NCBI GenBank assembly: GCA_905182075.1
Contig: CAJIZS010000001.1
Span: forward strand, 186,001 to 250,000
Origin: an uncultured Methylophilaceae bacterium
GTDB taxonomy: Bacteria; Pseudomonadota; Gammaproteobacteria; Burkholderiales; Methylophilaceae
Length of the DNA: 64,000 bases
Direction: 5' to 3'
The position numbers were made by a program, and so were the translations under genes. Shown here one piece after another: positions 1-64,000 of this stretch; position 1 is the first letter of the stretch, and every line of letters starts with the position of its first letter. The notes under the pieces are model-generated. The model saw only the letters and a program-made list of their open reading frames with translations. It was not told the DNA's origin and did not search any database.

Positions 1-516
1 ACTCGTTAAAAGTAATTCTCCGGCACCCATCTTAGCCATTTTTTTTGCCCAGTTAACTGCATCGATTCCAGTAGCATTTCTGCCGCCATGTGTAAAAACT
101 TCCCAGTGATCATCAACTTTTTTGGCATCAATCGCAACTACGATTGCCTGAGAACCAAAGCGACTTGTTGACTCTCCCACCAAATCTGGGTTTAGAATAG
201 CTGAAGTATTAATTCCGACTTTATCTGCTCCTGCATTCAAAAGGTTCCTTATGTCATTACAGGTTTTTACACCCCCGCCAACCGTCAAAGGAATAAAAAT
301 TTCCTTTGCAACCCGCTCTACAATATCAAATAATAGCCCTCTATTGTCTGAGCTTGCAGTAATATCAAGGAAAGTTAATTCATCCGCACCTTGTTCATTA
401 TATTTTTTTGCAATCTCAACAGGATTAAAGTTTTCCCTAAGTACACCTTTTATACCTTTAACAACTCTACCATTTTTAACATCAAGGCATGGAATAATTC
501 TTTTTGAGACAGTCAT
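1..516 (-). CDS. hisF: Imidazole glycerol phosphate synthase cyclase subunit HisF (3' end beyond window)
   Basis: HisF is the (beta/alpha)8-barrel subunit that joins PRFAR and HisH-derived ammonia to give imidazole glycerol phosphate and AICAR in histidine biosynthesis. The frame opens with [17 protein letters not shown] and stays open for 172 codons to the window edge. The catalytic aspartates expected of the family lie in CLDVKNG near residue 11 and in VVAIDAK near residue 130. The N-terminal two thirds are present. The start lies 2 bases after the hisA stop, so the two genes are translationally close. It is the last his gene seen in the operon. Confidence 0.95.
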
Positions 517-518
517 AA

Positions 519-1259
519 TTAACCTGTTAAACGCTCAGCTAAACCTTGAGCGTCCTTAAAATCTAGTGTGCCTTCGTATATGGCAGTTCCCGTAATAACT
601 CCTTCGATGCCTATACTTGAGACTTCGCAGAGATCCTCAATGTCCTTTAGCCTAGATACACCGCCGCTTGCAATAACAGGAATTTTTAAAGATTCAGCTA
701 ATTTTACTGTTGCCTCAATATTCACACCAGACATCATCCCATCGCGACCTATGTCAGTATAAATAATTGAATCCACACCGTATCCTTCAAACTTTTGACC
801 CAGTTCAATAACATTTTGTCCTGTAAGTTTTGCCCATCCATTAATTGCTACATCTCCGTCTTTTGCATCAAGCCCCACAATAATCTGCCCAGGAAATGCA
901 TTGCATGCTTCAAGTAAAAAATCTGGATTAGTGACTGCTGCAGTTCCAATGATAATAGAATCAACCCCGCTATTCAAAAAATTTTCTACTGTTTTCATGT
1001 TCCTAATTCCGCCACCAAGTTGAATTAATGCCGAACCTCCAACTGCAGATACAATAGATTTAATAGCTTCTTGATTAACAGGCTTTCCTGCAAAAGCACC
1101 GTCAAGGTCCACTAAATGCAATCTTTTTGCACCCAAATCTACCCATTTTCTTGCCATTTCAGAGGGATTTTCAGAAAAAATAGTTGATTGATCCATTAGG
1201 CCTTGCTTGAGCCTAACGCATTTACCTTCTTTCAAGTCAATTGCTGGAATAATAATCAT
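519..1259 (-). CDS. hisA: ProFAR isomerase HisA
   Basis: HisA isomerises ProFAR to PRFAR, the step before HisFH. The 246-residue product is normal family length and uninterrupted. It has the N-terminal [13 protein letters not shown] with catalytic Asp8, VGLDAKDG carrying the second catalytic Asp near residue 130, and the phosphate-binding YTDIGRDG and ASGGV segments of a (beta/alpha)8 barrel. It lies between hisH (10 bases upstream) and hisF (2 bases downstream) in the order usual for Betaproteobacteria. Confidence 0.97.
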
Positions 1260-1268
1260 AATATCAAT

Positions 1269-1883
1269 CTAGACATCCCATGAAATGAAGTTTTTTAACA
1301 ATTGCAGGCCCATCTCTGCACTTTTTTCAGGGTGAAACTGTACTGCAAAAATATTATCTTTTGCAACTGCACAAGTAAAATTTTCTCCATGACTTGAGGC
1401 TGCCATTATTAAATTCTCATCTTCAACCTCAGCATAATAACTATGAACAAAATAAAAGTCAGAATTCTCATCTATATCCTTAAATAAGTCATTATTTTTG
1501 AATTGAATTGTATTCCACCCCATATGCGGAACCTTTATTCTTTCCAAAGCATTTGGTTGAAACTTCTTTACTTTTCCCGGAATCAAACCAAAACCATTAA
1601 CATCTCCCTCTTCGCTTGAATCAAATAGCATTTGTAGGCCCAGGCAAATACCCAAAAAAGGTTTTTGCTTCGCTGCCTCAATAACTGAGTCCTTCAGGCC
1701 GGCTTTATCTAATTGGATAATACAATCTGGCATAGCGCCTTGTCCTGGGAAAATAACTCTATCTGCTTTGGAGACAATTTCTGGGTCACTGGTAACAATT
1801 GATTTACATTGGGGTGAGATAAAACTGACAGCATTATGGACTGATCTTAAATTACCTATTCCATAATCAATAATTGCAATCAT
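1269..1883 (-). CDS. hisH: Imidazole glycerol phosphate synthase glutaminase subunit HisH
   Basis: HisH is the class I glutamine amidotransferase that supplies ammonia to HisF. The 204-residue product starts MIAIIDYGIGNLRSV. It shows the nucleophile elbow GICLGLQML with Cys near residue 80 and the His-Glu pair in VQFHPEKS near the C-terminus, so the catalytic triad is complete. The reading frame is intact. A gap of about 50 bases separates it from hisB and holds no gene. Confidence 0.97.
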   Translation of the reverse strand: MIAIIDYGIGNLRSVHNAVSFISPQCKSIVTSDPEIVSKADRVIFPGQGAMPDCIIQLDKAGLKDSVIEAAKQKPFLGICLGLQMLFDSSEEGDVNGFGLIPGKVKKFQPNALERIKVPHMGWNTIQFKNNDLFKDIDENSDFYFVHSYYAEVEDENLIMAASSHGENFTCAVAKDNIFAVQFHPEKSAEMGLQLLKNFISWDV

Positions 1884-1934
1884 AAATTGAATTTAAATAT
1901 CTTAATAAATTAAAAGAAACTATCCCTAGAGTGC

Positions 1935-2501
1935 TTAATGAATTTTTATTTTCTCATCAAGTTCAACTGCGACCCTTAAAGCTCTTCCAAAAGCTTTAAA
2001 TATTGTTTCAGCCTGATGGTGTGCATTCACACCCTTAAGGTTATCAATATGCAATGTAATATTTGCATGATTAATAAAGCCTTGAAAAAATTCATAGATT
2101 AAATCCACATCAAATTCGCCAATTCTAGCTCTTGTAAATTCAACACTAATTTCAAGTCCAGGGCGCCCTGATATATCTAAGGCAACTCTTGTTAATGCCT
2201 CATCTAATGGAACGTAAGCATGCCCGTACCGTCGAATACCTAATTTATCACCTATTGCTTCATTAAAGGCCTGCCCTAGAGTAATACCAATATCCTCAAC
2301 TGTATGATGTGCGTCAATATGTAAGTCACCATGGGCTTTGATTGTTAAATCAAATAAACCATGGCGGGAAATTTGTTCTAGCATATGATCTAAAAAACCT
2401 ATGCCTGAATCTAAATTAGATTTACCAGTGCCGTCAATATTGATGGTAACTTCAATATCGGTTTCTTTAGTTTTTCTTGATACTTTCGCTGAACGTATCA
2501 T
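1935..2501 (-). CDS. hisB: Imidazoleglycerol-phosphate dehydratase HisB (monofunctional)
   Basis: HisB dehydrates imidazole glycerol phosphate to imidazole acetol phosphate. The 188-residue product is the monofunctional form, with no N-terminal HAD phosphatase domain. Both manganese-binding histidine motifs are visible: [11 protein letters not shown] near residue 65 and [17 protein letters not shown] near residue 160. The pathway therefore needs a separate histidinol-phosphatase, which is not in this window. It lies directly downstream of an unrecognised gene at 2526-3021. Confidence 0.97.
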
Positions 2502-2525
2502 ATGTGTGATTTTATCATTTTTATT

Positions 2526-3021
2526 TTATTTTATTTTAATTATTTGTAGATTAGGCTTAATCTGCTCGTACAAATTATTTAAAAACTGCTCTGTGTCTTC
2601 AGGAAAATCAATTTTCTCAAAATAAGAGTTTACTAAAGGACAAATAACATTCTGATCACTACTATTTTTAAAATCTTTATCAACTCTATAACTTTCCCTC
2701 ATCATCAGCATTAAAAATATTTTGTTGTGACCAAATTTCATTATCAACTGTCTTTATATCAAAACCAATAAAGGTGGTTTGATCTTCGAGTACATATGCA
2801 GCTGCCCTTGCAAAAGCTTTTGAATTATATTTTTCTGCCAAGTAGTTGACAAAATAAGTTTCTAAATCCTCAGAAATTCCTTTTCCATTATCTGAAACCT
2901 CTATAAATATTTTGTCTTTCTTACAAAATATGATCACTTTGTTAACTGCCTTATGCTCTAAAACTAGATTCCTGTAAATTTTGGGGAATTCTTTTTTTAA
3001 ATAATTAAATTCTTTAGACAT
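2526..3021 (-). CDS. Unrecognised protein encoded inside the his operon (one frameshift)
   Basis: I do not recognise this gene. It starts MSKEFNYLKKEFPKIYRN and reads about 107 codons to near 2700. There a one-base shift moves it into a second frame that ends PNLQIIKIK at 2526. Joined, the product has about 165 residues, rich in Lys, Asp and Asn, with no signal peptide or membrane segment. A segment reading VSDNGKGISEDLE faintly resembles a GHKL ATPase motif, but the rest of that fold is absent, so I do not assign it. It sits between hisC and hisB on the same strand with short gaps, so it is probably co-transcribed. Confidence 0.55.
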
Positions 3022-3054
3022 TTCAATCTAAGCATTTCTTTAATATTACTTTTT

Positions 3055-4099
3055 TTATTTGGACCTCAATATTGAAACTAATTGCTTCATTTGCGTCATT
3101 GTGCCAACTGTAATTCGAAGATACTGAGATATTCTTTCTGGCTTATTAAAATGACGAACTAAAATACCAGAATCTCTTAATTTTTTAAACATCTCATTCC
3201 CATTCTTTATACGATGCCTCGTAAATACAAAATTAGCACCTGAAGGTAGGGTTTCAAAGTTCATCTCTAGTAACTCTTTTTCTAGAAATGTTCTCGCCTC
3301 AATAATATTTTTTCTAGTTTCAGTAAAGTAATCCTTATCATTAATAGCAGCAATGCCTGCTGCTTGTGCGAGCCTATCGACCGGGTAAGAATTAAAGCTG
3401 TTTTTTATGCGGCTGAGCGCCTCAATCAATCCCTGATCTGCGAAAGCAAACCCTACCCTCATACCCGCAAGAGATCTTGATTTTGACATTGATTGTGTCA
3501 CAACTAAGTTTTTATATTGGTTTACTAAATTAACTGCAGATTCCGTTCCAAAATCAACATACGCTTCATCAACAACAACAACGCTATCTTTGTTTATCTT
3601 TAATAATTCTTCTATCATCGTCTAATGATTTTGGAGTATTCAACTGTATGGTGATTGGGCACTTGGAAAGATAATACCGCCGTTATCTTTTTATAATCTG
3701 AAAAATTAATCTGCTCATAATCTACTTTGTCTATATTCAATAATGGAAGATGAGAAACTTGATAAAAACTATACGTAATATCTGGGAAAAAAATCGGTCG
3801 ATCTTTTTTTAGTAGTCCTTGAAAAATAAAAGCTAAAATTTCATCAGAGCCATTACCGACAAAAACATTAGATTTCGTTAAGCCATAATACTTTGCTATC
3901 GAACCTCTAAGCTCATTGCTTTCAGGATCTGGATATAATCTTAAGGAATCATTACATTTAATTCGTTCTTGAACACGATTGGGGAAGGGCCATATGGATT
4001 TTCATTAGTATTTAGTTTTAACAGTAAATTATTTTTAGGTTGTTCTCCCGGCTCGTAGGGGGTTAATTTTTTTACAATATCCCCCCAATACCTACTCAT
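3055..4099 (-). CDS. hisC: Histidinol-phosphate aminotransferase HisC (several frameshifts)
   Basis: HisC is the PLP-dependent enzyme that transaminates imidazole acetol phosphate with glutamate. The N-terminal part starts [18 protein letters not shown] and includes [14 protein letters not shown]. The middle carries [13 protein letters not shown] and NGGIIFPS. The C-terminal part carries [11 protein letters not shown] and the PLP-lysine segment [15 protein letters not shown]. At least three frame changes lie near 3618-3700 and one near 3941. The total span of about 348 codons fits the family. Its ATG overlaps the hisD stop by a few bases. Every recognisable block is present in order, so I read it as one functional gene with sequence errors. 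Confidence 0.85.
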
Positions 4100-5395
4100 C
4101 TTTCTTTGTTGTTCGATACTTTGCTGATTCTGCATGAGCATATAACCCTTCACCCATTGCAAGGTTTGATGCAACATCGCCAAGATTATCTGCCGTTTTC
4201 GACGATAAATTAATTAAACTAGATCTTTTCTGAAAATCATAAACCCCTAAAGGTGAAGAAAATCTAGCCGTTCCAGATGTTGGCAGCACGTGGTTGGGGC
4301 CTGCACAGTAATCGCCAATTGCTTCACATGTGTTTCGACCCATAAATATTGCCCCTGCATGGTTAATATTTTTTAGTAAATCATCTGGATTTTTAACGAA
4401 TCTAATGTCTGGTGCAATATAATCAGATATAGCTGCGCTTCTTTTAAATCTTTTTGCAGCAATAAAAATCCTCTATTTCCTAGTGAAGTCTTAATTACAG
4501 ATTTTCTGGGCATTTTGTAAGTAATATCATACCTGGAACACTCATTTACATAAGTCTCATGCTCTGAGCTAATTAAAATAGGCTGAGCTAATTCATCATG
4601 CTCAGCTTGTGAAAATAAATCCATTGCAATCCAGTCTGGATTTGTTTTTCCATCACAAATAATAGTTATCTCAGAAGGACCAGCAATCATATCTATCCCC
4701 ACCAGTCCCAAATACTTTACGCTTTGCTTCTGCTACATATGCGTTTCCAGGCCCTACAATTTTATCCACTCGAGGTATCGTTTCTGTTCCATAAGCTAAT
4801 GCTGCTATTGCTTGAGCTCCGCCTATGGCAAAAATTCTATCAACTCCAGCACCATTGCTGCAGAAAAGACCAAGTCATTTTGTTCTCCGCAAGGGGTAGG
4901 CACAACCATAATTAAATTTTTAACCCCTGCAATTTTTGCAGGGATAGCATTCATCAATACTGAGGAAGGATAAGCCGCTTTTCCCCCAGGAACATAAAGG
5001 CCAACTGAATCAATTGGTGTTATTTTTTGCCCATAACTCGATCCATCACTATCTTCATAACTCCATGATTCTCCCTTTTGCTTTAGGTGATAGTTATGAA
5101 TTCTTTCTGCAGCTAATTTAAGATCTTCTTTAGTTTTTTCTGGGATATTCTCAATTAATGCCTCTGATAACCTTGCCTGACTAATTTCTAACCCTGAACA
5201 CTAGATTTAACTTCAAGATGATCTAATTTAGTCAGTCAATTCTATCAGCGCTTGATCACCCCTCCTCTTAACTAGGTTAACAATTTCATGGGTTGTTTTA
5301 ATAATTTCTTCATTTCCATCAGAATCAAAGGCAAGCATCTCCTTAAGATCTTGTAAAAAATTCTTATCTGTTGATTTTAATCTTTTTATATTCAC
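4092..5395 (-). CDS. hisD: Histidinol dehydrogenase HisD (frameshifted)
   Basis: HisD oxidises histidinol to histidine in two NAD-dependent steps using zinc. The apparent start is a GTG at 5393-5395 giving [13 protein letters not shown]. Family blocks follow in order across several frames: [27 protein letters not shown], the zinc-ligand region [14 protein letters not shown], and the C-terminal [20 protein letters not shown]. Frame changes lie near 5220, 4880, 4715 and 4350-4450. The span of about 434 codons matches the family. The GTG lies 4 bases from the hisG stop, consistent with tight coupling. Confidence 0.87.
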
Positions 5396-5398
5396 AGG

Positions 5399-7304
<1,906 letters not shown>

Positions 7305-7305
7305 C

Positions 7306-7614
7306 TTATATCTTCGGAATTATTTTAGCTAGCTCACCTGATTCATACATCTCGCGCATAATATCTGCGCCCCCAACAAACTCTCCCTTTACGTATAGTT
7401 GCGGTACGGTTGGCCAGTTTGAGAAAACCTTAACGCCCTCCCTAATATCTGGATCCTGAAGGACATCAACAGTTTCATAAGAGCCTCCAGTTGCATCTAA
7501 TATTTGACACGCTGAACTCGAAAACCCACACTGAGGAAACTTTCGGTCACCCTTCATAAACAATAGAACGTCGTTGGTGCTTATTAATTCTTTAATTTTT
7601 TCACTTGTAGTCAT
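7306..7614 (-). CDS. grxD: Monothiol glutaredoxin Grx4 family
   Basis: This 102-residue protein is a monothiol glutaredoxin of the Grx4 type, which binds and delivers [2Fe-2S] clusters and partners BolA-family proteins. It carries the CGFS active site ([15 protein letters not shown]) and the glutathione-binding [19 protein letters not shown]. The frame is intact. Its ATG is directly preceded by the BolA-family gene ibaG, so the known Grx4-BolA partnership is reflected in adjacency. It lies upstream of murA with one base between them. Confidence 0.95.
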
Positions 7615-7616
7615 TT

Positions 7617-7875
7617 TATTTTCCTTGCTCCATTATAATTTCCCATTGTACTGGTGTATAAGTTTTTATTGATAAGGCATGAATTTCCTGCTTCATCATA
7701 TCCCCTAGCTGACTTATAAACTATTTGATGTTGCTTAAGAGTTGATTGATTAATAAAGGACTTCACTTACAATCGTGGCATCAAAATGAGTTCCGTCATC
7801 ACCTTTTATTTTTAAAAAAACACAGTCTAGGTTTTTTTTTATTATTTCTTCAATTTTATGCTGGGTATAATTCAA
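7617..7875 (-). CDS. ibaG: BolA/IbaG family protein (frameshifted)
   Basis: About 85 codons encode a BolA-family protein. Reading from a TTG at 7873-7875 gives MNYTQHKIEEIIKKNLDC, then KGDDGTHFDATIVS. After a shift near 7745 the BolA-core-like segment INQSTLKQHQIVYKS follows. After another near 7680 the C-terminus reads HALSIKTYTPVQWEII. IbaG follows mlaB and precedes murA in E. coli; here it precedes grxD and murA. BolA proteins bind monothiol glutaredoxins, which fits the neighbour. The start codon is uncertain. Confidence 0.8.
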
Positions 7876-7877
7876 TA

Positions 7878-8652
7878 CTAATTCCTTAATTTATAACCGG
7901 ATTTTAACATTCTGATAGTAATAAAAGCCAAAATAATAAAAAATAAAGTCACTATTAATAAACTTAAATAAGGCGAGCCATCTGATTGTCCTAAAAAACC
8001 ATATCTAAATCCGTCAATCATATAAAAAAATGGATTTATGTGACTAATCTTTTGAAATAACTCTGGTAGAATGTATTGAGTAAAATACTCCTGACAACAT
8101 CGATAAAGGCATAATCACAAAATTACCGAAAGCTGCCATCTGATCAAACCTCTCAGCCCAAACTCCAGCAATTATTCCAAAAGAACCCATCAAACCGCCG
8201 CCTAGAAAAGCAAATAAGAAAACTATAAATAGATTTTCGATAGGTAAATCGATGTAAAAAATAGAAATAAAAAATATACATATACCAACAAATATTCCTC
8301 TGGCAATCGATGCAACTAATAAAGAAAAATATAATTGAAGGTAGCTTAAAGGAGTTAGTAGTAGAAAAACAATGTTACCCATAACTTTTGCTTGAATTAA
8401 ACTAGATGAGCTATTAGAAAATGCATTTTGTAATAGTGACATCATAATTAACCCTGGAATCAAAAATGCCATATAAGGAACCCCATCATAGACCTCAATT
8501 CGACCATCAAGTACATGGGAAAAAATAAGGAGGTAAAGTATCCCGGAAATCACAGGTGCTGCAACAGTTTGAAAAGCTACTCTCCAAAACCTTAATAGTT
8601 CTTTTTTAAGTAGTGTCCATGTGCCTATAATTTGTGATTCAAGAGAATTCAT
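7878..8652 (-). CDS. ABC-2 type exporter permease (one frameshift)
   Basis: This is the membrane subunit of an ABC-2 exporter of the YadH type, paired with the ATPase just upstream. It starts MNSLESQIIGTWTLLKKEL. Hydrophobic helices follow, with the ABC2 signature region GLMGSFGIIAGVWAERFDQ and FVIMPLSMLSGVFYS. A shift near 8080 breaks the frame; restored, it continues INPFFYMIDGFRYGFLGQ and two last membrane segments, ending at 7878. The restored length of about 257 residues is normal. The substrate is unknown. The pair lies between mlaB and ibaG, so it shares the envelope-transport operon. Confidence 0.87.
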
Positions 8653-9569
8653 TTAAACTTTTTTCCTAGTTAACTTAAGAAATACATTCTCTAAATCTGG
8701 ATCAACAGTTTCCATATCCAGTATTTCAATATTCTTCTGCTTAAGTTTGTCAATAATTGAGGCCACATCTGATATTTTTTTTAACTCGAACGTGAACCAA
8801 TCGTCACTTAAACTATACTGAGTTCCTGCTAAGGAAAGAGGGCTCCCATTTTTTTTATCTAAATTTAACCTAAGCTTCAAATTTTTTGCTGCAAACTTTT
8901 TTAACAAATTCTTAGTTGTATCCAATGCAACAAGCTTTCCACTTCTCATCATTCCAACACGATTACATAATGTCTCAGCTTCCTCTAAATAATGAGTGGT
9001 CAAAATAATTGTGTGGCCTTCCTTATTTAATTCTTTTATAAAAGCCCATAACCTTTGTCTTAATTCTACGTCAACACCTGCAGTTGGTTCATCCAAAACA
9101 ATGACTGGGGTCAGTGTCACTAATGCCTGAGCAATCAATGCCCTTCTTTTCATCCCGCCGGATACATACTTCTATATTTCGTATGATTTTTTATCTGTAA
9201 GATCAAGCCTCCCAATAATTTCATCTATCCATTCATCATTACTCTTCCCTTTGCCAAAATATCCAGCTTGAAAACGAAGCATCTCTCTTACATTAAAGAA
9301 CGGATCAAACACTAATTCCTGAGGAACAATACCAACTGAGTGTCTTGCATTTTGATAATCCTTAAGAACATCAAAGCCCATTACGTTTATTGACCCGGAA
9401 GAAGGTCTGACTAAGCCTGCTAACATGTTTATCATCGTTGATTTACCTGCACCATTTGGTCCCAGTAAACCGAAGAACTCTCCCTGTCCTACAGTTAATG
9501 AAATTCCATCAACTGCTTTAAGTTGTTTGTAATTTTTTTTTACGCTTTTAAATTCTATGCTTTTTTCAC
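8653..9569 (-). CDS. ABC exporter ATP-binding protein (frameshifted)
   Basis: This is the nucleotide-binding subunit partnered with the ABC-2 permease whose start directly abuts its stop. The Walker A is [19 protein letters not shown] near 9440-9480. The Q-loop region is VGIVPQELVFDPFFNVREM. The signature is around SGGMKRRALIAQAL, Walker B is VIVLDEPTAGVDVELRQR, and the H-loop is ILTTHYLEEAE. Frame changes lie near 9160 and at the 5' end. The most likely start is a GTG at 9567-9569 with a one-base homopolymer error behind it. Length is about 305 residues, including a C-terminal extension typical of YadG-like ATPases. Confidence 0.87.
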
Positions 9570-9630
9570 CGATAATTCAACTAGATAAGCATTTTTAAGA
9601 TTGATTCTAGAGGCGCGAATTATTTTCTTT

Positions 9631-9909
9631 TTAAAGAAATTCTTTAACTCCATATAACTTAGCTAATTTTATTAAGTTATATGGGACATTTGTAATATTA
9701 AATGAATGTTTTTTTTGGTTTGCCTGTCTTTTCCACTCAAACAATAAACCCAACAAAGAAGTATCTATATTCTTAACTTGAGACATATCTAAAGTAATAC
9801 TCTCATTCCAGCTATGGTTTTTAGTTTGCATCATTAAAAAAGGAATTTCATGAAACGTAACATTCCCACTTATGACCCAATTGTTTTTATTTAATTCAAT
9901 TCGACTCAT
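9631..9909 (-). CDS. mlaB: STAS-domain protein MlaB
   Basis: MlaB is the small cytoplasmic STAS subunit that stabilises the MlaFE ABC transporter. The product is about 92 residues, starting MSRIELNKNNWVISG. A longer in-frame start 14 codons upstream is less likely. The STAS core reads ITLDMSQVKNIDTSLLGLL, with the expected Asp-Thr-Ser around residue 50, followed by the helix FEWKRQANQKKH. It overlaps the 3' end of mlaC by 14 bases, which supports coupled translation. Confidence 0.88.
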   Translation of the reverse strand: MSRIELNKNNWVISGNVTFHEIPFLMMQTKNHSWNESITLDMSQVKNIDTSLLGLLFEWKRQANQKKHSFNITNVPYNLIKLAKLYGVKEFL

Positions 9910-10496
9910 TATTTTTCTCAGATAGCTTTTTAAGTAAATCCTCAATACCATTCTTTTTTACTTGACTCGCAAACTGACTTCTATAATTCGTTACTAAACT
10001 AACTCCCTCTATCACAATATCAAAAACTAACCATTTACCTGTGCTGTTTGATAAAGCATAATTTACATCGATAGGCTGACCGCCACTTTGGGTAATTTCT
10101 GTTTTTACAAGTACTATTTTGTCTGAACTTTTCATTCTTAGTGGCTTAAATTCAATTGTTTGATCCCTAAATTTAGATAGCGCAATCGCATAAGTTCTTA
10201 ACAGCAACCCTCTAAATTCTATTTGAAACACATTTCTTTGATCAACGGTCATTGACCTCCAATTTTTACCTAGCACTAAACGACAAATTCTTTTAAAATC
10301 AAAATTAGGTAATATTTTTTCTTCGGCTAGCTTATATATTTTTGCTCTGTCTCCCTCTTTAATATCTTTATCTTTTTTTAATTCATTAATAACATCATCA
10401 GCAGTTTTTCTAACGAGTTCGTCTGGCAGCTAAATCCAATAATCCTGTTGTAAGCATTAATGCTATTAATAATAATAGATACTTTTTAAGATTCAT
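9896..10496 (-). CDS. mlaC: Periplasmic phospholipid-binding protein MlaC (one frameshift)
   Basis: MlaC shuttles phospholipids through the periplasm between the outer-membrane MlaA complex and MlaFEDB. The protein starts MNLKKYLLLLIALMLTTG, a signal peptide. After a one-base shift near 10425 it continues ADELVRKTADDVINELKK and then the family core ILPNFDFKRICRLVLGKNW, IEFRGLLLRTYA and NYRSQFASQVKKNGIEDLL. The restored length of about 200 residues is normal. It lies between mlaD and mlaB. Confidence 0.9.
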
Positions 10497-10517
10497 GTTT
10501 TCTCCTCATTTCTTCAA

Positions 10518-10980
10518 TCACTCTTCTTTTGATGCGCTATTGTATAAAAATTGACTAATAAGTTTTTCCAAAACCACTGCGTCCTGAGTTTGCATAATTC
10601 TATCGTTAGCGACTAAATTTTCTAGATCGCCACCTGCCTCCAGAGCTACATATTGCTCTCCTAGTAATCCAGCAGTATATATATTTGCAAAAGTGTCCTT
10701 AGGAAAAATATATCGACCATCAATATTAATTTTAACAACTGCATGATAAGCATTAGTATCAAAAATAATTGTATCAACTCTACCAACAACAACCCCTGCA
10801 CTCTTTACAGGCGCCCTAGGCTTAAGCCCACCAATATTTTCGAAATGGGCAATAACAGAATAAGTATTTTTGATACTATTAGATGTCAAATTTCCAACTA
10901 CTTTGTTGCAAGACCAAATAGAGATATAATTCCAATGTAACGAAAATTCCAACCCAAATATCTAATTTAACTTTATCCAT
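10518..10980 (-). CDS. mlaD: MCE-domain protein MlaD (frameshifted N-terminus)
   Basis: MlaD is the membrane-anchored MCE subunit forming a hexameric ring on MlaFE. The N-terminus MDKVKLDIWVGIFVTLG opens a single membrane helix. Two nearby indels (about 10915-10945) interrupt the helix before VVGNLTSNSI. The MCE domain follows intact: YSVIAHFENIGGLKPRAPVK, AGVVVGRVDTI and the YTAGLLGEQYVALEAGGD loop. About 154 residues after repair, normal for MlaD. Confidence 0.9.
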
Positions 10981-11000
10981 AACTATATTTTCCCATAATT

Positions 11001-11784
11001 TTAAACAAACATAAATGACGTTAATACAAAATCAAGTCCCAATACACTAAGTGATGAAATTACTACAGTTTTTGTCGTAGCCCTACTTACTCCCTCAGCA
11101 GTTGGTGGCGCATCCAAACCTTGGTATAAGGCAATTAATGTACAAGTAAAGCCAAAAACAATACTTTTGATCGCCCCATCAACTATATCATTATGAAAGT
11201 CAACATTTGCCTGCATTTGTGACCAAAATGCGCCATCATCGACTCCAATAATTAAAACAGCAATAAAGTAGCCTCCTAAAATACCAACCATTGAAAATAT
11301 AGTTGCTAAAATTGGCATACTTATCATCCCTGCCCAAAATCTTGGTGCCACAATTCTTGCAATTGGACTCACTGCCATCATTTCCATGGCTGATAATTGC
11401 TCTGTTGTTTTCATCAACCCTATTTCAGCTGTGATTGCGGTTCCAGCTCTTCCTGCAAACAGTAATGCAGTGACTACAGGGCCTAATTCTCTTACAAGAG
11501 CCAATGCAACTAAAACACCAATCGCTTCAGATGAGCCATATTTTTCAAGTGTGTAATAGCCTTGAAGCCCTAATACCATTCCTACAAAAAATGCAGACAC
11601 AATAATAATAACTAGAGAAAGTACACCTGTAAAATAAATTTCCTTAATAGTTAAATGAATTCTTTTAAAGCTATCAGCAGAATATATAATTATTAAAAAA
11701 AATAGCCTAGTTCCTGCCCCAAGCTTTATCAACGACTCTTGCTGATGCGCCTAACTTTTCTAAAAAATTTAATATGTTATTCAT
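11001..11784 (-). CDS. mlaE: Phospholipid ABC transporter permease MlaE (one frameshift)
   Basis: MlaE is the inner-membrane permease of the Mla retrograde phospholipid pathway. The start MNNILNFLEKLGASARVV lies in one frame and the remaining 243 residues in another, with the change near 11710. The body carries the family hallmarks: FFVGMVLGLQGYYTLEKYG, LVRELGPVVTALLFAGRAG, EIGLMKTTEQLSAMEMMAV and several membrane helices. It follows mlaF by a few bases. Confidence 0.92.
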
Positions 11785-11788
11785 TATT

Positions 11789-12573
11789 TTAAAGTGAGAG
11801 ATCCGATTTATAGCTGGGTGCTTCAGTATGAAAAGGAACAGGGCCATCTTTTTCTGAGTGAATAAATTGTTTAACAAAGGGCAATTTAGATGCTAATAAT
11901 TGTTTTGGAGATCCTTCCGCAGCTACAACCCCATCCGCTAAAAAATAAACGTAATCAGCAAACGAAAAAGTTTCGGCTACATCGTGAGTAACAATAATTG
12001 ATGTTGCTCCAAGTGCATCATTTAATGTTCTTATTAAATCATAATGGTTGATTTAGGATCAAGTCCAGCAAATGGCTCATCATACATAATAATATCTGGA
12101 TCAAGCGCTATAGCTCTAGCTAACGCAACTCTTTGCCTCCTCCAGATAACTCAGCAGGCATTTTTTTGTGTGCACCTCGTAAACCAACTGCATTTAGTTT
12201 CAAGAGAACGAGATCTTTTATTATGCTTTCAGGGAAGGTTTGTGTGTTCTCGCATAGGAAAAGCTACGTTTTCAAAAACTGAAAGATCAGTAAATAAAGC
12301 GCCATGCTGAAATAGCATTCCCATTTTACGTCTAAGATTAAATATACCACTTCGGTCTTGCTCATGAACAACAGCATCGTCAACAACAACTTTTCCTGAC
12401 TTAGGTACTAATTGGCCACCAATTAACTTTAAAATAGTTGTTTTACCACAGCCACTTCCACCCATAATTGCGGATACTTTCCCTCTTGCAAATTTCATAT
12501 TTATATCTTTGTGAAGGGACTCTTTTCCATAATCAAATGAAAGGTTTTCTATGGAAACTAAATTTTTTTTCAT
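11789..12573 (-). CDS. mlaF: Phospholipid ABC transporter ATP-binding protein MlaF (frameshifted)
   Basis: MlaF is the ATPase of the Mla system. The intact N-terminal part (114 residues) has Walker [21 protein letters not shown] and the Q-loop [20 protein letters not shown]. Beyond a shift near 12230 come the signature MPAELSGG and [19 protein letters not shown], broken by another shift near 12140. After a further shift near 12040 come [20 protein letters not shown] and a C-terminal tail ending at 11789. The restored length of about 260 residues is normal. It is the first gene of the mla operon, about 60 bases downstream of ccsA. Confidence 0.9.
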
Positions 12574-12633
12574 TATATATTACTTATAATTAATTTTAGT
12601 AAAGCGTACGTTAGATTTATTAGCTTTGCAAGC

Positions 12634-13737
12634 TTATAACTCTCCGTAAGAATGCAGTCCAGATAAAAATAAATTAACTCCAAGAAAAGCAAAAGTAGTA
12701 ATAACCAGTCCTATAATGGCCCAACTTGTGAATTTTCCACCCTTAATTAACCTTAAATGAAGCCATGCTGCATAATTCAACCATACAATTAAAGCCCAGG
12801 TCTCTTTAGGATCCCATGACCAATAACCCCCCCATGCTTCAGCAGCCCATACAGCTCCAAGTATTGTTGCTATTGTAAAAAAAATGAATCCTATTGAAAC
12901 GACCTTATAGGTCATATCATCCAACACAGTCAAATTTGGTAGTTGTTTTTTTAAAATTCCATTGTCAACTAAAAGGTACGCAACAGAAATCATAGCAGCA
13001 ATAGCAAATGCTCCGTAACCAATAAAGTTTGCTGGAACATGAATTTTCATCCAATAAGATTGAAGAGCTGGAACTAGTGGTTGAATTTCATCTGCTCCTT
13101 TATTAAATGTATACCAAAGAAGAAAGGCCACTGCAGCAGAAATAATAATTAAAACAAATGGCCCCATCTTTTTAGTATTCATTTTTTGCTCATAATAAAG
13201 ATACATAAGTGAGGTTATCAAGCAAAAGAGTACGAATACTTCATATAAATTACTTATTGGTATATGGCCAATATCAATGCTGATTAAATAAGATTCAAAC
13301 CAGCGAACAAGCAACCCTAATAATCCCATAAGTGCAGCAATCCAAACCAAGGCAGATGCTAAGTTTTCATAAAATGTTTGCTTACTAAATAAAGAAATCC
13401 AATAGATTATTAAGCTTAATGGGAACAAAGCGCTCATCCACATTATTGCTGACTGGCTAGAAAGAAAATATTTCAAAAAGAAGTTATTTTCCGCTTGCAT
13501 GAGATTGCCTTGATAGATATAGATAGATATAAAACTTAATATTAGTGATGCTATAAAAAAACGTCCGAAATTAAGCCAAGTTTTACCAAGCCATGAAAAA
13601 AGAATTGTTGCGCCTACCAAAATTCCAATTTCATAATTGTCCATATAATCATGGAATTTAAAAATCGCAAAAACTGATAAAAGAGAAAGCGTTAAAGCTA
13701 GGCCATGTAACAAAAATTTATCTATATATTTATTCAA
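12634..13737 (-). CDS. ccsA: Cytochrome c maturation System II protein CcsA/ResC
   Basis: CcsA, together with CcsB/ResB, delivers and attaches haem to periplasmic c-type cytochromes. The 367-residue frame is intact and rich in membrane helices. It contains the haem-handling tryptophan-rich WWD motif WAAEAWGGYWSWDPKETWAL and conserved histidines such as KIHVPANFIGYG. It follows ccsB in the same direction, and a cytochrome c4 gene lies upstream of ccsB. This grouping is common in Betaproteobacteria. Confidence 0.95.
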   Translation of the reverse strand: MNKYIDKFLLHGLALTLSLLSVFAIFKFHDYMDNYEIGILVGATILFSWLGKTWLNFGRFFIASLILSFISIYIYQGNLMQAENNFFLKYFLSSQSAIMWMSALFPLSLIIYWISLFSKQTFYENLASALVWIAALMGLLGLLVRWFESYLISIDIGHIPISNLYEVFVLFCLITSLMYLYYEQKMNTKKMGPFVLIIISAAVAFLLWYTFNKGADEIQPLVPALQSYWMKIHVPANFIGYGAFAIAAMISVAYLLVDNGILKKQLPNLTVLDDMTYKVVSIGFIFFTIATILGAVWAAEAWGGYWSWDPKETWALIVWLNYAAWLHLRLIKGGKFTSWAIIGLVITTFAFLGVNLFLSGLHSYGEL

Positions 13738-13753
13738 ACTTCAATTCCTTTAT

Positions 13754-15693
13754 TTAATTTATTATACTTTTAATTTTATCTCTTGTTTCTAATGCAAACT
13801 TATCAAAATGAAAATATTATTTTATGCGAACACTATTTTTTTTGTCATTTATAGCGACTTTATATCCACAACCTTACCTCTTGAATATAAATCATACAAA
13901 AAATACCTAAAACTAACATTATGGATCCAATATAAACCCATACTTGCCCAGGAGATTTGGTTAATTGCAACCCACTAGCTTGAATATGCTGGTAATCTTT
14001 CAATTCAAAAAACATAGGTATCCCATAAAAAAAACTGTCGCTATAAGCATTTAAAGAATCTTGTATGAATGATGAGCTATCATCAAGTATAAATGAATCA
14101 TCATCTTTATTTTCTACCTTATAATTTTTTATTATTTCCTTGCTAACTAAAAAAATAATTTTAATATAGCTGTTATTGCAATCTCCTCCTGGCGTTAGAT
14201 ACCCTCAACCTATGATCTAATTCATTCTCACGTCTCTACATCCTCTAGAATATAGTTCTGTTACAATTTGAAATACTTGTCTTGAATAAATTAATATCAA
14301 TTGCTTTATTGGAAGAAGTTTCTTTAATTACTTTATCAATCGATTCACTTACCTGTTTTGGTGATGTTATTAAAGACCTAAATTTTAGGAATCCAGTTAG
14401 CTCCCTATTGGCATCTGCTGGTATTTTAATATATCTAAATTCATCCTGAGGGGTCGACCTCATTCCGCTCATGAAAAAAGATGTTCCTCCAACAATCATC
14501 GGAAACTGATATGTTTGATATTCAACAGCTTGCCCAGATTCATTTCTAATCTTGTAAATAAAATTAGGTCCTACATTTTTTAGTTTCTTCTTCTTGCCAT
14601 CTTCAATTTCAAGAATATTAAATTGCCTAAAATCATTAAATTCAACATTAAAATTTTGATCGTCATATACCAATTTATTTGTTTTGAATATTTCCGATGC
14701 CATTGGAACAAATGACTGGTTAGAGTGTAAGTCCCAAACTCGTAAACCAAGCTTTGATCCACCATCCTGGAAATCTGATTGGTATATTGTAATTCCATTT
14801 ACTGTTAGTGGCTTATTTACACTAATAGTTTCAGTAATAACCTTCCCTGTTTTTTTATCTTCGACCAGTAAATCACTTTCAAAAGATTTAGGTTGGCCTG
14901 TCGAATAATGCTTTATACGAAAATCTTTCAAGGCAATAGAAAATGGTAGTTCCTGAATCAAATAACCTTCTTTAGCTCTCAAAACCGCAACTTCTTGTTT
15001 TTCTCCTTCAGCTAAAAGCATCTGTGCTCTGTAAGAAAAATTAGATTCACTCAATCTACTAGAGCTATCAATTTCTTTTAATGGAATATCGTCAATAATA
15101 ATATTTTTTAGCCCAAGTGACTCCTGAACTTTAAAAACTAAATTCCCGTCAAATAAGCCACCAATGCTGATAACAATAATAGCAAGGTGAGTAAATATAT
15201 ATCCTAACTTTTGAAACTCACCCCTCTTAGCTGAATATAATTCATCGCCATTTCTTAGTATCTTTTTTTTAAATCTAAATTTGTTTTTTAATAAAATTTC
15301 CTCAAGCCTACTATTATCAAAATTTTTATAGGTCAGTTTATAACTGTGCTTAAAAGATAATAAAGATTTTTCCTGAACTTTATCCTGAAATTTTCTATAA
15401 TCACTAATAATTTTTGGGGTATTACGATAAACGCAAAGACTGGTTGATATAATCAAAAAAATTAAAATCAATAAAAACCAGAAAGCCTGATATACATTAT
15501 ATAACCCTAATATCTCAAATATCTCAAACCAAAATTGCCCTAATTTTATTAAGTAACTTTCATAAGGTTCATTTTGCTTAAGAACAGTACCAATAATTGA
15601 TGCAATCGCTACAAATGAAAACATTGTGATTGCAAAACGCATCGTACTTAAAAGATGAATAAAGCTTTTAAAATTTTTAGTTGATTTTGCCAA
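13754..15693 (-). CDS. resB: Cytochrome c maturation System II protein CcsB/ResB (C-terminal frameshifts)
   Basis: ResB (Ccs1) partners CcsA in haem ligation to apocytochromes. The first 470 or so residues are in one frame: MAKSTKNFKSFIHLLSTMRF, three early membrane helices with GTVLKQNEPYESYL, and the large periplasmic domain with VNKPLTVNGITIYQSDF. Near 14260 the frame breaks. The C-terminal part continues as FELKDYQHIQASGLQLTK, SPGQVWVYIGSIMLVLGIF and, after another break, a tail ending FDKFALETRDKIKSII at 13754. Restored length is about 645 residues. Confidence 0.9.
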
Positions 15694-15768
15694 ATTTAAT
15701 AATCTGAATTGATATTTTATATATTATTATTGACTAACTTTATACGCTGAGGTTCATTGATAATATCC

Positions 15769-16383
15769 CTATCTTAGCCCCTGAATATAATCAGAGACAG
15801 ATTGCATTTCTTTCTCTGTTAATTTTTGGGAAATCTTCTGCATTATTTCATTAGGTCTTCCTTCAAGCCTAAATAAATTTAATTGACTTAAGGTGTATTC
15901 AGAATGCTGTGCGTTGAGTCTAGGATATAGATCTGGAATACCGTGTCCAGAGGGCCCGTGGCAACTAGCACATGCTGGAACTCCCTTATCTTTAATACCA
16001 CCTCTAAATATTTTTTCCCCTTCGGAGCCCTTTCCATTACTTTTTGCCACGGAAAGCTTTAATTTTTGTTCAGAAAAATACATTCCCAAGTTCTCCATAT
16101 CTTCATCTGATAAATTAGCAACCATACCCGCCATAACTGCATTATTTCTAAGTCCTGATTTAAAATTCATTAATTGCTTGGTTAAATAAGCCGAATGCTG
16201 TGAGGCAATTTTAGGATTCGCAGACAGCTGACTATTACCATCAACTGCATGGCATGCTATACATAACCCATTAACGATTTTTTTTACTGAAGCTAATTCA
16301 AATTCATTTAATGAATTTTCTGCCCCTATTGGAAAACTTAGTGCCATTAGAACTGCGGCCACCAATTGAAATACTTTTTTCAT
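15769..16383 (-). CDS. Dihaem cytochrome c4
   Basis: A 204-residue periplasmic cytochrome with a cleavable signal peptide (MKKVFQLVAAVLMALSFPIG, cleavage near AEN). It has two haem c domains, with CIACH near residue 43 and CASCH near residue 138. Methionine ligands are plausible in MAGMVANLSDEDM and EIMQKISQKLTEKEM. Cytochrome c4 passes electrons from the bc1 complex to terminal oxidases. It lies upstream of the resB-ccsA maturation genes and divergent from engB. Confidence 0.93.
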   Translation of the reverse strand: MKKVFQLVAAVLMALSFPIGAENSLNEFELASVKKIVNGLCIACHAVDGNSQLSANPKIASQHSAYLTKQLMNFKSGLRNNAVMAGMVANLSDEDMENLGMYFSEQKLKLSVAKSNGKGSEGEKIFRGGIKDKGVPACASCHGPSGHGIPDLYPRLNAQHSEYTLSQLNLFRLEGRPNEIMQKISQKLTEKEMQSVSDYIQGLR

Positions 16384-16480
16384 TGTAATTTAAGCTCCGG
16401 GATTTATAATTATCAGGAAAAATCTATTTTAACTAAAATTGTTACAACTCGAAAGGGCTAACTCAAGTAAAATACAAGTT

Positions 16481-17125
16481 ATGTGCTTATTACAAAATGC
16501 TTCTTTTATTATTTCCGCTAATCATCTAAACGAATTACCTGAGGATGAGGGGCTAGAAATAGCCTTTGCTGGGAGATCAAATGCTGGAAAGTCCAGCGCA
16601 ATCAATACTCTTAGCAGACAGAATAGACTTGCTTACGTTAGTAAGCAACCAGGGCGAACACAATTAATTAATTTTTTTAGTATTGATGATGGTAAATCGT
16701 TAGTTGATCTTCCAGGATATGGTTTCGCTAAAGTGCCAAGTGCAATTAAGGCTCATTGGCAAAAAACACTTCCTGTCTACCTTCAGGAAAGAAAAAGTTT
16801 GATTGGTCTAATTATCGTCGTAGATATACGTCGCTCCCTTACAGAGCTTGATATGAAAATGCTTGACTGGTTTGCGCCGCGACAAAGGCCTATTCATCTG
16901 TTACTCACAAAAAGCGATAAACTTTCTAGAGATAAGGCACTCAGAACCTTAAGGGAAGTTAAAAATCAAGTTGAGGCTAGCTGGGGGATTCCTTTTAAAA
17001 CCCCATGTTCTGCTCAGTTGTTCTCGAGCTTAAAAAAACAAGGTATAGATGAAGCCGAAGATATTATTCAAAAATGGTTATCTTCTAATAAAAATAATAT
17101 CCCAAACTCTATGGCCAAGCCTTAA
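16481..17125 (+). CDS. engB: Ribosome biogenesis GTP-binding protein EngB/YsxC
   Basis: EngB is a small TRAFAC GTPase needed for large-subunit assembly. The chosen start gives [20 protein letters not shown], matching the usual N-terminus; a TTG 14 codons upstream extends the frame but has no family support. G1 is [16 protein letters not shown]2/switch [11 protein letters not shown]3 [12 protein letters not shown] and G4 LLTKSDK. The frame is intact. Its last 48 bases overlap the convergent trmB, so both C-termini share this DNA on opposite strands. Confidence 0.95.
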
Positions 17126-17848
17126 GCCTCTATCTTCGTATTTAGTTTTTGGTCTATAAGATGGTCTTTGGGTTAAATCCATATTTTTTCTTTTAAAGTC
17201 TTTTGACTCCCCAAAAATATGTAAAATCTGCAATGCATAATCCTCCCAATCAGTTGCAATATGAACATACCCATCTTGCTTGATCTTTTTGGCCATCAAG
17301 TTTATAAAAGGCTCCTGTATCAACCTTCTTTTATTATGTTTTTTTTTGTGCCATGGGTCCGGGAAAAAAATATGAATAGCATCTAAACTTTTTTCTTGAG
17401 CCATTTTTTCAAGAACCTCAACAGCATCATGGTGAATTACTTTTAGATTGGTAAGCTTCTTCTCTTCTATCTTATTTAAGAGATTGCCAACCCCTGGTGA
17501 ATGAACATCAATAGCAATGAAATTAACGTCACATAAGTTTGCTGCAATTTCTACTGTGGTATTTCCCATTCCAAAACCTATTTCTATAATTTTTTTACTT
17601 TGATTCTTAAAGACTGTATTCCAATTAAGAAAATTTACTTCAAAAGGAATAGCATGGAGCGAAGATAATAACTTTATCGTTCCAACTGAAACATTGACAT
17701 CGATATTAGAGGAACCATCTAAAGGATCCATTAATACGACATATTTATTTTCATTTTTTAAATTTTCATTTAAGATTAATTTCTTTATTAAAAATTTCTT
17801 CTTTATGATTCCAGGCAAATAAGTAATGAATAGATAATAAATGCTCAT
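17078..17848 (-). CDS. trmB: tRNA (guanine-N7)-methyltransferase TrmB, N-terminus replaced
   Basis: TrmB makes m7G46 in tRNA. From about 17674 down to 17078 the protein is standard: SAM motif [33 protein letters not shown], the catalytic region [26 protein letters not shown] and the C-terminal [13 protein letters not shown]. The usual first 30-40 residues (the RSF..RQGR region) are missing. The open frame instead runs into about 24 residues identical in type to the active-site loop of fructose-1,6-bisphosphatase. The listed start is just the first ATG of the fused frame. The 3' end overlaps engB by 48 bases. Confidence 0.8.
17675..17746 (-). other. Fructose-1,6-bisphosphatase-like fragment fused to trmB
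   Basis: Within the trmB frame, the residues [16 protein letters not shown] followed by VNVSVGTI are the metal- and substrate-binding loop of class I fructose-1,6-bisphosphatase, not part of any TrmB. The similarity may extend upstream to about 17820 with an internal frame error. The fragment is too short to be a functional enzyme. The wording is closest to gammaproteobacterial and Bacteroidetes FBPases from memory. Confidence 0.85.
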
Positions 17849-17855
17849 GCAAAAA

Positions 17856-18599
17856 ATGAAAAATAATAAAAAAGTAGCTTTAGTTACTGGTGGAGCCAAA
17901 AGAATTGGCGCTTCTATTTGCAGGCGCCTCCACAAATCAAATATAAACTTAATAATACATTATCGAAATTCTGAAAAAGAAGCCCAGGCACTACAAAAAG
18001 AATTAAATATTCTAAGAAAAGACTCGGTGACAATAATTCAAGGAGATTTATGCGATCAAAATATTTACGAGCCATTAATTTTAAAATCAATCTCTATTTT
18101 TGGACGGCTAGACTTCTTAGTGAATAATGCTTCGAGTTACTACCCAACTGAATTAGGTGAGATTAATGAAAAAAATTGGGATGATTTAATGGCAAGTAAT
18201 TTAAAAGCTCCTCTATTTTTATGTCAGGCTGCCGCTCCTTTTTTAAAGAAAACAAAGGGAGCAATAATTAATATTACAGATGTTCACATCAAACAACCAA
18301 AAAAAAATTATATAGTGTATTCGATCGCTAAAGCAGGCTTAGAAACACTTACAAAATCATTAGCACAAGAGCTTGGGCCAACGATTAGGGTAAATGCAGT
18401 AGCTCCTGGACCGATTCTTTGGCCTAATTCATCACATGAATTTGATGAGCTGTATCGTAAAAAAGTAATTTCACAGACTTTACTCAACCGATCGGGTGAA
18501 CCAGATGATGTATCTAAAGCTGTAGAATTTCTTCTACTAAATGCTCCATTTGTTACTGGACAAATTTTAAACATTGATGGTGGTAGGTCTTTTACATAA
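17856..18599 (+). CDS. SDR family oxidoreductase, pteridine-reductase/FolM-like
   Basis: A 247-residue short-chain dehydrogenase/reductase. The NADPH-binding motif is [16 protein letters not shown]; the Arg after Lys, in place of the usual third Gly context, is characteristic of pteridine reductases and Fol[11 protein letters not shown] follows. The active site is [21 protein letters not shown], with Asp in place of the usual catalytic Ser and the YxxxK pair, again as in pteridine reductases. The C-terminus is [15 protein letters not shown] likely role is reduction of dihydrofolate or dihydromonapterin. The start chosen is [13 protein letters not shown]; an ATG 5 codons upstream is also in frame. 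Confidence 0.85.
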
Positions 18600-18712
18600 A
18601 GAACTTAATCAGCTATTAAATACAAATAATTTTGTAAATAAGCTTGAATAGTTATATTTTTATATCTATTATTCATAATTCTCATATTTTTTATATTTCT
18701 AAACCCTATAAA

Positions 18713-21162
18713 ATGACTAAATTACTAATAGTTGAATCTCCTTCTAAAGCCAAAACCCTTAATAAATACCTGGGTAAAGATTATGAAGTTTTAGCATCAT
18801 ACGGTCATGTTAGAAATTTATTATCTAAAAACCAAGGTATTAATACTGAAAATTTTGAGATGAATTTTCAGTTAATTGATAGAAATAAAAAACACATCGA
18901 TGCAATAACAAAAGCAGTAAAAAAATCAGACGAAATATTGTTGGCGACTGATCCTGATGGAGACCCTGTAGGAACGCTTCGTTATTTAGCTGAAATATTA
19001 AATGAAAATAATTTAATTAAGAATAAAAGTGTAAGACGTGTAGTTTTTCAAGAAATAACTAAATCAGCCATCATCGAAGCGATTCAAAATCCGAGAGACA
19101 TTGCAACACCATTAGTTTTCGCACAACAAGCAAGACAAGCGCTCGATTATTTAATAGGCTTTAACCTCTCACCTTTATTATGGAAAAAAATAAGATATGG
19201 TTTGTCTGCGGGCCGAGTTCAAAGTCCTGCTTTGAGGCTTATTGTCGAACGTGAAATTGAAATTGAAAAGTTTGATAGCCAGGAATATTGGACAGTGCAT
19301 CTGGATACAGCAAAAGAGAAATCAAAATTCTCAGCTAAATTAATTATGTATAAAGGAGAAAAAGTTGAGCAATTCTCTATTTCTGATGCAAAAAAAGAGC
19401 AAGAAGTTGTTGGAGATCTTTTATTAAAAAGTTCAGGAAAAACTAAAGTATCAAAGGTTGAAAAAAAGCAAAGAACTAGAAAACCAACATCTCCTTTTAC
19501 AACATCAACATTGCAGCAAGAGTCAGTTCGAAAGCTTGGTTTTACTACGAAAAGAACAATGATCGTAGCTCAGCAATTATATGAAGGGAGTGCGGCTGGT
19601 GATGGATTGATCACATATATGAGAACAGACTCAATGAGTCTATCTAATGAAGCGACAGGCCAAATAAGGAAATATCTAGAAAGACAATTATGATGCGGAA
19701 TACCTCCCACCTAAACCTATCGCTTATAAAACAAAAGCAAAAAATGCACAAGAAGCTCACGAAGCAATTCGACCAACGAGTTTCTCAGCACATAAAGTAA
19801 CCGCCGAATCAGATCAAGAAAGATTGTATGATCTTATTTGGAAGCGTGCAATATCATCGCCAAATGACTAATGCAGTGTTTGATGCTGTAAGTGTTGACT
19901 TGGCAGCAGGATCAGAAGAAAATATTTTTAGAGCAACCGGTCAAACCATTAAATTTCCTGGATTTATGTCTGTTTATTTAGAGGATGAAGATGAGGGAAG
20001 TAAAGATAGCAGTAAAGAGAAAAATAATAGTACCAAATTACCAAACCTAATGCTTGGAGATACCCTCTCTATCGAAAAAATTTCAGGGGTTCAACACTTT
20101 ACAGAACCACCTCCAAGATTTTCTGAAGCAAGCTTAGTTAAAACACTTGAAGAACATGGTATTGGAAGACCATCTACTTACTCAAGCAGTAATTAATACT
20201 GTTGCAGGAAATGGCTCAGCCATTACTTTACCCCTACTGATGTGGGAAAAATTGTTATTGAATTTTTGACAGAGCATTTTACAGATTATGTAGATTATAC
20301 CTTCACAGCAAATCTTGAATCTCAGCTTGATGAAATAGCTGCAGACAGTAAAAACTGGCTAAGTGTTTTAGAAGAATTTTTGGACTAGTTTTAATAAAAA
20401 GATTAATGAGAAAAGTGATTTAGATAAAACAAAAATAACTCAAAAAGATATAGGGGAGAACTGTCCAAAATGCTCAAAACCACTTTTATCCAAGCTAGGT
20501 CGTCGTGGGAATTTTATTGCTTGCTCCAGTTATCCTGAATGTGATTTTACGCGAAGTGTTAATGGTGATGTTCCTCAAGAGCCTAAAGTGATTGCGGTAG
20601 ATAAGGAATCCAAAAAAGATATATTAATGATAATTGGTCCATATGGTCCTTACCTGCAACTAGGAATGCAGGAAGAGGGAGAGAAATTAAAACCTAAAAG
20701 AATTACATTCCAATCTAGTTGCTCAGTAAAAATTTTATTTAAGTATGTTTTGAAACTAATATCTCTTCCAAAGGATTTGGGTGTTCACCCTGATACAGGG
20801 AAAAAAATTATAGCTAATATTGGTCGTTTTGGTCCATATGTCAAGTTTGGCGATGAATTTAAATCAATTCCAAAAACAGAAAATATTTTTGAAATAAAAA
20901 ATAAAAATGAGTTATTTATTAAAACCTTTGAAAAAAATATTGAGGTATTTGATACACCTTCTTTCGATTTTATAGATTTGGTTTTTATATACAAGCTTTC
21001 TAGATATAGAAATACAATTTCTCCAGTTATTATAATGAAATGCTTCAAAGAATTTATGGAACATGCTGGACATCAAAAAAAGAATTAGAAGAAAAGAGTA
21101 AGAAGAAACCAGCTAAGAAGAAACCAGCTAAGAAGAAACCAGCTAAGAAGAAACCAGCTTAA
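18713..21162 (+). CDS. topA: DNA topoisomerase I TopA (frameshifted, with altered segments)
   Basis: TopA relaxes negative supercoils. It starts [20 protein letters not shown] (TOPRIM). [19 protein letters not shown] and [19 protein letters not shown] follow, then the catalytic tyrosine in [11 protein letters not shown]. Frame changes lie near 19690, 19850, 20185, 20220 and 20385. [19 protein letters not shown] follows, and one C4 zinc ribbon [10 protein letters not shown]...CSSYPECDF near 20460-20550. [19 protein letters not shown] comes near 20780. The C-terminus is a Lys-Ala-Pro tail. The TOPRIM acidic motif reads DPDGDPVG instead of the expected DPDREGEA, and about 190 bases near 20,900-21,085 do not look like TopA. 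Restored length is about 816 residues. Confidence 0.88.
21100..21159 (+). repeat. Four tandem copies of a 15-base unit encoding the TopA KKKPA tail
   Basis: The unit aagaagaaaccagct occurs four times exactly without spacer, directly before the topA stop. Each copy encodes KKKPA. Basic Lys-Ala tails are known at the ends of several betaproteobacterial TopA proteins and probably aid DNA or RNA polymerase contact. The last copies also overlap the end of the convergent peptidase gene. Confidence 0.95.
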
Positions 21163-22045
21163 TTACAGGACTTTTAGTTACCTTGTTTTTTATTGTCAAG
21201 CTTTCCTCCATCCACCTTCTTATTCTTTTAGCGTCTGCTATACGGGTATATTTACCATATGAATTTAATAAAACCATAATCACTGCTTGATTATTAATTA
21301 CGGTTTGCATTACTAGACATCTTCCAGCCTCCCGAATAAACCCTGTTTTAGATAATCCAATGTTCCACTGCCCTTTTCTTACTAGGCTATTGGTATTCAT
21401 AAACCCAATACTTTGTTTTTTTCTACCAACTTTAACTTTTCCAGAAACGGTTGTAGTCATCTTCCTTATTAAAGGATACTGGTATGCAGCTTCCACCATT
21501 CTCACAAGATCTCTAGCAGTCGATATGTTTCTCTTATCAAGACCTGTTGGGTCTTTAAATTTACTATTATGCATACCTAGTTGAAGGGCCTTTATATTCA
21601 TAGCTTTAATAAAACCATTTTTACCCGATGGATAAGATCGGCTTAAAGCAGAAGCTGCTCTGTTATCAGATGACATCAAAGAAATTTTTAATAGTTGAAA
21701 GCGTGAAAGTTTTGTTCCAATAGTAATTCTTGAGCCCGTCCATTTAAGCCTATCAATATCTAGTTTAGAAATCTTAACCTTTGCATTTAAATCACTTATA
21801 GAAGGCCATTTTCACCATAGCCGTCATAAGTTTAGTTAAAGATGCTATTGAAGCACTAGAATATGCATTTTTTTGGTATATTACTTTTCCACTATCTTGA
21901 TTTACTACCATCACTTTAGAAGAGCGGACAATTAATTTAGGGGATTTCTTCGCGTAAAATATTTTTGAATAGTAATTCCTTTTGGCCTTCTTTCAGCAAA
22001 ATTATATAAACAAAGTACTAAAAAAGTTTGGAAAAAACTCTGCAT
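21143..22045 (-). CDS. pbpG: D-alanyl-D-alanine endopeptidase, PBP7/PbpG type (N-terminal frameshifts)
   Basis: An S11-family low-molecular-weight penicillin-binding protein that cleaves peptidoglycan cross-links in the periplasm. The N-terminal part (MQSFFQTFLVLCLYNF) resembles a signal peptide. After a frame change come VMVVNQDSGKVIYQKNAYSS and the catalytic SxxK in SIASLTKLMTAM. After another change come SLMSSDNRAASALSRSYPSG with the SxN motif and GLSKTGFIREAGRC with KTG. From 21679 down to the stop the frame is intact. The restored length is about 300 residues. The 3' end overlaps topA by 20 bases. Confidence 0.87.
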
Positions 22046-22142
22046 TAAATTAAATTCTTCATATATTTGGTTCCCTCGATGATATACAATTTAGTTTAGC
22101 TTGTCACACTTGATTAAGACTAAAAATTTAAAAAGAGTAAAT

Positions 22143-22517
22143 ATGAATTACAAAACCGATGTACTTTATACAAAAGACCATATTTGGGCAAAGCCAGTAG
22201 ATAATTTCTATTTAATAGGTATTACTTATTTTGCGCAAGAGTTATTAGGTGACATTGTATTTTTAGATATAAAAAATGGTAAGGTATTTGAAAAAAATTC
22301 TGCTATTGGCATTATAGAGTCAGTCAAAACAGCTTCAGATATTATTGCTCCTGACAAAGGAGAGATTATTCAGATTAATTCAGAAATTGAAAAGCAACCA
22401 GAAAAAATAAACGAAAATCCTCATGGTAGCTGGATCTGTAAGGTTAGGTTTGCTTCGGAAAAGAGCCAAATTGACTTTCTATCACAGGAAGAATATCTTA
22501 ATTTAATTAAAGAATAA
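22143..22517 (+). CDS. gcvH: Glycine cleavage system H protein
   Basis: GcvH carries the aminomethyl group on a lipoyl-lysine between the P, T and L proteins. The preferred start gives MNYKTDVLYTKDHIWAKP (124 residues); an in-frame ATG 14 codons upstream is less likely. The lipoylated lysine is in IGIIESVKTASDIIAP, and NENPHGSWICKVRF is typical of the C-terminal half. No gcvT or gcvP is adjacent. The stop lies inside a hairpin that looks like its terminator. Confidence 0.93.
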   Translation: MNYKTDVLYTKDHIWAKPVDNFYLIGITYFAQELLGDIVFLDIKNGKVFEKNSAIGIIESVKTASDIIAPDKGEIIQINSEIEKQPEKINENPHGSWICKVRFASEKSQIDFLSQEEYLNLIKE

Positions 22518-22533
22518 ATTAAGATATTTTTTT
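22492..22533 (+). terminator. Hairpin with T-tract at the end of gcvH
   Basis: A perfect 14-base inverted repeat (22492-22505 with 22515-22528) has a 9-base loop, and the second arm runs into a tract of seven T ending at 22533. The first arm lies in the last codons of gcvH and the stop codon is the first three bases of the second arm. The stem is AT-rich, which weakens it as an intrinsic terminator. It also sits close to the end of the convergent pepA. Confidence 0.6.
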
Positions 22534-22547
22534 ACTTAGATGCTCGC

Positions 22548-23982
22548 TTAATTAAAAATTGACTTAAAAGATTTCACTGGCCTTCCTGTTGCTGACTTTT
22601 GAGCGCCAGAAATCCATGCAGTACCTGCTATATCTAAATGAGCCCAATTATATTTTTTTGCATATCTAGATAAAAAACATGCTGCCGTAATACTACCAGC
22701 AGCTCTTCCTCCAATATTAGCAATATCCGCAAAGTTACTATTTAAAAGTGGTTGATATTCATCCCACAAAGGCATTTGCCAAGCCAAATCCAATGATTCT
22801 TCTCCGGCATCTAGCAACTCTTTTGCTAAGGGCTCATGATTACTAAATACTGCTGAAGCATGGTGGCCAAGAGCAATTACGCAAGCCCCTGTCAAAGTAG
22901 CGATGTCGATTACTGTATCTGGGGTATATCTTTCTGTATAAGTTAAGGCGTCACATAAAACAAGCCTACCTTCTGCATCAGTATTTAAGATTTCTATTGT
23001 TTGGCCAGACATACTCTTAACAATATCGCCAGGTTTTAGTGCCGCCCCATCAGGTAAATTTTCACAAGCTGGTATAACACTAACAAGATTTATAGGTAAT
23101 TTAAGTAGCCCTGCCATTTTCATGACACCCAGCGCTGTTGCAGCCCCACACATATCATATTTCATTTCATCCATAGCAGGACTTGGCTTAATAGAAACAC
23201 CACCTGTATCAGCCTTATAAAAAACATCATAAACAATAGGTTTTTTATTTTTTCTCTCTAAAATTAAATTTTTTATAGTCTTCTCTACTCCCCTGCGTAA
23301 CAGATAAAAAAGATCCCATTTTTAATTTTTCAATTTGTTTTTTATCTAAAATTTTAACTTTAATATTTAATTCTTTTGCAAGTTTTTTTGCTTGGTTTGC
23401 CAAATAAGTTGGCGTACAAATATTTGGAGGTAAATTTCCTAAATCTTTAGTAAGGTTTGCGCCATTTGCTATAGCTTCACCATGCTTGATACCCAAATTG
23501 ACGTTAGATAAATTTGCTTTGTCTCCGTGAAGAATAACATTGTAAGAATTTGCCTTTTCTTTTGATGAAGTTTTTTGAGAATTTATACAGTAATTATTAT
23601 TGATAATGGCTCTAACAAGATATGAGCTTGCAGAATACATAGTGATCTCTTTATTTATAAATTGATCCAATGAAATAAGTATCGTATTAAAACTCTTTGA
23701 TTTTAAGTTTCTAGTAATCTTTTCAAGACTATTAAAGAAAATTTTTGCAGTTAATTTTTTTTGGTCTCCAACTCTTAATAGGATTACTCGTGAATACTGC
23801 TCAACTGAATGAGTAATTAAAGTATCGCCAACCTTGTTTGATAAATCTCCAGTTTTAATAATATTGTTCAATTTAGATACCAGCGGTTTATCCAGGCTAC
23901 TATTATTTAAAATTTGATTTTTATCGCTTACTGCTAATATAATAATGTCCGCTTGGATTTTTTTAATTAAATCTGATTTAAA
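22548..23982 (-). CDS. pepA: Leucyl aminopeptidase PepA (frameshifted, start unresolved)
   Basis: PepA is a dizinc M17 aminopeptidase. The N-terminal domain reads [17 protein letters not shown] and onward to [20 protein letters not shown] shift near 23245 separates it from the catalytic part: GGVSIKP region, [18 protein letters not shown], the active-site [16 protein letters not shown] and [14 protein letters not shown]. The C-terminus is [14 protein letters not shown]. No good start codon is in frame after the stop at 23983, so the 5' end is probably damaged. It is divergent from lptF, a common arrangement. Confidence 0.88.
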
Positions 23983-24029
23983 TTATTGTTACTATTTAGG
24001 ATTCTGTAGTAAATCAAAAAATTAAGCTA

Positions 24030-25146
24030 ATGCTATATAAAACAACCTTAACAAAAGAACTATTTTATACATCTTTATCAACGATTCTAGTCCTTGCTGG
24101 GAGTCGTGGTCGCTCAAAGAATTGTTTATGTTTTTCGCCTTGCAGCAAAGGGTATTATACCTAATGACACGATTGATACGATTTTAGTTTTTAATTTACT
24201 TAAACATTTACCTCTACTCCTATCCCTTACTTTATTTTTAACTATTCTAATGACTTTAAGTAGATGGTATAAAGATAGTGAAATGATTATATGGTTTAGT
24301 TCTGGACTTGGGCTATATAGCCTAATAAAACCAATCATCGCATTTTGTGTGCCAACAATTATCCTTATAGGCTATCTGTCTTTTTTTGTAAGTCCATGGG
24401 CCGTTCAAAAAGTTGAAGAATACAGAAACGGCATTAAAACAAGAGATGAATTTTCAACGATTAGTCCGGGAGTATTTAAAGAAGCTAAGTCAAAAAATAG
24501 AATATTTTATGTGGAAGGATTTAGCGAGCTTGGAAATGTTGTGAAAAATGTATTCGTTCAATCAGAGCAGAATGGAAAGCTTGGAATAATTGTATCAAAT
24601 CAAGGGAAAAGAATAACTAATGAAAAAAATGAAACCTATATAGTCATGGAAGATGGAAAGCGCTATGAGGGTGAGTCAGATACTCAAGAGTTTTCAACAA
24701 CAAATTATGAAAAATATAGTATTTTATTAGAAAAAGAGATTCCGTCTTTATCTAATGTTGGAGCGCAGGCAGGGGTAGTTGAAGCTGCATCAACATTTAT
24801 CCTTCTTGGGAAAAATCCTGGAGGGTATTTTAAGGACAGGTATCCGGCAGAGCTATCCTGGAGAATGTCACTTCCATTGTCAGCGCTATGTTTACTTTTA
24901 ATAGCTATCCCACTAAGCTTCAATAACCCTAGAGCAGGACGTTCTGCAAATATAATAATTGCAGTTTTAATATTCGTTGTTTATAACAATCTCATTGGAA
25001 TTTTAAATAGTCTGATTGCAGTCGGAAAATTAAATTTTTGGGTTGGGGCTCTTGCGCCACACATCATTTTTGGATCAATTGGCATTTATTTAACTTATAG
25101 AAGATCTCGAAACTTACCATTACTACCTAAAAGACCATTTAAATAA
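24030..25146 (+). CDS. lptF: LPS export permease LptF (one frameshift)
   Basis: LptF pairs with LptG in the LptB2FG transporter that extracts lipopolysaccharide from the inner membrane. The start MLYKTTLTKELFYTSLSTIL leads to a shift near 24095. The remaining 350 residues are then in one frame, with LGVVVAQRIVYVFRLAAKG, SPWAVQKVEEYRNGIKTRDE, the periplasmic beta-jellyroll, and the C-terminal helices beginning RYPAELSWRMSLPLSALCL. Length is about 371 residues. It is followed by lptG after one base. Confidence 0.92.
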
Positions 25147-25147
25147 A

Positions 25148-26213
25148 ATGACTCATATTACAAAATATTTAAATAAAGAATTTTTTCTAGGTATAACGAT
25201 GGTCTTATTTGGAGGGGTGGCACTCTTTTCTTTTTTTGACTTTATTCAAGAAATCACAGATCTTGGTAAAGGAAATTACGGACTAATTCAAGCCATTGTG
25301 TTCGTTGTATACAGTATTCCGTACACATTGAAGTGAAACAATTACCTGAGTTAGCAATAAATGAAGATGATATATGTTTTGGGCAGCTTTCATTTAATTC
25401 AGAATTTACAGTTGGGTCGTGTTCTTATCATCAAAAAAATAGCTTTCTCACTTATTTTCGTAAGCTTATTTTTTAGTTTTTTTACATTAATTATTGGTAA
25501 CTTAGTTACCCCAGGAAGTGAAAAAAATGCACAGCAATTAAAAATTAATTCTACAGACTCGACTGTTAGTAAACAATTCAAATCTGGATTTTGGATAAAG
25601 GACGGTGATAGTTTTGTTAATATTACGAATGTTTTGCCAGATGCGACATTGCAAGATATAAATATATATGAATTTGATCAGGACTTTTCCTTAAGAACAA
25701 TAATTAAAGCAAAAGGTGGTAAATTTGACGATGGTCAATGGAAGTTAAATCAGATATCCATAACCAACTTTAACGAAGATAAGGTGATTACAAAAAAAAT
25801 TGATGATGGAAACTGGAAGTCTCTTATAAGACCCGAGATGATGAATGTCCTTATAATATCGCCAGATAAAATGAGTATTATTAATTTAGTTAATTTCATT
25901 GATTATCTTAAAATAAACAACCAAAAAGTATCGAGGTATGAGGTTGCATTATGGGAAAAGATAATTCAACCAATAATGCCAATAATTATGATTATATTTG
26001 CTATACCATTTGGATTTTTACAAGAAAGATCAGGGGGTAAATTTTCTTGAGGCTGTAGGAATAATTTTAGGTATTATTTATCAAATTATGAACACATTTA
26101 TACGGCATTTAGGTCTTTTAAATGATTGGCCGCCATTTTTAAGCTCTTTGATTCCCTCTCTTATTTTTCTAACAGCTGGCGCTTACCTAATATTTAGATT
26201 TGAACGAGTATAA
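25148..26213 (+). CDS. lptG: LPS export permease LptG (frameshifted)
   Basis: LptG is the second permease of the LPS exporter. The N-terminal part is MTHITKYLNKEFFLGITMV to SIPYTL. A noisy stretch near 25335-25440 contains CFGQLSFNSEFTV in another frame, the remnant of the conserved ALGQL..SE block. From about 25430 to 26040 one frame covers IGNLVTPGSEKNAQQLK and the periplasmic domain. A last shift near 26030 leads to GIILGIIYQIMNTFIRHLG and SLIPSLIFLTAGAYLIFRF. The span fits about 355 residues. Its end overlaps the RDD gene by 20 bases on the opposite strand. Confidence 0.88.
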
Positions 26214-26590
26214 TTTTTGAATCAAGAATAAGGTCATGCATGTATTCTCTTCCACCAAACAGAATATTTAAATAGAAAAGTAGTAAAAGAGCTACGCCTA
26301 GAGTTGCTAAGACATACCTTAATAAAAAAAAAATAAATTTGTGGTCTTTTGGAGGAATTAATTTAAGCTTCCATGCCTTCATTGCCAATGTTTGCCCACC
26401 ATACATGCTGGATTAAAGATATTTTACCCATTGAAAAACCCGTAAAATAAAAAGACAATATTTGGGTAGCGATTGCTTTAAAATTAAAAAAGAAAAGAAT
26501 TAAAAAGGTTATTACAAACCATAAAGCAATTTGAATTATTAATTCATAAAATAAGCAACTATAAAGTCTAAAAACGGTTTTAATTTGCAA
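26194..26590 (-). CDS. RDD family membrane protein (one frameshift)
   Basis: A small membrane protein of the RDD family, whose function is mostly unknown. The N-terminal frame MQIKTVFRLYSCLFYELIIQ carries two hydrophobic helices. After a shift near 26400 the protein reads YGGQTLAMKAWKLKLIPPKD, the RDD hallmark (GQTLAMKAWKLKL), then a helix and the C-terminal YMHDLILDSKIILV. The restored length is about 131 residues. RDD genes often lie near lptFG and pepA in Betaproteobacteria. Confidence 0.82.
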
Positions 26591-26620
26591 TTTTAGTCTA
26601 ACTACCCAAATAACCTATGA

Positions 26621-26905
26621 TTATCTAAAATACTTACGAGACTTATGCATTAATGGAATTGCCGCCAATGCTAGTAAGCACCCAAAAGCTGTTCCAAAAG
26701 CCAGAGACCAATTTAAGCTGACTGCACCTCCCATAAAATCACTAAATGTATTACCTAGTCCCGCTCCGATAATGGCGCCTAAACCTACTTGTAATTTTTT
26801 AGGTAGGTATTTTTCTAACCCTAACCCAAAAAAAGCTCCGACAAGCATAATGCTATTATCAACGATTCCAAATAAAACATAATCAATAAACGCTTCTGTA
26901 AACAT
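26621..26905 (-). CDS. Small glycine-rich membrane protein, function unknown
   Basis: A 94-residue intact frame with three hydrophobic stretches, many glycines (VGAFFGLGLEKYLPK, LGAIIGAGLGNTFSDFMGG) and a basic C-terminus MHKSRKYFR. The pattern suggests closely packed membrane helices. I do not recognise the family. It lies between the RDD gene and the divergent ampD. Upstream, aggag at 26910-26914 would serve as a ribosome binding site just before its ATG. Confidence 0.7.
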   Translation of the reverse strand: MFTEAFIDYVLFGIVDNSIMLVGAFFGLGLEKYLPKKLQVGLGAIIGAGLGNTFSDFMGGAVSLNWSLAFGTAFGCLLALAAIPLMHKSRKYFR

Positions 26906-26998
26906 AACACTCTCCTAATTTCGACTATAATTAATGCATAAATTTACAAAAACCATTAGACTTAATAAATGAACTATACATAATTATAAGTGATTTAA

Positions 26999-27563
26999 AT
27001 GGACTCTTTTAAAAATTTATTCTGCATCAATTCTGATGGCTTCCTAAACAATGTCAAACAAATCCATTCTCCAAATCAAGATGCTCGCCCTTCCGATGAA
27101 GAGATTTCATTATTAGTTATCCATAATATAAGCCTCCCCCCAAATATATTTGGAAATACATATATAGAAGATTTTTTTTCTAATTCTCTCAATAATAAAA
27201 TACATCCGTATTTTAAAACTATAAAGAATCTTAAGGTATCTTCCCATTTCTTAATTAAGCGAACAGGAGAAATTATTCAGTTCGTTTCATGTAATAATCG
27301 TGCTTGGCATGCGGGCGAGTCTTCATGGAAAAATAAAGTTAACTGCAATAATTTTTCTATTGGAATTGAGTTAGAGGGTACGTCATGAACCTTTTGAGAA
27401 TAATCAATATATGAAACTTATAAACCTTATTAAATGTCTCTATAATAATTATCCAATTAGTGATATTGTTGGTCACAATCAAATCTCACCCCAACGAAAA
27501 ACTGATCCAGGGCCCTTCTTTAATTGGAATTTAATTAATTTGGAAAAAATTCATGAGAAATAG
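26999..27563 (+). CDS. ampD: 1,6-anhydro-N-acetylmuramyl-L-alanine amidase AmpD (one frameshift)
   Basis: AmpD is the cytoplasmic zinc amidase of peptidoglycan recycling. The first 129 codons give ISLLVIHNISLPPNIFGN with the zinc His, HFLIKRTGEIIQFVS, NNRAWHAGESSWKNK and SIGIELEGT. After a one-base shift near 27385 the frame continues FENNQYMKLINLIKCLYN and GHNQISPQRKTDPGPFFNW, which has the second zinc His and the conserved Lys and Asp. About 187 residues after repair. Its end overlaps the start of the next gene by 11 bases. Confidence 0.92.
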
Positions 27564-28624
27564 TATTAAATATATTTTCATACCAACTATATTCAGCATA
27601 CTTCTTCTTGGTTGCAGTGAAAAAGAATCTTCAGTAGAAAAAACTAAAAGAGCCATTTATATAACAATAGCTAAAGCATCATTAGAAACTTTTGAAGATA
27701 AGGAATCTGCAATAGGGTCAATTAGAGGGATTATTGATCCAACTATTTCTACAGAAATTTCAGGGAAAGTAATTAAATTACATGCACGAACAGGGTCAAT
27801 TGTAAAAAAAGGTGACCTTCTTGCCGAAATAGAGCAAAAAGATTACCAGTTCCAGTTATCTCTTTCAAAAGCAGAGGTTAGAAAGCTTGAAGCTCGACTA
27901 GCTAATCAAGAAAAAAATTATCTAAGAAATCTAAGTTTAGTTGATAAGAAATTTATTTCTGAAAATGCACTAGACGTAATTATTACAGAAAAAAATGAAA
28001 CCATAGAAGAGCTAGAAATTTTCAAGTCAAGAAAAAATATTGCGCAATCTAATATTGATAAAACTAAAATTTATGCGCCTATTTCTGGGACTGTTGAAAA
28101 ACAAATTCCTTCAATTGGAGATTTTCTCAAAATAGGAGATCCCGTATTTCAGATTATTAACAATAAAAAGCTTCGGGCACATATACCATTTCCTGAAAAA
28201 TTAGCTTCTAAATTAAAAGCTGGGTATTCCTATTAAGCTTAAAACACCAACCTCAGAAAGTGAAATTATAGTTAATATTGCTGAATTAAAACCTCAATTA
28301 ATGTCTGATAGTCGCTCTATAGATATCATAGCTGATATTGAGGGTCAGCCTGACTGGCAACCCGGAGCCAGTGTAAAAGGTACGGTAATTTTTTCAACCA
28401 GAGAAGGTGTTGCAGTCCCAGAACAAAGTGTTGTATTGAGACCGGCTGGACAAGTTGTATATATAGTCAATAAAGATAAAGTAGAGCAGCGTAAAGTCAT
28501 AATTGGAATTAACCAGGACGGTATTATTGAAATTCTCTCTGGGTTAGAAGAAAATGAAGTAGTTGCGCTTGACGGTGCCGGATACCTAACTGACCAAACT
28601 TTAATTAATATTTCAGCCCCATAA
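27553..28624 (+). CDS. RND efflux periplasmic adaptor lipoprotein (one frameshift)
   Basis: A membrane-fusion protein of the RND efflux type. The N-terminus MRNSIKYIFIPTIFSILLLG followed by Cys is a lipoprotein signal. The barrel-sandwich halves are ISGKVIKLHARTGSIVKKGD and IYAPISGTVEKQIPSIGDF, separated by a coiled-coil hairpin rich in Lys and Glu. A shift near 28230 joins the C-terminal part, which includes PGASVKGTVIFSTREGVAVP. It is followed after 4 bases by the RND pump gene. About 357 residues after repair. Substrate unknown. Confidence 0.9.
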
Positions 28625-28628
28625 AAGT

Positions 28629-31600
28629 ATGACATTACCTGAAATTTCAATTCGAAGACATGTGCTAGCCTGGATGATTTCGGCAATATTTGTTTTATTA
28701 GGAATTATTAGTTTTCAAAAAATTGGTATTGATAAATTTCCTACCATTGATTTTCCAATTCTCACGGTTACAACAGTATTAGAGGGAGCTAATCCCGAAA
28801 TTGTTGATGCCAGCATTACTAATCTAATTGAAGAAGCAGTAAACACCACTCCAGGTATTGATTCTATTAAGTCCGAATCATCTCCGGGTGTTTCTGTCGT
28901 AAGTGTCACATTTAATTTAGATAAGGATATTGAAGTAGCATTTAATGAAATTCAGTCAAAGGTGAGCCAAGTTAGCTAGGCGATTACCCGATGATATTGT
29001 GCCTCCGGTTGTTCGAAAAGTTGAAACAAATGCAAGTGCGATCATGTGGCTATCTTTAACAGGTAATCTGGATCCATCAATGTATACGCCAGAACATTTT
29101 AAAGAAAAAAATAGAAACTGTTGATGGTGTGGGTTATGTCACGCTAGGTGGAAGGAGAGATAGAACCATAAGAATTAATCTGCTTCCTGAAAGAATGTCT
29201 GCTTTAAAAATAACACCTAAGGATTTAATTGTTGCCTTTAAGAAAGAGCATATACAGTTACCTGGGGGATTTCTTGTAAGGGCTCAGTCAGAAAAAATGT
29301 TTAAACTTGATTTAGAGTTCCATAAAGTTAAAGATTTAAATGAAATGATTGTTGCCTATCGAAATGGTGGTCCAATTAAAATAAAAGATGTGGCTGAAGT
29401 AGAGGATGGCTTAGATGACTATAGACAAACAGCTCGACACAACGGCAAGCCATCAATTGGTCTTGGAATTATAAAAGTAGCGAATTCTAATACTGTTGAT
29501 ATTATTAATAAAATTAAAGAAAAAATTGACACACAAATAAGGCCAGATTTACCACCAGGTTTAGAGCTACAGTATTCAACAGATGATTCAATTTATATTA
29601 AATCTATGGTCAAGTCTCTTCAAAACCATATTCTTGAGGGGACTTTATTAGCAGCCTTGGTAGTGTTATTTTTCTTAAAATCTCTTCGCTCAACATTGAT
29701 TATTGCAATTGCTATTCCTATTTCACTTTTAGGCTCCATCGCAGTAATGTTTTTTTATGGTTTTACGTTTAACAGTATGACCTTGCTTGCTCTAATATTA
29801 TTGATTGGTGTTGTAGTTGATGACTCAATTGTAGTACTTGAAAATATTTTTCGCCATCAAAAAAATATTGATAAAAATATATTTAATGCAGCTATTAATG
29901 GAAGTAAAGAAGTTGTCTTTGCTGTCCTTGCATCTTCATTAGCTTTAGTTTTTAAGGGGCCCCAGTTATTTTTATGGATGGAATTATTGGGCGTTTCTTT
30001 GAATCATTTGCAGTAGTTGTTACAGCTGGAATATTAGTCTCATTAATCATTTCTTTAACATTAACCCCTATGTTGTGCTCAAAATTTTTAGCAATGCAGG
30101 AAAAAGAAATTAGTTGGCTCAAAGGTTTAAATAATTTCTTTGAAAAACTAGATAAAAATTACAAGAAAATATTAACTTGGACTTTATCCCATAGATTAAA
30201 AGTCTTAATTTCAAGCCTTATTATAGTTCTTGCAAGTAGTCTTCTTTTCTCAAAAGTAGAAAAAACTCTAGTACCTGAACAAGATGAAAGTCGATTTACT
30301 GTCAGATTTAAAACTCCTTTAGGCTCTAATATGGAATATACCTATAGCAAATTATTGGAAATTGAGAAAATTATTAATCAATATGATGACTACACCGCCA
30401 GTGTTTTCTCATCGATTGGATTGGGAAGTCGAGGACAAGTTAATAGCGGTTTTATTTCAGTTAGGCTGAAAGAAAAAAATAAACGCACACTATCTCAATC
30501 TGAAATTATGGAAAAAATGAGAATTGATTTTAATCAACTTGCTGGTGTAAAAGCTTATCCTTCAGGGGTTTCATTTGCTGGAGGTAGGCGTTCAGAAAAA
30601 TTACAATTTTCAATTACTGGGCCAAGTATTGAAAAGGTTGCTGCATTAAGTGATGAACTTTTAATAAAACTATCTGAAAATGAAGGATTAGGAAGGATTG
30701 ATCTTAATTTACAACTTAATTTACCTCAAATGATTTTAGATATAGACCGTGATAAAGCATCCAGCTTTGGTATTAGCGCTGCTGACATTGCCGAAGCAAT
30801 TTCTGTCCTAAGCAATGGGTTGGACGTTGCAAGATTCAATGATGAGCCAGGAGATGGGCAAAGATATGATGTTAGGTTAAAAGCAAAAGAGGGTTCGTTT
30901 GAAAAATTAAGCGACCTTAATAAAATATATTTACGAAGTACGTCTGGGGAACTAGTTCGACTTGATACGATTGCCTCTTTCCACCAAGAATTAGGGCCGG
31001 CAGTAATGGGGCGACAAGACTTACAATATTCATCAAATTTTTATTCTAATCCAACAATGTCTCTTGGTGAGGCGGTTAAATTAATTGAACAGGTCAGCGA
31101 GAATATTCTTCCTGGTGAATATTCTATTCAATTAGAAGGTCAAGCTAAAGAGTTTGCAAAAACCATGAGTAATGTAATTTTTGTATTTTTTTTAGCGACT
31201 ATATTACTTTATATGGTCTTAGCTAGTCTTTTTAACTCATTTTTCCAACCATTAATAGTTATGCTAGCGCAGCCATTAGCGGTAATTGGAGGTATATTCT
31301 TATTGTGGATTACTGGAAATAGTCTCAATATTTATTCAATGATTGGGATGGTTCTTTTAATTGGGCTTGTTGCAAAAAATTCTATTTTATTGGTAGATAT
31401 GACAAATCAATTAAAAGCAGCTGGGAGAAAAACAGATCAAGCGCTTCTGGAGGCATGCCCTATACGACTTCGCCCAGTCCTAATGACTTCTCTTACACTA
31501 ATACTAGCCTTGATGCCGGCAGCCTTAGGGTATGGTGCCGGGTCTGAATCTAATGGGCCACTTGCCATCGCTGTAATTGGTGGAATGATTTCTTCTACTT

Positions 31601-31701
31601 TACTAACCTTAATCGTTATACCTGCTGCCTATTCTTTATCACTAGAAGTTATTGAAAAAAAGAAAAGGAAAGTTAGGCTTAGGAACAGCATCCACAATTA
31701 G
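28629..31701 (+). CDS. RND family efflux permease, HAE-1/AcrB type (frameshifted)
   Basis: An inner-membrane proton-driven export pump of about 1,020 residues. It starts MTLPEISIRRHVLAWMISAI, typical of the family, with a porter domain after the first helix. Shifts near 28975 and 29110, and one near 29960 (around the VPVIFMDGIIGRFFESFA region), divide it. The proton-relay helix carries LLALILLIGVVVDDSIVVLE with the two Asp residues. The C-terminal half is intact, with MIGMVLLIGLVAKNSILLVD and IRLRPVLMTSLTLILALMP. Its last 60 bases overlap the convergent symporter gene. Confidence 0.92.
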
Positions 31702-32892
31702 TGCCCCTACTAAATCACCTTCAACATTAATTGTTGTCCTAAATGTATCGATCAACCTATCCATTGGGAGAAGAATGGCTAATGCTTCCAAAGGTAAGCC
31801 TAAAACCTGTAAAACCATTGCCATAGTTACCATTCCAGCACTAGGAATTCCCGGAGCACCAATTGAAGCAACCATGGCAGTAAAGAATAAAATAAGCTGT
31901 TGAGCTAAAGTTAGGTCCATACCGACTAGGTTTGCAATGAATAATGCTGCCGCTGCTTCATATAATGCTGTCCCATCCATATTCATGGTAGCTCCTAATG
32001 GAAGAACAAAATTAGATACCCCTTTAGAGGTCTTGAAATTATCGTTAGCTACACTCAAAGTAATTGGGAGGGTTGCTGCACTAGAACTAGTGGCGAATGC
32101 AGTAATAAATGCCGGCTTTCCTTCTCTCAATAAATTCATAGGTGTTATTTTAGTTAAGAAAAATAAAATAGTCGGTAGGATCACAACCCCATGAAAAAGA
32201 ATCAGAAATATTACAGTGAAAATAAAAATACCTAATTGCGAAAATAAATCCATATCTTGATTAACAACCATATTCACTAAAAGTGCGAATACCCCTAATG
32301 GTGCAAATAGCATTAACCAATGAACAATCTTAAGCATAACCTCATAAAGACTAGTAAAGACATTTTTAGCTGCCTTAAATTTATCTTTCTTATCATTTAA
32401 TGCGATACCAATAATGATAGAAAAAGCTATAAGCGGTAGAATTTTTCCTGAAGCAAGTGAATTAAACGGATTTTCAAATAAGCTCAATAAAAACTGCTTA
32501 AAGAATTCTAGGATTGTCATGGTGGGTGGTAAATTATTATTAACTGATTGCCAGGACTCGATAGTTAGACCAACGCCTGGCTGGACAATATTCATAACAA
32601 TAAGGGCCAAGGTAATTGCAATTGACATAGTTACCATAAAATATAAAAAAGTTGACTTCCATATTAAGCTTGAGTTTTTCCCTCCACCTAAATTTGAAAC
32701 GCCAACAACAATTGAGAAAAAAACAAGCGGTACTAGAATCATTTTAAGAGATTTGATAAATAACTTACCAACTAAATCCGTCAGCTCTAATATTGATTGA
32801 TTAAAAAATAGATCTGGGAAGAATTTAAGGAAAAGCCCAAGAAAGATTCCAGACAAAGCAGCTATTAAGATATATTTATTAGTAGTATTCAT
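31642..32892 (-). CDS. Dicarboxylate/amino acid:cation symporter (DAACS family)
   Basis: An intact 416-residue secondary transporter of the GltP/DctA family. The N-terminus MNTTNKYILIAALSGIFLGL is hydrophobic. The re-entrant loop HP1 carries FATSSSAATLPITL, and the cation-binding helix carries LPLGATMNMDGTALYEA (NMDGT). HP2 reads ASIGAPGIPSAGMV and TM8 LPMDRLIDTFRTTINVEGD. The Arg and Asp of TM8 suit acidic substrates; whether it takes glutamate or C4-dicarboxylates cannot be told. The 3' end overlaps the RND gene by 60 bases. Confidence 0.94.
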   Translation of the reverse strand: MNTTNKYILIAALSGIFLGLFLKFFPDLFFNQSILELTDLVGKLFIKSLKMILVPLVFFSIVVGVSNLGGGKNSSLIWKSTFLYFMVTMSIAITLALIVMNIVQPGVGLTIESWQSVNNNLPPTMTILEFFKQFLLSLFENPFNSLASGKILPLIAFSIIIGIALNDKKDKFKAAKNVFTSLYEVMLKIVHWLMLFAPLGVFALLVNMVVNQDMDLFSQLGIFIFTVIFLILFHGVVILPTILFFLTKITPMNLLREGKPAFITAFATSSSAATLPITLSVANDNFKTSKGVSNFVLPLGATMNMDGTALYEAAAALFIANLVGMDLTLAQQLILFFTAMVASIGAPGIPSAGMVTMAMVLQVLGLPLEALAILLPMDRLIDTFRTTINVEGDLVGALIVDAVPKPNFPFLFFNNF

Positions 32893-34148
32893 TTATTCCA
32901 CCCTTTCAAAAACTGCCCCGAAAAAACAATCTGTATTATTTTCTAAAGAATTTAGTTTAAGGAATTTACCATCACCCAAAGTTATTTTATACCTAGACAT
33001 TATAGAGCTTTGAGGGACTACTCTAAAGTTAATATTATTCTTAATATTACCGCTCCACCAATTTTCATTTTCATCCTCAAGGATACTGCATGTAGCATAA
33101 ACTAAATACCCTCCTATCTTACATAGACTTGATGCAGCATTAAGAATTGCCTCTTGTTTAGAAATAAGTTCATTAAGTGACTTTTCATTATGTTTCCACT
33201 TTAAATCAGGATTTCTTCTTAAGGTACCTAGACCAGTACAAGGAGAATCAACTAGAACCCTATCGAATTTTCCTCTAAGTCTTTTAATCTTTATGTCATT
33301 TTCATTGCTTATTCTTTGCATAGTAATATTTGAGGCACCAGATCTTTTCAATCTTTTCTTTAAATTTGCAAGTCTCTTTTCGGAGACATCAAAAGCATAA
33401 ATGCGACCTGTATTTTTCATCAAAGATGAAAGTGCAAGAGATTTTCCACCAGCTCCCGCACAAAAATCTGCAACCATTTGGCCTCTATCAGGAGACACTA
33501 AGTATGAAAGAATTTGACTCCCCTCATCCTGGACCTCAATATTTCCATTTAAAAATAAAGGATGCTTTTGAATAGACGTCCCCCTTGGCAAGCCAAAGCC
33601 CCGGGAATGCGGGAAATATCCTTACTTATATCAGGAAAAGATAATCGTAATTCTTCTATCACAACATTGATGGATTTATTCATAAGAGCATTAACACGGA
33701 CATTAAGGTTTGCAGGGGAAAGCATATTACTTGCCAAATCAAATGTCTTCTTTTCCCCCATCTCTGCAACTAATTTTGTCCACAACCAACCTGGTAAGCT
33801 AAGTTTTACTGGATGAACTGATTGACTTAGCTTCATTGATTTAACATTTTTTAAAAAAAGCTCATCTTTATCAGTAATTAAATGTAAGATTTCTCTAATA
33901 CTTTTCCTTAATATTTTTATTAAATAAACTAAAATCATTTGGTGGGAATCTTTTGAGCCGGCTACCCTCTCTAAATAAACTTTATTTCTAATAACCCCGT
34001 AAAAAAGCTCTGCAATACATGCCCGATCTTGACTACCAATATTTTTATTGTTTCTAAAGAACTCACTAAGTTTAGAGTCAACTGGCTTGCTATCTAAATA
34101 ACTTACATTTAAAATTTCCGCACAATTTTTTATACTAACTTTATTCAA
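32893..34148 (-). CDS. RsmB/NOP2-family RNA (cytosine-C5) methyltransferase (one frameshift)
   Basis: A SAM-dependent rRNA m5C methyltransferase. The N-terminal NusB-like and recognition part runs MNKVSIKNCAEILNVSYL to LPGWLWTKLVAEMG. A shift near 33580 joins VQDEGSQILSYLVSPDRGQM and the SAM site VADFCAGAGGKSLALSSLM. The catalytic pair is DSPCTGLGTLRRNPDLKW and LVYATCSILEDEN. About 418 residues. It is a second family member beside rsmB at 61330-62531, and is probably the betaproteobacterial paralogue found next to DUF3108 genes. Its stop abuts the symporter start. Confidence 0.9.
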
Positions 34149-34187
34149 AATTAATCCTTTTTTTTAAATACAATAATTAAATATGGG

Positions 34188-34875
34188 TTACTTAAAATTT
34201 AAACTTGTTTCTACCAATTTTAGATCAACTAATAGACCAAAATTAGTTTTAATTCTTGCTTTGAGAGGAATTCGATAAGGATGCTTAGAAATCCAGAGAT
34301 AATGTATTGTATTTTTTTGGCCAATAATTTCTCCTTTGTACAAATCCGTATTCTTTAATGTTGGCATATCTTCAATATAGCTAGCCTCTACCTTCTCATA
34401 ACGAAACTTCTTAATACTTTTTCCCTCAATGATTTCATAAGTATATTCATCTTGATAATCTTTATAATTGAATTGAAAAAGCAGAGATATTAAATCCTGT
34501 GGGTCATTTAAAAAACTCTTAATATTTTTTTTATTTTTATATGTAATTTCAATATTTTTTTTTGATAAATTTTTTTTTAAACTATATTTTTTTTTCTATT
34601 TCTATATATTCTCAACAGGGATATATATCTAATCATAGTAACACAACCCTAGAATGAAACTCTCTATCTCCAAAAAGTTTTAGAATTCCTTTTGTTTTAA
34701 GGCTTGCTTTAAATTTATAATCTTTATTATTTTGGATATATTTTATATCCACTTGACCAATATTTTTTTTTGAATGATACAAGTCGAATTTTTTAAATAT
34801 ATCATTGTTTTTGTATATTTTCATTATACATAAAAATAATATTAAACTAAATAATTTCGACTTGTTCTTCACCAT
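34188..34875 (-). CDS. DUF3108 domain protein (frameshifted)
   Basis: The N-terminus [20 protein letters not shown] has a hydrophobic, signal-like stretch, followed by FDLYHSKKNIGQVDIKYIQN and KTKGILKLFGDREFHSR. After frame changes near 34640 and 34585 the C-terminal part continues DLISLLFQFNYKDYQDEYTY, YLWISKHPYRIPLKARIK and LLVDLKLVETSLNFK. The layout matches DUF3108, a periplasmic family of unknown function usually encoded next to an RsmB paralogue in Betaproteobacteria, as here. Its start overlaps the end of purM by 29 bases. About 229 residues after repair. Confidence 0.75.
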
Positions 34876-35866
34876 CTCGCCTGTCATGAACCAACCCAAG
34901 TTTAAATACTTCTTCGTGCCATGACTGTGTGATTTATAGGTATCTCAATTAAATCATTCTCTGAACAAATAGCTATCATTCCAATTCCACAATTAAACGT
35001 ACTAAATAATCCCGCTTCATCTAAATTACTTTTTTCTCTAATCCATTCAAATAAAGATGGGATATTCCAACCCAGCCTATTTATTTTAATTTTTAAATTA
35101 TTTGGAAGGACTCGAGGTATATTTCCTGAAATACCACCCCCTGTAATATGCGCCATTGCATGAACCTTAATTTCATCCAATAAACTCAAAATTGATTTGA
35201 CATAAATTTTAGTTGGTTTCATCAAAATATCTTCCAGCGTACTACCCTCAATTTTTTTTGATAACTTCTCACCAGAATCTGTAATTATTTTTCTAATTAA
35301 TGAATACCCGTTCGAATGAGCGCCAGAAGAAGCCAATCCAATAACCACATCACCACTTTTAACGCTATGTCCGGTTATAATTTTATTTTTTTCAACTGCT
35401 CCTACACAAAAACCAGCTAAATCAAAGCTATCATTTGAATAAAATCCTGGCATTTCTGCTGTTTCTCCACCAACTAATGAGCAATTTGCTAACAAACACC
35501 CATCTGCAATTCCCTTGATAAAATAGCTCCCAATCAACGAAAATTATCATCACCTATAATCTAGAAAAAATAGGGGTGCAAGAAAATAAATTTGTTTTAC
35601 CCATTACAGGAAATCTTGACCTATAGTCTCATGACGATCTAATTGAAAAGCTAATTTAAGCTTTGTTCCTACACCATCAGTACCTGAGACCATAACGGGT
35701 TCTCGATAACCGGTAGGCAGTTCAAACAGCGCGCCAAATCCTCCCAGTCCAGCCATAACTTCTGGACGACGAGTTCTTTTTGCGGCCCCCTTAATTTTTT
35801 CAATTAGGGCATTACCCGCGTCGATATCAACGCCAGCATCTTTGTAGCTATAAATTTTTGATTCAA
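34847..35866 (-). CDS. purM: Phosphoribosylformylglycinamidine cyclo-ligase PurM (frameshifted, damaged segment)
   Basis: PurM closes the imidazole ring to make AIR in purine synthesis. The N-terminal part reads [38 protein letters not shown] and [18 protein letters not shown]. The next 100 bases (35,520-35,620) are not recognisable PurM apart from APLFFLDY. From 35537 the frame is good: [48 protein letters not shown] and [12 protein letters not shown] last shift near 34920 leads to [15 protein letters not shown]. The start is uncertain. It is divergent from hda, a usual arrangement. Confidence 0.85.
35520..35625 (+). other. Possible foreign segment inside purM
   Basis: Where PurM should read its conserved CVNDI..GAEP...DYYATGK block, the minus strand is mostly unreadable. 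The plus strand has an uninterrupted protein-like run including [21 protein letters not shown] do not recognise it. By analogy with the other replaced segments it may be another foreign patch, but heavy sequence error is equally possible. Confidence 0.35.
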
Positions 35867-35957
35867 GTTTTTTAAAAAAATAAATATTTTTTACTTTAAG
35901 TATAATAGGATTTTAACTGAATTTGCTATCAATAGATATTTTCAAAATTGCTTAATT

Positions 35958-36489
35958 ATGGACCAACTTTTATGCATACTCTATGACTCAATGGTATCCA
36001 AAACTAGCTGAGTATGATTTTGAAGGGTGGCACGCAGTACCTTATATCGCTAGAGAATTTCACGGCGTTTGGGGAAATTTTGATGTTTCTATCAAGCTAG
36101 ATGAAAACTTTATTATAGGAGGTACGGGTTATCTTCAAAATGCAGATAAAAAAGGTTTGGGATCATTTTTAATCTTTACAATAGATACGTCATAAAGGGT
36201 TTCACTATCTTTAATAAAATATTGGAGATATGTGCCCAGCAGACTTGGATGGGGTCTAGTTTATCAACTAAAGGGGCTTACTGATATTGAAAAAATGTTA
36301 GCCTTGGAGCATCATGCAAAAGAAAAAGGAATGTCTTTAGATTCAAAAATAATTAGCTATTGTATAAACAACCTTCAAAGAGATCTTCATACTTTAATAG
36401 CAACACTAGACGCTCTAGATGAATGGTCTTTAAAAACAAAAAAGTCTATTACCATTCCACTACTTAAAAATTTAATATCTAATTCCTAA
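35958..36489 (+). CDS. hda: DnaA inactivator Hda, central part replaced
   Basis: Hda is the AAA+ protein that with the sliding clamp stimulates ATP hydrolysis on DnaA. The N-terminus MDQLLCIL matches the usual MxQLLLD start. After about 36157 the C-terminal half is readable with one shift near 36195: [25 protein letters not shown] (the Box VII-like sensor region) and [20 protein letters not shown]. The Walker A and B region between them is absent. In its place is a 58-residue segment of an M1-type peptidase. It overlaps the end of ahpF by 11 bases. Confidence 0.75.
35983..36156 (+). other. M1-family metallopeptidase fragment inside hda
   Basis: The residues [40 protein letters not shown] and [10 protein letters not shown] form one uninterrupted stretch typical of the N-terminal domain of Bacteroidetes M1 (gluzincin) aminopeptidases. 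Nothing in Hda resembles it. The rest of that peptidase, including HEXXH, is not nearby. It replaces roughly 120 Hda residues. Confidence 0.8.
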
Positions 36490-38025
36490 TTAAATAATCA
36501 AATGCCCCTAGGGCAGCTTTTGAGCCTTCTCCCATAGCTATAATGATTTGTTTATAGGGAACTGTAGTTACATCTCCAGCAGCAAATACGCCTGGTAAAG
36601 ATGTTGCCCCGTGATTATTAATCTCAATTTCGCCATATTTACTTAACTCTATATTCCCATTTATCCAATCAGTGTTTGGTACTAACCCAATCTGAATAAA
36701 TATTCCCTCAATATTTAATTGCTTCTCTTCTTTGGAGCTTCTTTCCATGTATTTTATATGGGTAACTTTATCTGAACCATATATTTCATTTGTTTGAATA
36801 TTTACTAAGACATCAACATTTTTTAGTGTTTTTAATCTATCAACCAACACCTGGTCAGCTTTTAATTCAGGAGCAAACTCTAAGACAGTAACGTGGCCAA
36901 CTATACCAGCCAAATCAATAGCTGCTTCTATTCCTGAATTACCTCCACCAACTACAGCAACATTTTTACCTTTAAATAACGGTCCGTCACAATGAGCGCA
37001 GTAAGCTACTCCCTTGCCTTTATATTCTTTTTCTCCTGGCACTCCCAACTCTTTCCATCTTGCTCCTGTAGCAATAATAATTGATTTACTCTCAAGAGTT
37101 CCTCCGCCCTCAAGTTCTAGTTCGTAATGAGAGGCTTCATTCTTGGATAACTTCTTAGCCTTTTGAAGATTAATAATATCAACGTCATACTCCTTAACAT
37201 GCTCCTCTAATGCTGCAACCAGCTTTGGACCTTCGGTAGCTTTAACAGATATAAAATTTTCAATACCAAGGGTATCCATAACCTGCCCCCCAAATCGTTC
37301 TGCAACAATACCTGTTCTAATACCTTTTCTTGCAGCATAAACAGCAGCTGACGACCCTGCAGGCCCACCGCCTACTATAAGCATATCAAAAGGTTTCATA
37401 GCTGAAATTTTTTCAGCAGCTTTATCTGAAGCTTTTGTATCAATTTTATTAATAATTTCTTCAAGATCCATTCGACCTTGTCCAAACTCTTTACCATTTA
37501 AATGTATGGTTGGAACAGCCATAATTTTTTTGGTATTTATTTTATAAAAATAATGCGCCATCAATCATGCAATGACTTATGCCCGGGTTTAATAGAGATA
37601 AAACATTGAGCGCCTGAACAACATCAGGGCAGTTATGGCAACTTAAAGAGATGTATGTCTCAAAAAAAAACTCTCCTTCAATATTTTTTATTTGCTCAAT
37701 TTGTTCTTCAGAAATCTTTACGGGGTAACCGCCTACTTGCAACACAGCCAATACTAGGGAAGTAAATTCATGTCCCATAGGAATGCCAGCAAACTGAATG
37801 CCAGATGATTCATTAGGTTTATTTACTAGGAAAGATGGTGTTCTCTCATTGCTATCATTAAAAATATTCAATGCTACTTTATCAGACATGCCTGATAATT
37901 CTTTCAATAAATCCACCATTGATGCAGATGCAGGTTCATTGAGCCGCGGATGGCAAACTCACTGCAGATTCAATTTTGGTTAGGTATTGATTTAATTGTT
38001 CTTTTATTTTTGAATCAAGTGCCAT
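36479..38025 (-). CDS. ahpF: Alkyl hydroperoxide reductase subunit F (frameshifted)
   Basis: AhpF is the NADH-dependent flavoprotein that reduces AhpC. The start [20 protein letters not shown] leads after a shift near 37930 into the N-terminal thioredoxin-like domain with [21 protein letters not shown] shift near 37560 joins the long C-terminal frame with [20 protein letters not shown], the FAD motif [20 protein letters not shown], the redox pair CAHCDG, the NADH motif [14 protein letters not shown] and the FAD site [13 protein letters not shown]. The restored length is about 515 residues. Its stop overlaps hda by 11 bases. A terminator lies between it and ahpC upstream. Confidence 0.93.
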
Positions 38026-38049
38026 TTACTATTAATCCATAAGTTATTA

Positions 38050-38078
38050 AAAATTGGGCCAGAATTCTGGCCCAACAT
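38050..38078 (-). terminator. Rho-independent terminator downstream of ahpC
   Basis: A perfect 22-base palindrome at 38054-38075 (11-base arms, GC-rich centre ttgggccaga) is followed on the minus strand by a run of T. It lies between the end of ahpC and the start of ahpF, both on the minus strand, so it should limit read-through from the abundant ahpC transcript into ahpF. Confidence 0.85.
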
Positions 38079-38093
38079 TTGTTCAGTTGTAAT

Positions 38094-38222
38094 TTAGATA
38101 CAATCTGTTTGAGCCTCTAACCATCTTTTTTCACACTGTTTATCTAAACCACAAATTTCTTCTATAGATTTCCCTTGATTGAATAACTGTGGTGCCTTGA
38201 TAAATAAACTAAATTTTTCCAA
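38094..38222 (-). CDS. Possible 42-residue Cys-containing ORF after ahpC
   Basis: A TTG-started frame overlaps the end of ahpC and reads [19 protein letters not shown], then EEICGLDKQCEKRWLEAQ and ends TDCI. It has three Cys and no recognised family. It ends 19 bases before the terminator palindrome, so it lies on the ahpC transcript. It may be a small gene, the displaced tail of a damaged sequence, or chance. Confidence 0.3.
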   Translation of the reverse strand: MEKFSLFIKAPQLFNQGKSIEEICGLDKQCEKRWLEAQTDCI

Positions 38223-38745
38223 CTAAATCTAGTGAATGGTGTTAATGCCTCTTCTCCTGGTTTCCAAGAAGCAGGGCAAGCTTGATTTGGATTTGCTGCA
38301 ACATGTTGAGCGGCTTGTATCTTTCTAACAAGGTCAGCTGCTGATCGACCAATCCCCAAATCGTTTACTTCTGCAGTTTTTATAATTCCCTCAGGGTTAA
38401 TAATAAATGAGCCTCTAAGCGCCAATCCTTCTTCCTCAATCATGACCTCAAAATTCCTTGTCAATGTTCCTGTTGGATCGCCAATCATTGGATATGTAAT
38501 TTTTTTTATTGTTTCAGATGTATCATGCCAAGCTTTATGGGTAAAATGTGTATCTGTTGATACTGCATAAACCTCAACACCCATTTGACTGGAATTCCTC
38601 ATAGTAATCAGCAACATCTCCTAATTCTGTTGGGCAAACAAATGTAAAGTCAGCTGGGTAAAAAATTACCGCACTCCACTTTCCTTTTAAGTCCGCCTCC
38701 TATAATTTTCGAAACCCTTCAAAAGGCAGTTGCTTTAAAAGGCAA
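38209..38745 (-). CDS. ahpC: Alkyl hydroperoxide reductase subunit C (frameshifted, 5' end damaged)
   Basis: AhpC is the 2-Cys peroxiredoxin reduced by AhpF. Near 38690 the sequence reads [19 protein letters not shown] with the peroxidatic Cys, then [16 protein letters not shown] shift near 38610 leads to [20 protein letters not shown] and [19 protein letters not shown]. The resolving Cys is in [18 protein letters not shown] final shift restores the usual C-terminal SLDLVGKI and stop at 38209. Upstream only PFKATAF near 38740 is recognisable; no start codon is convincing. Its order with ahpF is the usual ahpC-ahpF. Confidence 0.87.
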
Positions 38746-38860
38746 GAGTAGTCCAGAACAAATTGAATTCTGGATTTTAGATTAATATAGTTTCTACTTG
38801 AAATTATAAATAGAGTTATTTAACTTGTATAGTTTATTATTAATATCATTATGATAATAA

Positions 38861-40275
38861 TTACTTATCATAAAATTTTGCATACAATGCTTCTTCATTC
38901 TTTAGTTGCTTAAGTCTAGCTTCAACTCTAGATTTTTCATAAAAATTTCCATCGTTGGCTTTTACAGCTAAATCCATTTGGTTTATTGCTTCTTGTAAAT
39001 TAAATTTATAATAAAAATATTCGGCCATATTTTCATATTGCAATAATATTTTCCCCTGACTTGAATATGCTTTTGAAATAAAAAGGTATAAATTTGGGTC
39101 TTGGGAAAATTTAATTTTGTAATTTTCTAATAAACGTATAGCCTTTAGTGATTCGTCATCTTCGATATAATTTTCTGCTAACCCGTAAATAAAAGAACGA
39201 TAACCAGGGTATTTTTTTAGTCCCGCCTTTAATATACTTTTTGCCTCTTGTTCACGACCTACTTGCGTTAAAAATGTTGCTTGTAATTGAATCAACATTG
39301 GACTTTTTATAGAAAAATCTAATAATTTTTTTATTTGTATATAAGCTTTATCAAATTCTTTATTTCTTTTAGGAAGAATATTGGATAATTACAGTATTGA
39401 AAGGCTTTATTTTTAATATTTTTTTCTAATATATTTATGACTGTTTTTTTTCGCCCCATAAAGGCTCTTATCTTTCCCTTAATAAAATAAAAATTGGGAT
39501 TTTCAATTCTTTGTTTATATGAAAAGTCCTCAAGACGATCATTAATATCATTTATCCTATCACTTGTAATTGGATGAGTTCTTAGAAATGAAGGCGCCGC
39601 TCCAATTGAAAACTGATTTCCTTTTTGTAATGTTTTAAAAAAGTCTGCGGATGCTCTAACGTCGAATCCAGACCTATGTAAAATTTGGATACCAACTCTA
39701 TCAGCCTCTTTCTCATGTTCACGCGTAAAATCTAAATTCTGCTGCATTGCATAAGCATTTCCTCCAAGAAACGCTCCACTTCCAAGGTCTGCACTTCCCC
39801 TTGATAATAAAATTGCTAATGCGGTAATAATAAGACCCTCAGTAGTAATACGATCTTGCTGTGCCAGAATTCTTACAATATGTCTTTGAGTGATGTGTGC
39901 AATTTCATGTGCTAATACGCTAGAAAGTTCGGATTCAGAATTAGCTGAAAGGAAAAGTCCAGTATGAACGCCAATAATATTACCTAACATTGCAAAAGCA
40001 TTAATAGTCTGGTCATTGACAATAAAAAATTGTATTTTTCGGCCTGGGTCTGAGCTATTTCTTATAAGCTTAAGTCCAATTGATTCTAAGTAATCACTTA
40101 TCTCTATATCTCTAACAATATTTTGGCTCTGATTAACCTGATATAAAATTTGTCGACCAATAAGCGATTCATCATGAGAACTAACAACAGTTGAACCATA
40201 ATCACCTAAATCGGGTAAATTATTGGCATTACAAATAGTGGATATAATAAATAATATTGATAAAAGCTTTTTCAT
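38861..40275 (-). CDS. bepA: BepA-like periplasmic M48 metalloprotease with TPR tail (one frameshift)
   Basis: BepA (YfgC) is a periplasmic zinc protease and chaperone for outer-membrane protein and LptD assembly. A signal peptide (MKKLLSILFIISTICNA) precedes the M48 domain: VLAHEIAHITQRH with HExxH, and EHEKEADRVGIQILHRSGFD with the third ligand. A glycine-rich loop lies in RGSADLGSGAFLGG. A shift near 39340 separates a C-terminal part with TPR-like helices (LQATFLTQVGREQEAKSILK onward). The restored length of about 471 residues is typical. Confidence 0.9.
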
Positions 40276-40339
40276 ATTTTATATTATTCACATATATCTA
40301 GTAAAAATGGAATTTTATATTTAATTTATATTTAAAAAT

Positions 40340-40798
40340 ATGCTTACACACACAGATAAAGATGGCAATGCCAAAATGGTTGATATATCAGACAAGGCTA
40401 TTACCAAAAGGATAGCAAAAGCTATTGGGTTTATTCAAATGAGCCCAAAAACATTATTATTATTAAATAAAGGTGAACACAAAAAAGGAGACGTCCTTAC
40501 AGTAGCAAAAATTGCTGGTATTCAGGCTGCGAAACAAGAATATAAGCCAATAATAAATGTTGAGAATCATGATACAATTGGTCTGCTTGCTATTGATCAA
40601 AAAAATAATATTTCTGGAGCATGTATGTCAGCTGTTGCTAAAACTGGTGTTGAAATGGAGGCACTGACCGCTACAACAATATCATTATTAACAGTTTACG
40701 ATATGTGTAAAGCAGTGGATAAAGAAATGCGTATCTTCGACATTAAATTGTCTGAAAAGCATGGCGGAAAGTCAGGTAGCTGGGTAGCAACTAGGTAG
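40340..40798 (+). CDS. moaC: Cyclic pyranopterin monophosphate synthase MoaC, core segment replaced
   Basis: MoaC makes cyclic pyranopterin monophosphate for molybdenum cofactor. The N-terminus LTHTDKDGNAKMVDISDKA and KGDVLTVAKIAGIQAAK, and the C-terminal AKTGVEMEALTATTISLL, YDMCKAVDKEM and EKHGGKSGSW are standard. Residues 68-95, where MoaC has the substrate-binding LCHP motif, instead read like a glycosylasparaginase. As written the protein would lack an essential active-site region although the frame is open. Its last 8 bases overlap the next gene, which is convergent. Confidence 0.85.
   Translation: MLTHTDKDGNAKMVDISDKAITKRIAKAIGFIQMSPKTLLLLNKGEHKKGDVLTVAKIAGIQAAKQEYKPIINVENHDTIGLLAIDQKNNISGACMSAVAKTGVEMEALTATTISLLTVYDMCKAVDKEMRIFDIKLSEKHGGKSGSWVATR
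40541..40624 (+). other. Glycosylasparaginase-like fragment inside moaC
   Basis: The stretch NHDTIGLLAIDQKNNISGAC, preceded by YKPIINVE, matches the autoproteolysis site region of N4-(beta-N-acetylglucosaminyl)-L-asparaginases (DTIG..AID..G..SGAC), including the Thr nucleophile. MoaC has nothing like this. The insertion keeps the MoaC frame open on both sides. Confidence 0.8.
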
Positions 40799-41684
40799 TC
40801 AAAAGAGGTATTATTTTATTCATAATAACCTCAACTTTAATTTTTGTTATTTCAAAATTTTTATCTTGATACCATTGTGCATTTTTACCCCAGGGTTTAT
40901 ATCTATATGGCTCGCCATTGCCAAACAAAGTGAATGTTTTGACTCCAACTGAACTAGCAACATGTCCTAAACCAGAATCATTCCCTATAAATAAATCAGA
41001 GTGCTTGATTAACGCTGCCGTCTCAATAATATCGTATTTGCCCATACAGTTAATTACTTTACCATGATAATTTTCAATAAATTTATCTGCGTATTTCGAA
41101 TCATCTTTGTTGCCAACCAGAATAACCGCATCAAAATATTTAAGAAGTTTATTGGACAAATCAGCATAAGAGGTAACCGGCCAATTTTTGGCTTTAAATC
41201 TAGATCCTAAGCCAATAGATAATATTTTACTTCTTTTAATATTACTTATTCTTTCTTTAGCTAAAGATATTTCTTTCTTTGATATCCATATTTTAGTATC
41301 CGGAAGTTTATTTGAAACTATGCCTCCTAAGCAATAATAATGCTTTTCTACACTATGCAAATTCATTGATTTTTTATTAGGTAGCTTATGAACTTTTATT
41401 TTAGATTTTATAAAATAAAGCAACCCATCTGATCTTAAGTCAATTGCTAAATCATAATTTGTGAGCCTTAATTTTTTTAATAGGGTTATTAACCCAATGA
41501 ATCCATCGTCTTTATTTTTAATAAACAAATTTTCTACATATGGAAAATATTTAAAAATACAAATTGATTCAATCTTAGATCAAGATTACAAACATTTTTT
41601 CTTATATATTCGAGATGATGGATCAACAGACTCTACTCTATTTAAAAGAGTAATAAATAAAATCTTTTGTATTTTAATTGTCAT
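40791..41684 (-). CDS. Glycosyltransferase family 9 (heptosyltransferase-like), N-terminal segment replaced
   Basis: GT9 enzymes add heptose or similar sugars to the LPS core in the cytoplasm. The ATG at 41682-41684 gives MTIKIQKILFITLLNRV, a normal GT9 first strand. The next 110 bases are a family-2 glycosyltransferase fragment on the other strand. From about 41528 to 40791 the minus frame is intact with YDLAIDLRSDGLLYFIKSK, ILSIGLGSRFKAKNWPVTSY and the donor-binding DLFIGNDSGLGHVASSVGVK. The overall length of about 298 codons fits the family. Confidence 0.78.
41533..41640 (+). other. Family-2 glycosyltransferase fragment inside the GT9 gene
   Basis: On the plus strand, STYGKYLKIQIDSILDQDYK followed by HFFLYIRDDGSTDSTL is the nucleotide-sugar binding start of a GT2 enzyme (STYNGExYL...QxY...IRDDGSTD). 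It has no start of its own and no GT2 remainder follows. It interrupts a minus-strand gene that resumes on both sides. Confidence 0.75.
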
Positions 41685-41800
41685 TATTACTTTCTATGCC
41701 TAGGTTTTTAAGCACAATAAATTTAATAGCAGTTTAAGAAATAATATTCTCTCACAATATAATTTATATTAGGAAAACAATAAAATTAATAAACTCCCCA

Positions 41801-43074
41801 ATGAAAAATAGTAAAACAAATTCAGCTTTAGATTTATTCAGTAAATATATTGTTATTATTTTACCGATACTCTTATTTTTTTCCCGGAGTGTTGCAGATG
41901 TAACGATTATCACCATAGTTTTTCTTTTTTTATATAAATCTTTTATTAATAAGAATTGGGTTTGGGTAAAAGAGAGTTGGTTTATATTTGCTTTAATTTT
42001 TTGGGGATACTTACTCTTCATAAATACTCCATTAAGCTCAAACCCCGAGAAGAGTCTACTTTACTCAATTGCTTTTATCAGATGGCCAATTTTTGCACTT
42101 GCTTTAGCTTATTGGGTTTTAAACACACGAGAACAACAAAAAAAATTCTTTATTATCTTTGCAATAACTTTTTTATTTATTCTATTTGATTGTTGGTGGC
42201 AATATTTTAATGGCACAGATATTTTTGGTTACCCAATATTATATAACGGGTTAAGACTAACGGGACCTTTTAGAGATAATCCTATTCCAGGTATTTGGCT
42301 TTCGAGACTTATGTTTCTTTTTTTGTTAATCGCTACCCTCTTTAATCCAATTAAAAAATATTCGATAAGTTTTATTCCATATTTTTTAATACTATTTATC
42401 GGTATATTTACTATATTTATCACCGGTGAGAGAATGGAAGACAGCTAAAGAACTTTGGCCCTTAATTGAATGGTGCTTAGAGTTTTGTAGAAAAAAAATC
42501 AATAAAGATGGAGTAAATCTCTTTTCTTTTTGTGTCTATTCTTTCTATTATAATTTTTGCATTTAATAATAGATTTATACTAGCTCAGTTATAAGTACAA
42601 TTGATCATTTTTCAAAAATTGAAAACATATTTACGTTATCAAACGCAGAAGGAGTTATGCCAAATGTTGGTGAGCTAGCATATACCTACGGTCTCGTATT
42701 CCAAAGCGCTATAAAAGTATGGCTAGAGTCTCCAATTATAGGTGTTGGGCTCCATACCTACAGACAAGTATGTACTGATTTTGGCTTACTTGGATCCGGT
42801 CCAGGTGTATGCTTTCATCCCCACAATTTATCGCTCGAACTTCTTTCAGAAACAGGGGTTATTGGATTTACTTTATTCTACGCAATGATTGCATCAATCT
42901 TTATATCAATATTTAAATCATATAAAAAAAATAAGTCATTCTTCGTCTTAAGCATACTAACAACTATAATTATCAGTAAAACTATTGTAACTGGCATAAG
43001 TATTTTTAAAAGACTATAATCATAAAATTTGGTTAATTGTGGGCTGGCTGGTTATTTATCAAAAGAAAAATTAA
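41801..43074 (+). CDS. O-antigen ligase-like membrane protein, WaaL family (damaged in the middle)
   Basis: WaaL-type enzymes join undecaprenyl-linked glycan to lipid A-core in the periplasm. The first 213 codons give a multi-helix protein with WSNPEK-like SSNPEKSLLYSIAFIRWPIF, DCWWQYFNGTDIFGYPILYN and RLTGPFRDNPIPGIWLSRLM. The motif TGER near 42420 is followed by about 90 bases of unrelated sequence and a noisy stretch. The large periplasmic loop resumes: ESPIIGVGLHTYRQVCTDF and FHPHNLSLELLSETGVIGF, with the conserved His. The C-terminal end is uncertain. Confidence 0.8.
42432..42518 (+). other. Unrecognised foreign segment inside the O-antigen ligase gene
   Basis: Directly after the TGER motif one frame reads EWKTAKELWPLIEWCLEFC and RKKINKDGVN. 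It is soluble and amphipathic, unlike the membrane helix expected here. It resembles helices of six-hairpin glycosidases from memory, but I cannot name the family with confidence. Confidence 0.5.
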
Positions 43075-44006
43075 TTTTTAACCGAATCTAATTGAAGTAA
43101 TAATTTTTTCATTACTTTTTTAATTGTAATCTTAGACAAATTATCCGATTCTATAGCTGCAAACGGTGGCCTCGATAACCCAGACTGTAATGCTGTTGTC
43201 GGTCCAAATAAAGCTATTCCACTTTTTCCTAAACATGATGCGATATGACTTGGACCAGTATCATTGCCAATGACAAAAGTTGCGTTATTTATCACTCCGA
43301 CTAAGTCACCCCATGCTAAATTTTTAAAAATTTTTCCATACAAACTATCTTCTAGTATCATCTCGTCAGGCCCTAAAATACTAACGACATCAAAACCTTT
43401 GTTTATTAACTCCTCTGATAGATCGTTAAAGTATGGCCATCTTTTATCTTTATGGCTAGCGGAAGAACCAGGTATAAGCAGAATAAACCTAGATTTAATA
43501 TTATTATTTTTTAATAATTGACTCACATCGCTTGCCATCCATGATATGTCTGGGATATAAGATTTTTTATCCCTAACCCCATGCTCTTCAAGCATTTCAA
43601 CCAAGCCAATCAGACCAGATATTGGATGAATCTTTCTATTAGTTGAAATCCACTGAGGTTTAATTAAAAAAAACTTTTTATATATCGATGTTCTTTGGGA
43701 GTTTTGTAAATCATAAACGATATCAAACTTACAATTTCTTAATTCTTTCAATAGTAAAAAATTTTTACTTACATTCCAAAAAGTGCTTCTATCATCAGTC
43801 ATGACTTTATCTATATAATAAAAGCATTCTATTAAGCTCTTATCCCTACTTGATGTTAAAAAAGTAATTTTACTTTCTAAATGATGGTTTCTTATTGCAC
43901 GCATCAAACCTTCGGACTCAATAATATCGCCTAAAGCCCCATGCTTAATAATTAATATGTTTTTTTTATTAGTCAAAATTTTTTTAAACCGTAATTTCAA
44001 AAACAC
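43071..44006 (-). CDS. Glycosyltransferase family 9 protein
   Basis: An intact 311-residue GT9 (ADP-heptose:LPS heptosyltransferase-like) protein. It starts MFLKLRFKKILTNKKNILI, followed by the acceptor-domain IIKHGALGDIIESEGLMRAI. The donor-domain motifs are RFILLIPGSSASHKDKRWPY and ATFVIGNDTGPSHIASCLGK, then GIALFGPTTALQSG. The substrate cannot be told. It ends opposite the end of the O-antigen ligase gene and belongs to the LPS block at 40.8-46.2 kb. Confidence 0.92.
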   Translation of the reverse strand: MFLKLRFKKILTNKKNILIIKHGALGDIIESEGLMRAIRNHHLESKITFLTSSRDKSLIECFYYIDKVMTDDRSTFWNVSKNFLLLKELRNCKFDIVYDLQNSQRTSIYKKFFLIKPQWISTNRKIHPISGLIGLVEMLEEHGVRDKKSYIPDISWMASDVSQLLKNNNIKSRFILLIPGSSASHKDKRWPYFNDLSEELINKGFDVVSILGPDEMILEDSLYGKIFKNLAWGDLVGVINNATFVIGNDTGPSHIASCLGKSGIALFGPTTALQSGLSRPPFAAIESDNLSKITIKKVMKKLLLQLDSVKN

Positions 44007-44090
44007 TGTTAATCAAATGATTTTCAGTGTTTAAATTTTTTATTATAATTTTTATTAGCAGCAATTCCTTTCAGTTTTCGGTTTGAAAAG

Positions 44091-45059
44091 TTATGGTTTA
44101 GCTTTAAGTAGTTTTATTAACTTATCTTTTTTTAATGGATTAACGAGCCACCCCGTTACATTATGTTCAATAGCATCAGTAATTCCACCATCTTCGCCGC
44201 CTATAGATGGAATTCCATACATTGCAGCTTCGATATAAACTATTCCAAAACCCTCAACTGAATCTTTGTACCTATAGGAAGGCATGACAAATAAATCAGC
44301 ATCACTAAACAGCCTCCTTTTCTTAGTTTCGTCTATTTTTCCACAAAAGGTTACAAATGTATCCAAATTCAATACTTTTGATCTTCTCTTAAGTTCGTTT
44401 AAATCTGGTCCATCCCCTGCAATAGTCCAATGCCAGTTTATTAACTTGTTATTTTTAATTAATATAGATAGTGCAGACATTGTTTCAAACAAACCCTTTC
44501 TTCTTTCTATTCTCGTGAGGCTAAATAAATTAACCAACTCGCTTTTTTTTCTAACTTTCTTACTTATTTTTAATGAGTCTTGCAACCCTTAATTACAACC
44601 CATTTTAATCATAATTTTTTTTTTAAATTTTTCAATCAAATTTTTTGTATACGCTGATGTTGATATCAAAATATTTGACCTTGATAGCGCTAATTTTATT
44701 TTCTTACCATTTTTATCTTGGTCAAGATACTCTTGCCCGTGTGCTAAGGTAACTATCTTATTTGAATAGGTCCCTGGTATTGCTGAAACTGATTTCCAGC
44801 TATCACAAATAATAATATCCTCTATTGAGCTTAAAAAAAATAGTTTTACAAACTTCACATAAGGTCTGATGATTTTTGGAAATAATGTTGGGTTCATTTT
44901 AATGGTAAAATTTTTACTATTAACTGGTTCCTTACAAGAATGATCGAGAAAAATAATTACCTCGCCATATTCCGAAAGGCCCTCTGAAAGACTCTTCATA
45001 ACAAGTTGCATCCCCCCTTTCCTTGGAGGGAATGTTTGAGTAACAATGATAAATTTCAA
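44091..45059 (-). CDS. Glycosyltransferase family 4 (frameshifted)
   Basis: A GT-B glycosyltransferase. The acceptor domain starts MKFIIVTQTFPPRKGGMQLV with the glycine-rich loop, then IVTLAHGQEYL. A shift near 44587 joins LVNLFSLTRIERRKGLFETM, WHWTIAGDGPDLNELKRR and SDADLFVMPSYRYKDSVEGF with the E(x)7E-like GFGIVYIEAAMYGIPSIGG. The C-terminus stops early (after LLKAKP), lacking the usual last helix, so another error may lie near 44100. Length is about 322 codons as it stands. Confidence 0.85.
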
Positions 45060-45149
45060 TGTCTATCCTGATTATTTATTTTTATTCCGATGAAATAAAT
45101 ATTTAATGTATTTTCCAACATATTCTTTAATAAGAAATAATTATTTTTT

Positions 45150-46178
45150 TTAGGAAATGAAAACATTAATAAGAAATTTTTTAGTTTTCTCATAAAGTAA
45201 CTGGTTACTATTTTTAGTTACTAACCCAGAAGGCAAAATCTTTTTTAACTGCTCCTCAACCCCACCATGTGAATAAGCAATAACCGGTATCCCTAAACTC
45301 AATGCTTCTAAAGAAACTCTTCCAAATGCTTCTGGCTCCTTTGACAATGAGAAAACGATTTTTGAAATTAACATTATTTCTTTTATATCTCCTTTATGGC
45401 CTGTAAAAGTAATGTTATCTAATAGATTATTGAGCTTAACTTTTGCTCTTAAGGACTTAAGGAATTTTTTTTTGCCCTTCTGTGTATCTCCTACGATTAA
45501 TCCATGTATATCAGGAAAATCATCTTTTAATTTCAATATTAAGCTAATAAAATCTTCTTGCCCTTTCCATCGAGTTATTCTGGCAGGCAAGGTTACAAGA
45601 ATTTTATTTTTCGTATTTGGGTATTCCTTGAACCAATCTTTGCTCCATTGCTTAGAAACAGTCTGCTTATTATTATAATTTATAGAATCAACTCCCCGAT
45701 AATTAAGGTAAAGTCTTTTTTTATGTACTTTATAGTTATCTAAAACATATTTTTTAATCGTCTCTGAAATAGCAATAACTAAATCCCCTTTTGCCATAAT
45801 CGAACTATAAAAATTTATTGAATATGGGCCATGAACTGTAGTTACCAAAAGTGGTCTTCATGGTAAAATTGTTGACAATCGTTATCAATTAAAAATAAAT
45901 ATAATGTAAAAACAATCACCTATATTGCTAATTTTAATAAATTTAATTAAAAATGGCATGTACTTAATTGTAAACAATGACTTTTTGCCTATATCTAACT
46001 TAATATGCTCACTTCCATTTTTAATAAGCTGCTCTAGCAATCTTCCGCCTTTGGAAATAACAATTGATCTATGCCCTTTTTCAACTAAAAATTTAGCTAC
46101 CTCCAAAGTACCTTTTTCTACACCTCCAGACTCTAGTGCGGGAAGAACTTGTAATACAGTAATATTTTTTGTATTCAT
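45150..46178 (-). CDS. Glycosyltransferase family 4 (damaged near 45,850-45,920)
   Basis: The N-terminus MNTKNITVLQVLPALESGG and VEKGTLEVAKFLVEKGHR are typical of a GT4 acceptor domain. After ISNI near 45925 about 65 bases are unreadable where HxRSR...AW would be expected. The frame resumes at LLVTTVHGPYSINFYSS, then ITRWKGQEDFISLILKL, GLIVGDTQKGKKKFLKSL and FSLSKEPEAFGRVSLEALSL. It acts in LPS or exopolysaccharide assembly with its neighbours. An 18-base palindrome lies just upstream of its start. Confidence 0.85.
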
Positions 46179-46185
46179 ATTTTAT

Positions 46186-46203
46186 TTATAAAACGTTTTA
46201 TAA
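46186..46203. promoter_or_regulatory. 18-base perfect palindrome upstream of a GT4 gene
   Basis: The sequence ttataaaacgttttataa is a perfect palindrome 8 bases upstream of the glycosyltransferase start at 46178. It has no following T-run on the minus strand that would make it a typical terminator for the upstream gene. Its position suits an operator, or a weak hairpin near the ribosome binding region. AT-rich DNA makes such palindromes more likely by chance. Confidence 0.35.
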
Positions 46204-46250
46204 TATATTTAGAACAAATTTCGATTTCGTTTGATTTGTATATTATTTTT

Positions 46251-47093
46251 TTATTCTACTTCAAATGTTTGCTTTTTATCCCAAGGACACTGGTTTCTCA
46301 ACTTATTAGAAGGCTTAACAAAATCTAATTTTGTATTTTTATTTTTTAAATTTAATACACCCACATTAGCCGCCGCATTAATTGATTCATAGATCATGGA
46401 ATAAGAATCTACGGTAACCCAAATATAATTTGACTGAGCCATAACCTTATTCATCCAGCTTTCATTAGTTTCATGGCATAAAACTATCTTTATGTTTGAC
46501 TTTATCTGTTGTGGTATTTTAGCTATGAAATTTTTTGGTGTCCTTCTAGAACTCGATAAAATGAACGATTCTTTTGGGTTATTTTCTACGATTTCCTTTA
46601 TTTGATTGATAATTTTATTACTATCCCATTCATAGTGTTTTGATTCCCCTCCTATTAATACTAAATTTTGTCCACGTATTTGTTTATATTTTTTGTGGGT
46701 AATTTTTCCTAAAGGGCCTTTCGTAATATAAATAGATTTACTTAAATTCCCTACATCATGCTCAGGAATTACTGACAGGTCGAACCATTTAACCGGTAAA
46801 GAGGGCTTCATTAATAAAATTGATTTTCCACCAAAAAAAAATTTAGCATATAAAACGTATAAATGAGTTTTATGACCGGCTCCTATTATTAAGCTTGGTT
46901 TCCTTAGTACCTTCAAAACTGATAACTTATTAAAGACTAATGCTGAAAAAAAGCTATTTTTTGCAGGTACATCAATATAATGAGTAATGCATTTTACTTT
47001 TGATTCCAGCTGGTTAATTAGGCCAACTGATTGATTTTCATGTCCTTTTTTCCCATCAATGAAGCACCAAATTATTGTAGTTATTTTTTTCAT
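46251..47093 (-). CDS. ELM1/GtrOC1-like family protein (DUF1022)
   Basis: An intact protein of about 280 residues matching the bacterial ELM1-like family, a GT-B-like fold of uncertain function. Visible features are WCFIDGKKGHENQSVGLINQ at the start, PSLIIGAGHKTHLYVLYAK, SRRTPKNFIAKIP and the C-terminal IWVTVDSYSMIYESINAAAN. Its ATG overlaps the thiO stop in an ATGA. The in-frame ATG 9 codons upstream is less likely. The location beside glycosyltransferases supports a role in envelope sugars. Confidence 0.82.
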   Translation of the reverse strand: MKKITTIIWCFIDGKKGHENQSVGLINQLESKVKCITHYIDVPAKNSFFSALVFNKLSVLKVLRKPSLIIGAGHKTHLYVLYAKFFFGGKSILLMKPSLPVKWFDLSVIPEHDVGNLSKSIYITKGPLGKITHKKYKQIRGQNLVLIGGESKHYEWDSNKIINQIKEIVENNPKESFILSSSRRTPKNFIAKIPQQIKSNIKIVLCHETNESWMNKVMAQSNYIWVTVDSYSMIYESINAAANVGVLNLKNKNTKLDFVKPSNKLRNQCPWDKKQTFEVE

Positions 47094-48088
47094 TGGAGTG
47101 ATTTTATTATCATACTGCAAACTTCTTCTGCTGATTGAGGTGCCATAGTTAAACCATAACGAAAATGGCCTGAATTAATAAATACATTATCATGGTATTT
47201 ATCTTTTTGTATCAGAGGAACATTTCCCTTTGTTCCCGGCCTTATACCTGCCCAGTGAGTTTCGGGCTCTAAACCATTTAATTCAGGTACAAGTTTTTCT
47301 GCTTTTTCCATGAGTTTTTTCAAATAAAATTTACTGACAGTTTTGTCAAAACCTACATGCTCAACTGTACTTCCAGCAAGTATTATTCCATCTTTCCTCT
47401 GAAGCACATAAAAATCATCAGAATATAAAATGTGTTTAATTTTTACTTTAGTTTTTTTATATTGAATCATTTGGCCTCTGACTGGATAAATCGTCTCTTT
47501 ATAGTGCTTCTTCAATTCAAAGCTCCAAGCACCAGAAGTTATGACAAATATATCTCCAGATATTTTATCTTCTCCAACAGTCGGCCACTCTTTAACATTA
47601 ATATTATTGTCTTTGAGGTGCTTAAGCTGAGTTTCTTCTAATAAATCTATCCCAAGGTCTTTCATATACAATTTAATAGACTTCATTAGTCTTGGGGCAC
47701 GAGTTTGTATCATTCCACCATTAGTTAAATTTATATTTCCACTGACATTTAAATTATTTTTACCGGCCCAGTCTAGTACATTTTTTTTATCAAAGGGTGG
47801 GGTACATATCAAACCTGACTCAATATATTCTGGATCGATTTTAGTGTGCTGAAATAATTTTTTTGAGAAAGCCTTATAAAATGTTGATGCATTTTTGCAT
47901 AAATCAAAAACTCTGGCTTCGTACTGCCAAGGCATCAATGGAAATAAAATTCCAGCACCTGCCCACGTTGACTCTGTGCCTAATTGAGATTTATCAACTA
48001 CAGTCACATCAAACCCTGTTTCTTTTAACTTGATAGCAGTCAAACACCCAACTATTCCTGCTCCTATGACTACAATTTTTACACTCAA
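47090..48088 (-). CDS. thiO: Glycine oxidase ThiO-like FAD-dependent oxidoreductase
   Basis: An intact 332-residue D-amino-acid-oxidase-fold protein. ThiO oxidises glycine to iminoglycine (dehydroglycine) for the thiazole ring of thiamine. The FAD dinucleotide motif is KIVVIGAGIVGCLTAIKLKE, followed by STWAGAGILFPLMPWQYEA, the substrate-domain YPVRGQMIQYKK and the C-terminal NVFINSGHFRYGLTMAPQSA. No other thi gene is in the window, so the exact substrate is inferred. Confidence 0.82.
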   Translation of the reverse strand: MSVKIVVIGAGIVGCLTAIKLKETGFDVTVVDKSQLGTESTWAGAGILFPLMPWQYEARVFDLCKNASTFYKAFSKKLFQHTKIDPEYIESGLICTPPFDKKNVLDWAGKNNLNVSGNINLTNGGMIQTRAPRLMKSIKLYMKDLGIDLLEETQLKHLKDNNINVKEWPTVGEDKISGDIFVITSGAWSFELKKHYKETIYPVRGQMIQYKKTKVKIKHILYSDDFYVLQRKDGIILAGSTVEHVGFDKTVSKFYLKKLMEKAEKLVPELNGLEPETHWAGIRPGTKGNVPLIQKDKYHDNVFINSGHFRYGLTMAPQSAEEVCSMIIKSLQ

Positions 48089-48091
48089 TTT

Positions 48092-50068
48092 TTATTTACC
48101 AGTAATTGCATATTTTTCGAATAAGTTTAAATCTATTTGCAAACCTAAAATAACAACTATATCGCCAGTTGCCAGTATTATATCCTCACGAGGCTCTACA
48201 TCTTCAAGCATGTTGGGTCTCCTTAAGTATTGTATTTCAATATTAAATTTCTGTAATGGTAAGTTTTTTAATGATTTATCTTTAATAAAAAAGTATTTTT
48301 TAATCTCTATTGAATGAAGCTGAAGGCGGTCTTGAATGGTATTCTCTTCATCTAAATCAGTTGCACCAACAAAATACCCTTTAAACATTTTATATTTTTC
48401 ACTTCTAAAAATCCTAATCTTTTTTATCACACTGCTAAGTGGAACACCCAATAGAACCAGTGCATGAGATGCTAACATCAAGCTCCCTTCCTGAACCTCT
48501 GGAACTACGTCTGTAGCTCCAGAATTTTTTAATGCCTCGACCGAAGATTCATCTTTAGTTCTTACAACAACGGGTAGGGTTGGGTGGGATTCACGAATAA
48601 CATTCAATACTTTTTCAGTGGACCTATCTTCTGCATAAGCAATTACAACAGCTTTTGCCCTTTCAATCCCAGCGGCTCTTAAAACAATTCTACGACTTGC
48701 ATCTCCATACATTACATTTTCACCAGCATTGGCTGCGTCACTAACCCGGTTCAAATCTATATCAATAGCAATATATTTAATATCTTCTTCTTTTAAAAAC
48801 CTTCCCAAATATTGTCCGCTTCTTCCGTACCCACACAAAATCACATGATCAAATAGATCATGTCCTATTCCCTCCTGCTGCTTCATTAATGTTTCTGTTT
48901 TTTTAGAATACCCTTTAGCAATGAATCTTGCGATCCTTCCATTGTATGGAATTAATATTGGGGCAAATAGCATTGATAAAAGGCAAACAGACAATATAAT
49001 CTGAAGAATGTCGCCCGAAATAATTCCGCTCTCTTGTCCAAGCGCTAAAATTACAAAGCTAAATTCTCCTGCTTGCGAAAGAATAATTCCAGAACATAAA
49101 AAGAAAAAGCTTATTGAAATTAAATAAGTAAAAAAAGTTATTAAGATTATTTTAAATAAGGTAAGCCCAATAAACAACACAAATATTAATAAAAAATTAT
49201 TACTCAAAGCCTGAAAATCAATCATCATTCCAACACTAATAAAAAATAATCCTAATAAAATATTTCTAAATGAAGTTATGTCTGACTCTACTTGATGCCT
49301 ATATCGAGTTTCTGAGATTAACATTCCAGCTAAGAAAGCACCTAGAGCATAAGATAAACCAGCAAGCTTGGTGGCATAAGAGAAAATAAGAGTGATCATT
49401 AAAACATTTAAAACAAATAATTCTCTTGATTTATTTTTTGCAACAATATCAAACCAAAAGTTCATCACTGGTTTACCAGCTTTAAAAACAATAAATAATA
49501 AAAAAACAATTTTTAATAGTGCAAAGATAACCAGTTTAAATAAATCTGCATCTAAATTATTAAATACAGGGATCAATATTAAAATAAATATCACCGCAAT
49601 ATCCTGAAATAATAGAATCCCAATAGACAGCCTACCATGTCTACTATTTAGATCAATTCGCTCCATTAAAATTTTCGAGACTATAGCTGTGGAAGACATA
49701 GTCAGGGCCGCTCCGATAATAAATGCTGTAGGCAGATTTAGGCCAATAAACACTCCGAACAATATAACGGTAAAAATTGTTATTTCAGTGGGTGTTGCTA
49801 AACCAAATAATATACTTCTCATTGAATTTAACTTGGGTAAACTAAATTCCAAACCAATTGTAAACATTAAAAATACAATACCAAATTCAACAAAATGGCG
49901 ACTTGATTCAGAATCTGGAAGAATTCCTAAAGCATTAGGTCCAAGAACAAGCCCCACGACAAAATATGCAATCATTGGAGGCAGCCTTAAATAGCTAAAA
50001 AGAGCCACCATCAAGACTGAACTGACTAACAATAAAATAATTAATTGGATTGATTCAAACATAATCAC
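48092..50068 (-). CDS. CPA2 monovalent cation:proton antiporter with RCK domain
   Basis: An intact 658-residue KefB/YbaL-type protein. About 12 membrane helices begin SVLMVALFSYLRLPPMIAYF and include GIVFLMFTIGLEFSLPKL and the ion-binding FLAGMLISETRYRHQVESD. A TrkA-N/RCK domain follows, with the nucleotide motif HVILCGYGRSGQYLGRFLKE and AVVIAYAEDRSTEKVLNVIR, then a TrkA-C domain ending near ATGDIVVILGLQ. It probably exchanges K+ or Na+ for protons under nucleotide control. The start could be the ATG two codons later. Confidence 0.92.
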   Translation of the reverse strand: MIMFESIQLIILLLVSSVLMVALFSYLRLPPMIAYFVVGLVLGPNALGILPDSESSRHFVEFGIVFLMFTIGLEFSLPKLNSMRSILFGLATPTEITIFTVILFGVFIGLNLPTAFIIGAALTMSSTAIVSKILMERIDLNSRHGRLSIGILLFQDIAVIFILILIPVFNNLDADLFKLVIFALLKIVFLLFIVFKAGKPVMNFWFDIVAKNKSRELFVLNVLMITLIFSYATKLAGLSYALGAFLAGMLISETRYRHQVESDITSFRNILLGLFFISVGMMIDFQALSNNFLLIFVLFIGLTLFKIILITFFTYLISISFFFLCSGIILSQAGEFSFVILALGQESGIISGDILQIILSVCLLSMLFAPILIPYNGRIARFIAKGYSKKTETLMKQQEGIGHDLFDHVILCGYGRSGQYLGRFLKEEDIKYIAIDIDLNRVSDAANAGENVMYGDASRRIVLRAAGIERAKAVVIAYAEDRSTEKVLNVIRESHPTLPVVVRTKDESSVEALKNSGATDVVPEVQEGSLMLASHALVLLGVPLSSVIKKIRIFRSEKYKMFKGYFVGATDLDEENTIQDRLQLHSIEIKKYFFIKDKSLKNLPLQKFNIEIQYLRRPNMLEDVEPREDIILATGDIVVILGLQIDLNLFEKYAITGK

Positions 50069-50157
50069 TAGTATGACTTAAGATATGCTTCACCTAATAC
50101 AGAAAACTTAAGAAATTTTCATGATAAGTCTAAATTTATTAAAACAAAAAATTTTCT

Positions 50158-51108
50158 ATGAATACACAAGAAATTATAAAGCGAGCCCAAGAGGTTTTAA
50201 ATATTGAGGCAAAGGAAATACAAAAAGTAAGTTCTGATATTTCAGAAGACTTCGTAAAAGCTGTATTTGAGATCTTGAATTGTAAAGGAAGAGTGGTTCT
50301 GAGTGGAATTGGCAAATCTGGTCACATAGCTGGGAAAATTGCTTCTACCTTTGCAAGTACAGGAACCCCTGCTTTTTTTATGCACCCTGGTGAAGCAAGT
50401 CATGGTGATCTTGGGATGATAACCGAAGATGATATTGTTATTTTTCTTTCAAACTCGGGTCAAAGTAATGAATTAGTATCAATTTTACCAACCATCAAAA
50501 GAATTGGGGCTAAAATTATCAGCATAACGGGTGATTCCAGCTCTAATTTGGCCAAACAAAGTGATATCCATATAAGTGTGAAGGTTACCAAAGAAGCATG
50601 CCCCTTAGGACTCGCTCCTACAGCAAGCTCAAGCGCATCTTTAGCCCTGGGTGATGCTTTAGCAATTTGTGTTCTTGATTTAAGAGAGTTCACAGCAGAA
50701 GACTTTGCTCGCTCTCACCCGGGAGGGAGTCTTGGTAAGATTGTTTTAGTTAAAGACATTATGACTACTAATTTGGTACTTTTTACCATTGAGCAGTCCA
50801 TTCATGAAGTTATGAATGCCTTCATTAAGAATAAAATTTCAGGAGTTGTAAACTCAGTTGGCAAGCCCTTAGGTATTTTCACCGATGGGGACTTAAGACG
50901 ATCCATGCTTGATGGAATAGAAATTAATTCTTCCATAGATAAATCTATGAAAAAAAACCCCATAATTTTGAAATCTGATCAAATGGCAGTAGAAGCTCTT
51001 AAAATGATGGAGGAGATGAAGATTACAGCTTTTCTCGTAACTGACGCTAATAATTTTTTAATTGGAGCCTTAACAATACAAAATTTATTTAAAGCTAAAA
51101 TAATTTGA
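50158..51108 (+). CDS. kdsD: D-arabinose 5-phosphate isomerase KdsD
   Basis: KdsD converts ribulose 5-phosphate to arabinose 5-phosphate, the first step toward Kdo in lipid A-core. The intact 316-residue protein has an N-terminal SIS domain (GRVVLSGIGKSGHIAGKIAS, HPGEASHGDLGMI, FLSNSGQSNELVSI, ARSHPGGSLGK) and two C-terminal CBS domains starting VKDIMTTNLVLFTIEQ. lptC follows after 15 bases. The kdsC phosphatase usually found between them is absent. Confidence 0.95.
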   Translation: MNTQEIIKRAQEVLNIEAKEIQKVSSDISEDFVKAVFEILNCKGRVVLSGIGKSGHIAGKIASTFASTGTPAFFMHPGEASHGDLGMITEDDIVIFLSNSGQSNELVSILPTIKRIGAKIISITGDSSSNLAKQSDIHISVKVTKEACPLGLAPTASSSASLALGDALAICVLDLREFTAEDFARSHPGGSLGKIVLVKDIMTTNLVLFTIEQSIHEVMNAFIKNKISGVVNSVGKPLGIFTDGDLRRSMLDGIEINSSIDKSMKKNPIILKSDQMAVEALKMMEEMKITAFLVTDANNFLIGALTIQNLFKAKII

Positions 51109-51123
51109 TTTACTATAAAAATA

Positions 51124-51702
51124 TTGAATAAACTTTCCACATTCTTTGTTGCAATTTTCCTAATAATTATTGCTTTAACCAGTTACTGGTTGAAGCAAGA
51201 AGTTGATAGAGAGTATATTAATAAAAAAAAAGATCTTAATAGTGGTCCTGATTTTTTCTTATCCAATTTTACAACAACACAAACTGATAAGGACGGAGAA
51301 ATTAAATACATATTGAAGGCTAAGGAAATGAAACATTATGATTATTCTGAGAAGGCTTTTCTCATTCAACCCTTCTATACAAAATATGAAAATGGGAAAC
51401 CTCATACCTCTATTAAGAGTGTTGCTGGTGAAATCAACAATAAAGGGGATGAAGTGTTCCTTAAAAAAAATGTTGTGTTAATCCGCCTACCGACAGCAAA
51501 AAAGAAAAAGATGACACTTTTTACTGATGAATTAAACATTTTCACTAAATTAGATATTGTTACAAGTATAAAACCAGTCAAGATAATACAAGAACCAGAT
51601 ATTGAAATTGACGGGATTGGGATGAGTTATGATAAAAAGGAAGGAACAATCAAATTACTAAGTAATGTAAAGGTCTACTATGAAAAACCTCAAAGTAATT
51701 AA
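51124..51702 (+). CDS. lptC: LPS export protein LptC
   Basis: LptC is the bitopic inner-membrane protein that receives LPS from LptB2FG and hands it to LptA. The product has 192 residues from a TTG start (MNKLSTFFVAIFLIIIALTS), one N-terminal membrane helix and a beta-jellyroll with YILKAKEMKHYDYSEKAFLI and IEIDGIGMSYDKKEGTIKLL. The frame is intact. The last 23 bases overlap lptA. Confidence 0.92.
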   Translation: MNKLSTFFVAIFLIIIALTSYWLKQEVDREYINKKKDLNSGPDFFLSNFTTTQTDKDGEIKYILKAKEMKHYDYSEKAFLIQPFYTKYENGKPHTSIKSVAGEINNKGDEVFLKKNVVLIRLPTAKKKKMTLFTDELNIFTKLDIVTSIKPVKIIQEPDIEIDGIGMSYDKKEGTIKLLSNVKVYYEKPQSN

Positions 51703-52207
51703 ACTAATTTTTTTACTACTTATGCTAGTACCTTCTACGGGAGTTGCAGAAAAGTCTGATAGGGATAAACCAATAGAAATAGAAGCAGATACAATGACAG
51801 TTGATGACACTAAAAGTATTAGTACATATACTGGAGATGTAATACTTACTCAAGGAACTTTAATTATTCATGCAGATACATTAATTGTAAGAGAGGATAA
51901 ACAAGGTTTTACTCATAGCACATCAATAGGAGAGCCAGCAACTTTTAAGCAAAAGATGGAAGGGGGGGATGAATATATAGATGGTAAAGGATTAAGAATT
52001 GAATATGATGGTCACATGGATAAAGTTCATTTATATGAAAAAGCATATGTAAAAAGAGGTACAGATGAAGTATGGGGTGACTATATAATGTACGATGCAA
52101 ATAGCGAATTTGCTCAAGCATTATCTGGAGATACCAAAAATAAAAATGGAGAAGTCAGAAAAAAAGGGCGCACAAAAGCAATCATAAATCCTAAAAAAGT
52201 AAATTAA
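51680..52207 (+). CDS. lptA: LPS transport periplasmic protein LptA
   Basis: LptA forms the periplasmic bridge that carries LPS to LptDE. The intact 175-residue protein has a signal peptide (MKNLKVIKLIFLLLMLVPST, ending near GVAEK) and an OstA-fold with KPIEIEADTMTVDDTKSIST, YTGDVILTQGTLIIHADTL and KGLRIEYDGHMDKVHLYEKA. Its start overlaps lptC and it is followed by lptB. Confidence 0.94.
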   Translation: MKNLKVIKLIFLLLMLVPSTGVAEKSDRDKPIEIEADTMTVDDTKSISTYTGDVILTQGTLIIHADTLIVREDKQGFTHSTSIGEPATFKQKMEGGDEYIDGKGLRIEYDGHMDKVHLYEKAYVKRGTDEVWGDYIMYDANSEFAQALSGDTKNKNGEVRKKGRTKAIINPKKVN

Positions 52208-52228
52208 TAATGTAAAGGGGAATGTATT

Positions 52229-52267
52229 TTGGACATACATGAGTATCAAGCAAAAGAAATTTTATGT
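52229..52267 (+). other. SucC N-terminus-like fragment at the start of lptB
   Basis: In a frame different from lptB, codons from a TTG at 52229 read [13 protein letters not shown] and then stop. Succinyl-CoA synthetase beta subunits begin M(N/D)[10 protein letters not shown], so the match covers nearly the whole segment. A possible aaagggg ribosome binding site lies just upstream. No SucC continuation follows. Confidence 0.7.
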
Positions 52268-52933
52268 TAAAGATATTTCATTGTCTATAAAAAGTGGAGA
52301 AGTGATAGGTTTACTTGGACCAAACGGAGCAGGAAAAACAACTTCTTTTTATATGATAGTTGGACTAATAAAGCCTAACAATGGAGCTATTTTTCTTGAT
52401 GATAAAGAAATAACAAAAATGCCGATTCATAAACGCGCAAAAGTTGGTATTTCATATCTTACCCAAGAACCATCAATTTTTAGAAAAATGACAGTTTCAG
52501 AGAATATATTATCAATATTAGAACTACGAAAACTATCGAAAAAAAAATTGATGGAAAAACTAGAGATATTGTTAGAGAATTAAATATTGAACATATCAGA
52601 AATAATTCTGCAATCAGTTTATCAGGCGGAGAAAGAAGAAGGGTTGAAATTGCTAGATGCCTGGCCAGTAATCCGCAATTTATTTTATTAGATGAGCCAT
52701 TTGCAGGCATTGATCCAATTGCAGTCATTGATATTCAAAAAATTATTAAGCACCTAGCTTCAATTGGTATTGGTGTTCTGATAACAGATCATAGTGTTAG
52801 GGAAACCCTGGGCATTTGTGACCGTGCATACATAGTAAACCAAGGGAAGATATTTGCTTCTGGGCCACCATCAGAAATAACTTCAAACCAAAAGGTAAGA
52901 GAAATTTATCTTGGTAAGAATTTCACGCTGTAG
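52239..52933 (+). CDS. lptB: LPS export ATP-binding protein LptB (one frameshift, N-terminus altered)
   Basis: LptB is the ATPase of the LPS exporter. The first frame has [18 protein letters not shown] with Walker [18 protein letters not shown] and the Q-loop [20 protein letters not shown] shift near 52575 joins [20 protein letters not shown], Walker [17 protein letters not shown] and the switch [12 protein letters not shown]. The first dozen residues are uncertain because SucC-like coding overlaps them in another frame, so the true start may lie upstream toward 52209. It ends 2 bases before rpoN. Confidence 0.9.
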
Positions 52934-52935
52934 AT

Positions 52936-54195
52936 ATGAAATTAAGTTTTAATTTAAAACTATCACAATCCCTTAAACTTACACCTTTACTTCAGCAGTC
53001 GATAAAATTTATACAGGCATCCCAGTCAGAATTAGATGATCTAATTGACGAATATTTAGCTGAAAATTTATTTCTAGAGGAGGAGGGTAAAGACCAATCA
53101 GTCCCCTATAAAAATGTAACAGATAGATAAAAGTACTAAATAAACGTGTATGAACTATTTGAAGTTAAACCTAAAAATCAAACACTTAAAGAATATTTAA
53201 TTGAAAATATATCTGTTTTATCATTCACAGACAGAGATCAAGTTATTTTTTCATTTCTGATTGATTATATTGATGAGAATGGGTACCTATCAGAAAGTAT
53301 AGAAAAAATAAGAGAAGAAATTCCATTCAACCCTATTGTTGACTTAAAAGAAATAGAAATGTTATTAAAATTAATACAAGATGCCTCACTTCCAGGAATA
53401 GGTGCAAGAAACCTATCAGAATGCCTAACCCTGCAATTAAATATTATTAAGGATAATCCTAAAATTATAAATTTAGCAAAAATTATTTCTAAAAAACACC
53501 TAGATTTACTTGCTTCCTCAAACCTTATGCTAACAAATCTAAGAATGTGAAGATGATGAATTAGAAAAAGCAATTAAAATAATAAAAAAACTTAATCCTA
53601 AGCCGGGTTTAACATTTCAAAAAATTGAAAATACTAACTACATAAGTGCAGATGTGTTTGTAAAAAAAATAAATGGAGAATGGGTTGTAGAGTTAAATAA
53701 TGAAAGTTTTTTTAGAGTAAAAATAAATAATGATTACAAAAATATTTTGTGTGATAAAAAAAATAGTAATTTAAAAAATAAACTTCAAGAAGCAAAATGG
53801 CTGATTAAAAATCTTCAACAAAGAGCGATAACAATATTAAGAGTTTCTCGATCTATAGTAGAAAGACAAATTGATTTTCTTGAAAAAGGTGAGTCTTACA
53901 TTAAGCCGCTTACACTTAAAAATATTGCAACTGAATTAGAAGTTCATGAATCTACAGTTTCACGATTACTTCCAACAAATATATATCGACTCCACATGGA
54001 ATTTTTGAATTAAAATATTTCTTTGGTTCATTTCTGATTTTGAAATTAATTTATAATTTATCGTCAAAAGCAATCCTTTCTAAAATTAAAAATATTATTG
54101 ACAAAGAATTGAAAAAAAAGCCATACTCTGATGAGCAATTATGTTTGCTCCTTAATGATCAAGGAGTTAAAATAGCTAGAAGTACAGTTACTTAA
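52936..54195 (+). CDS. rpoN: RNA polymerase sigma-54 factor RpoN (frameshifted, C-terminus truncated)
   Basis: RpoN directs transcription from -24/-12 promoters and needs an AAA+ activator. Region I is MKLSFNLKLSQSLKLTPLLQ and QSIKFIQASQSELDDLI. After breaks near 53120, 53545 and 53990, the core-binding part (LIQDASLPGIGARNLSECLT, KLNPKPGLTF) and the DNA-binding part (TLKNIATELEVHESTVSRLL) follow. After ELKYFFGSF and KKPYSDEQLCLLLNDQG comes KIARSTV, the start of the RpoN box. A stop then appears before the rest of ARRTVxKYRE. The missing tail may be another sequence error. Confidence 0.87.
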
Positions 54196-54257
54196 TATTT
54201 TTATCACCACTCGTGATTTACCTACTATAATGGATAATTTTATCTAAGGGTAGACTT

Positions 54258-54578
54258 ATGAATATAAATATTTCTGGACATCATTTAGATATAACTCCAT
54301 CCCTTCATGAGCATATTACTAAGAAGTTTTTAAAAATTAAAACGCATTTTGATTATGTTATAGATGTTAAATTTATATTAAGTGTTGAAAAACTAACTCA
54401 TGTTGCAGAGGCTACAATTCATCTTCCAAATATTGATATCCACGCAAAATGTACAGACAAAGATATGTACCATGGAATTGAGTTATTAATAGGTAAACTT
54501 GATCGGCAAGTAATTAAATATAAAGAAAAAATTAAAGATCATCATAAGAATGATAATCCTATAAAAGTTTACCTCTGA
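54258..54578 (+). CDS. hpf: Ribosome hibernation promoting factor (short HPF)
   Basis: An intact 106-residue HPF/YfiA-type protein that binds the 30S subunit and favours dormant ribosomes. It starts MNINISGHHLDITPSLHEHI and includes EKLTHVAEATIHLPNIDIHA and MYHGIELLIGKLDRQVIKYK. The short length marks the gammaproteobacterial/betaproteobacterial short form without the dimerisation domain. It follows rpoN as is usual. A ribosome binding site-like aggg lies 6-9 bases upstream. Confidence 0.93.
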   Translation: MNINISGHHLDITPSLHEHITKKFLKIKTHFDYVIDVKFILSVEKLTHVAEATIHLPNIDIHAKCTDKDMYHGIELLIGKLDRQVIKYKEKIKDHHKNDNPIKVYL

Positions 54579-54652
54579 TATATCTTACTAAAAAAAATTA
54601 ATTATTCTGGTTAAATTTACTCGCATAATAAATATAATAAAGATTACAAATT

Positions 54653-56658
54653 ATGAATCCTTTACTTAAAAGAAACTGTCTTCCCTCATTTGAGAAAATA
54701 AAAGTTGAACATATTTCACCTGCTATCGATGAAATAATAAATAAAAATATTATCTCAATAAAGAAAATTGAAAGTGATAAAGAAAATCCGAATTGGGATA
54801 ACTTCGTTACACCACTTGAGAAATGCGAAGAGAAATTAAGCCGTGCATGGTCACAAATTAGTCACCTAAACTCCGTCATGAATAATGAGCCCCTAAGAAA
54901 AGTATACAATGAAAACCTTATTAAAATTACAAAATACTATTCTACTCTTGGTCAAAATGAAATTATTTATAAGAAATTTATATTTTTAGATAATTCTTCG
55001 CAAAAATTTAATTCTATTCAAAAGAAAGATTATAAAAAATGAGTTGCTTGGTTTTAAGCTTGCTGGAGTCTCGTTACCAGAACTTAAAAAAAACAAATTT
55101 AAAAATATTAAAGGTGAATTATCTAAACATTGCTCCAAATTTGAAGAAAATGTTCTTGATTCTGTAAATGAGTTTTCCCTTATTATTAAAGATAAAAGTA
55201 AGCTTAAAGGTATCCCTATAGATATTGTTAATATGGCTAAAGAAAAAGCCACTAATATTAAAAAAGATGGTTGGCTATTTACATTAGACTTTCCAAGTTA
55301 CATACCTGTTCTTCAGTATGCAGAAAATCGTGAATTGCGAGAGCAGCTTTATAGAGCGTATGCAATTAAGGCTTCAGAATTGGCTATACCAAAATTTGAT
55401 AATACAAAAACTATTCATAACTAAACAAATAAGACTTGAAGATAGACTCCTGAATTATCAAAGCTTCTCAGAAATGGCTTTGGAAACAAGAATGGCAGAT
55501 ACTGCCGATGAGATTATTACTTTTCTTCAAGACTTAGCAAATAAAGCAAAGCCCTTTGCAGAAAAAGATATGTTGGATTTAAACAGAATCGGTAAAATTC
55601 ATGAAATTGATACTCCTCAAGCATGGGACATTGCTTATTTATCTGAAATTCTTAAAAAAGAGAAATTTGATTTTTCAGATACTGAAATTAAAAAATATTT
55701 TCCTATTAATAAAGTAATTGAGGGTCTTTTTAGTATGGTTTCAAAAATTTACGGTCTTAGCTTTAAAAAAACAAGCACTGAAGTCTGGCATAAAGATGTT
55801 TAGTTCTATGAAATTTATGATCAAAATAAAAATCTTATTAGGTCAATTTTATTTTGATCTTTATGCTCGGAAAAATAAAAGAGGTGGTGCATGGATGGAT
55901 GAAGCTATCTCAAAGTATAAATTTGCTAACGAGATCTGCCTGTGCCTATTTAACATGTAATTTTTCAGCCACCAGGGTCAGAAAGAATTTGCTTTACTTA
56001 ACTCATGATGAAGTAATTACTCTTTTTCATGAATTTGGTCATGGGCTTCATCATCTTTTAACAGAAATTAATTACTATTCGGTTTCTGGCATTAAAGGAG
56101 TTGAATGGGATGCTGTAGAGTTACCTAGTCAATTTATGGAAAATTTTTGTTGGGAATGGTCTGTTGTAAAAAATATGACTGAGCATACAGAAACTCGAAA
56201 ATCGATGCCAAAAAATTTATTTAATAAGCTATTAAAATCTAAGAACTTTCAATCTGGCATGCAAACTACTCGTCAAGTTGAATTCGCATTATTTGATATA
56301 AAACTTCATAGTGATTATGATCCAAGTCTTAAAAATTTTCTCGTTCTACTAAACCAAGTACGTGATCAAGTTTCAGTTGTAAGGCCGCCTGAATGGAATC
56401 GCTTTCCACATAGTTTTTCTCATATTTTTGCTGGTGGGTACTCTGCTGGATATTATAGTTACAAATGGGCTGAGGTTCTTTCTGCAGATGCATATAGTCT
56501 GTTTGAAGAAATGGGTATTCTTTCAGCAGAAGCAGGTAAAAGATTTAGAAAAGAAGTTTTATCAAAGGGTGGATCTAGGCCAGCTATTAGATTCCTTCAT
56601 TAAGTTTCGAGGTAGAAAGCCATCAATTGATGCCCTTTTAAGACACCACGGACTTTAA
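54653..56658 (+). CDS. prlC: Oligopeptidase A, M3 family (frameshifted)
   Basis: PrlC is a cytoplasmic zinc oligopeptidase that also clears signal peptides. The N-terminal frame runs MNPLLKRNCLPSFEKIKVEH to the break near 55040. The next frame runs LGFKLAGVSLPELKKNKFKN to DGWLFTLDFPSYIPVLQYAE, with a break near 55405. Then come ARMADT-like LETRMADTADEIITFLQDLA and KKYFPINKVIEGLFSMV, with breaks near 55800 and 55940. The zinc site is TLFHEFGHGLHHLLT, with FAGGYSAGYYSYKWAEVLSA after it. The restored length is about 668 residues. Confidence 0.9.
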
Positions 56659-56659
56659 G

Positions 56660-57439
56660 TTGAAAATTGCCACTTGGAATGTTAACTCCCTGAACGTGAG
56701 ACTTCCTCACGTAATTGAATGGTTAAATCAAAATAGCCCAGATGTTCTTTGTCTTCAAGAAACAAAACAAGATAATGATAAATTTCCTCATTCTAAATTT
56801 AAATCACTTGGATGGTATTCATATCATAATGGTCAAAAAACCTATAATGGTGTTGCAATTATTAGTAAAAAACCCTTATCAGATGTCTTCATTAGATATT
56901 ACCGGATTTTGATGACCCTCAAAGTAGATTAATATCTGGCGACATACGAAATAGCAGAAAACAATAAAGTTAGAATTATTTCTGCCTACATACCTAATGG
57001 CCAATCACTAGATTCTGATAAATTTGTTTATAAAAAAAATTGGCTTAGATAATTTTTGTAAATGGTTAAAAAATTAACAGATAATAAAATATTATATTAA
57101 CAGGTGATTTTAATATCGCTCCAGAAGATATTGACTGCCATGATCCAAATCTGGAAGGGAAAAATCTTAGTTTCAGATATTGAAAGAGATTACTTTAAGC
57201 AAATATTAAGTCTTGGATTTACTGATTCATTTAGAATACTTAATCCCAAAAGTAATGAGTATTCGTGGTGGGATTATAGAATGGCAGGCTTTAGAAGAAA
57301 CCTAGGTATGAGAATAGACCATATTCTAGTGTCTAAATCGTTATTACCCGATTTAATTCATTCATATATTGACAAAGAACCTAGAAAATTAGAGCGTCCC
57401 TCAGACCATACTCCTGTAATAAGTGAATTTAAAGATTAA
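56660..57439 (+). CDS. xthA: Exodeoxyribonuclease III XthA (frameshifted)
   Basis: ExoIII is the AP endonuclease and 3' phosphatase of base excision repair. A TTG start gives MKIATWNVNSLNVRLPHVIE, then PDVLCLQETKQDNDKFP with the metal-binding Glu and YNGVAIISKKPL. Breaks lie near 56905 and 57040-57100. The C-terminal part has ILTGDFNIAPEDIDCHDP, EYSWWDYRMAGFRRNLGMRI with DHILVS, and the catalytic SDHTPVISEF. Length is about 258 residues. It starts one base after the prlC stop. Confidence 0.9.
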
Positions 57440-57450
57440 AATTTAATCTT
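57432..57450. terminator. Small AT-rich hairpin between convergent xthA and ntrX-like gene
   Basis: A 9-base inverted repeat (aagattaaa and tttaatctt) with a one-base centre covers the xthA stop and lies just before the end of the convergent regulator gene. It could serve as a bidirectional terminator, but it is AT-rich, has almost no loop and no clear T-tract, so support is weak. Confidence 0.3.
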
Positions 57451-57452
57451 CT

Positions 57453-58652
57453 TCATTTAATGTATAAATAAAACTTGTCGATTCCTGATTTTTTTGCTAA
57501 ATCTGCAACGCTAATCTTATTTTGTAAATGAAAATTAAAATACATTATTTCAAAATTATCTCTAGCATCTCTTAGTGGTTGGTTGAGAAGGGAAGTAATT
57601 CTATGTTCATCTTCACTAATAATTTTATTCGGATTAGTTAGGCTTTTATTTAGAGAATTAATATCAGTAATTGTAATCTTCTCAGTTTGAGAACCAATCA
57701 TTAAGCTAAAAATTATTCCGTCTAATGTATCAATATTAGTAATATTTTTATTTACTCTTAATTCGTTCAAGGCGGAAATTTCAAATTCTTTAAAACCAAA
57801 ATCTTTATTTTTTTCAAGGTAAAAGTTTTGGCTTTTGAAATTGCTGGTCGGATGTGTATGCGAGAAGGTATGCGTTAAAAGTATATTTTTCTCGAAGCTT
57901 CCATCTATTAATTTCAAAGCATTTAAACTCTTTTCATTTATTGAACTTTCAATAATTATAATTTTTATTTTTGAGGTTCTTATTTCTTCAGCTAATGAAA
58001 TAAATATGTTTTTTTTCTCATCCGTATAATTAAAGAAATTATCAATCACTATATATTTTGTTCCTTTTGCTTGAGCAACCTTAATAATATTTGTGGTAAT
58101 TAAATCTTGTGAATCAATGTGAAAAGAACTACTGCTCACCAAGATACTCTTACATACATTAATAAAATTTCCTTTTGGTCCAACTAAAGCAGTGAAGTAT
58201 GAATTTTTTAATGCTTGAAGATCAGTTTTAAAATCATTAACATACTTGAGTGAATTATTCTCAAGGAAATATTTATCAATTTTATCAATTAAATCTTCAT
58301 AAGAAACCATTTGATTTTAATAATTTTTGAAATTCATCTATTAGTCTTTCTGAGGATTTGAAGGCGCCTTAAACTTCCCTCAATTGCAGTATCAATAGTT
58401 TCTTTTGAAAAACTTTTATCACTCCTGATGTGCTGGGTTATTTTTAGCCCAACTTTTAAGTAAGGAAATGCCATCTATATCAGGCATCCAAATATCTAAT
58501 AGAATTAAATCTATTTTTTGCTTTTTTTTATACTTAATTGCAACAGACGCATTCTTTGCTAAAAAAACCTGTAAGCGTCAGCCATTGGGAAATTGATTCT
58601 CTGATATCTTTTTCATCATCTACAACTAATATTTTATAATCTTTTTCAAAAT
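57453..58652 (-). CDS. ntrX: NtrX-like response regulator with degenerate AAA+ domain (receiver frameshifted)
   Basis: The N-terminal receiver reads KILVVDDEKDIRESISQWLT and the phospho-acceptor LILLDIWMPDIDGISLLKSW, with breaks near 58570, 58440 and 58360. The following 285 codons (58310-57453) are one clean frame. It opens near TALVGPKGNFINVCKSIL, where an AAA+ domain would start, but has no Walker A (GxxGxGK) and no GAFTGA loop. The Walker B position reads KYIVIDNFFNYTDEKKN. The C-terminus PLRDARDNFEIMYFNFHLQN with VADLAKKSGIDKFYLYIK matches the NtrX Fis-type end. It follows ntrY, its presumed kinase. Confidence 0.8.
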
Positions 58653-60782
58653 TTAATTTAAATTCTTAGTTGGCAGCATTATTGTTATTTTTACTCCACA
58701 CGTTCGATTACTTACCTGAATAATACCATTATGTTCTTCAATTATTTTTTTTACAATTGCAAGCCCTAGGTCCAGTCCCATTATCTTTAGATGTTACATA
58801 TGGTTCAAATATATCATGTTTATTATATTTTTAGGAATACCATCTTTATGTAATGTAATACTTATAGTTTTTAAGCGGACATTACAAGGATCTTTTACGT
58901 TAACCATAGCATCTTTTGCATTTTCAATTAAATTGATTATTACTTGTCTTAATTTATTTTCATCGCCTTGAACAATTAATATTTTTGAGGGGCTTATCTT
59001 CTTTACGATTTCTTTTGATGCACCGTCTTGTATCCTTGTAAGTATCAAGTTTATGTTTCTGTAAAAGGGCTGGGAGGTTTGTTTTATGTCTTTAAATATT
59101 GTAAATTCAAAAACATGTTTAAAGAAAGTCCTGTATTAATTATTGATGAATCTTCTTTATTTAATTTTTTACTAAATTTATGCTGTATTCGCTCAGCTAT
59201 TAACTGAATTGGTGTCAATGGATTTTTAATTTCATGCGCTAATCTTCTTGCGACCTCCCCCCATGCTATTTGTCTTTGTGCCTTTGTAACCATTGTTATG
59301 TCATCTATTACCAATACATATGATCCTGCAACTTTTTCAGCTAAAGGTGAAATTTGTAAGATAATTATTTGTTCTTTCTGATTATGCTCAAATTTAAACT
59401 CTGTACTAATTTGCTTCATACTTTTTTTAGGGTTACCCAAATATTCTTCAATAAATTTTAATAAGCCTCCGTATAATTTTTTATTTCTGATAGCTTTAGA
59501 TAATAATTTACCTTCAGCGTTACCTGATTTAAAATTAAGCATTTTTGATGCTGATTTATTATATAGCCTTATCTTTTTAGAATTATCAATTACAACGACT
59601 GCAGTAACTAAATTGGTAAGGATAATTTCTAAAAATGACCTAGCTTCTTCTAAGCTCTTTCTATTCTTTTTTGCATTTTTAGTAGCAGAGTCAAGTTGAC
59701 TAGTCATACTGTTAAATGATTTAACTAATACACCTAGTTCATCTTTCCCAGATTCTGGAATAAACTTCTTATAATTGCCTTTAGCAATTTCGTTAGTAGC
59801 ATCTGCTAACATTGCCAGTGGTCTAGAAAACTTTCTACTTAAAATAAACGAAATAGCAACAGAAGATAATATTGCTAGTAATAAAACAAGAGTTAAGGTT
59901 AAGGTATAGATTATTTTTAATGAATTTCTACTATAGGTTAATTGTTGATATTCCTCGTATACAGATTCGACTGAAACTGCAATATTTGCAATTGATCTTG
60001 GTATTGGCTGAGTCAACATTAATATTTGCTGCTGTGAACTAACGTCTAATACATTTTTTTGTTGCGATTTGTTTGAGTCTACTGGAATAAAAGCCTTTAA
60101 AAAAATCTCCTTATCACCAGTTTCAATATTATCCGAAAACTCTATTTTAATAAAATAACCATTACTAGCTTTTGCGATGTCGTCATTATCGATTAATGGT
60201 GGAATTAATACCTCCCTTGAACTTGAAATTAAATTAATACTTCCATTCTTATTAAATAATACTCCATCTTGTATCGCGAACTTTTCCCTCATATCATTAA
60301 GAACCTCTCTGTCTTTTCATCATGGCATTGTATTGCGATATTGCATAGGCGATACTTTTCCCCTTCAATTCAATGTCATCTATCTAGTATGTCGACCGTC
60401 TTTTGCCCTAAGAGTTAAAGGCCCCCTTCCAGGGCTGATTCAAGCTCTACAAACGTCAAGACCTTGAAGACTCTTCAATTGATTTAGTTAAAAAATTAAC
60501 AGATACAAGGTAAACAATCGAAACAGGTATTAAAACCATTAAGCCAAAAGACAACACTAATCTTAATGTTAATCTACTCCCAATTATTTCTTTTTTAACA
60601 CTTTGTAAAAGTCGAAATACTTGAATTGTTATCAAAATTATTAAGGAAAAAACAAAAAATACTGATAATTTAATAAAACGAAAAGTATCACTTGAAATTA
60701 AATCAGTATTTGACAGGGACTTTGCTAGCAAAATTAAGAGTGCAATACCAATAATTGCGACTGATGTTATTACATATTTCAT
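58653..60782 (-). CDS. ntrY: Nitrogen regulation sensor histidine kinase NtrY (frameshifted)
   Basis: NtrY is a membrane kinase that phosphorylates NtrX. The N-terminus MKYVITSVAIIGIALLILLA and GSRLTLRLVLSFGLMVLIP hold the first helices. After breaks near 60465-60300, the region LTLVLLLAILSSVAISFILS is followed by HAMP (FSRPLAMLADATNEIAKGN) and PAS (FLEIILTNLVTAVVVIDN). The phospho-His site is EVARRLAHEIKNPLTPIQLI. After a break near 59090 come the N box QVIINLIENAKDAM and, after 58790, a broken G box. The protein ends MLPTKNLN. About 710 residues. Confidence 0.9.
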
Positions 60783-61349
60783 GTTAATCTTTCCAATAAA
60801 TATTCATATTTTATAGACTCAATGTTCCATGATTTATCAAAAAAATTTACCTGTAAGGGTTTGGGTAATTTCTTCTTATCCAGCTTTACTTCTAACACAA
60901 TATAGTACTTGTAAACATTAGATTTATTTTTAAAATTTAAATCCCATTGTTTATTATTTGAAACTTTTTATTGCTTCCTCTAAATCATTAAATTCTTTTT
61001 TTTTGCCATATACGCCATGAACCTCGTAGACTTGCTTTAATGTTTTATACTTAATTCTGTAGAAGAGCTCTACTTGCTGAATTTTTTCATCAAACCGAAA
61101 GTTATTTTTAATAAATACTCTGCAGACTATTTTGAAATTAAAAGGTATCCCCTTATTTATAGCACTTTTAATTTTCTTGGATAATTTAATTTTTTGTACA
61201 AACTCGATTGAATAACTATTTTCATTTTTTTTAAAACTAAAATCTTTTATTTCAATACTTTTCTCGCCCTCAAATGCATTTACATTTCCTGAAAATAAGA
61301 AAATTATCAGCACCGCATATATATATATTTTACTTTTCAAGTAATGCAT
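60779..61349 (-). CDS. DUF4390 domain protein (one frameshift)
   Basis: This gene regularly lies between rsmB and ntrY in Betaproteobacteria. It starts MHYLKSKIYIYAVLIIFLFS with a signal peptide (cleavage near VNA), then IEIKDFSFKKNENSYSIEF and YRIKYKTLKQVYEVHGVYGK. A break near 60955 precedes SNVYKYYIVLEVKLDKKKLP and SWNIESIKYEYLLERLT, which ends at the TGA overlapping the ntrY ATG. About 190 residues. Function unknown; probably periplasmic. Confidence 0.8.
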
Positions 61350-62531
61350 AAAATAAGCCATCATGAATGTCGTTTGGAATTAGTTGATTCTCTATTGAAA
61401 TTATATTGTTTGGAAATTTTATTTCTATCTCTTCTACATTATTAATTTTTTTAAATTTTTCAATCACGGCTCTATTTTCTTCCCTAAATATTGAGCAAGT
61501 GACATAAAGTAATTTACCTTTATCCTTTAACATTCTCCCATGATGCTTTTAGTAATTGAAACTGCTTTTCGTGGAAATAATCTAAATCATCACGCCTTCT
61601 TAACCATTTAATATCTATATGCCTTCTTACTATCCCTGATGCTGTACATGGTGCATCAAGCATTATCCTATCAAATTGCTTTCCATCCCACCATTCATTA
61701 CTTTTATCTACCTTTGCATTTATTACTTTTGCTTTTAAGTCCGCTCTTCCTAGATTATCCTTAATCATCTCAACTCTTTTTTTATCAAGCCTCTCATATG
61801 CTGCAAACCTTCAGTACTATGTTAACCAGGCAGCACATAAATCTAAAACTTTGTGACCCTCTTTTAAATCTATTAAATGCCCAGCCAATTGGGCGGCCTG
61901 ATCTTGAATTGATACATATCCATCTATAAAATTAGGAATCTTTTGAACATCTGTGGGTTGCTTTCAATAAATGAAGATTTATTAAAAAAATCCTTAAAAG
62001 AAATTTCTAAGTTAAATCCAAAACCCGGCTCTGCTTTATTTTCTTCAACAAGTGTTGTACAACACATTATTCCAGATTTTAATATTTCTATTATTGATGG
62101 GCAATTAGATTTAGTGATGAATACTGGGATGATTCCAGAGCTCAGAATTAACTCAGGATTCAAAGACTTATTGCAAGGGTATAAAGAAACCAAAGGAAAG
62201 CAAAACAAGACACAGAAAGAGGCTGTGTTTTTTGTTAAGCAAAAATTAGATTACTGCAAAATGGCTTATCAGATGTCATTTCGTCTAGAGCTATAGAAGC
62301 TGCATCTAAAGATTATCATCAATTCCTTCTTTTGACTAATTTGTTGATAATAAATGAAGACTCTCCTAAGAATCTTAATGCGCCGTATACTAAATTTTTT
62401 ATTTCAGGCTTATTTATTTCTTCTAATTTTTTACTGTATTTTTCAAAAAATACTGCAAAAGTCTTATCAAGGTTTTTGCCTGATAAGACATTTTGTAAAA
62501 TTAATGACGCTATCCATTGTGATACATTCAT
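61330..62531 (-). CDS. rsmB: 16S rRNA m5C967 methyltransferase RsmB, middle part replaced
   Basis: RsmB methylates C967 of 16S rRNA. The N-terminal NusB-like part runs MNVSQWIASLILQNVLSGKN to KNLVYGALRFLGESSFI. From about 62270 to 61945 the minus strand has no RsmB sequence and the plus strand reads as a sigma-54 factor. RsmB resumes with FIDGYVSIQDQAAQLAGHLI, KVLDLCAA, then ADLKAKVINAKVDKS, FDRIMLDAPCTASGIVRRH and LLYVTCSIFREENRAV with the two catalytic Cys. Further breaks are near 61815 and 61530. Its 5' end overlaps the fmt stop by one base and its 3' end overlaps the DUF4390 gene. Confidence 0.85.
61945..62270 (+). other. Sigma-54 (RpoN) fragment inside rsmB, opposite strand
   Basis: On the plus strand an open frame reads EDLLKKSLKEISKLNPKPG, QHIIPDFNISIIDGQLDLVM, IPELRINSGFKDLLQGYKET and KEAVFFVKQKLD. 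These match the core-binding to central region of RpoN, and the long KETKGK..TQKEA..FVKQKLD wording fits Bacteroidetes RpoN, not the betaproteobacterial rpoN at 52,936. It is about 320 bases, the longest foreign segment in the window. Confidence 0.85.
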
Positions 62532-63471
62532 TATGTAATTGATTCTCCGGTTATCACACTATATCCATTAATGAACTCTTCTGCTGACATCAGGTCTTGA
62601 GCCCTCAGGCTGAATTTTTATAATTTTTATTGCATTATCGTGACAATTGTAAATATAAGTTTTCTTTTACAATTAACTATAAATTACCTGGCAATAAATT
62701 AACTATAGAGTCTATTTTTATACTAACAATATCTGCTTCCCAAATTTTAATTATTTTTTTCCTAAAAATACAATTAACTACTGGATACGGATTAAATCCT
62801 TTCGTCTCTGAAAGAAGGTGTGGAATATATTTTATTTAAAATAGATTCATTGTGAAACACAAGTCCAATATCTCTAGATGTTTGGTCTAATAGTATAGTT
62901 CTAAACATATAATTTTGGAGAACTTTTAGCATCAGGTTTGCTCCAGCTTCAGACAAGTATTTATTTAGACTTCCTGTTGTATCAGAATCCTTAATTTTAA
63001 TTTTTTCTTTTTCAATCATTGGCCCTGCATCTAATTCTGGAATTACACTCATTATTGTTACGCCTGTTGCCTTATCCCCAGCTTCTATCGCCCTATGAAT
63101 TGGTGCCGCACCCCTCCAACGAGGTAATAACGAAGCGTGTATATTATATTTATGTAAAAAATAATTTAAAAATTCTGTTGGGATAATGAGTCCATATGCC
63201 ACTACTATCAAAATATCAGGTCTCATGATAAGATTTTATTTTTTACATCGTCATTATTTAATAGTTTCTCTGGTTGGTATAAAGGTAATTTATGTTCTAG
63301 AGAATATTTTTTAACAGGGCTGTGTGTTATCTTCATTCCTCTTCCTGATTTTCTATCAGGCTGGGTTAAAACAAGGCTAACTTCGTAGCCTGAGTCATGT
63401 AATAACTTTAAAGTTGGAACTGAGAAATCTGGAGTTCCTGCAAAAATAATTTTAGGTTTTTTATTTTGCAT
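62531..63471 (-). CDS. fmt: Methionyl-tRNA formyltransferase Fmt (frameshifted)
   Basis: Fmt formylates initiator methionyl-tRNA. It starts KPKIIFAGTPDFSVPTLKLL with LVLTQPDRKSGRGMKITHSP. A break near 63225 precedes PDILIVVAYGLIIPTEFLNY and the active site YNIHASLLPRWRGAAPIHRA, then GVTIMSVIPELDAGPM. A break near 62800 precedes NPYPVVNCIFRKKIIKIWEA. Further breaks occur near 62690 before the C-terminal OB-like end (IKIIKIQPEGSRP, EEFINGYSVITGES). About 313 residues. It lies between def and rsmB as is common. Confidence 0.92.
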
Positions 63472-63475
63472 TTAA

Positions 63476-63980
63476 TCAAGAATATGGTTGTTTGTTTTTT
63501 TTAATCATTTTTCTTTTAATTCTATCTTTTTTTAAAGAGTAAGATTTCAACAAACACCTTGCCTTCAAGATGATCCATTTCATGTTGAATACATACCGCT
63601 AACAATCCTTCAGCTTTTATTTCAAACTCTTTCCCTTCTTCATTAAGAGCCCTAACCCATACACTCTTGAATCTTTCTACTTTTTCATAAATATCTGGAA
63701 CTGATAAACATCCTTCTTCTAGTTCTTGAGTTCCGGATGATTTAATTAATTCAGGGTTTATTAAAGTAACCAAACTGGTTTTATCTTCTGAAACATCAAT
63801 TACAATAATTTTCTTGTGAAAATCAACCTGTGTCGCAGCCAGCCCAATTCCGTTTGCATCGTACATGGTCTCTGAAAGATTATTAATGAATGCCTTAATT
63901 TTTTTATCAACAACCATTACTTTGCTTGCAATTTTATATAGCCTTGGATCAGGATAGTTTAATATTTTTAAAAGTGACAT
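63476..63980 (-). CDS. def: Peptide deformylase Def (C-terminal frameshift)
   Basis: Def removes the N-formyl group from nascent proteins using an Fe/Zn site. It starts MSLLKILNYPDPRLYKIASK. All three motifs are present: GIGLAATQV (motif 1), EEGCLSVPD (motif 2) and QHEMDHLEGKVFVE (motif 3). Near 63540 a shift in a homopolymer causes an early stop at 63522. In the other frame the tail reads LKKDRIKRKMIKKNKQPYS to a TGA at 63476, the usual Def C-terminal helix. fmt starts 5 bases later, forming a def-fmt operon. Confidence 0.93.
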
Positions 63981-64000
63981 AATTGGTATTGACTGAAAAG

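Follow-up and report, generated by a model that had tools for sequence, protein, structure and literature searches.

The window, that is the whole stretch of 64,000 nucleotides analysed here, covers positions 186001-250000 of contig 1 of a genome of 1,107,123 bases in 2 contigs, for which the record nevertheless lists only 47.36% completeness, with 2.1% contamination. The low GC and the gene content suggest a host that we take to be an OM43-like marine methylotroph. In six genes of the window, trmB, hda, moaC, a GT9 gene, lptB and rsmB, part of the expected sequence is replaced by a short segment encoding a piece of an unrelated protein (Table 1). These six segments had been claimed in an earlier note made by reading the sequence; we located all of them, with corrections. 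That note described each host gene as continuing beyond its patch, which strictly holds in moaC, the GT9 gene and rsmB; trmB, hda and lptB instead lose their 5' ends to the patch. The two segments described as antisense to their host, in the GT9 gene and in rsmB, do lie on the other strand. To compare the window with its relatives, we used the RND pump genes as a query, which gave matches in 24 of 41 genomes (own genome counted), all of one genus, and assembled a set of syntenic stretches from 13 genomes of this genus. The order of the matches is conserved in the first five relatives compared, over the parts covered by their contigs, and the mean DNA identity of the window to its relatives is 68-71%.

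Table 1. Foreign patches and strain-level tiles in the window (window coordinates).
Feature	Position	Strand	Context	Evidence
FBPase (fructose-1,6-bisphosphatase) piece	17675..17749	-	in frame with trmB, takes the place of its 5' end	Pfam FBPase, E 3.6e-11
M1 peptidase piece	35977..36162	+	supplants the hda N-terminal part and upstream DNA	alignment break
Glycosylasparaginase piece	40538..40624	+	in frame within moaC	phmmer, E 8.5e-11
GT2 glycosyltransferase piece	41542..41640 (edges approximate)	+	antisense to the GT9 gene	Pfam Glycos_transf_2
SucC N-terminal piece, ten residues	52235..52264	+	lptB start, different frame	translation, alignment, gap 52205-52250
RpoN piece	61960..62298	+	antisense to rsmB	Pfam Sigma54_CBD, E 3.4e-13; donor DNA match
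Strain-level tile	49836..49981		in a gene otherwise far more diverged	146 bp, zero mismatches to G023
Strain-level tile	11119..11345			227 bp near-identical to G014

Firstly, we examined what the patches encode. The families proposed earlier for the FBPase, glycosylasparaginase and RpoN pieces were confirmed by profile and sequence searches. At trmB, a single ORF matches two Pfam families above their cut-offs, Methyltransf_4 (E 1.7e-52) and FBPase; two gaps at this site (17678-17760 and 17774-17846) have no counterpart in five relatives, and past the patch it is the neighbouring gene that picks up, not trmB. The moaC patch encodes 29 amino acids of a glycosylasparaginase, found by phmmer against solved structures and in agreement with the local alignment. 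The GT2 piece scores below the Pfam cut-off (E 6.4e-4; 20.1 bits against 23.3), at a place where positions 41568-41636 of the GT9 gene have no homology to five relatives. In hda, about the first 114 residues give way to the M1 piece, whose 79-residue fragment gives zero Pfam or NCBIfam hits by itself; its best relative is a 637-residue ORF that we presume to be an M1 peptidase from an HExxH-type motif. The ten residues at the lptB start, read by eye, are presumably the start of SucC. Judged by their E-values, the FBPase, M1, glycosylasparaginase and RpoN patches exceed chance; the GT2 and SucC patches, taken singly, are weaker. The window holds two RsmB-like genes (32893-34148 and 61330-62558), of which the second, adjoining what we take to be fmt, carries the RpoN patch.

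Secondly, we searched for the origin of the patches, which the earlier note had described as Bacteroidetes-like. DNA was compared with nine Flavobacteriales genomes for positions 24001-64000 and with 13 for positions 4001-24000, and the putative donors are indeed Flavobacteriales-like. The RpoN piece is 97% identical in amino acids, and 94% in DNA over 339 bp, to contig NYWQ01000010 of the Flavobacteriales MAG CPC1469 (G041), the other eight genomes of the same search reaching 69-76%. Two larger genomes from the same order (G101 and G221) match the FBPase piece at 85% in DNA over 74-75 bp. Among 395 genomes of that order, 312 of which gave a match, the two best by E-value are 76-77% identical to the M1 piece over 62 residues. 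A single donor genome was rejected: G041 fits the RpoN piece at 94% in DNA and the M1 piece at merely 57% in amino acids, which implies more than one donor. We also rejected a contaminant contig as the source: a search of the window's own assembly with 2,500 bp from around the donor's rpoN gave the 339-bp match only.

Thirdly, we assessed whether the patches occur in the relatives, which the earlier note had named, together with even read coverage through the junctions, as speaking against an artefact. When the patch peptides were searched in the 13 related regions, none matched except RpoN in three, the 11-residue SucC peptide being too short for a strong test. These RpoN matches are weak (35, 28 and 27% in G005, G019 and G024, E 5e-8 to 6e-4) and are taken to be those genomes' own rpoN. 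Conversely, with G005 proteins as queries over the 13 regions (G005 itself counted), hda was covered over at least 97% of its length in 13 of 13 and trmB over at least 95% in 12 of 13, the remaining region (G017) beginning beyond trmB; moaC was almost full length in nine, partial in G014 and missing in three. In the window, coverage begins at residue 36 of trmB, residue 115 of hda and, for the best lptB piece, residue 107. This test does not discriminate for two genes, moaC and the GT9 gene: in both, the window alignments cross the patch (residues 1-153 of 157 at 51% and 15-313 of 316 at 46%), so that the case there is carried by the local alignments and the family hits. Several regions stop before, or are without, lptB, the GT9 gene or rsmB, and part of the matches are thus paralogues. 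A scan against five relatives found 16 gaps without homology, 10 of them outside the patches, and left the moaC patch unflagged. The patched regions roughly keep the length of the corresponding regions in the relatives: 461 bases at trmB (424-476 in relatives, leaving out G019, which has an extra gene there), 481 at hda (551-553), 376 at moaC (391), 211 at lptB (194-216) and 363 at rsmB (417).

We then analysed the quality of the underlying assembly with a purpose-written, frameshift-aware protein-to-DNA alignment, using the proteins of relatives as queries. The two widest comparisons revealed 90 frameshifts in 18,365 residues (G019) and 95 in 19,144 (G005), and three others gave 50 in 13,041 (G010), 49 in 12,453 (G018) and 38 in 9,320 (G002), far above the 4, 1, 2, 0 and 0 found in five control pairs among relatives. 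The frameshifts form 98 clusters, 81 of them seen with at least two relatives. By sign, 56-57 frameshifts look like the gain of a single base and 33-39 like a single-base loss. A stretch 0.37 Mb past the window (L104, positions 620001-640000 of the contig) carries the same burden, with 36 frameshifts in 5,701 residues, 35 in 5,961 and 34 in 5,746 against three relatives, versus none in either of two control pairs. ORFs cover 0.73-0.75 of the window and 0.47-0.86 of eight other stretches of the genome, compared with 0.83-0.96 in the 13 relatives, G014 being the lowest. The assembly is therefore unreliable. Over the same region, the proteins of G019 gave 39 frameshifts in 18,327 residues of G014. 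We considered whether G014 shares the fault of the window and set this aside: it has 11 low-identity patches against G019, eight of them within one variable stretch, and foreign patches were not established among them. Since G014 is frameshift-rich without demonstrated foreign patches, noise alone may not be enough to bring them in.

L104, the single stretch outside the window that was searched against Flavobacteriales (13 genomes), contains a similar tile. Its positions 11720-12038 are 84% identical to G041 overall, and 60-bp bins from 11740 give 97, 93, 88, 75 and 69%, where three relatives of the genus give 57-85%; the first ~195 bp align to G041 without indels. The tile falls within a conserved gene, at its orthologous position; from the reverse-strand C-terminus we take this gene to be ychF, and tuf, considered at first, was rejected. 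A cross-phylum piece at an orthologous position is the result expected if reads had been mapped onto conserved sequence.

Pieces of nearer origin are also present. We listed 12 stretches of ~60-230 bp, some overlapping, that are near-identical to one of 6 of the 13 relatives; next to the tile identical to G023, the 60-bp bins at 49620-49800 are only 65-78% identical. No such stretch was found in 12 of 16 control pairs. The positive pairs were G019-G024 (2 stretches), G019-G014 (198) and G018-G010 (10), which are closer pairs, and G005-G018 (4), whose overall identity resembles that of the window. These stretches support tiling of the window, although natural recombination may account for part of them.

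We are highly confident that the patches are an artefact of sequence construction rather than biology. Most likely, the backbone is a noisy long-read consensus, or a gap fill, from one bacterium, and a step of hybrid correction, polishing or gap filling wrote into it pieces of short-read length from other strains of the genus and from several Flavobacteriales, presumably co-occurring in the sample; the best-aligning short sequence would have been inserted where correct reads were scarce. The patches and tiles have the length of short reads (30-339 bp) and are Flavobacteriales-like or strain-level, and the frameshift load is far over that of clean relatives (90-95 versus 0-4 in the window). The earlier suggestion of an artefact is thus upheld overall, by the donors, the short patches with collinear return, their absence from the relatives, the frameshifts and the tile in L104; its first-named cause, ordinary chimeric reads, fits badly with patches as short as these. 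A related fault has been described: in PMC10690975, overcorrection arises when misaligned short reads add errors to long reads in mixed samples. As here, wrong short reads are aligned to long reads in a mixed-sample setting; the passage concerns repeats and very similar strains, whereas some of our pieces come from another phylum, and wrong-read correction reaching across phyla is our own extension. Residual indels in long-read MAGs, for which interrupted ORFs serve as an indicator (PMC9426551), similarly produce short ORFs and frameshifts, but indels alone import no foreign coding sequence.

Chimeric molecules formed in the library or during amplification (by ligation, template switching or whole-genome amplification) and retained by the assembler are an improbable source. 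The RpoN patch gives them some ground. Its first ~293 bp differ from the donor by substitutions only, and its last ~45 bp, with four single-base insertions, resemble an uncorrected long read and yet track the donor, so that the long read itself may have held donor DNA; the same switch from clean to noisy sequence fits partly corrected reads. Chimeras, however, typically have long arms and would not come back to the collinear site after 30-340 bp. At least seven double events would be required, six of them in the window and a seventh in L104, the latter falling on the orthologous site in a conserved gene.

That the patches are real, brought in by DNA uptake and short-patch illegitimate recombination with unrelated environmental DNA, appears very unlikely. 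The replacements are short, collinear and roughly length-preserving, and three of the six lie on the reading strand of the host, in or near frame. Against this, reading frames are interrupted throughout the sampled genome where no foreign patch is involved: recombination of this kind would be expected in an otherwise intact genome, and here the frameshifts run through the window and L104 and ORF coverage is low. The patches strike genes usually held essential, and lptB is usually counted among these. At the left edge of the RpoN patch, the only one with a near donor for a microhomology check, the overlap is at most ~4 bp, and the right edge is blurred by insertions. No relative of the 13 carries a patch, although the SucC peptide is short and some regions lack lptB, the GT9 gene or rsmB. 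A precedent is the illegitimate recombination reported in Acinetobacter baylyi with fully heterologous DNA (PMC8116780), where DNA is likewise integrated without extended homology; it is there a rare event in a cultured strain, whereas several events fall here within a 64-kb window of an error-ridden assembly. Searches of the literature for short-patch double illegitimate recombination, or for OM43 with PacBio, metagenome and frameshift, returned no match, from which we do not claim absence from print. We give very little credence to a micro-mosaic bacterium in which uptake keeps swapping patches of 30-340 bp for unrelated DNA of Flavobacteria, even in housekeeping genes, the lineage being caught as a snapshot. 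Decaying genes in a shrinking genome, with old fragments resembling other families by chance, would account for the numerous broken frames, but the 94% DNA match of the RpoN piece to its donor is neither chance nor old decay, which rules out decayed pseudogenes, and G024, G008 and G015 have 0-1 frameshifts over the same region (G014 has 39), leaving this the least credible reading.

If the patches were introduced during sequence construction, as we favour, the sole representative genome of its species seems to hold short cross-phylum chimeras despite its 2.1% listed contamination. Such patches could be mistaken for horizontal transfer, for gene fusions (a TrmB-type methyltransferase and an FBPase in one ORF) or for antisense genes. 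The combination of a frameshift load with short patches resembling other members of the community provides a signature for which databases could be scanned.

Other parts of the window stand apart in their relation to the genus. Identity to G005 rises to 82-88% in DNA at positions 27500-32500 and 36500-38000, much of the remaining window being at ~65-75%; these stretches may reflect either real recombination between strains or an assembly that switches from one strain to another. A glycosyltransferase-like ORF at 44529-45079 has no counterpart in the first five relatives, and among the 13 only G023 aligns there, at 65-66% (500-bp bins); this is probably a strain-variable surface-sugar region.
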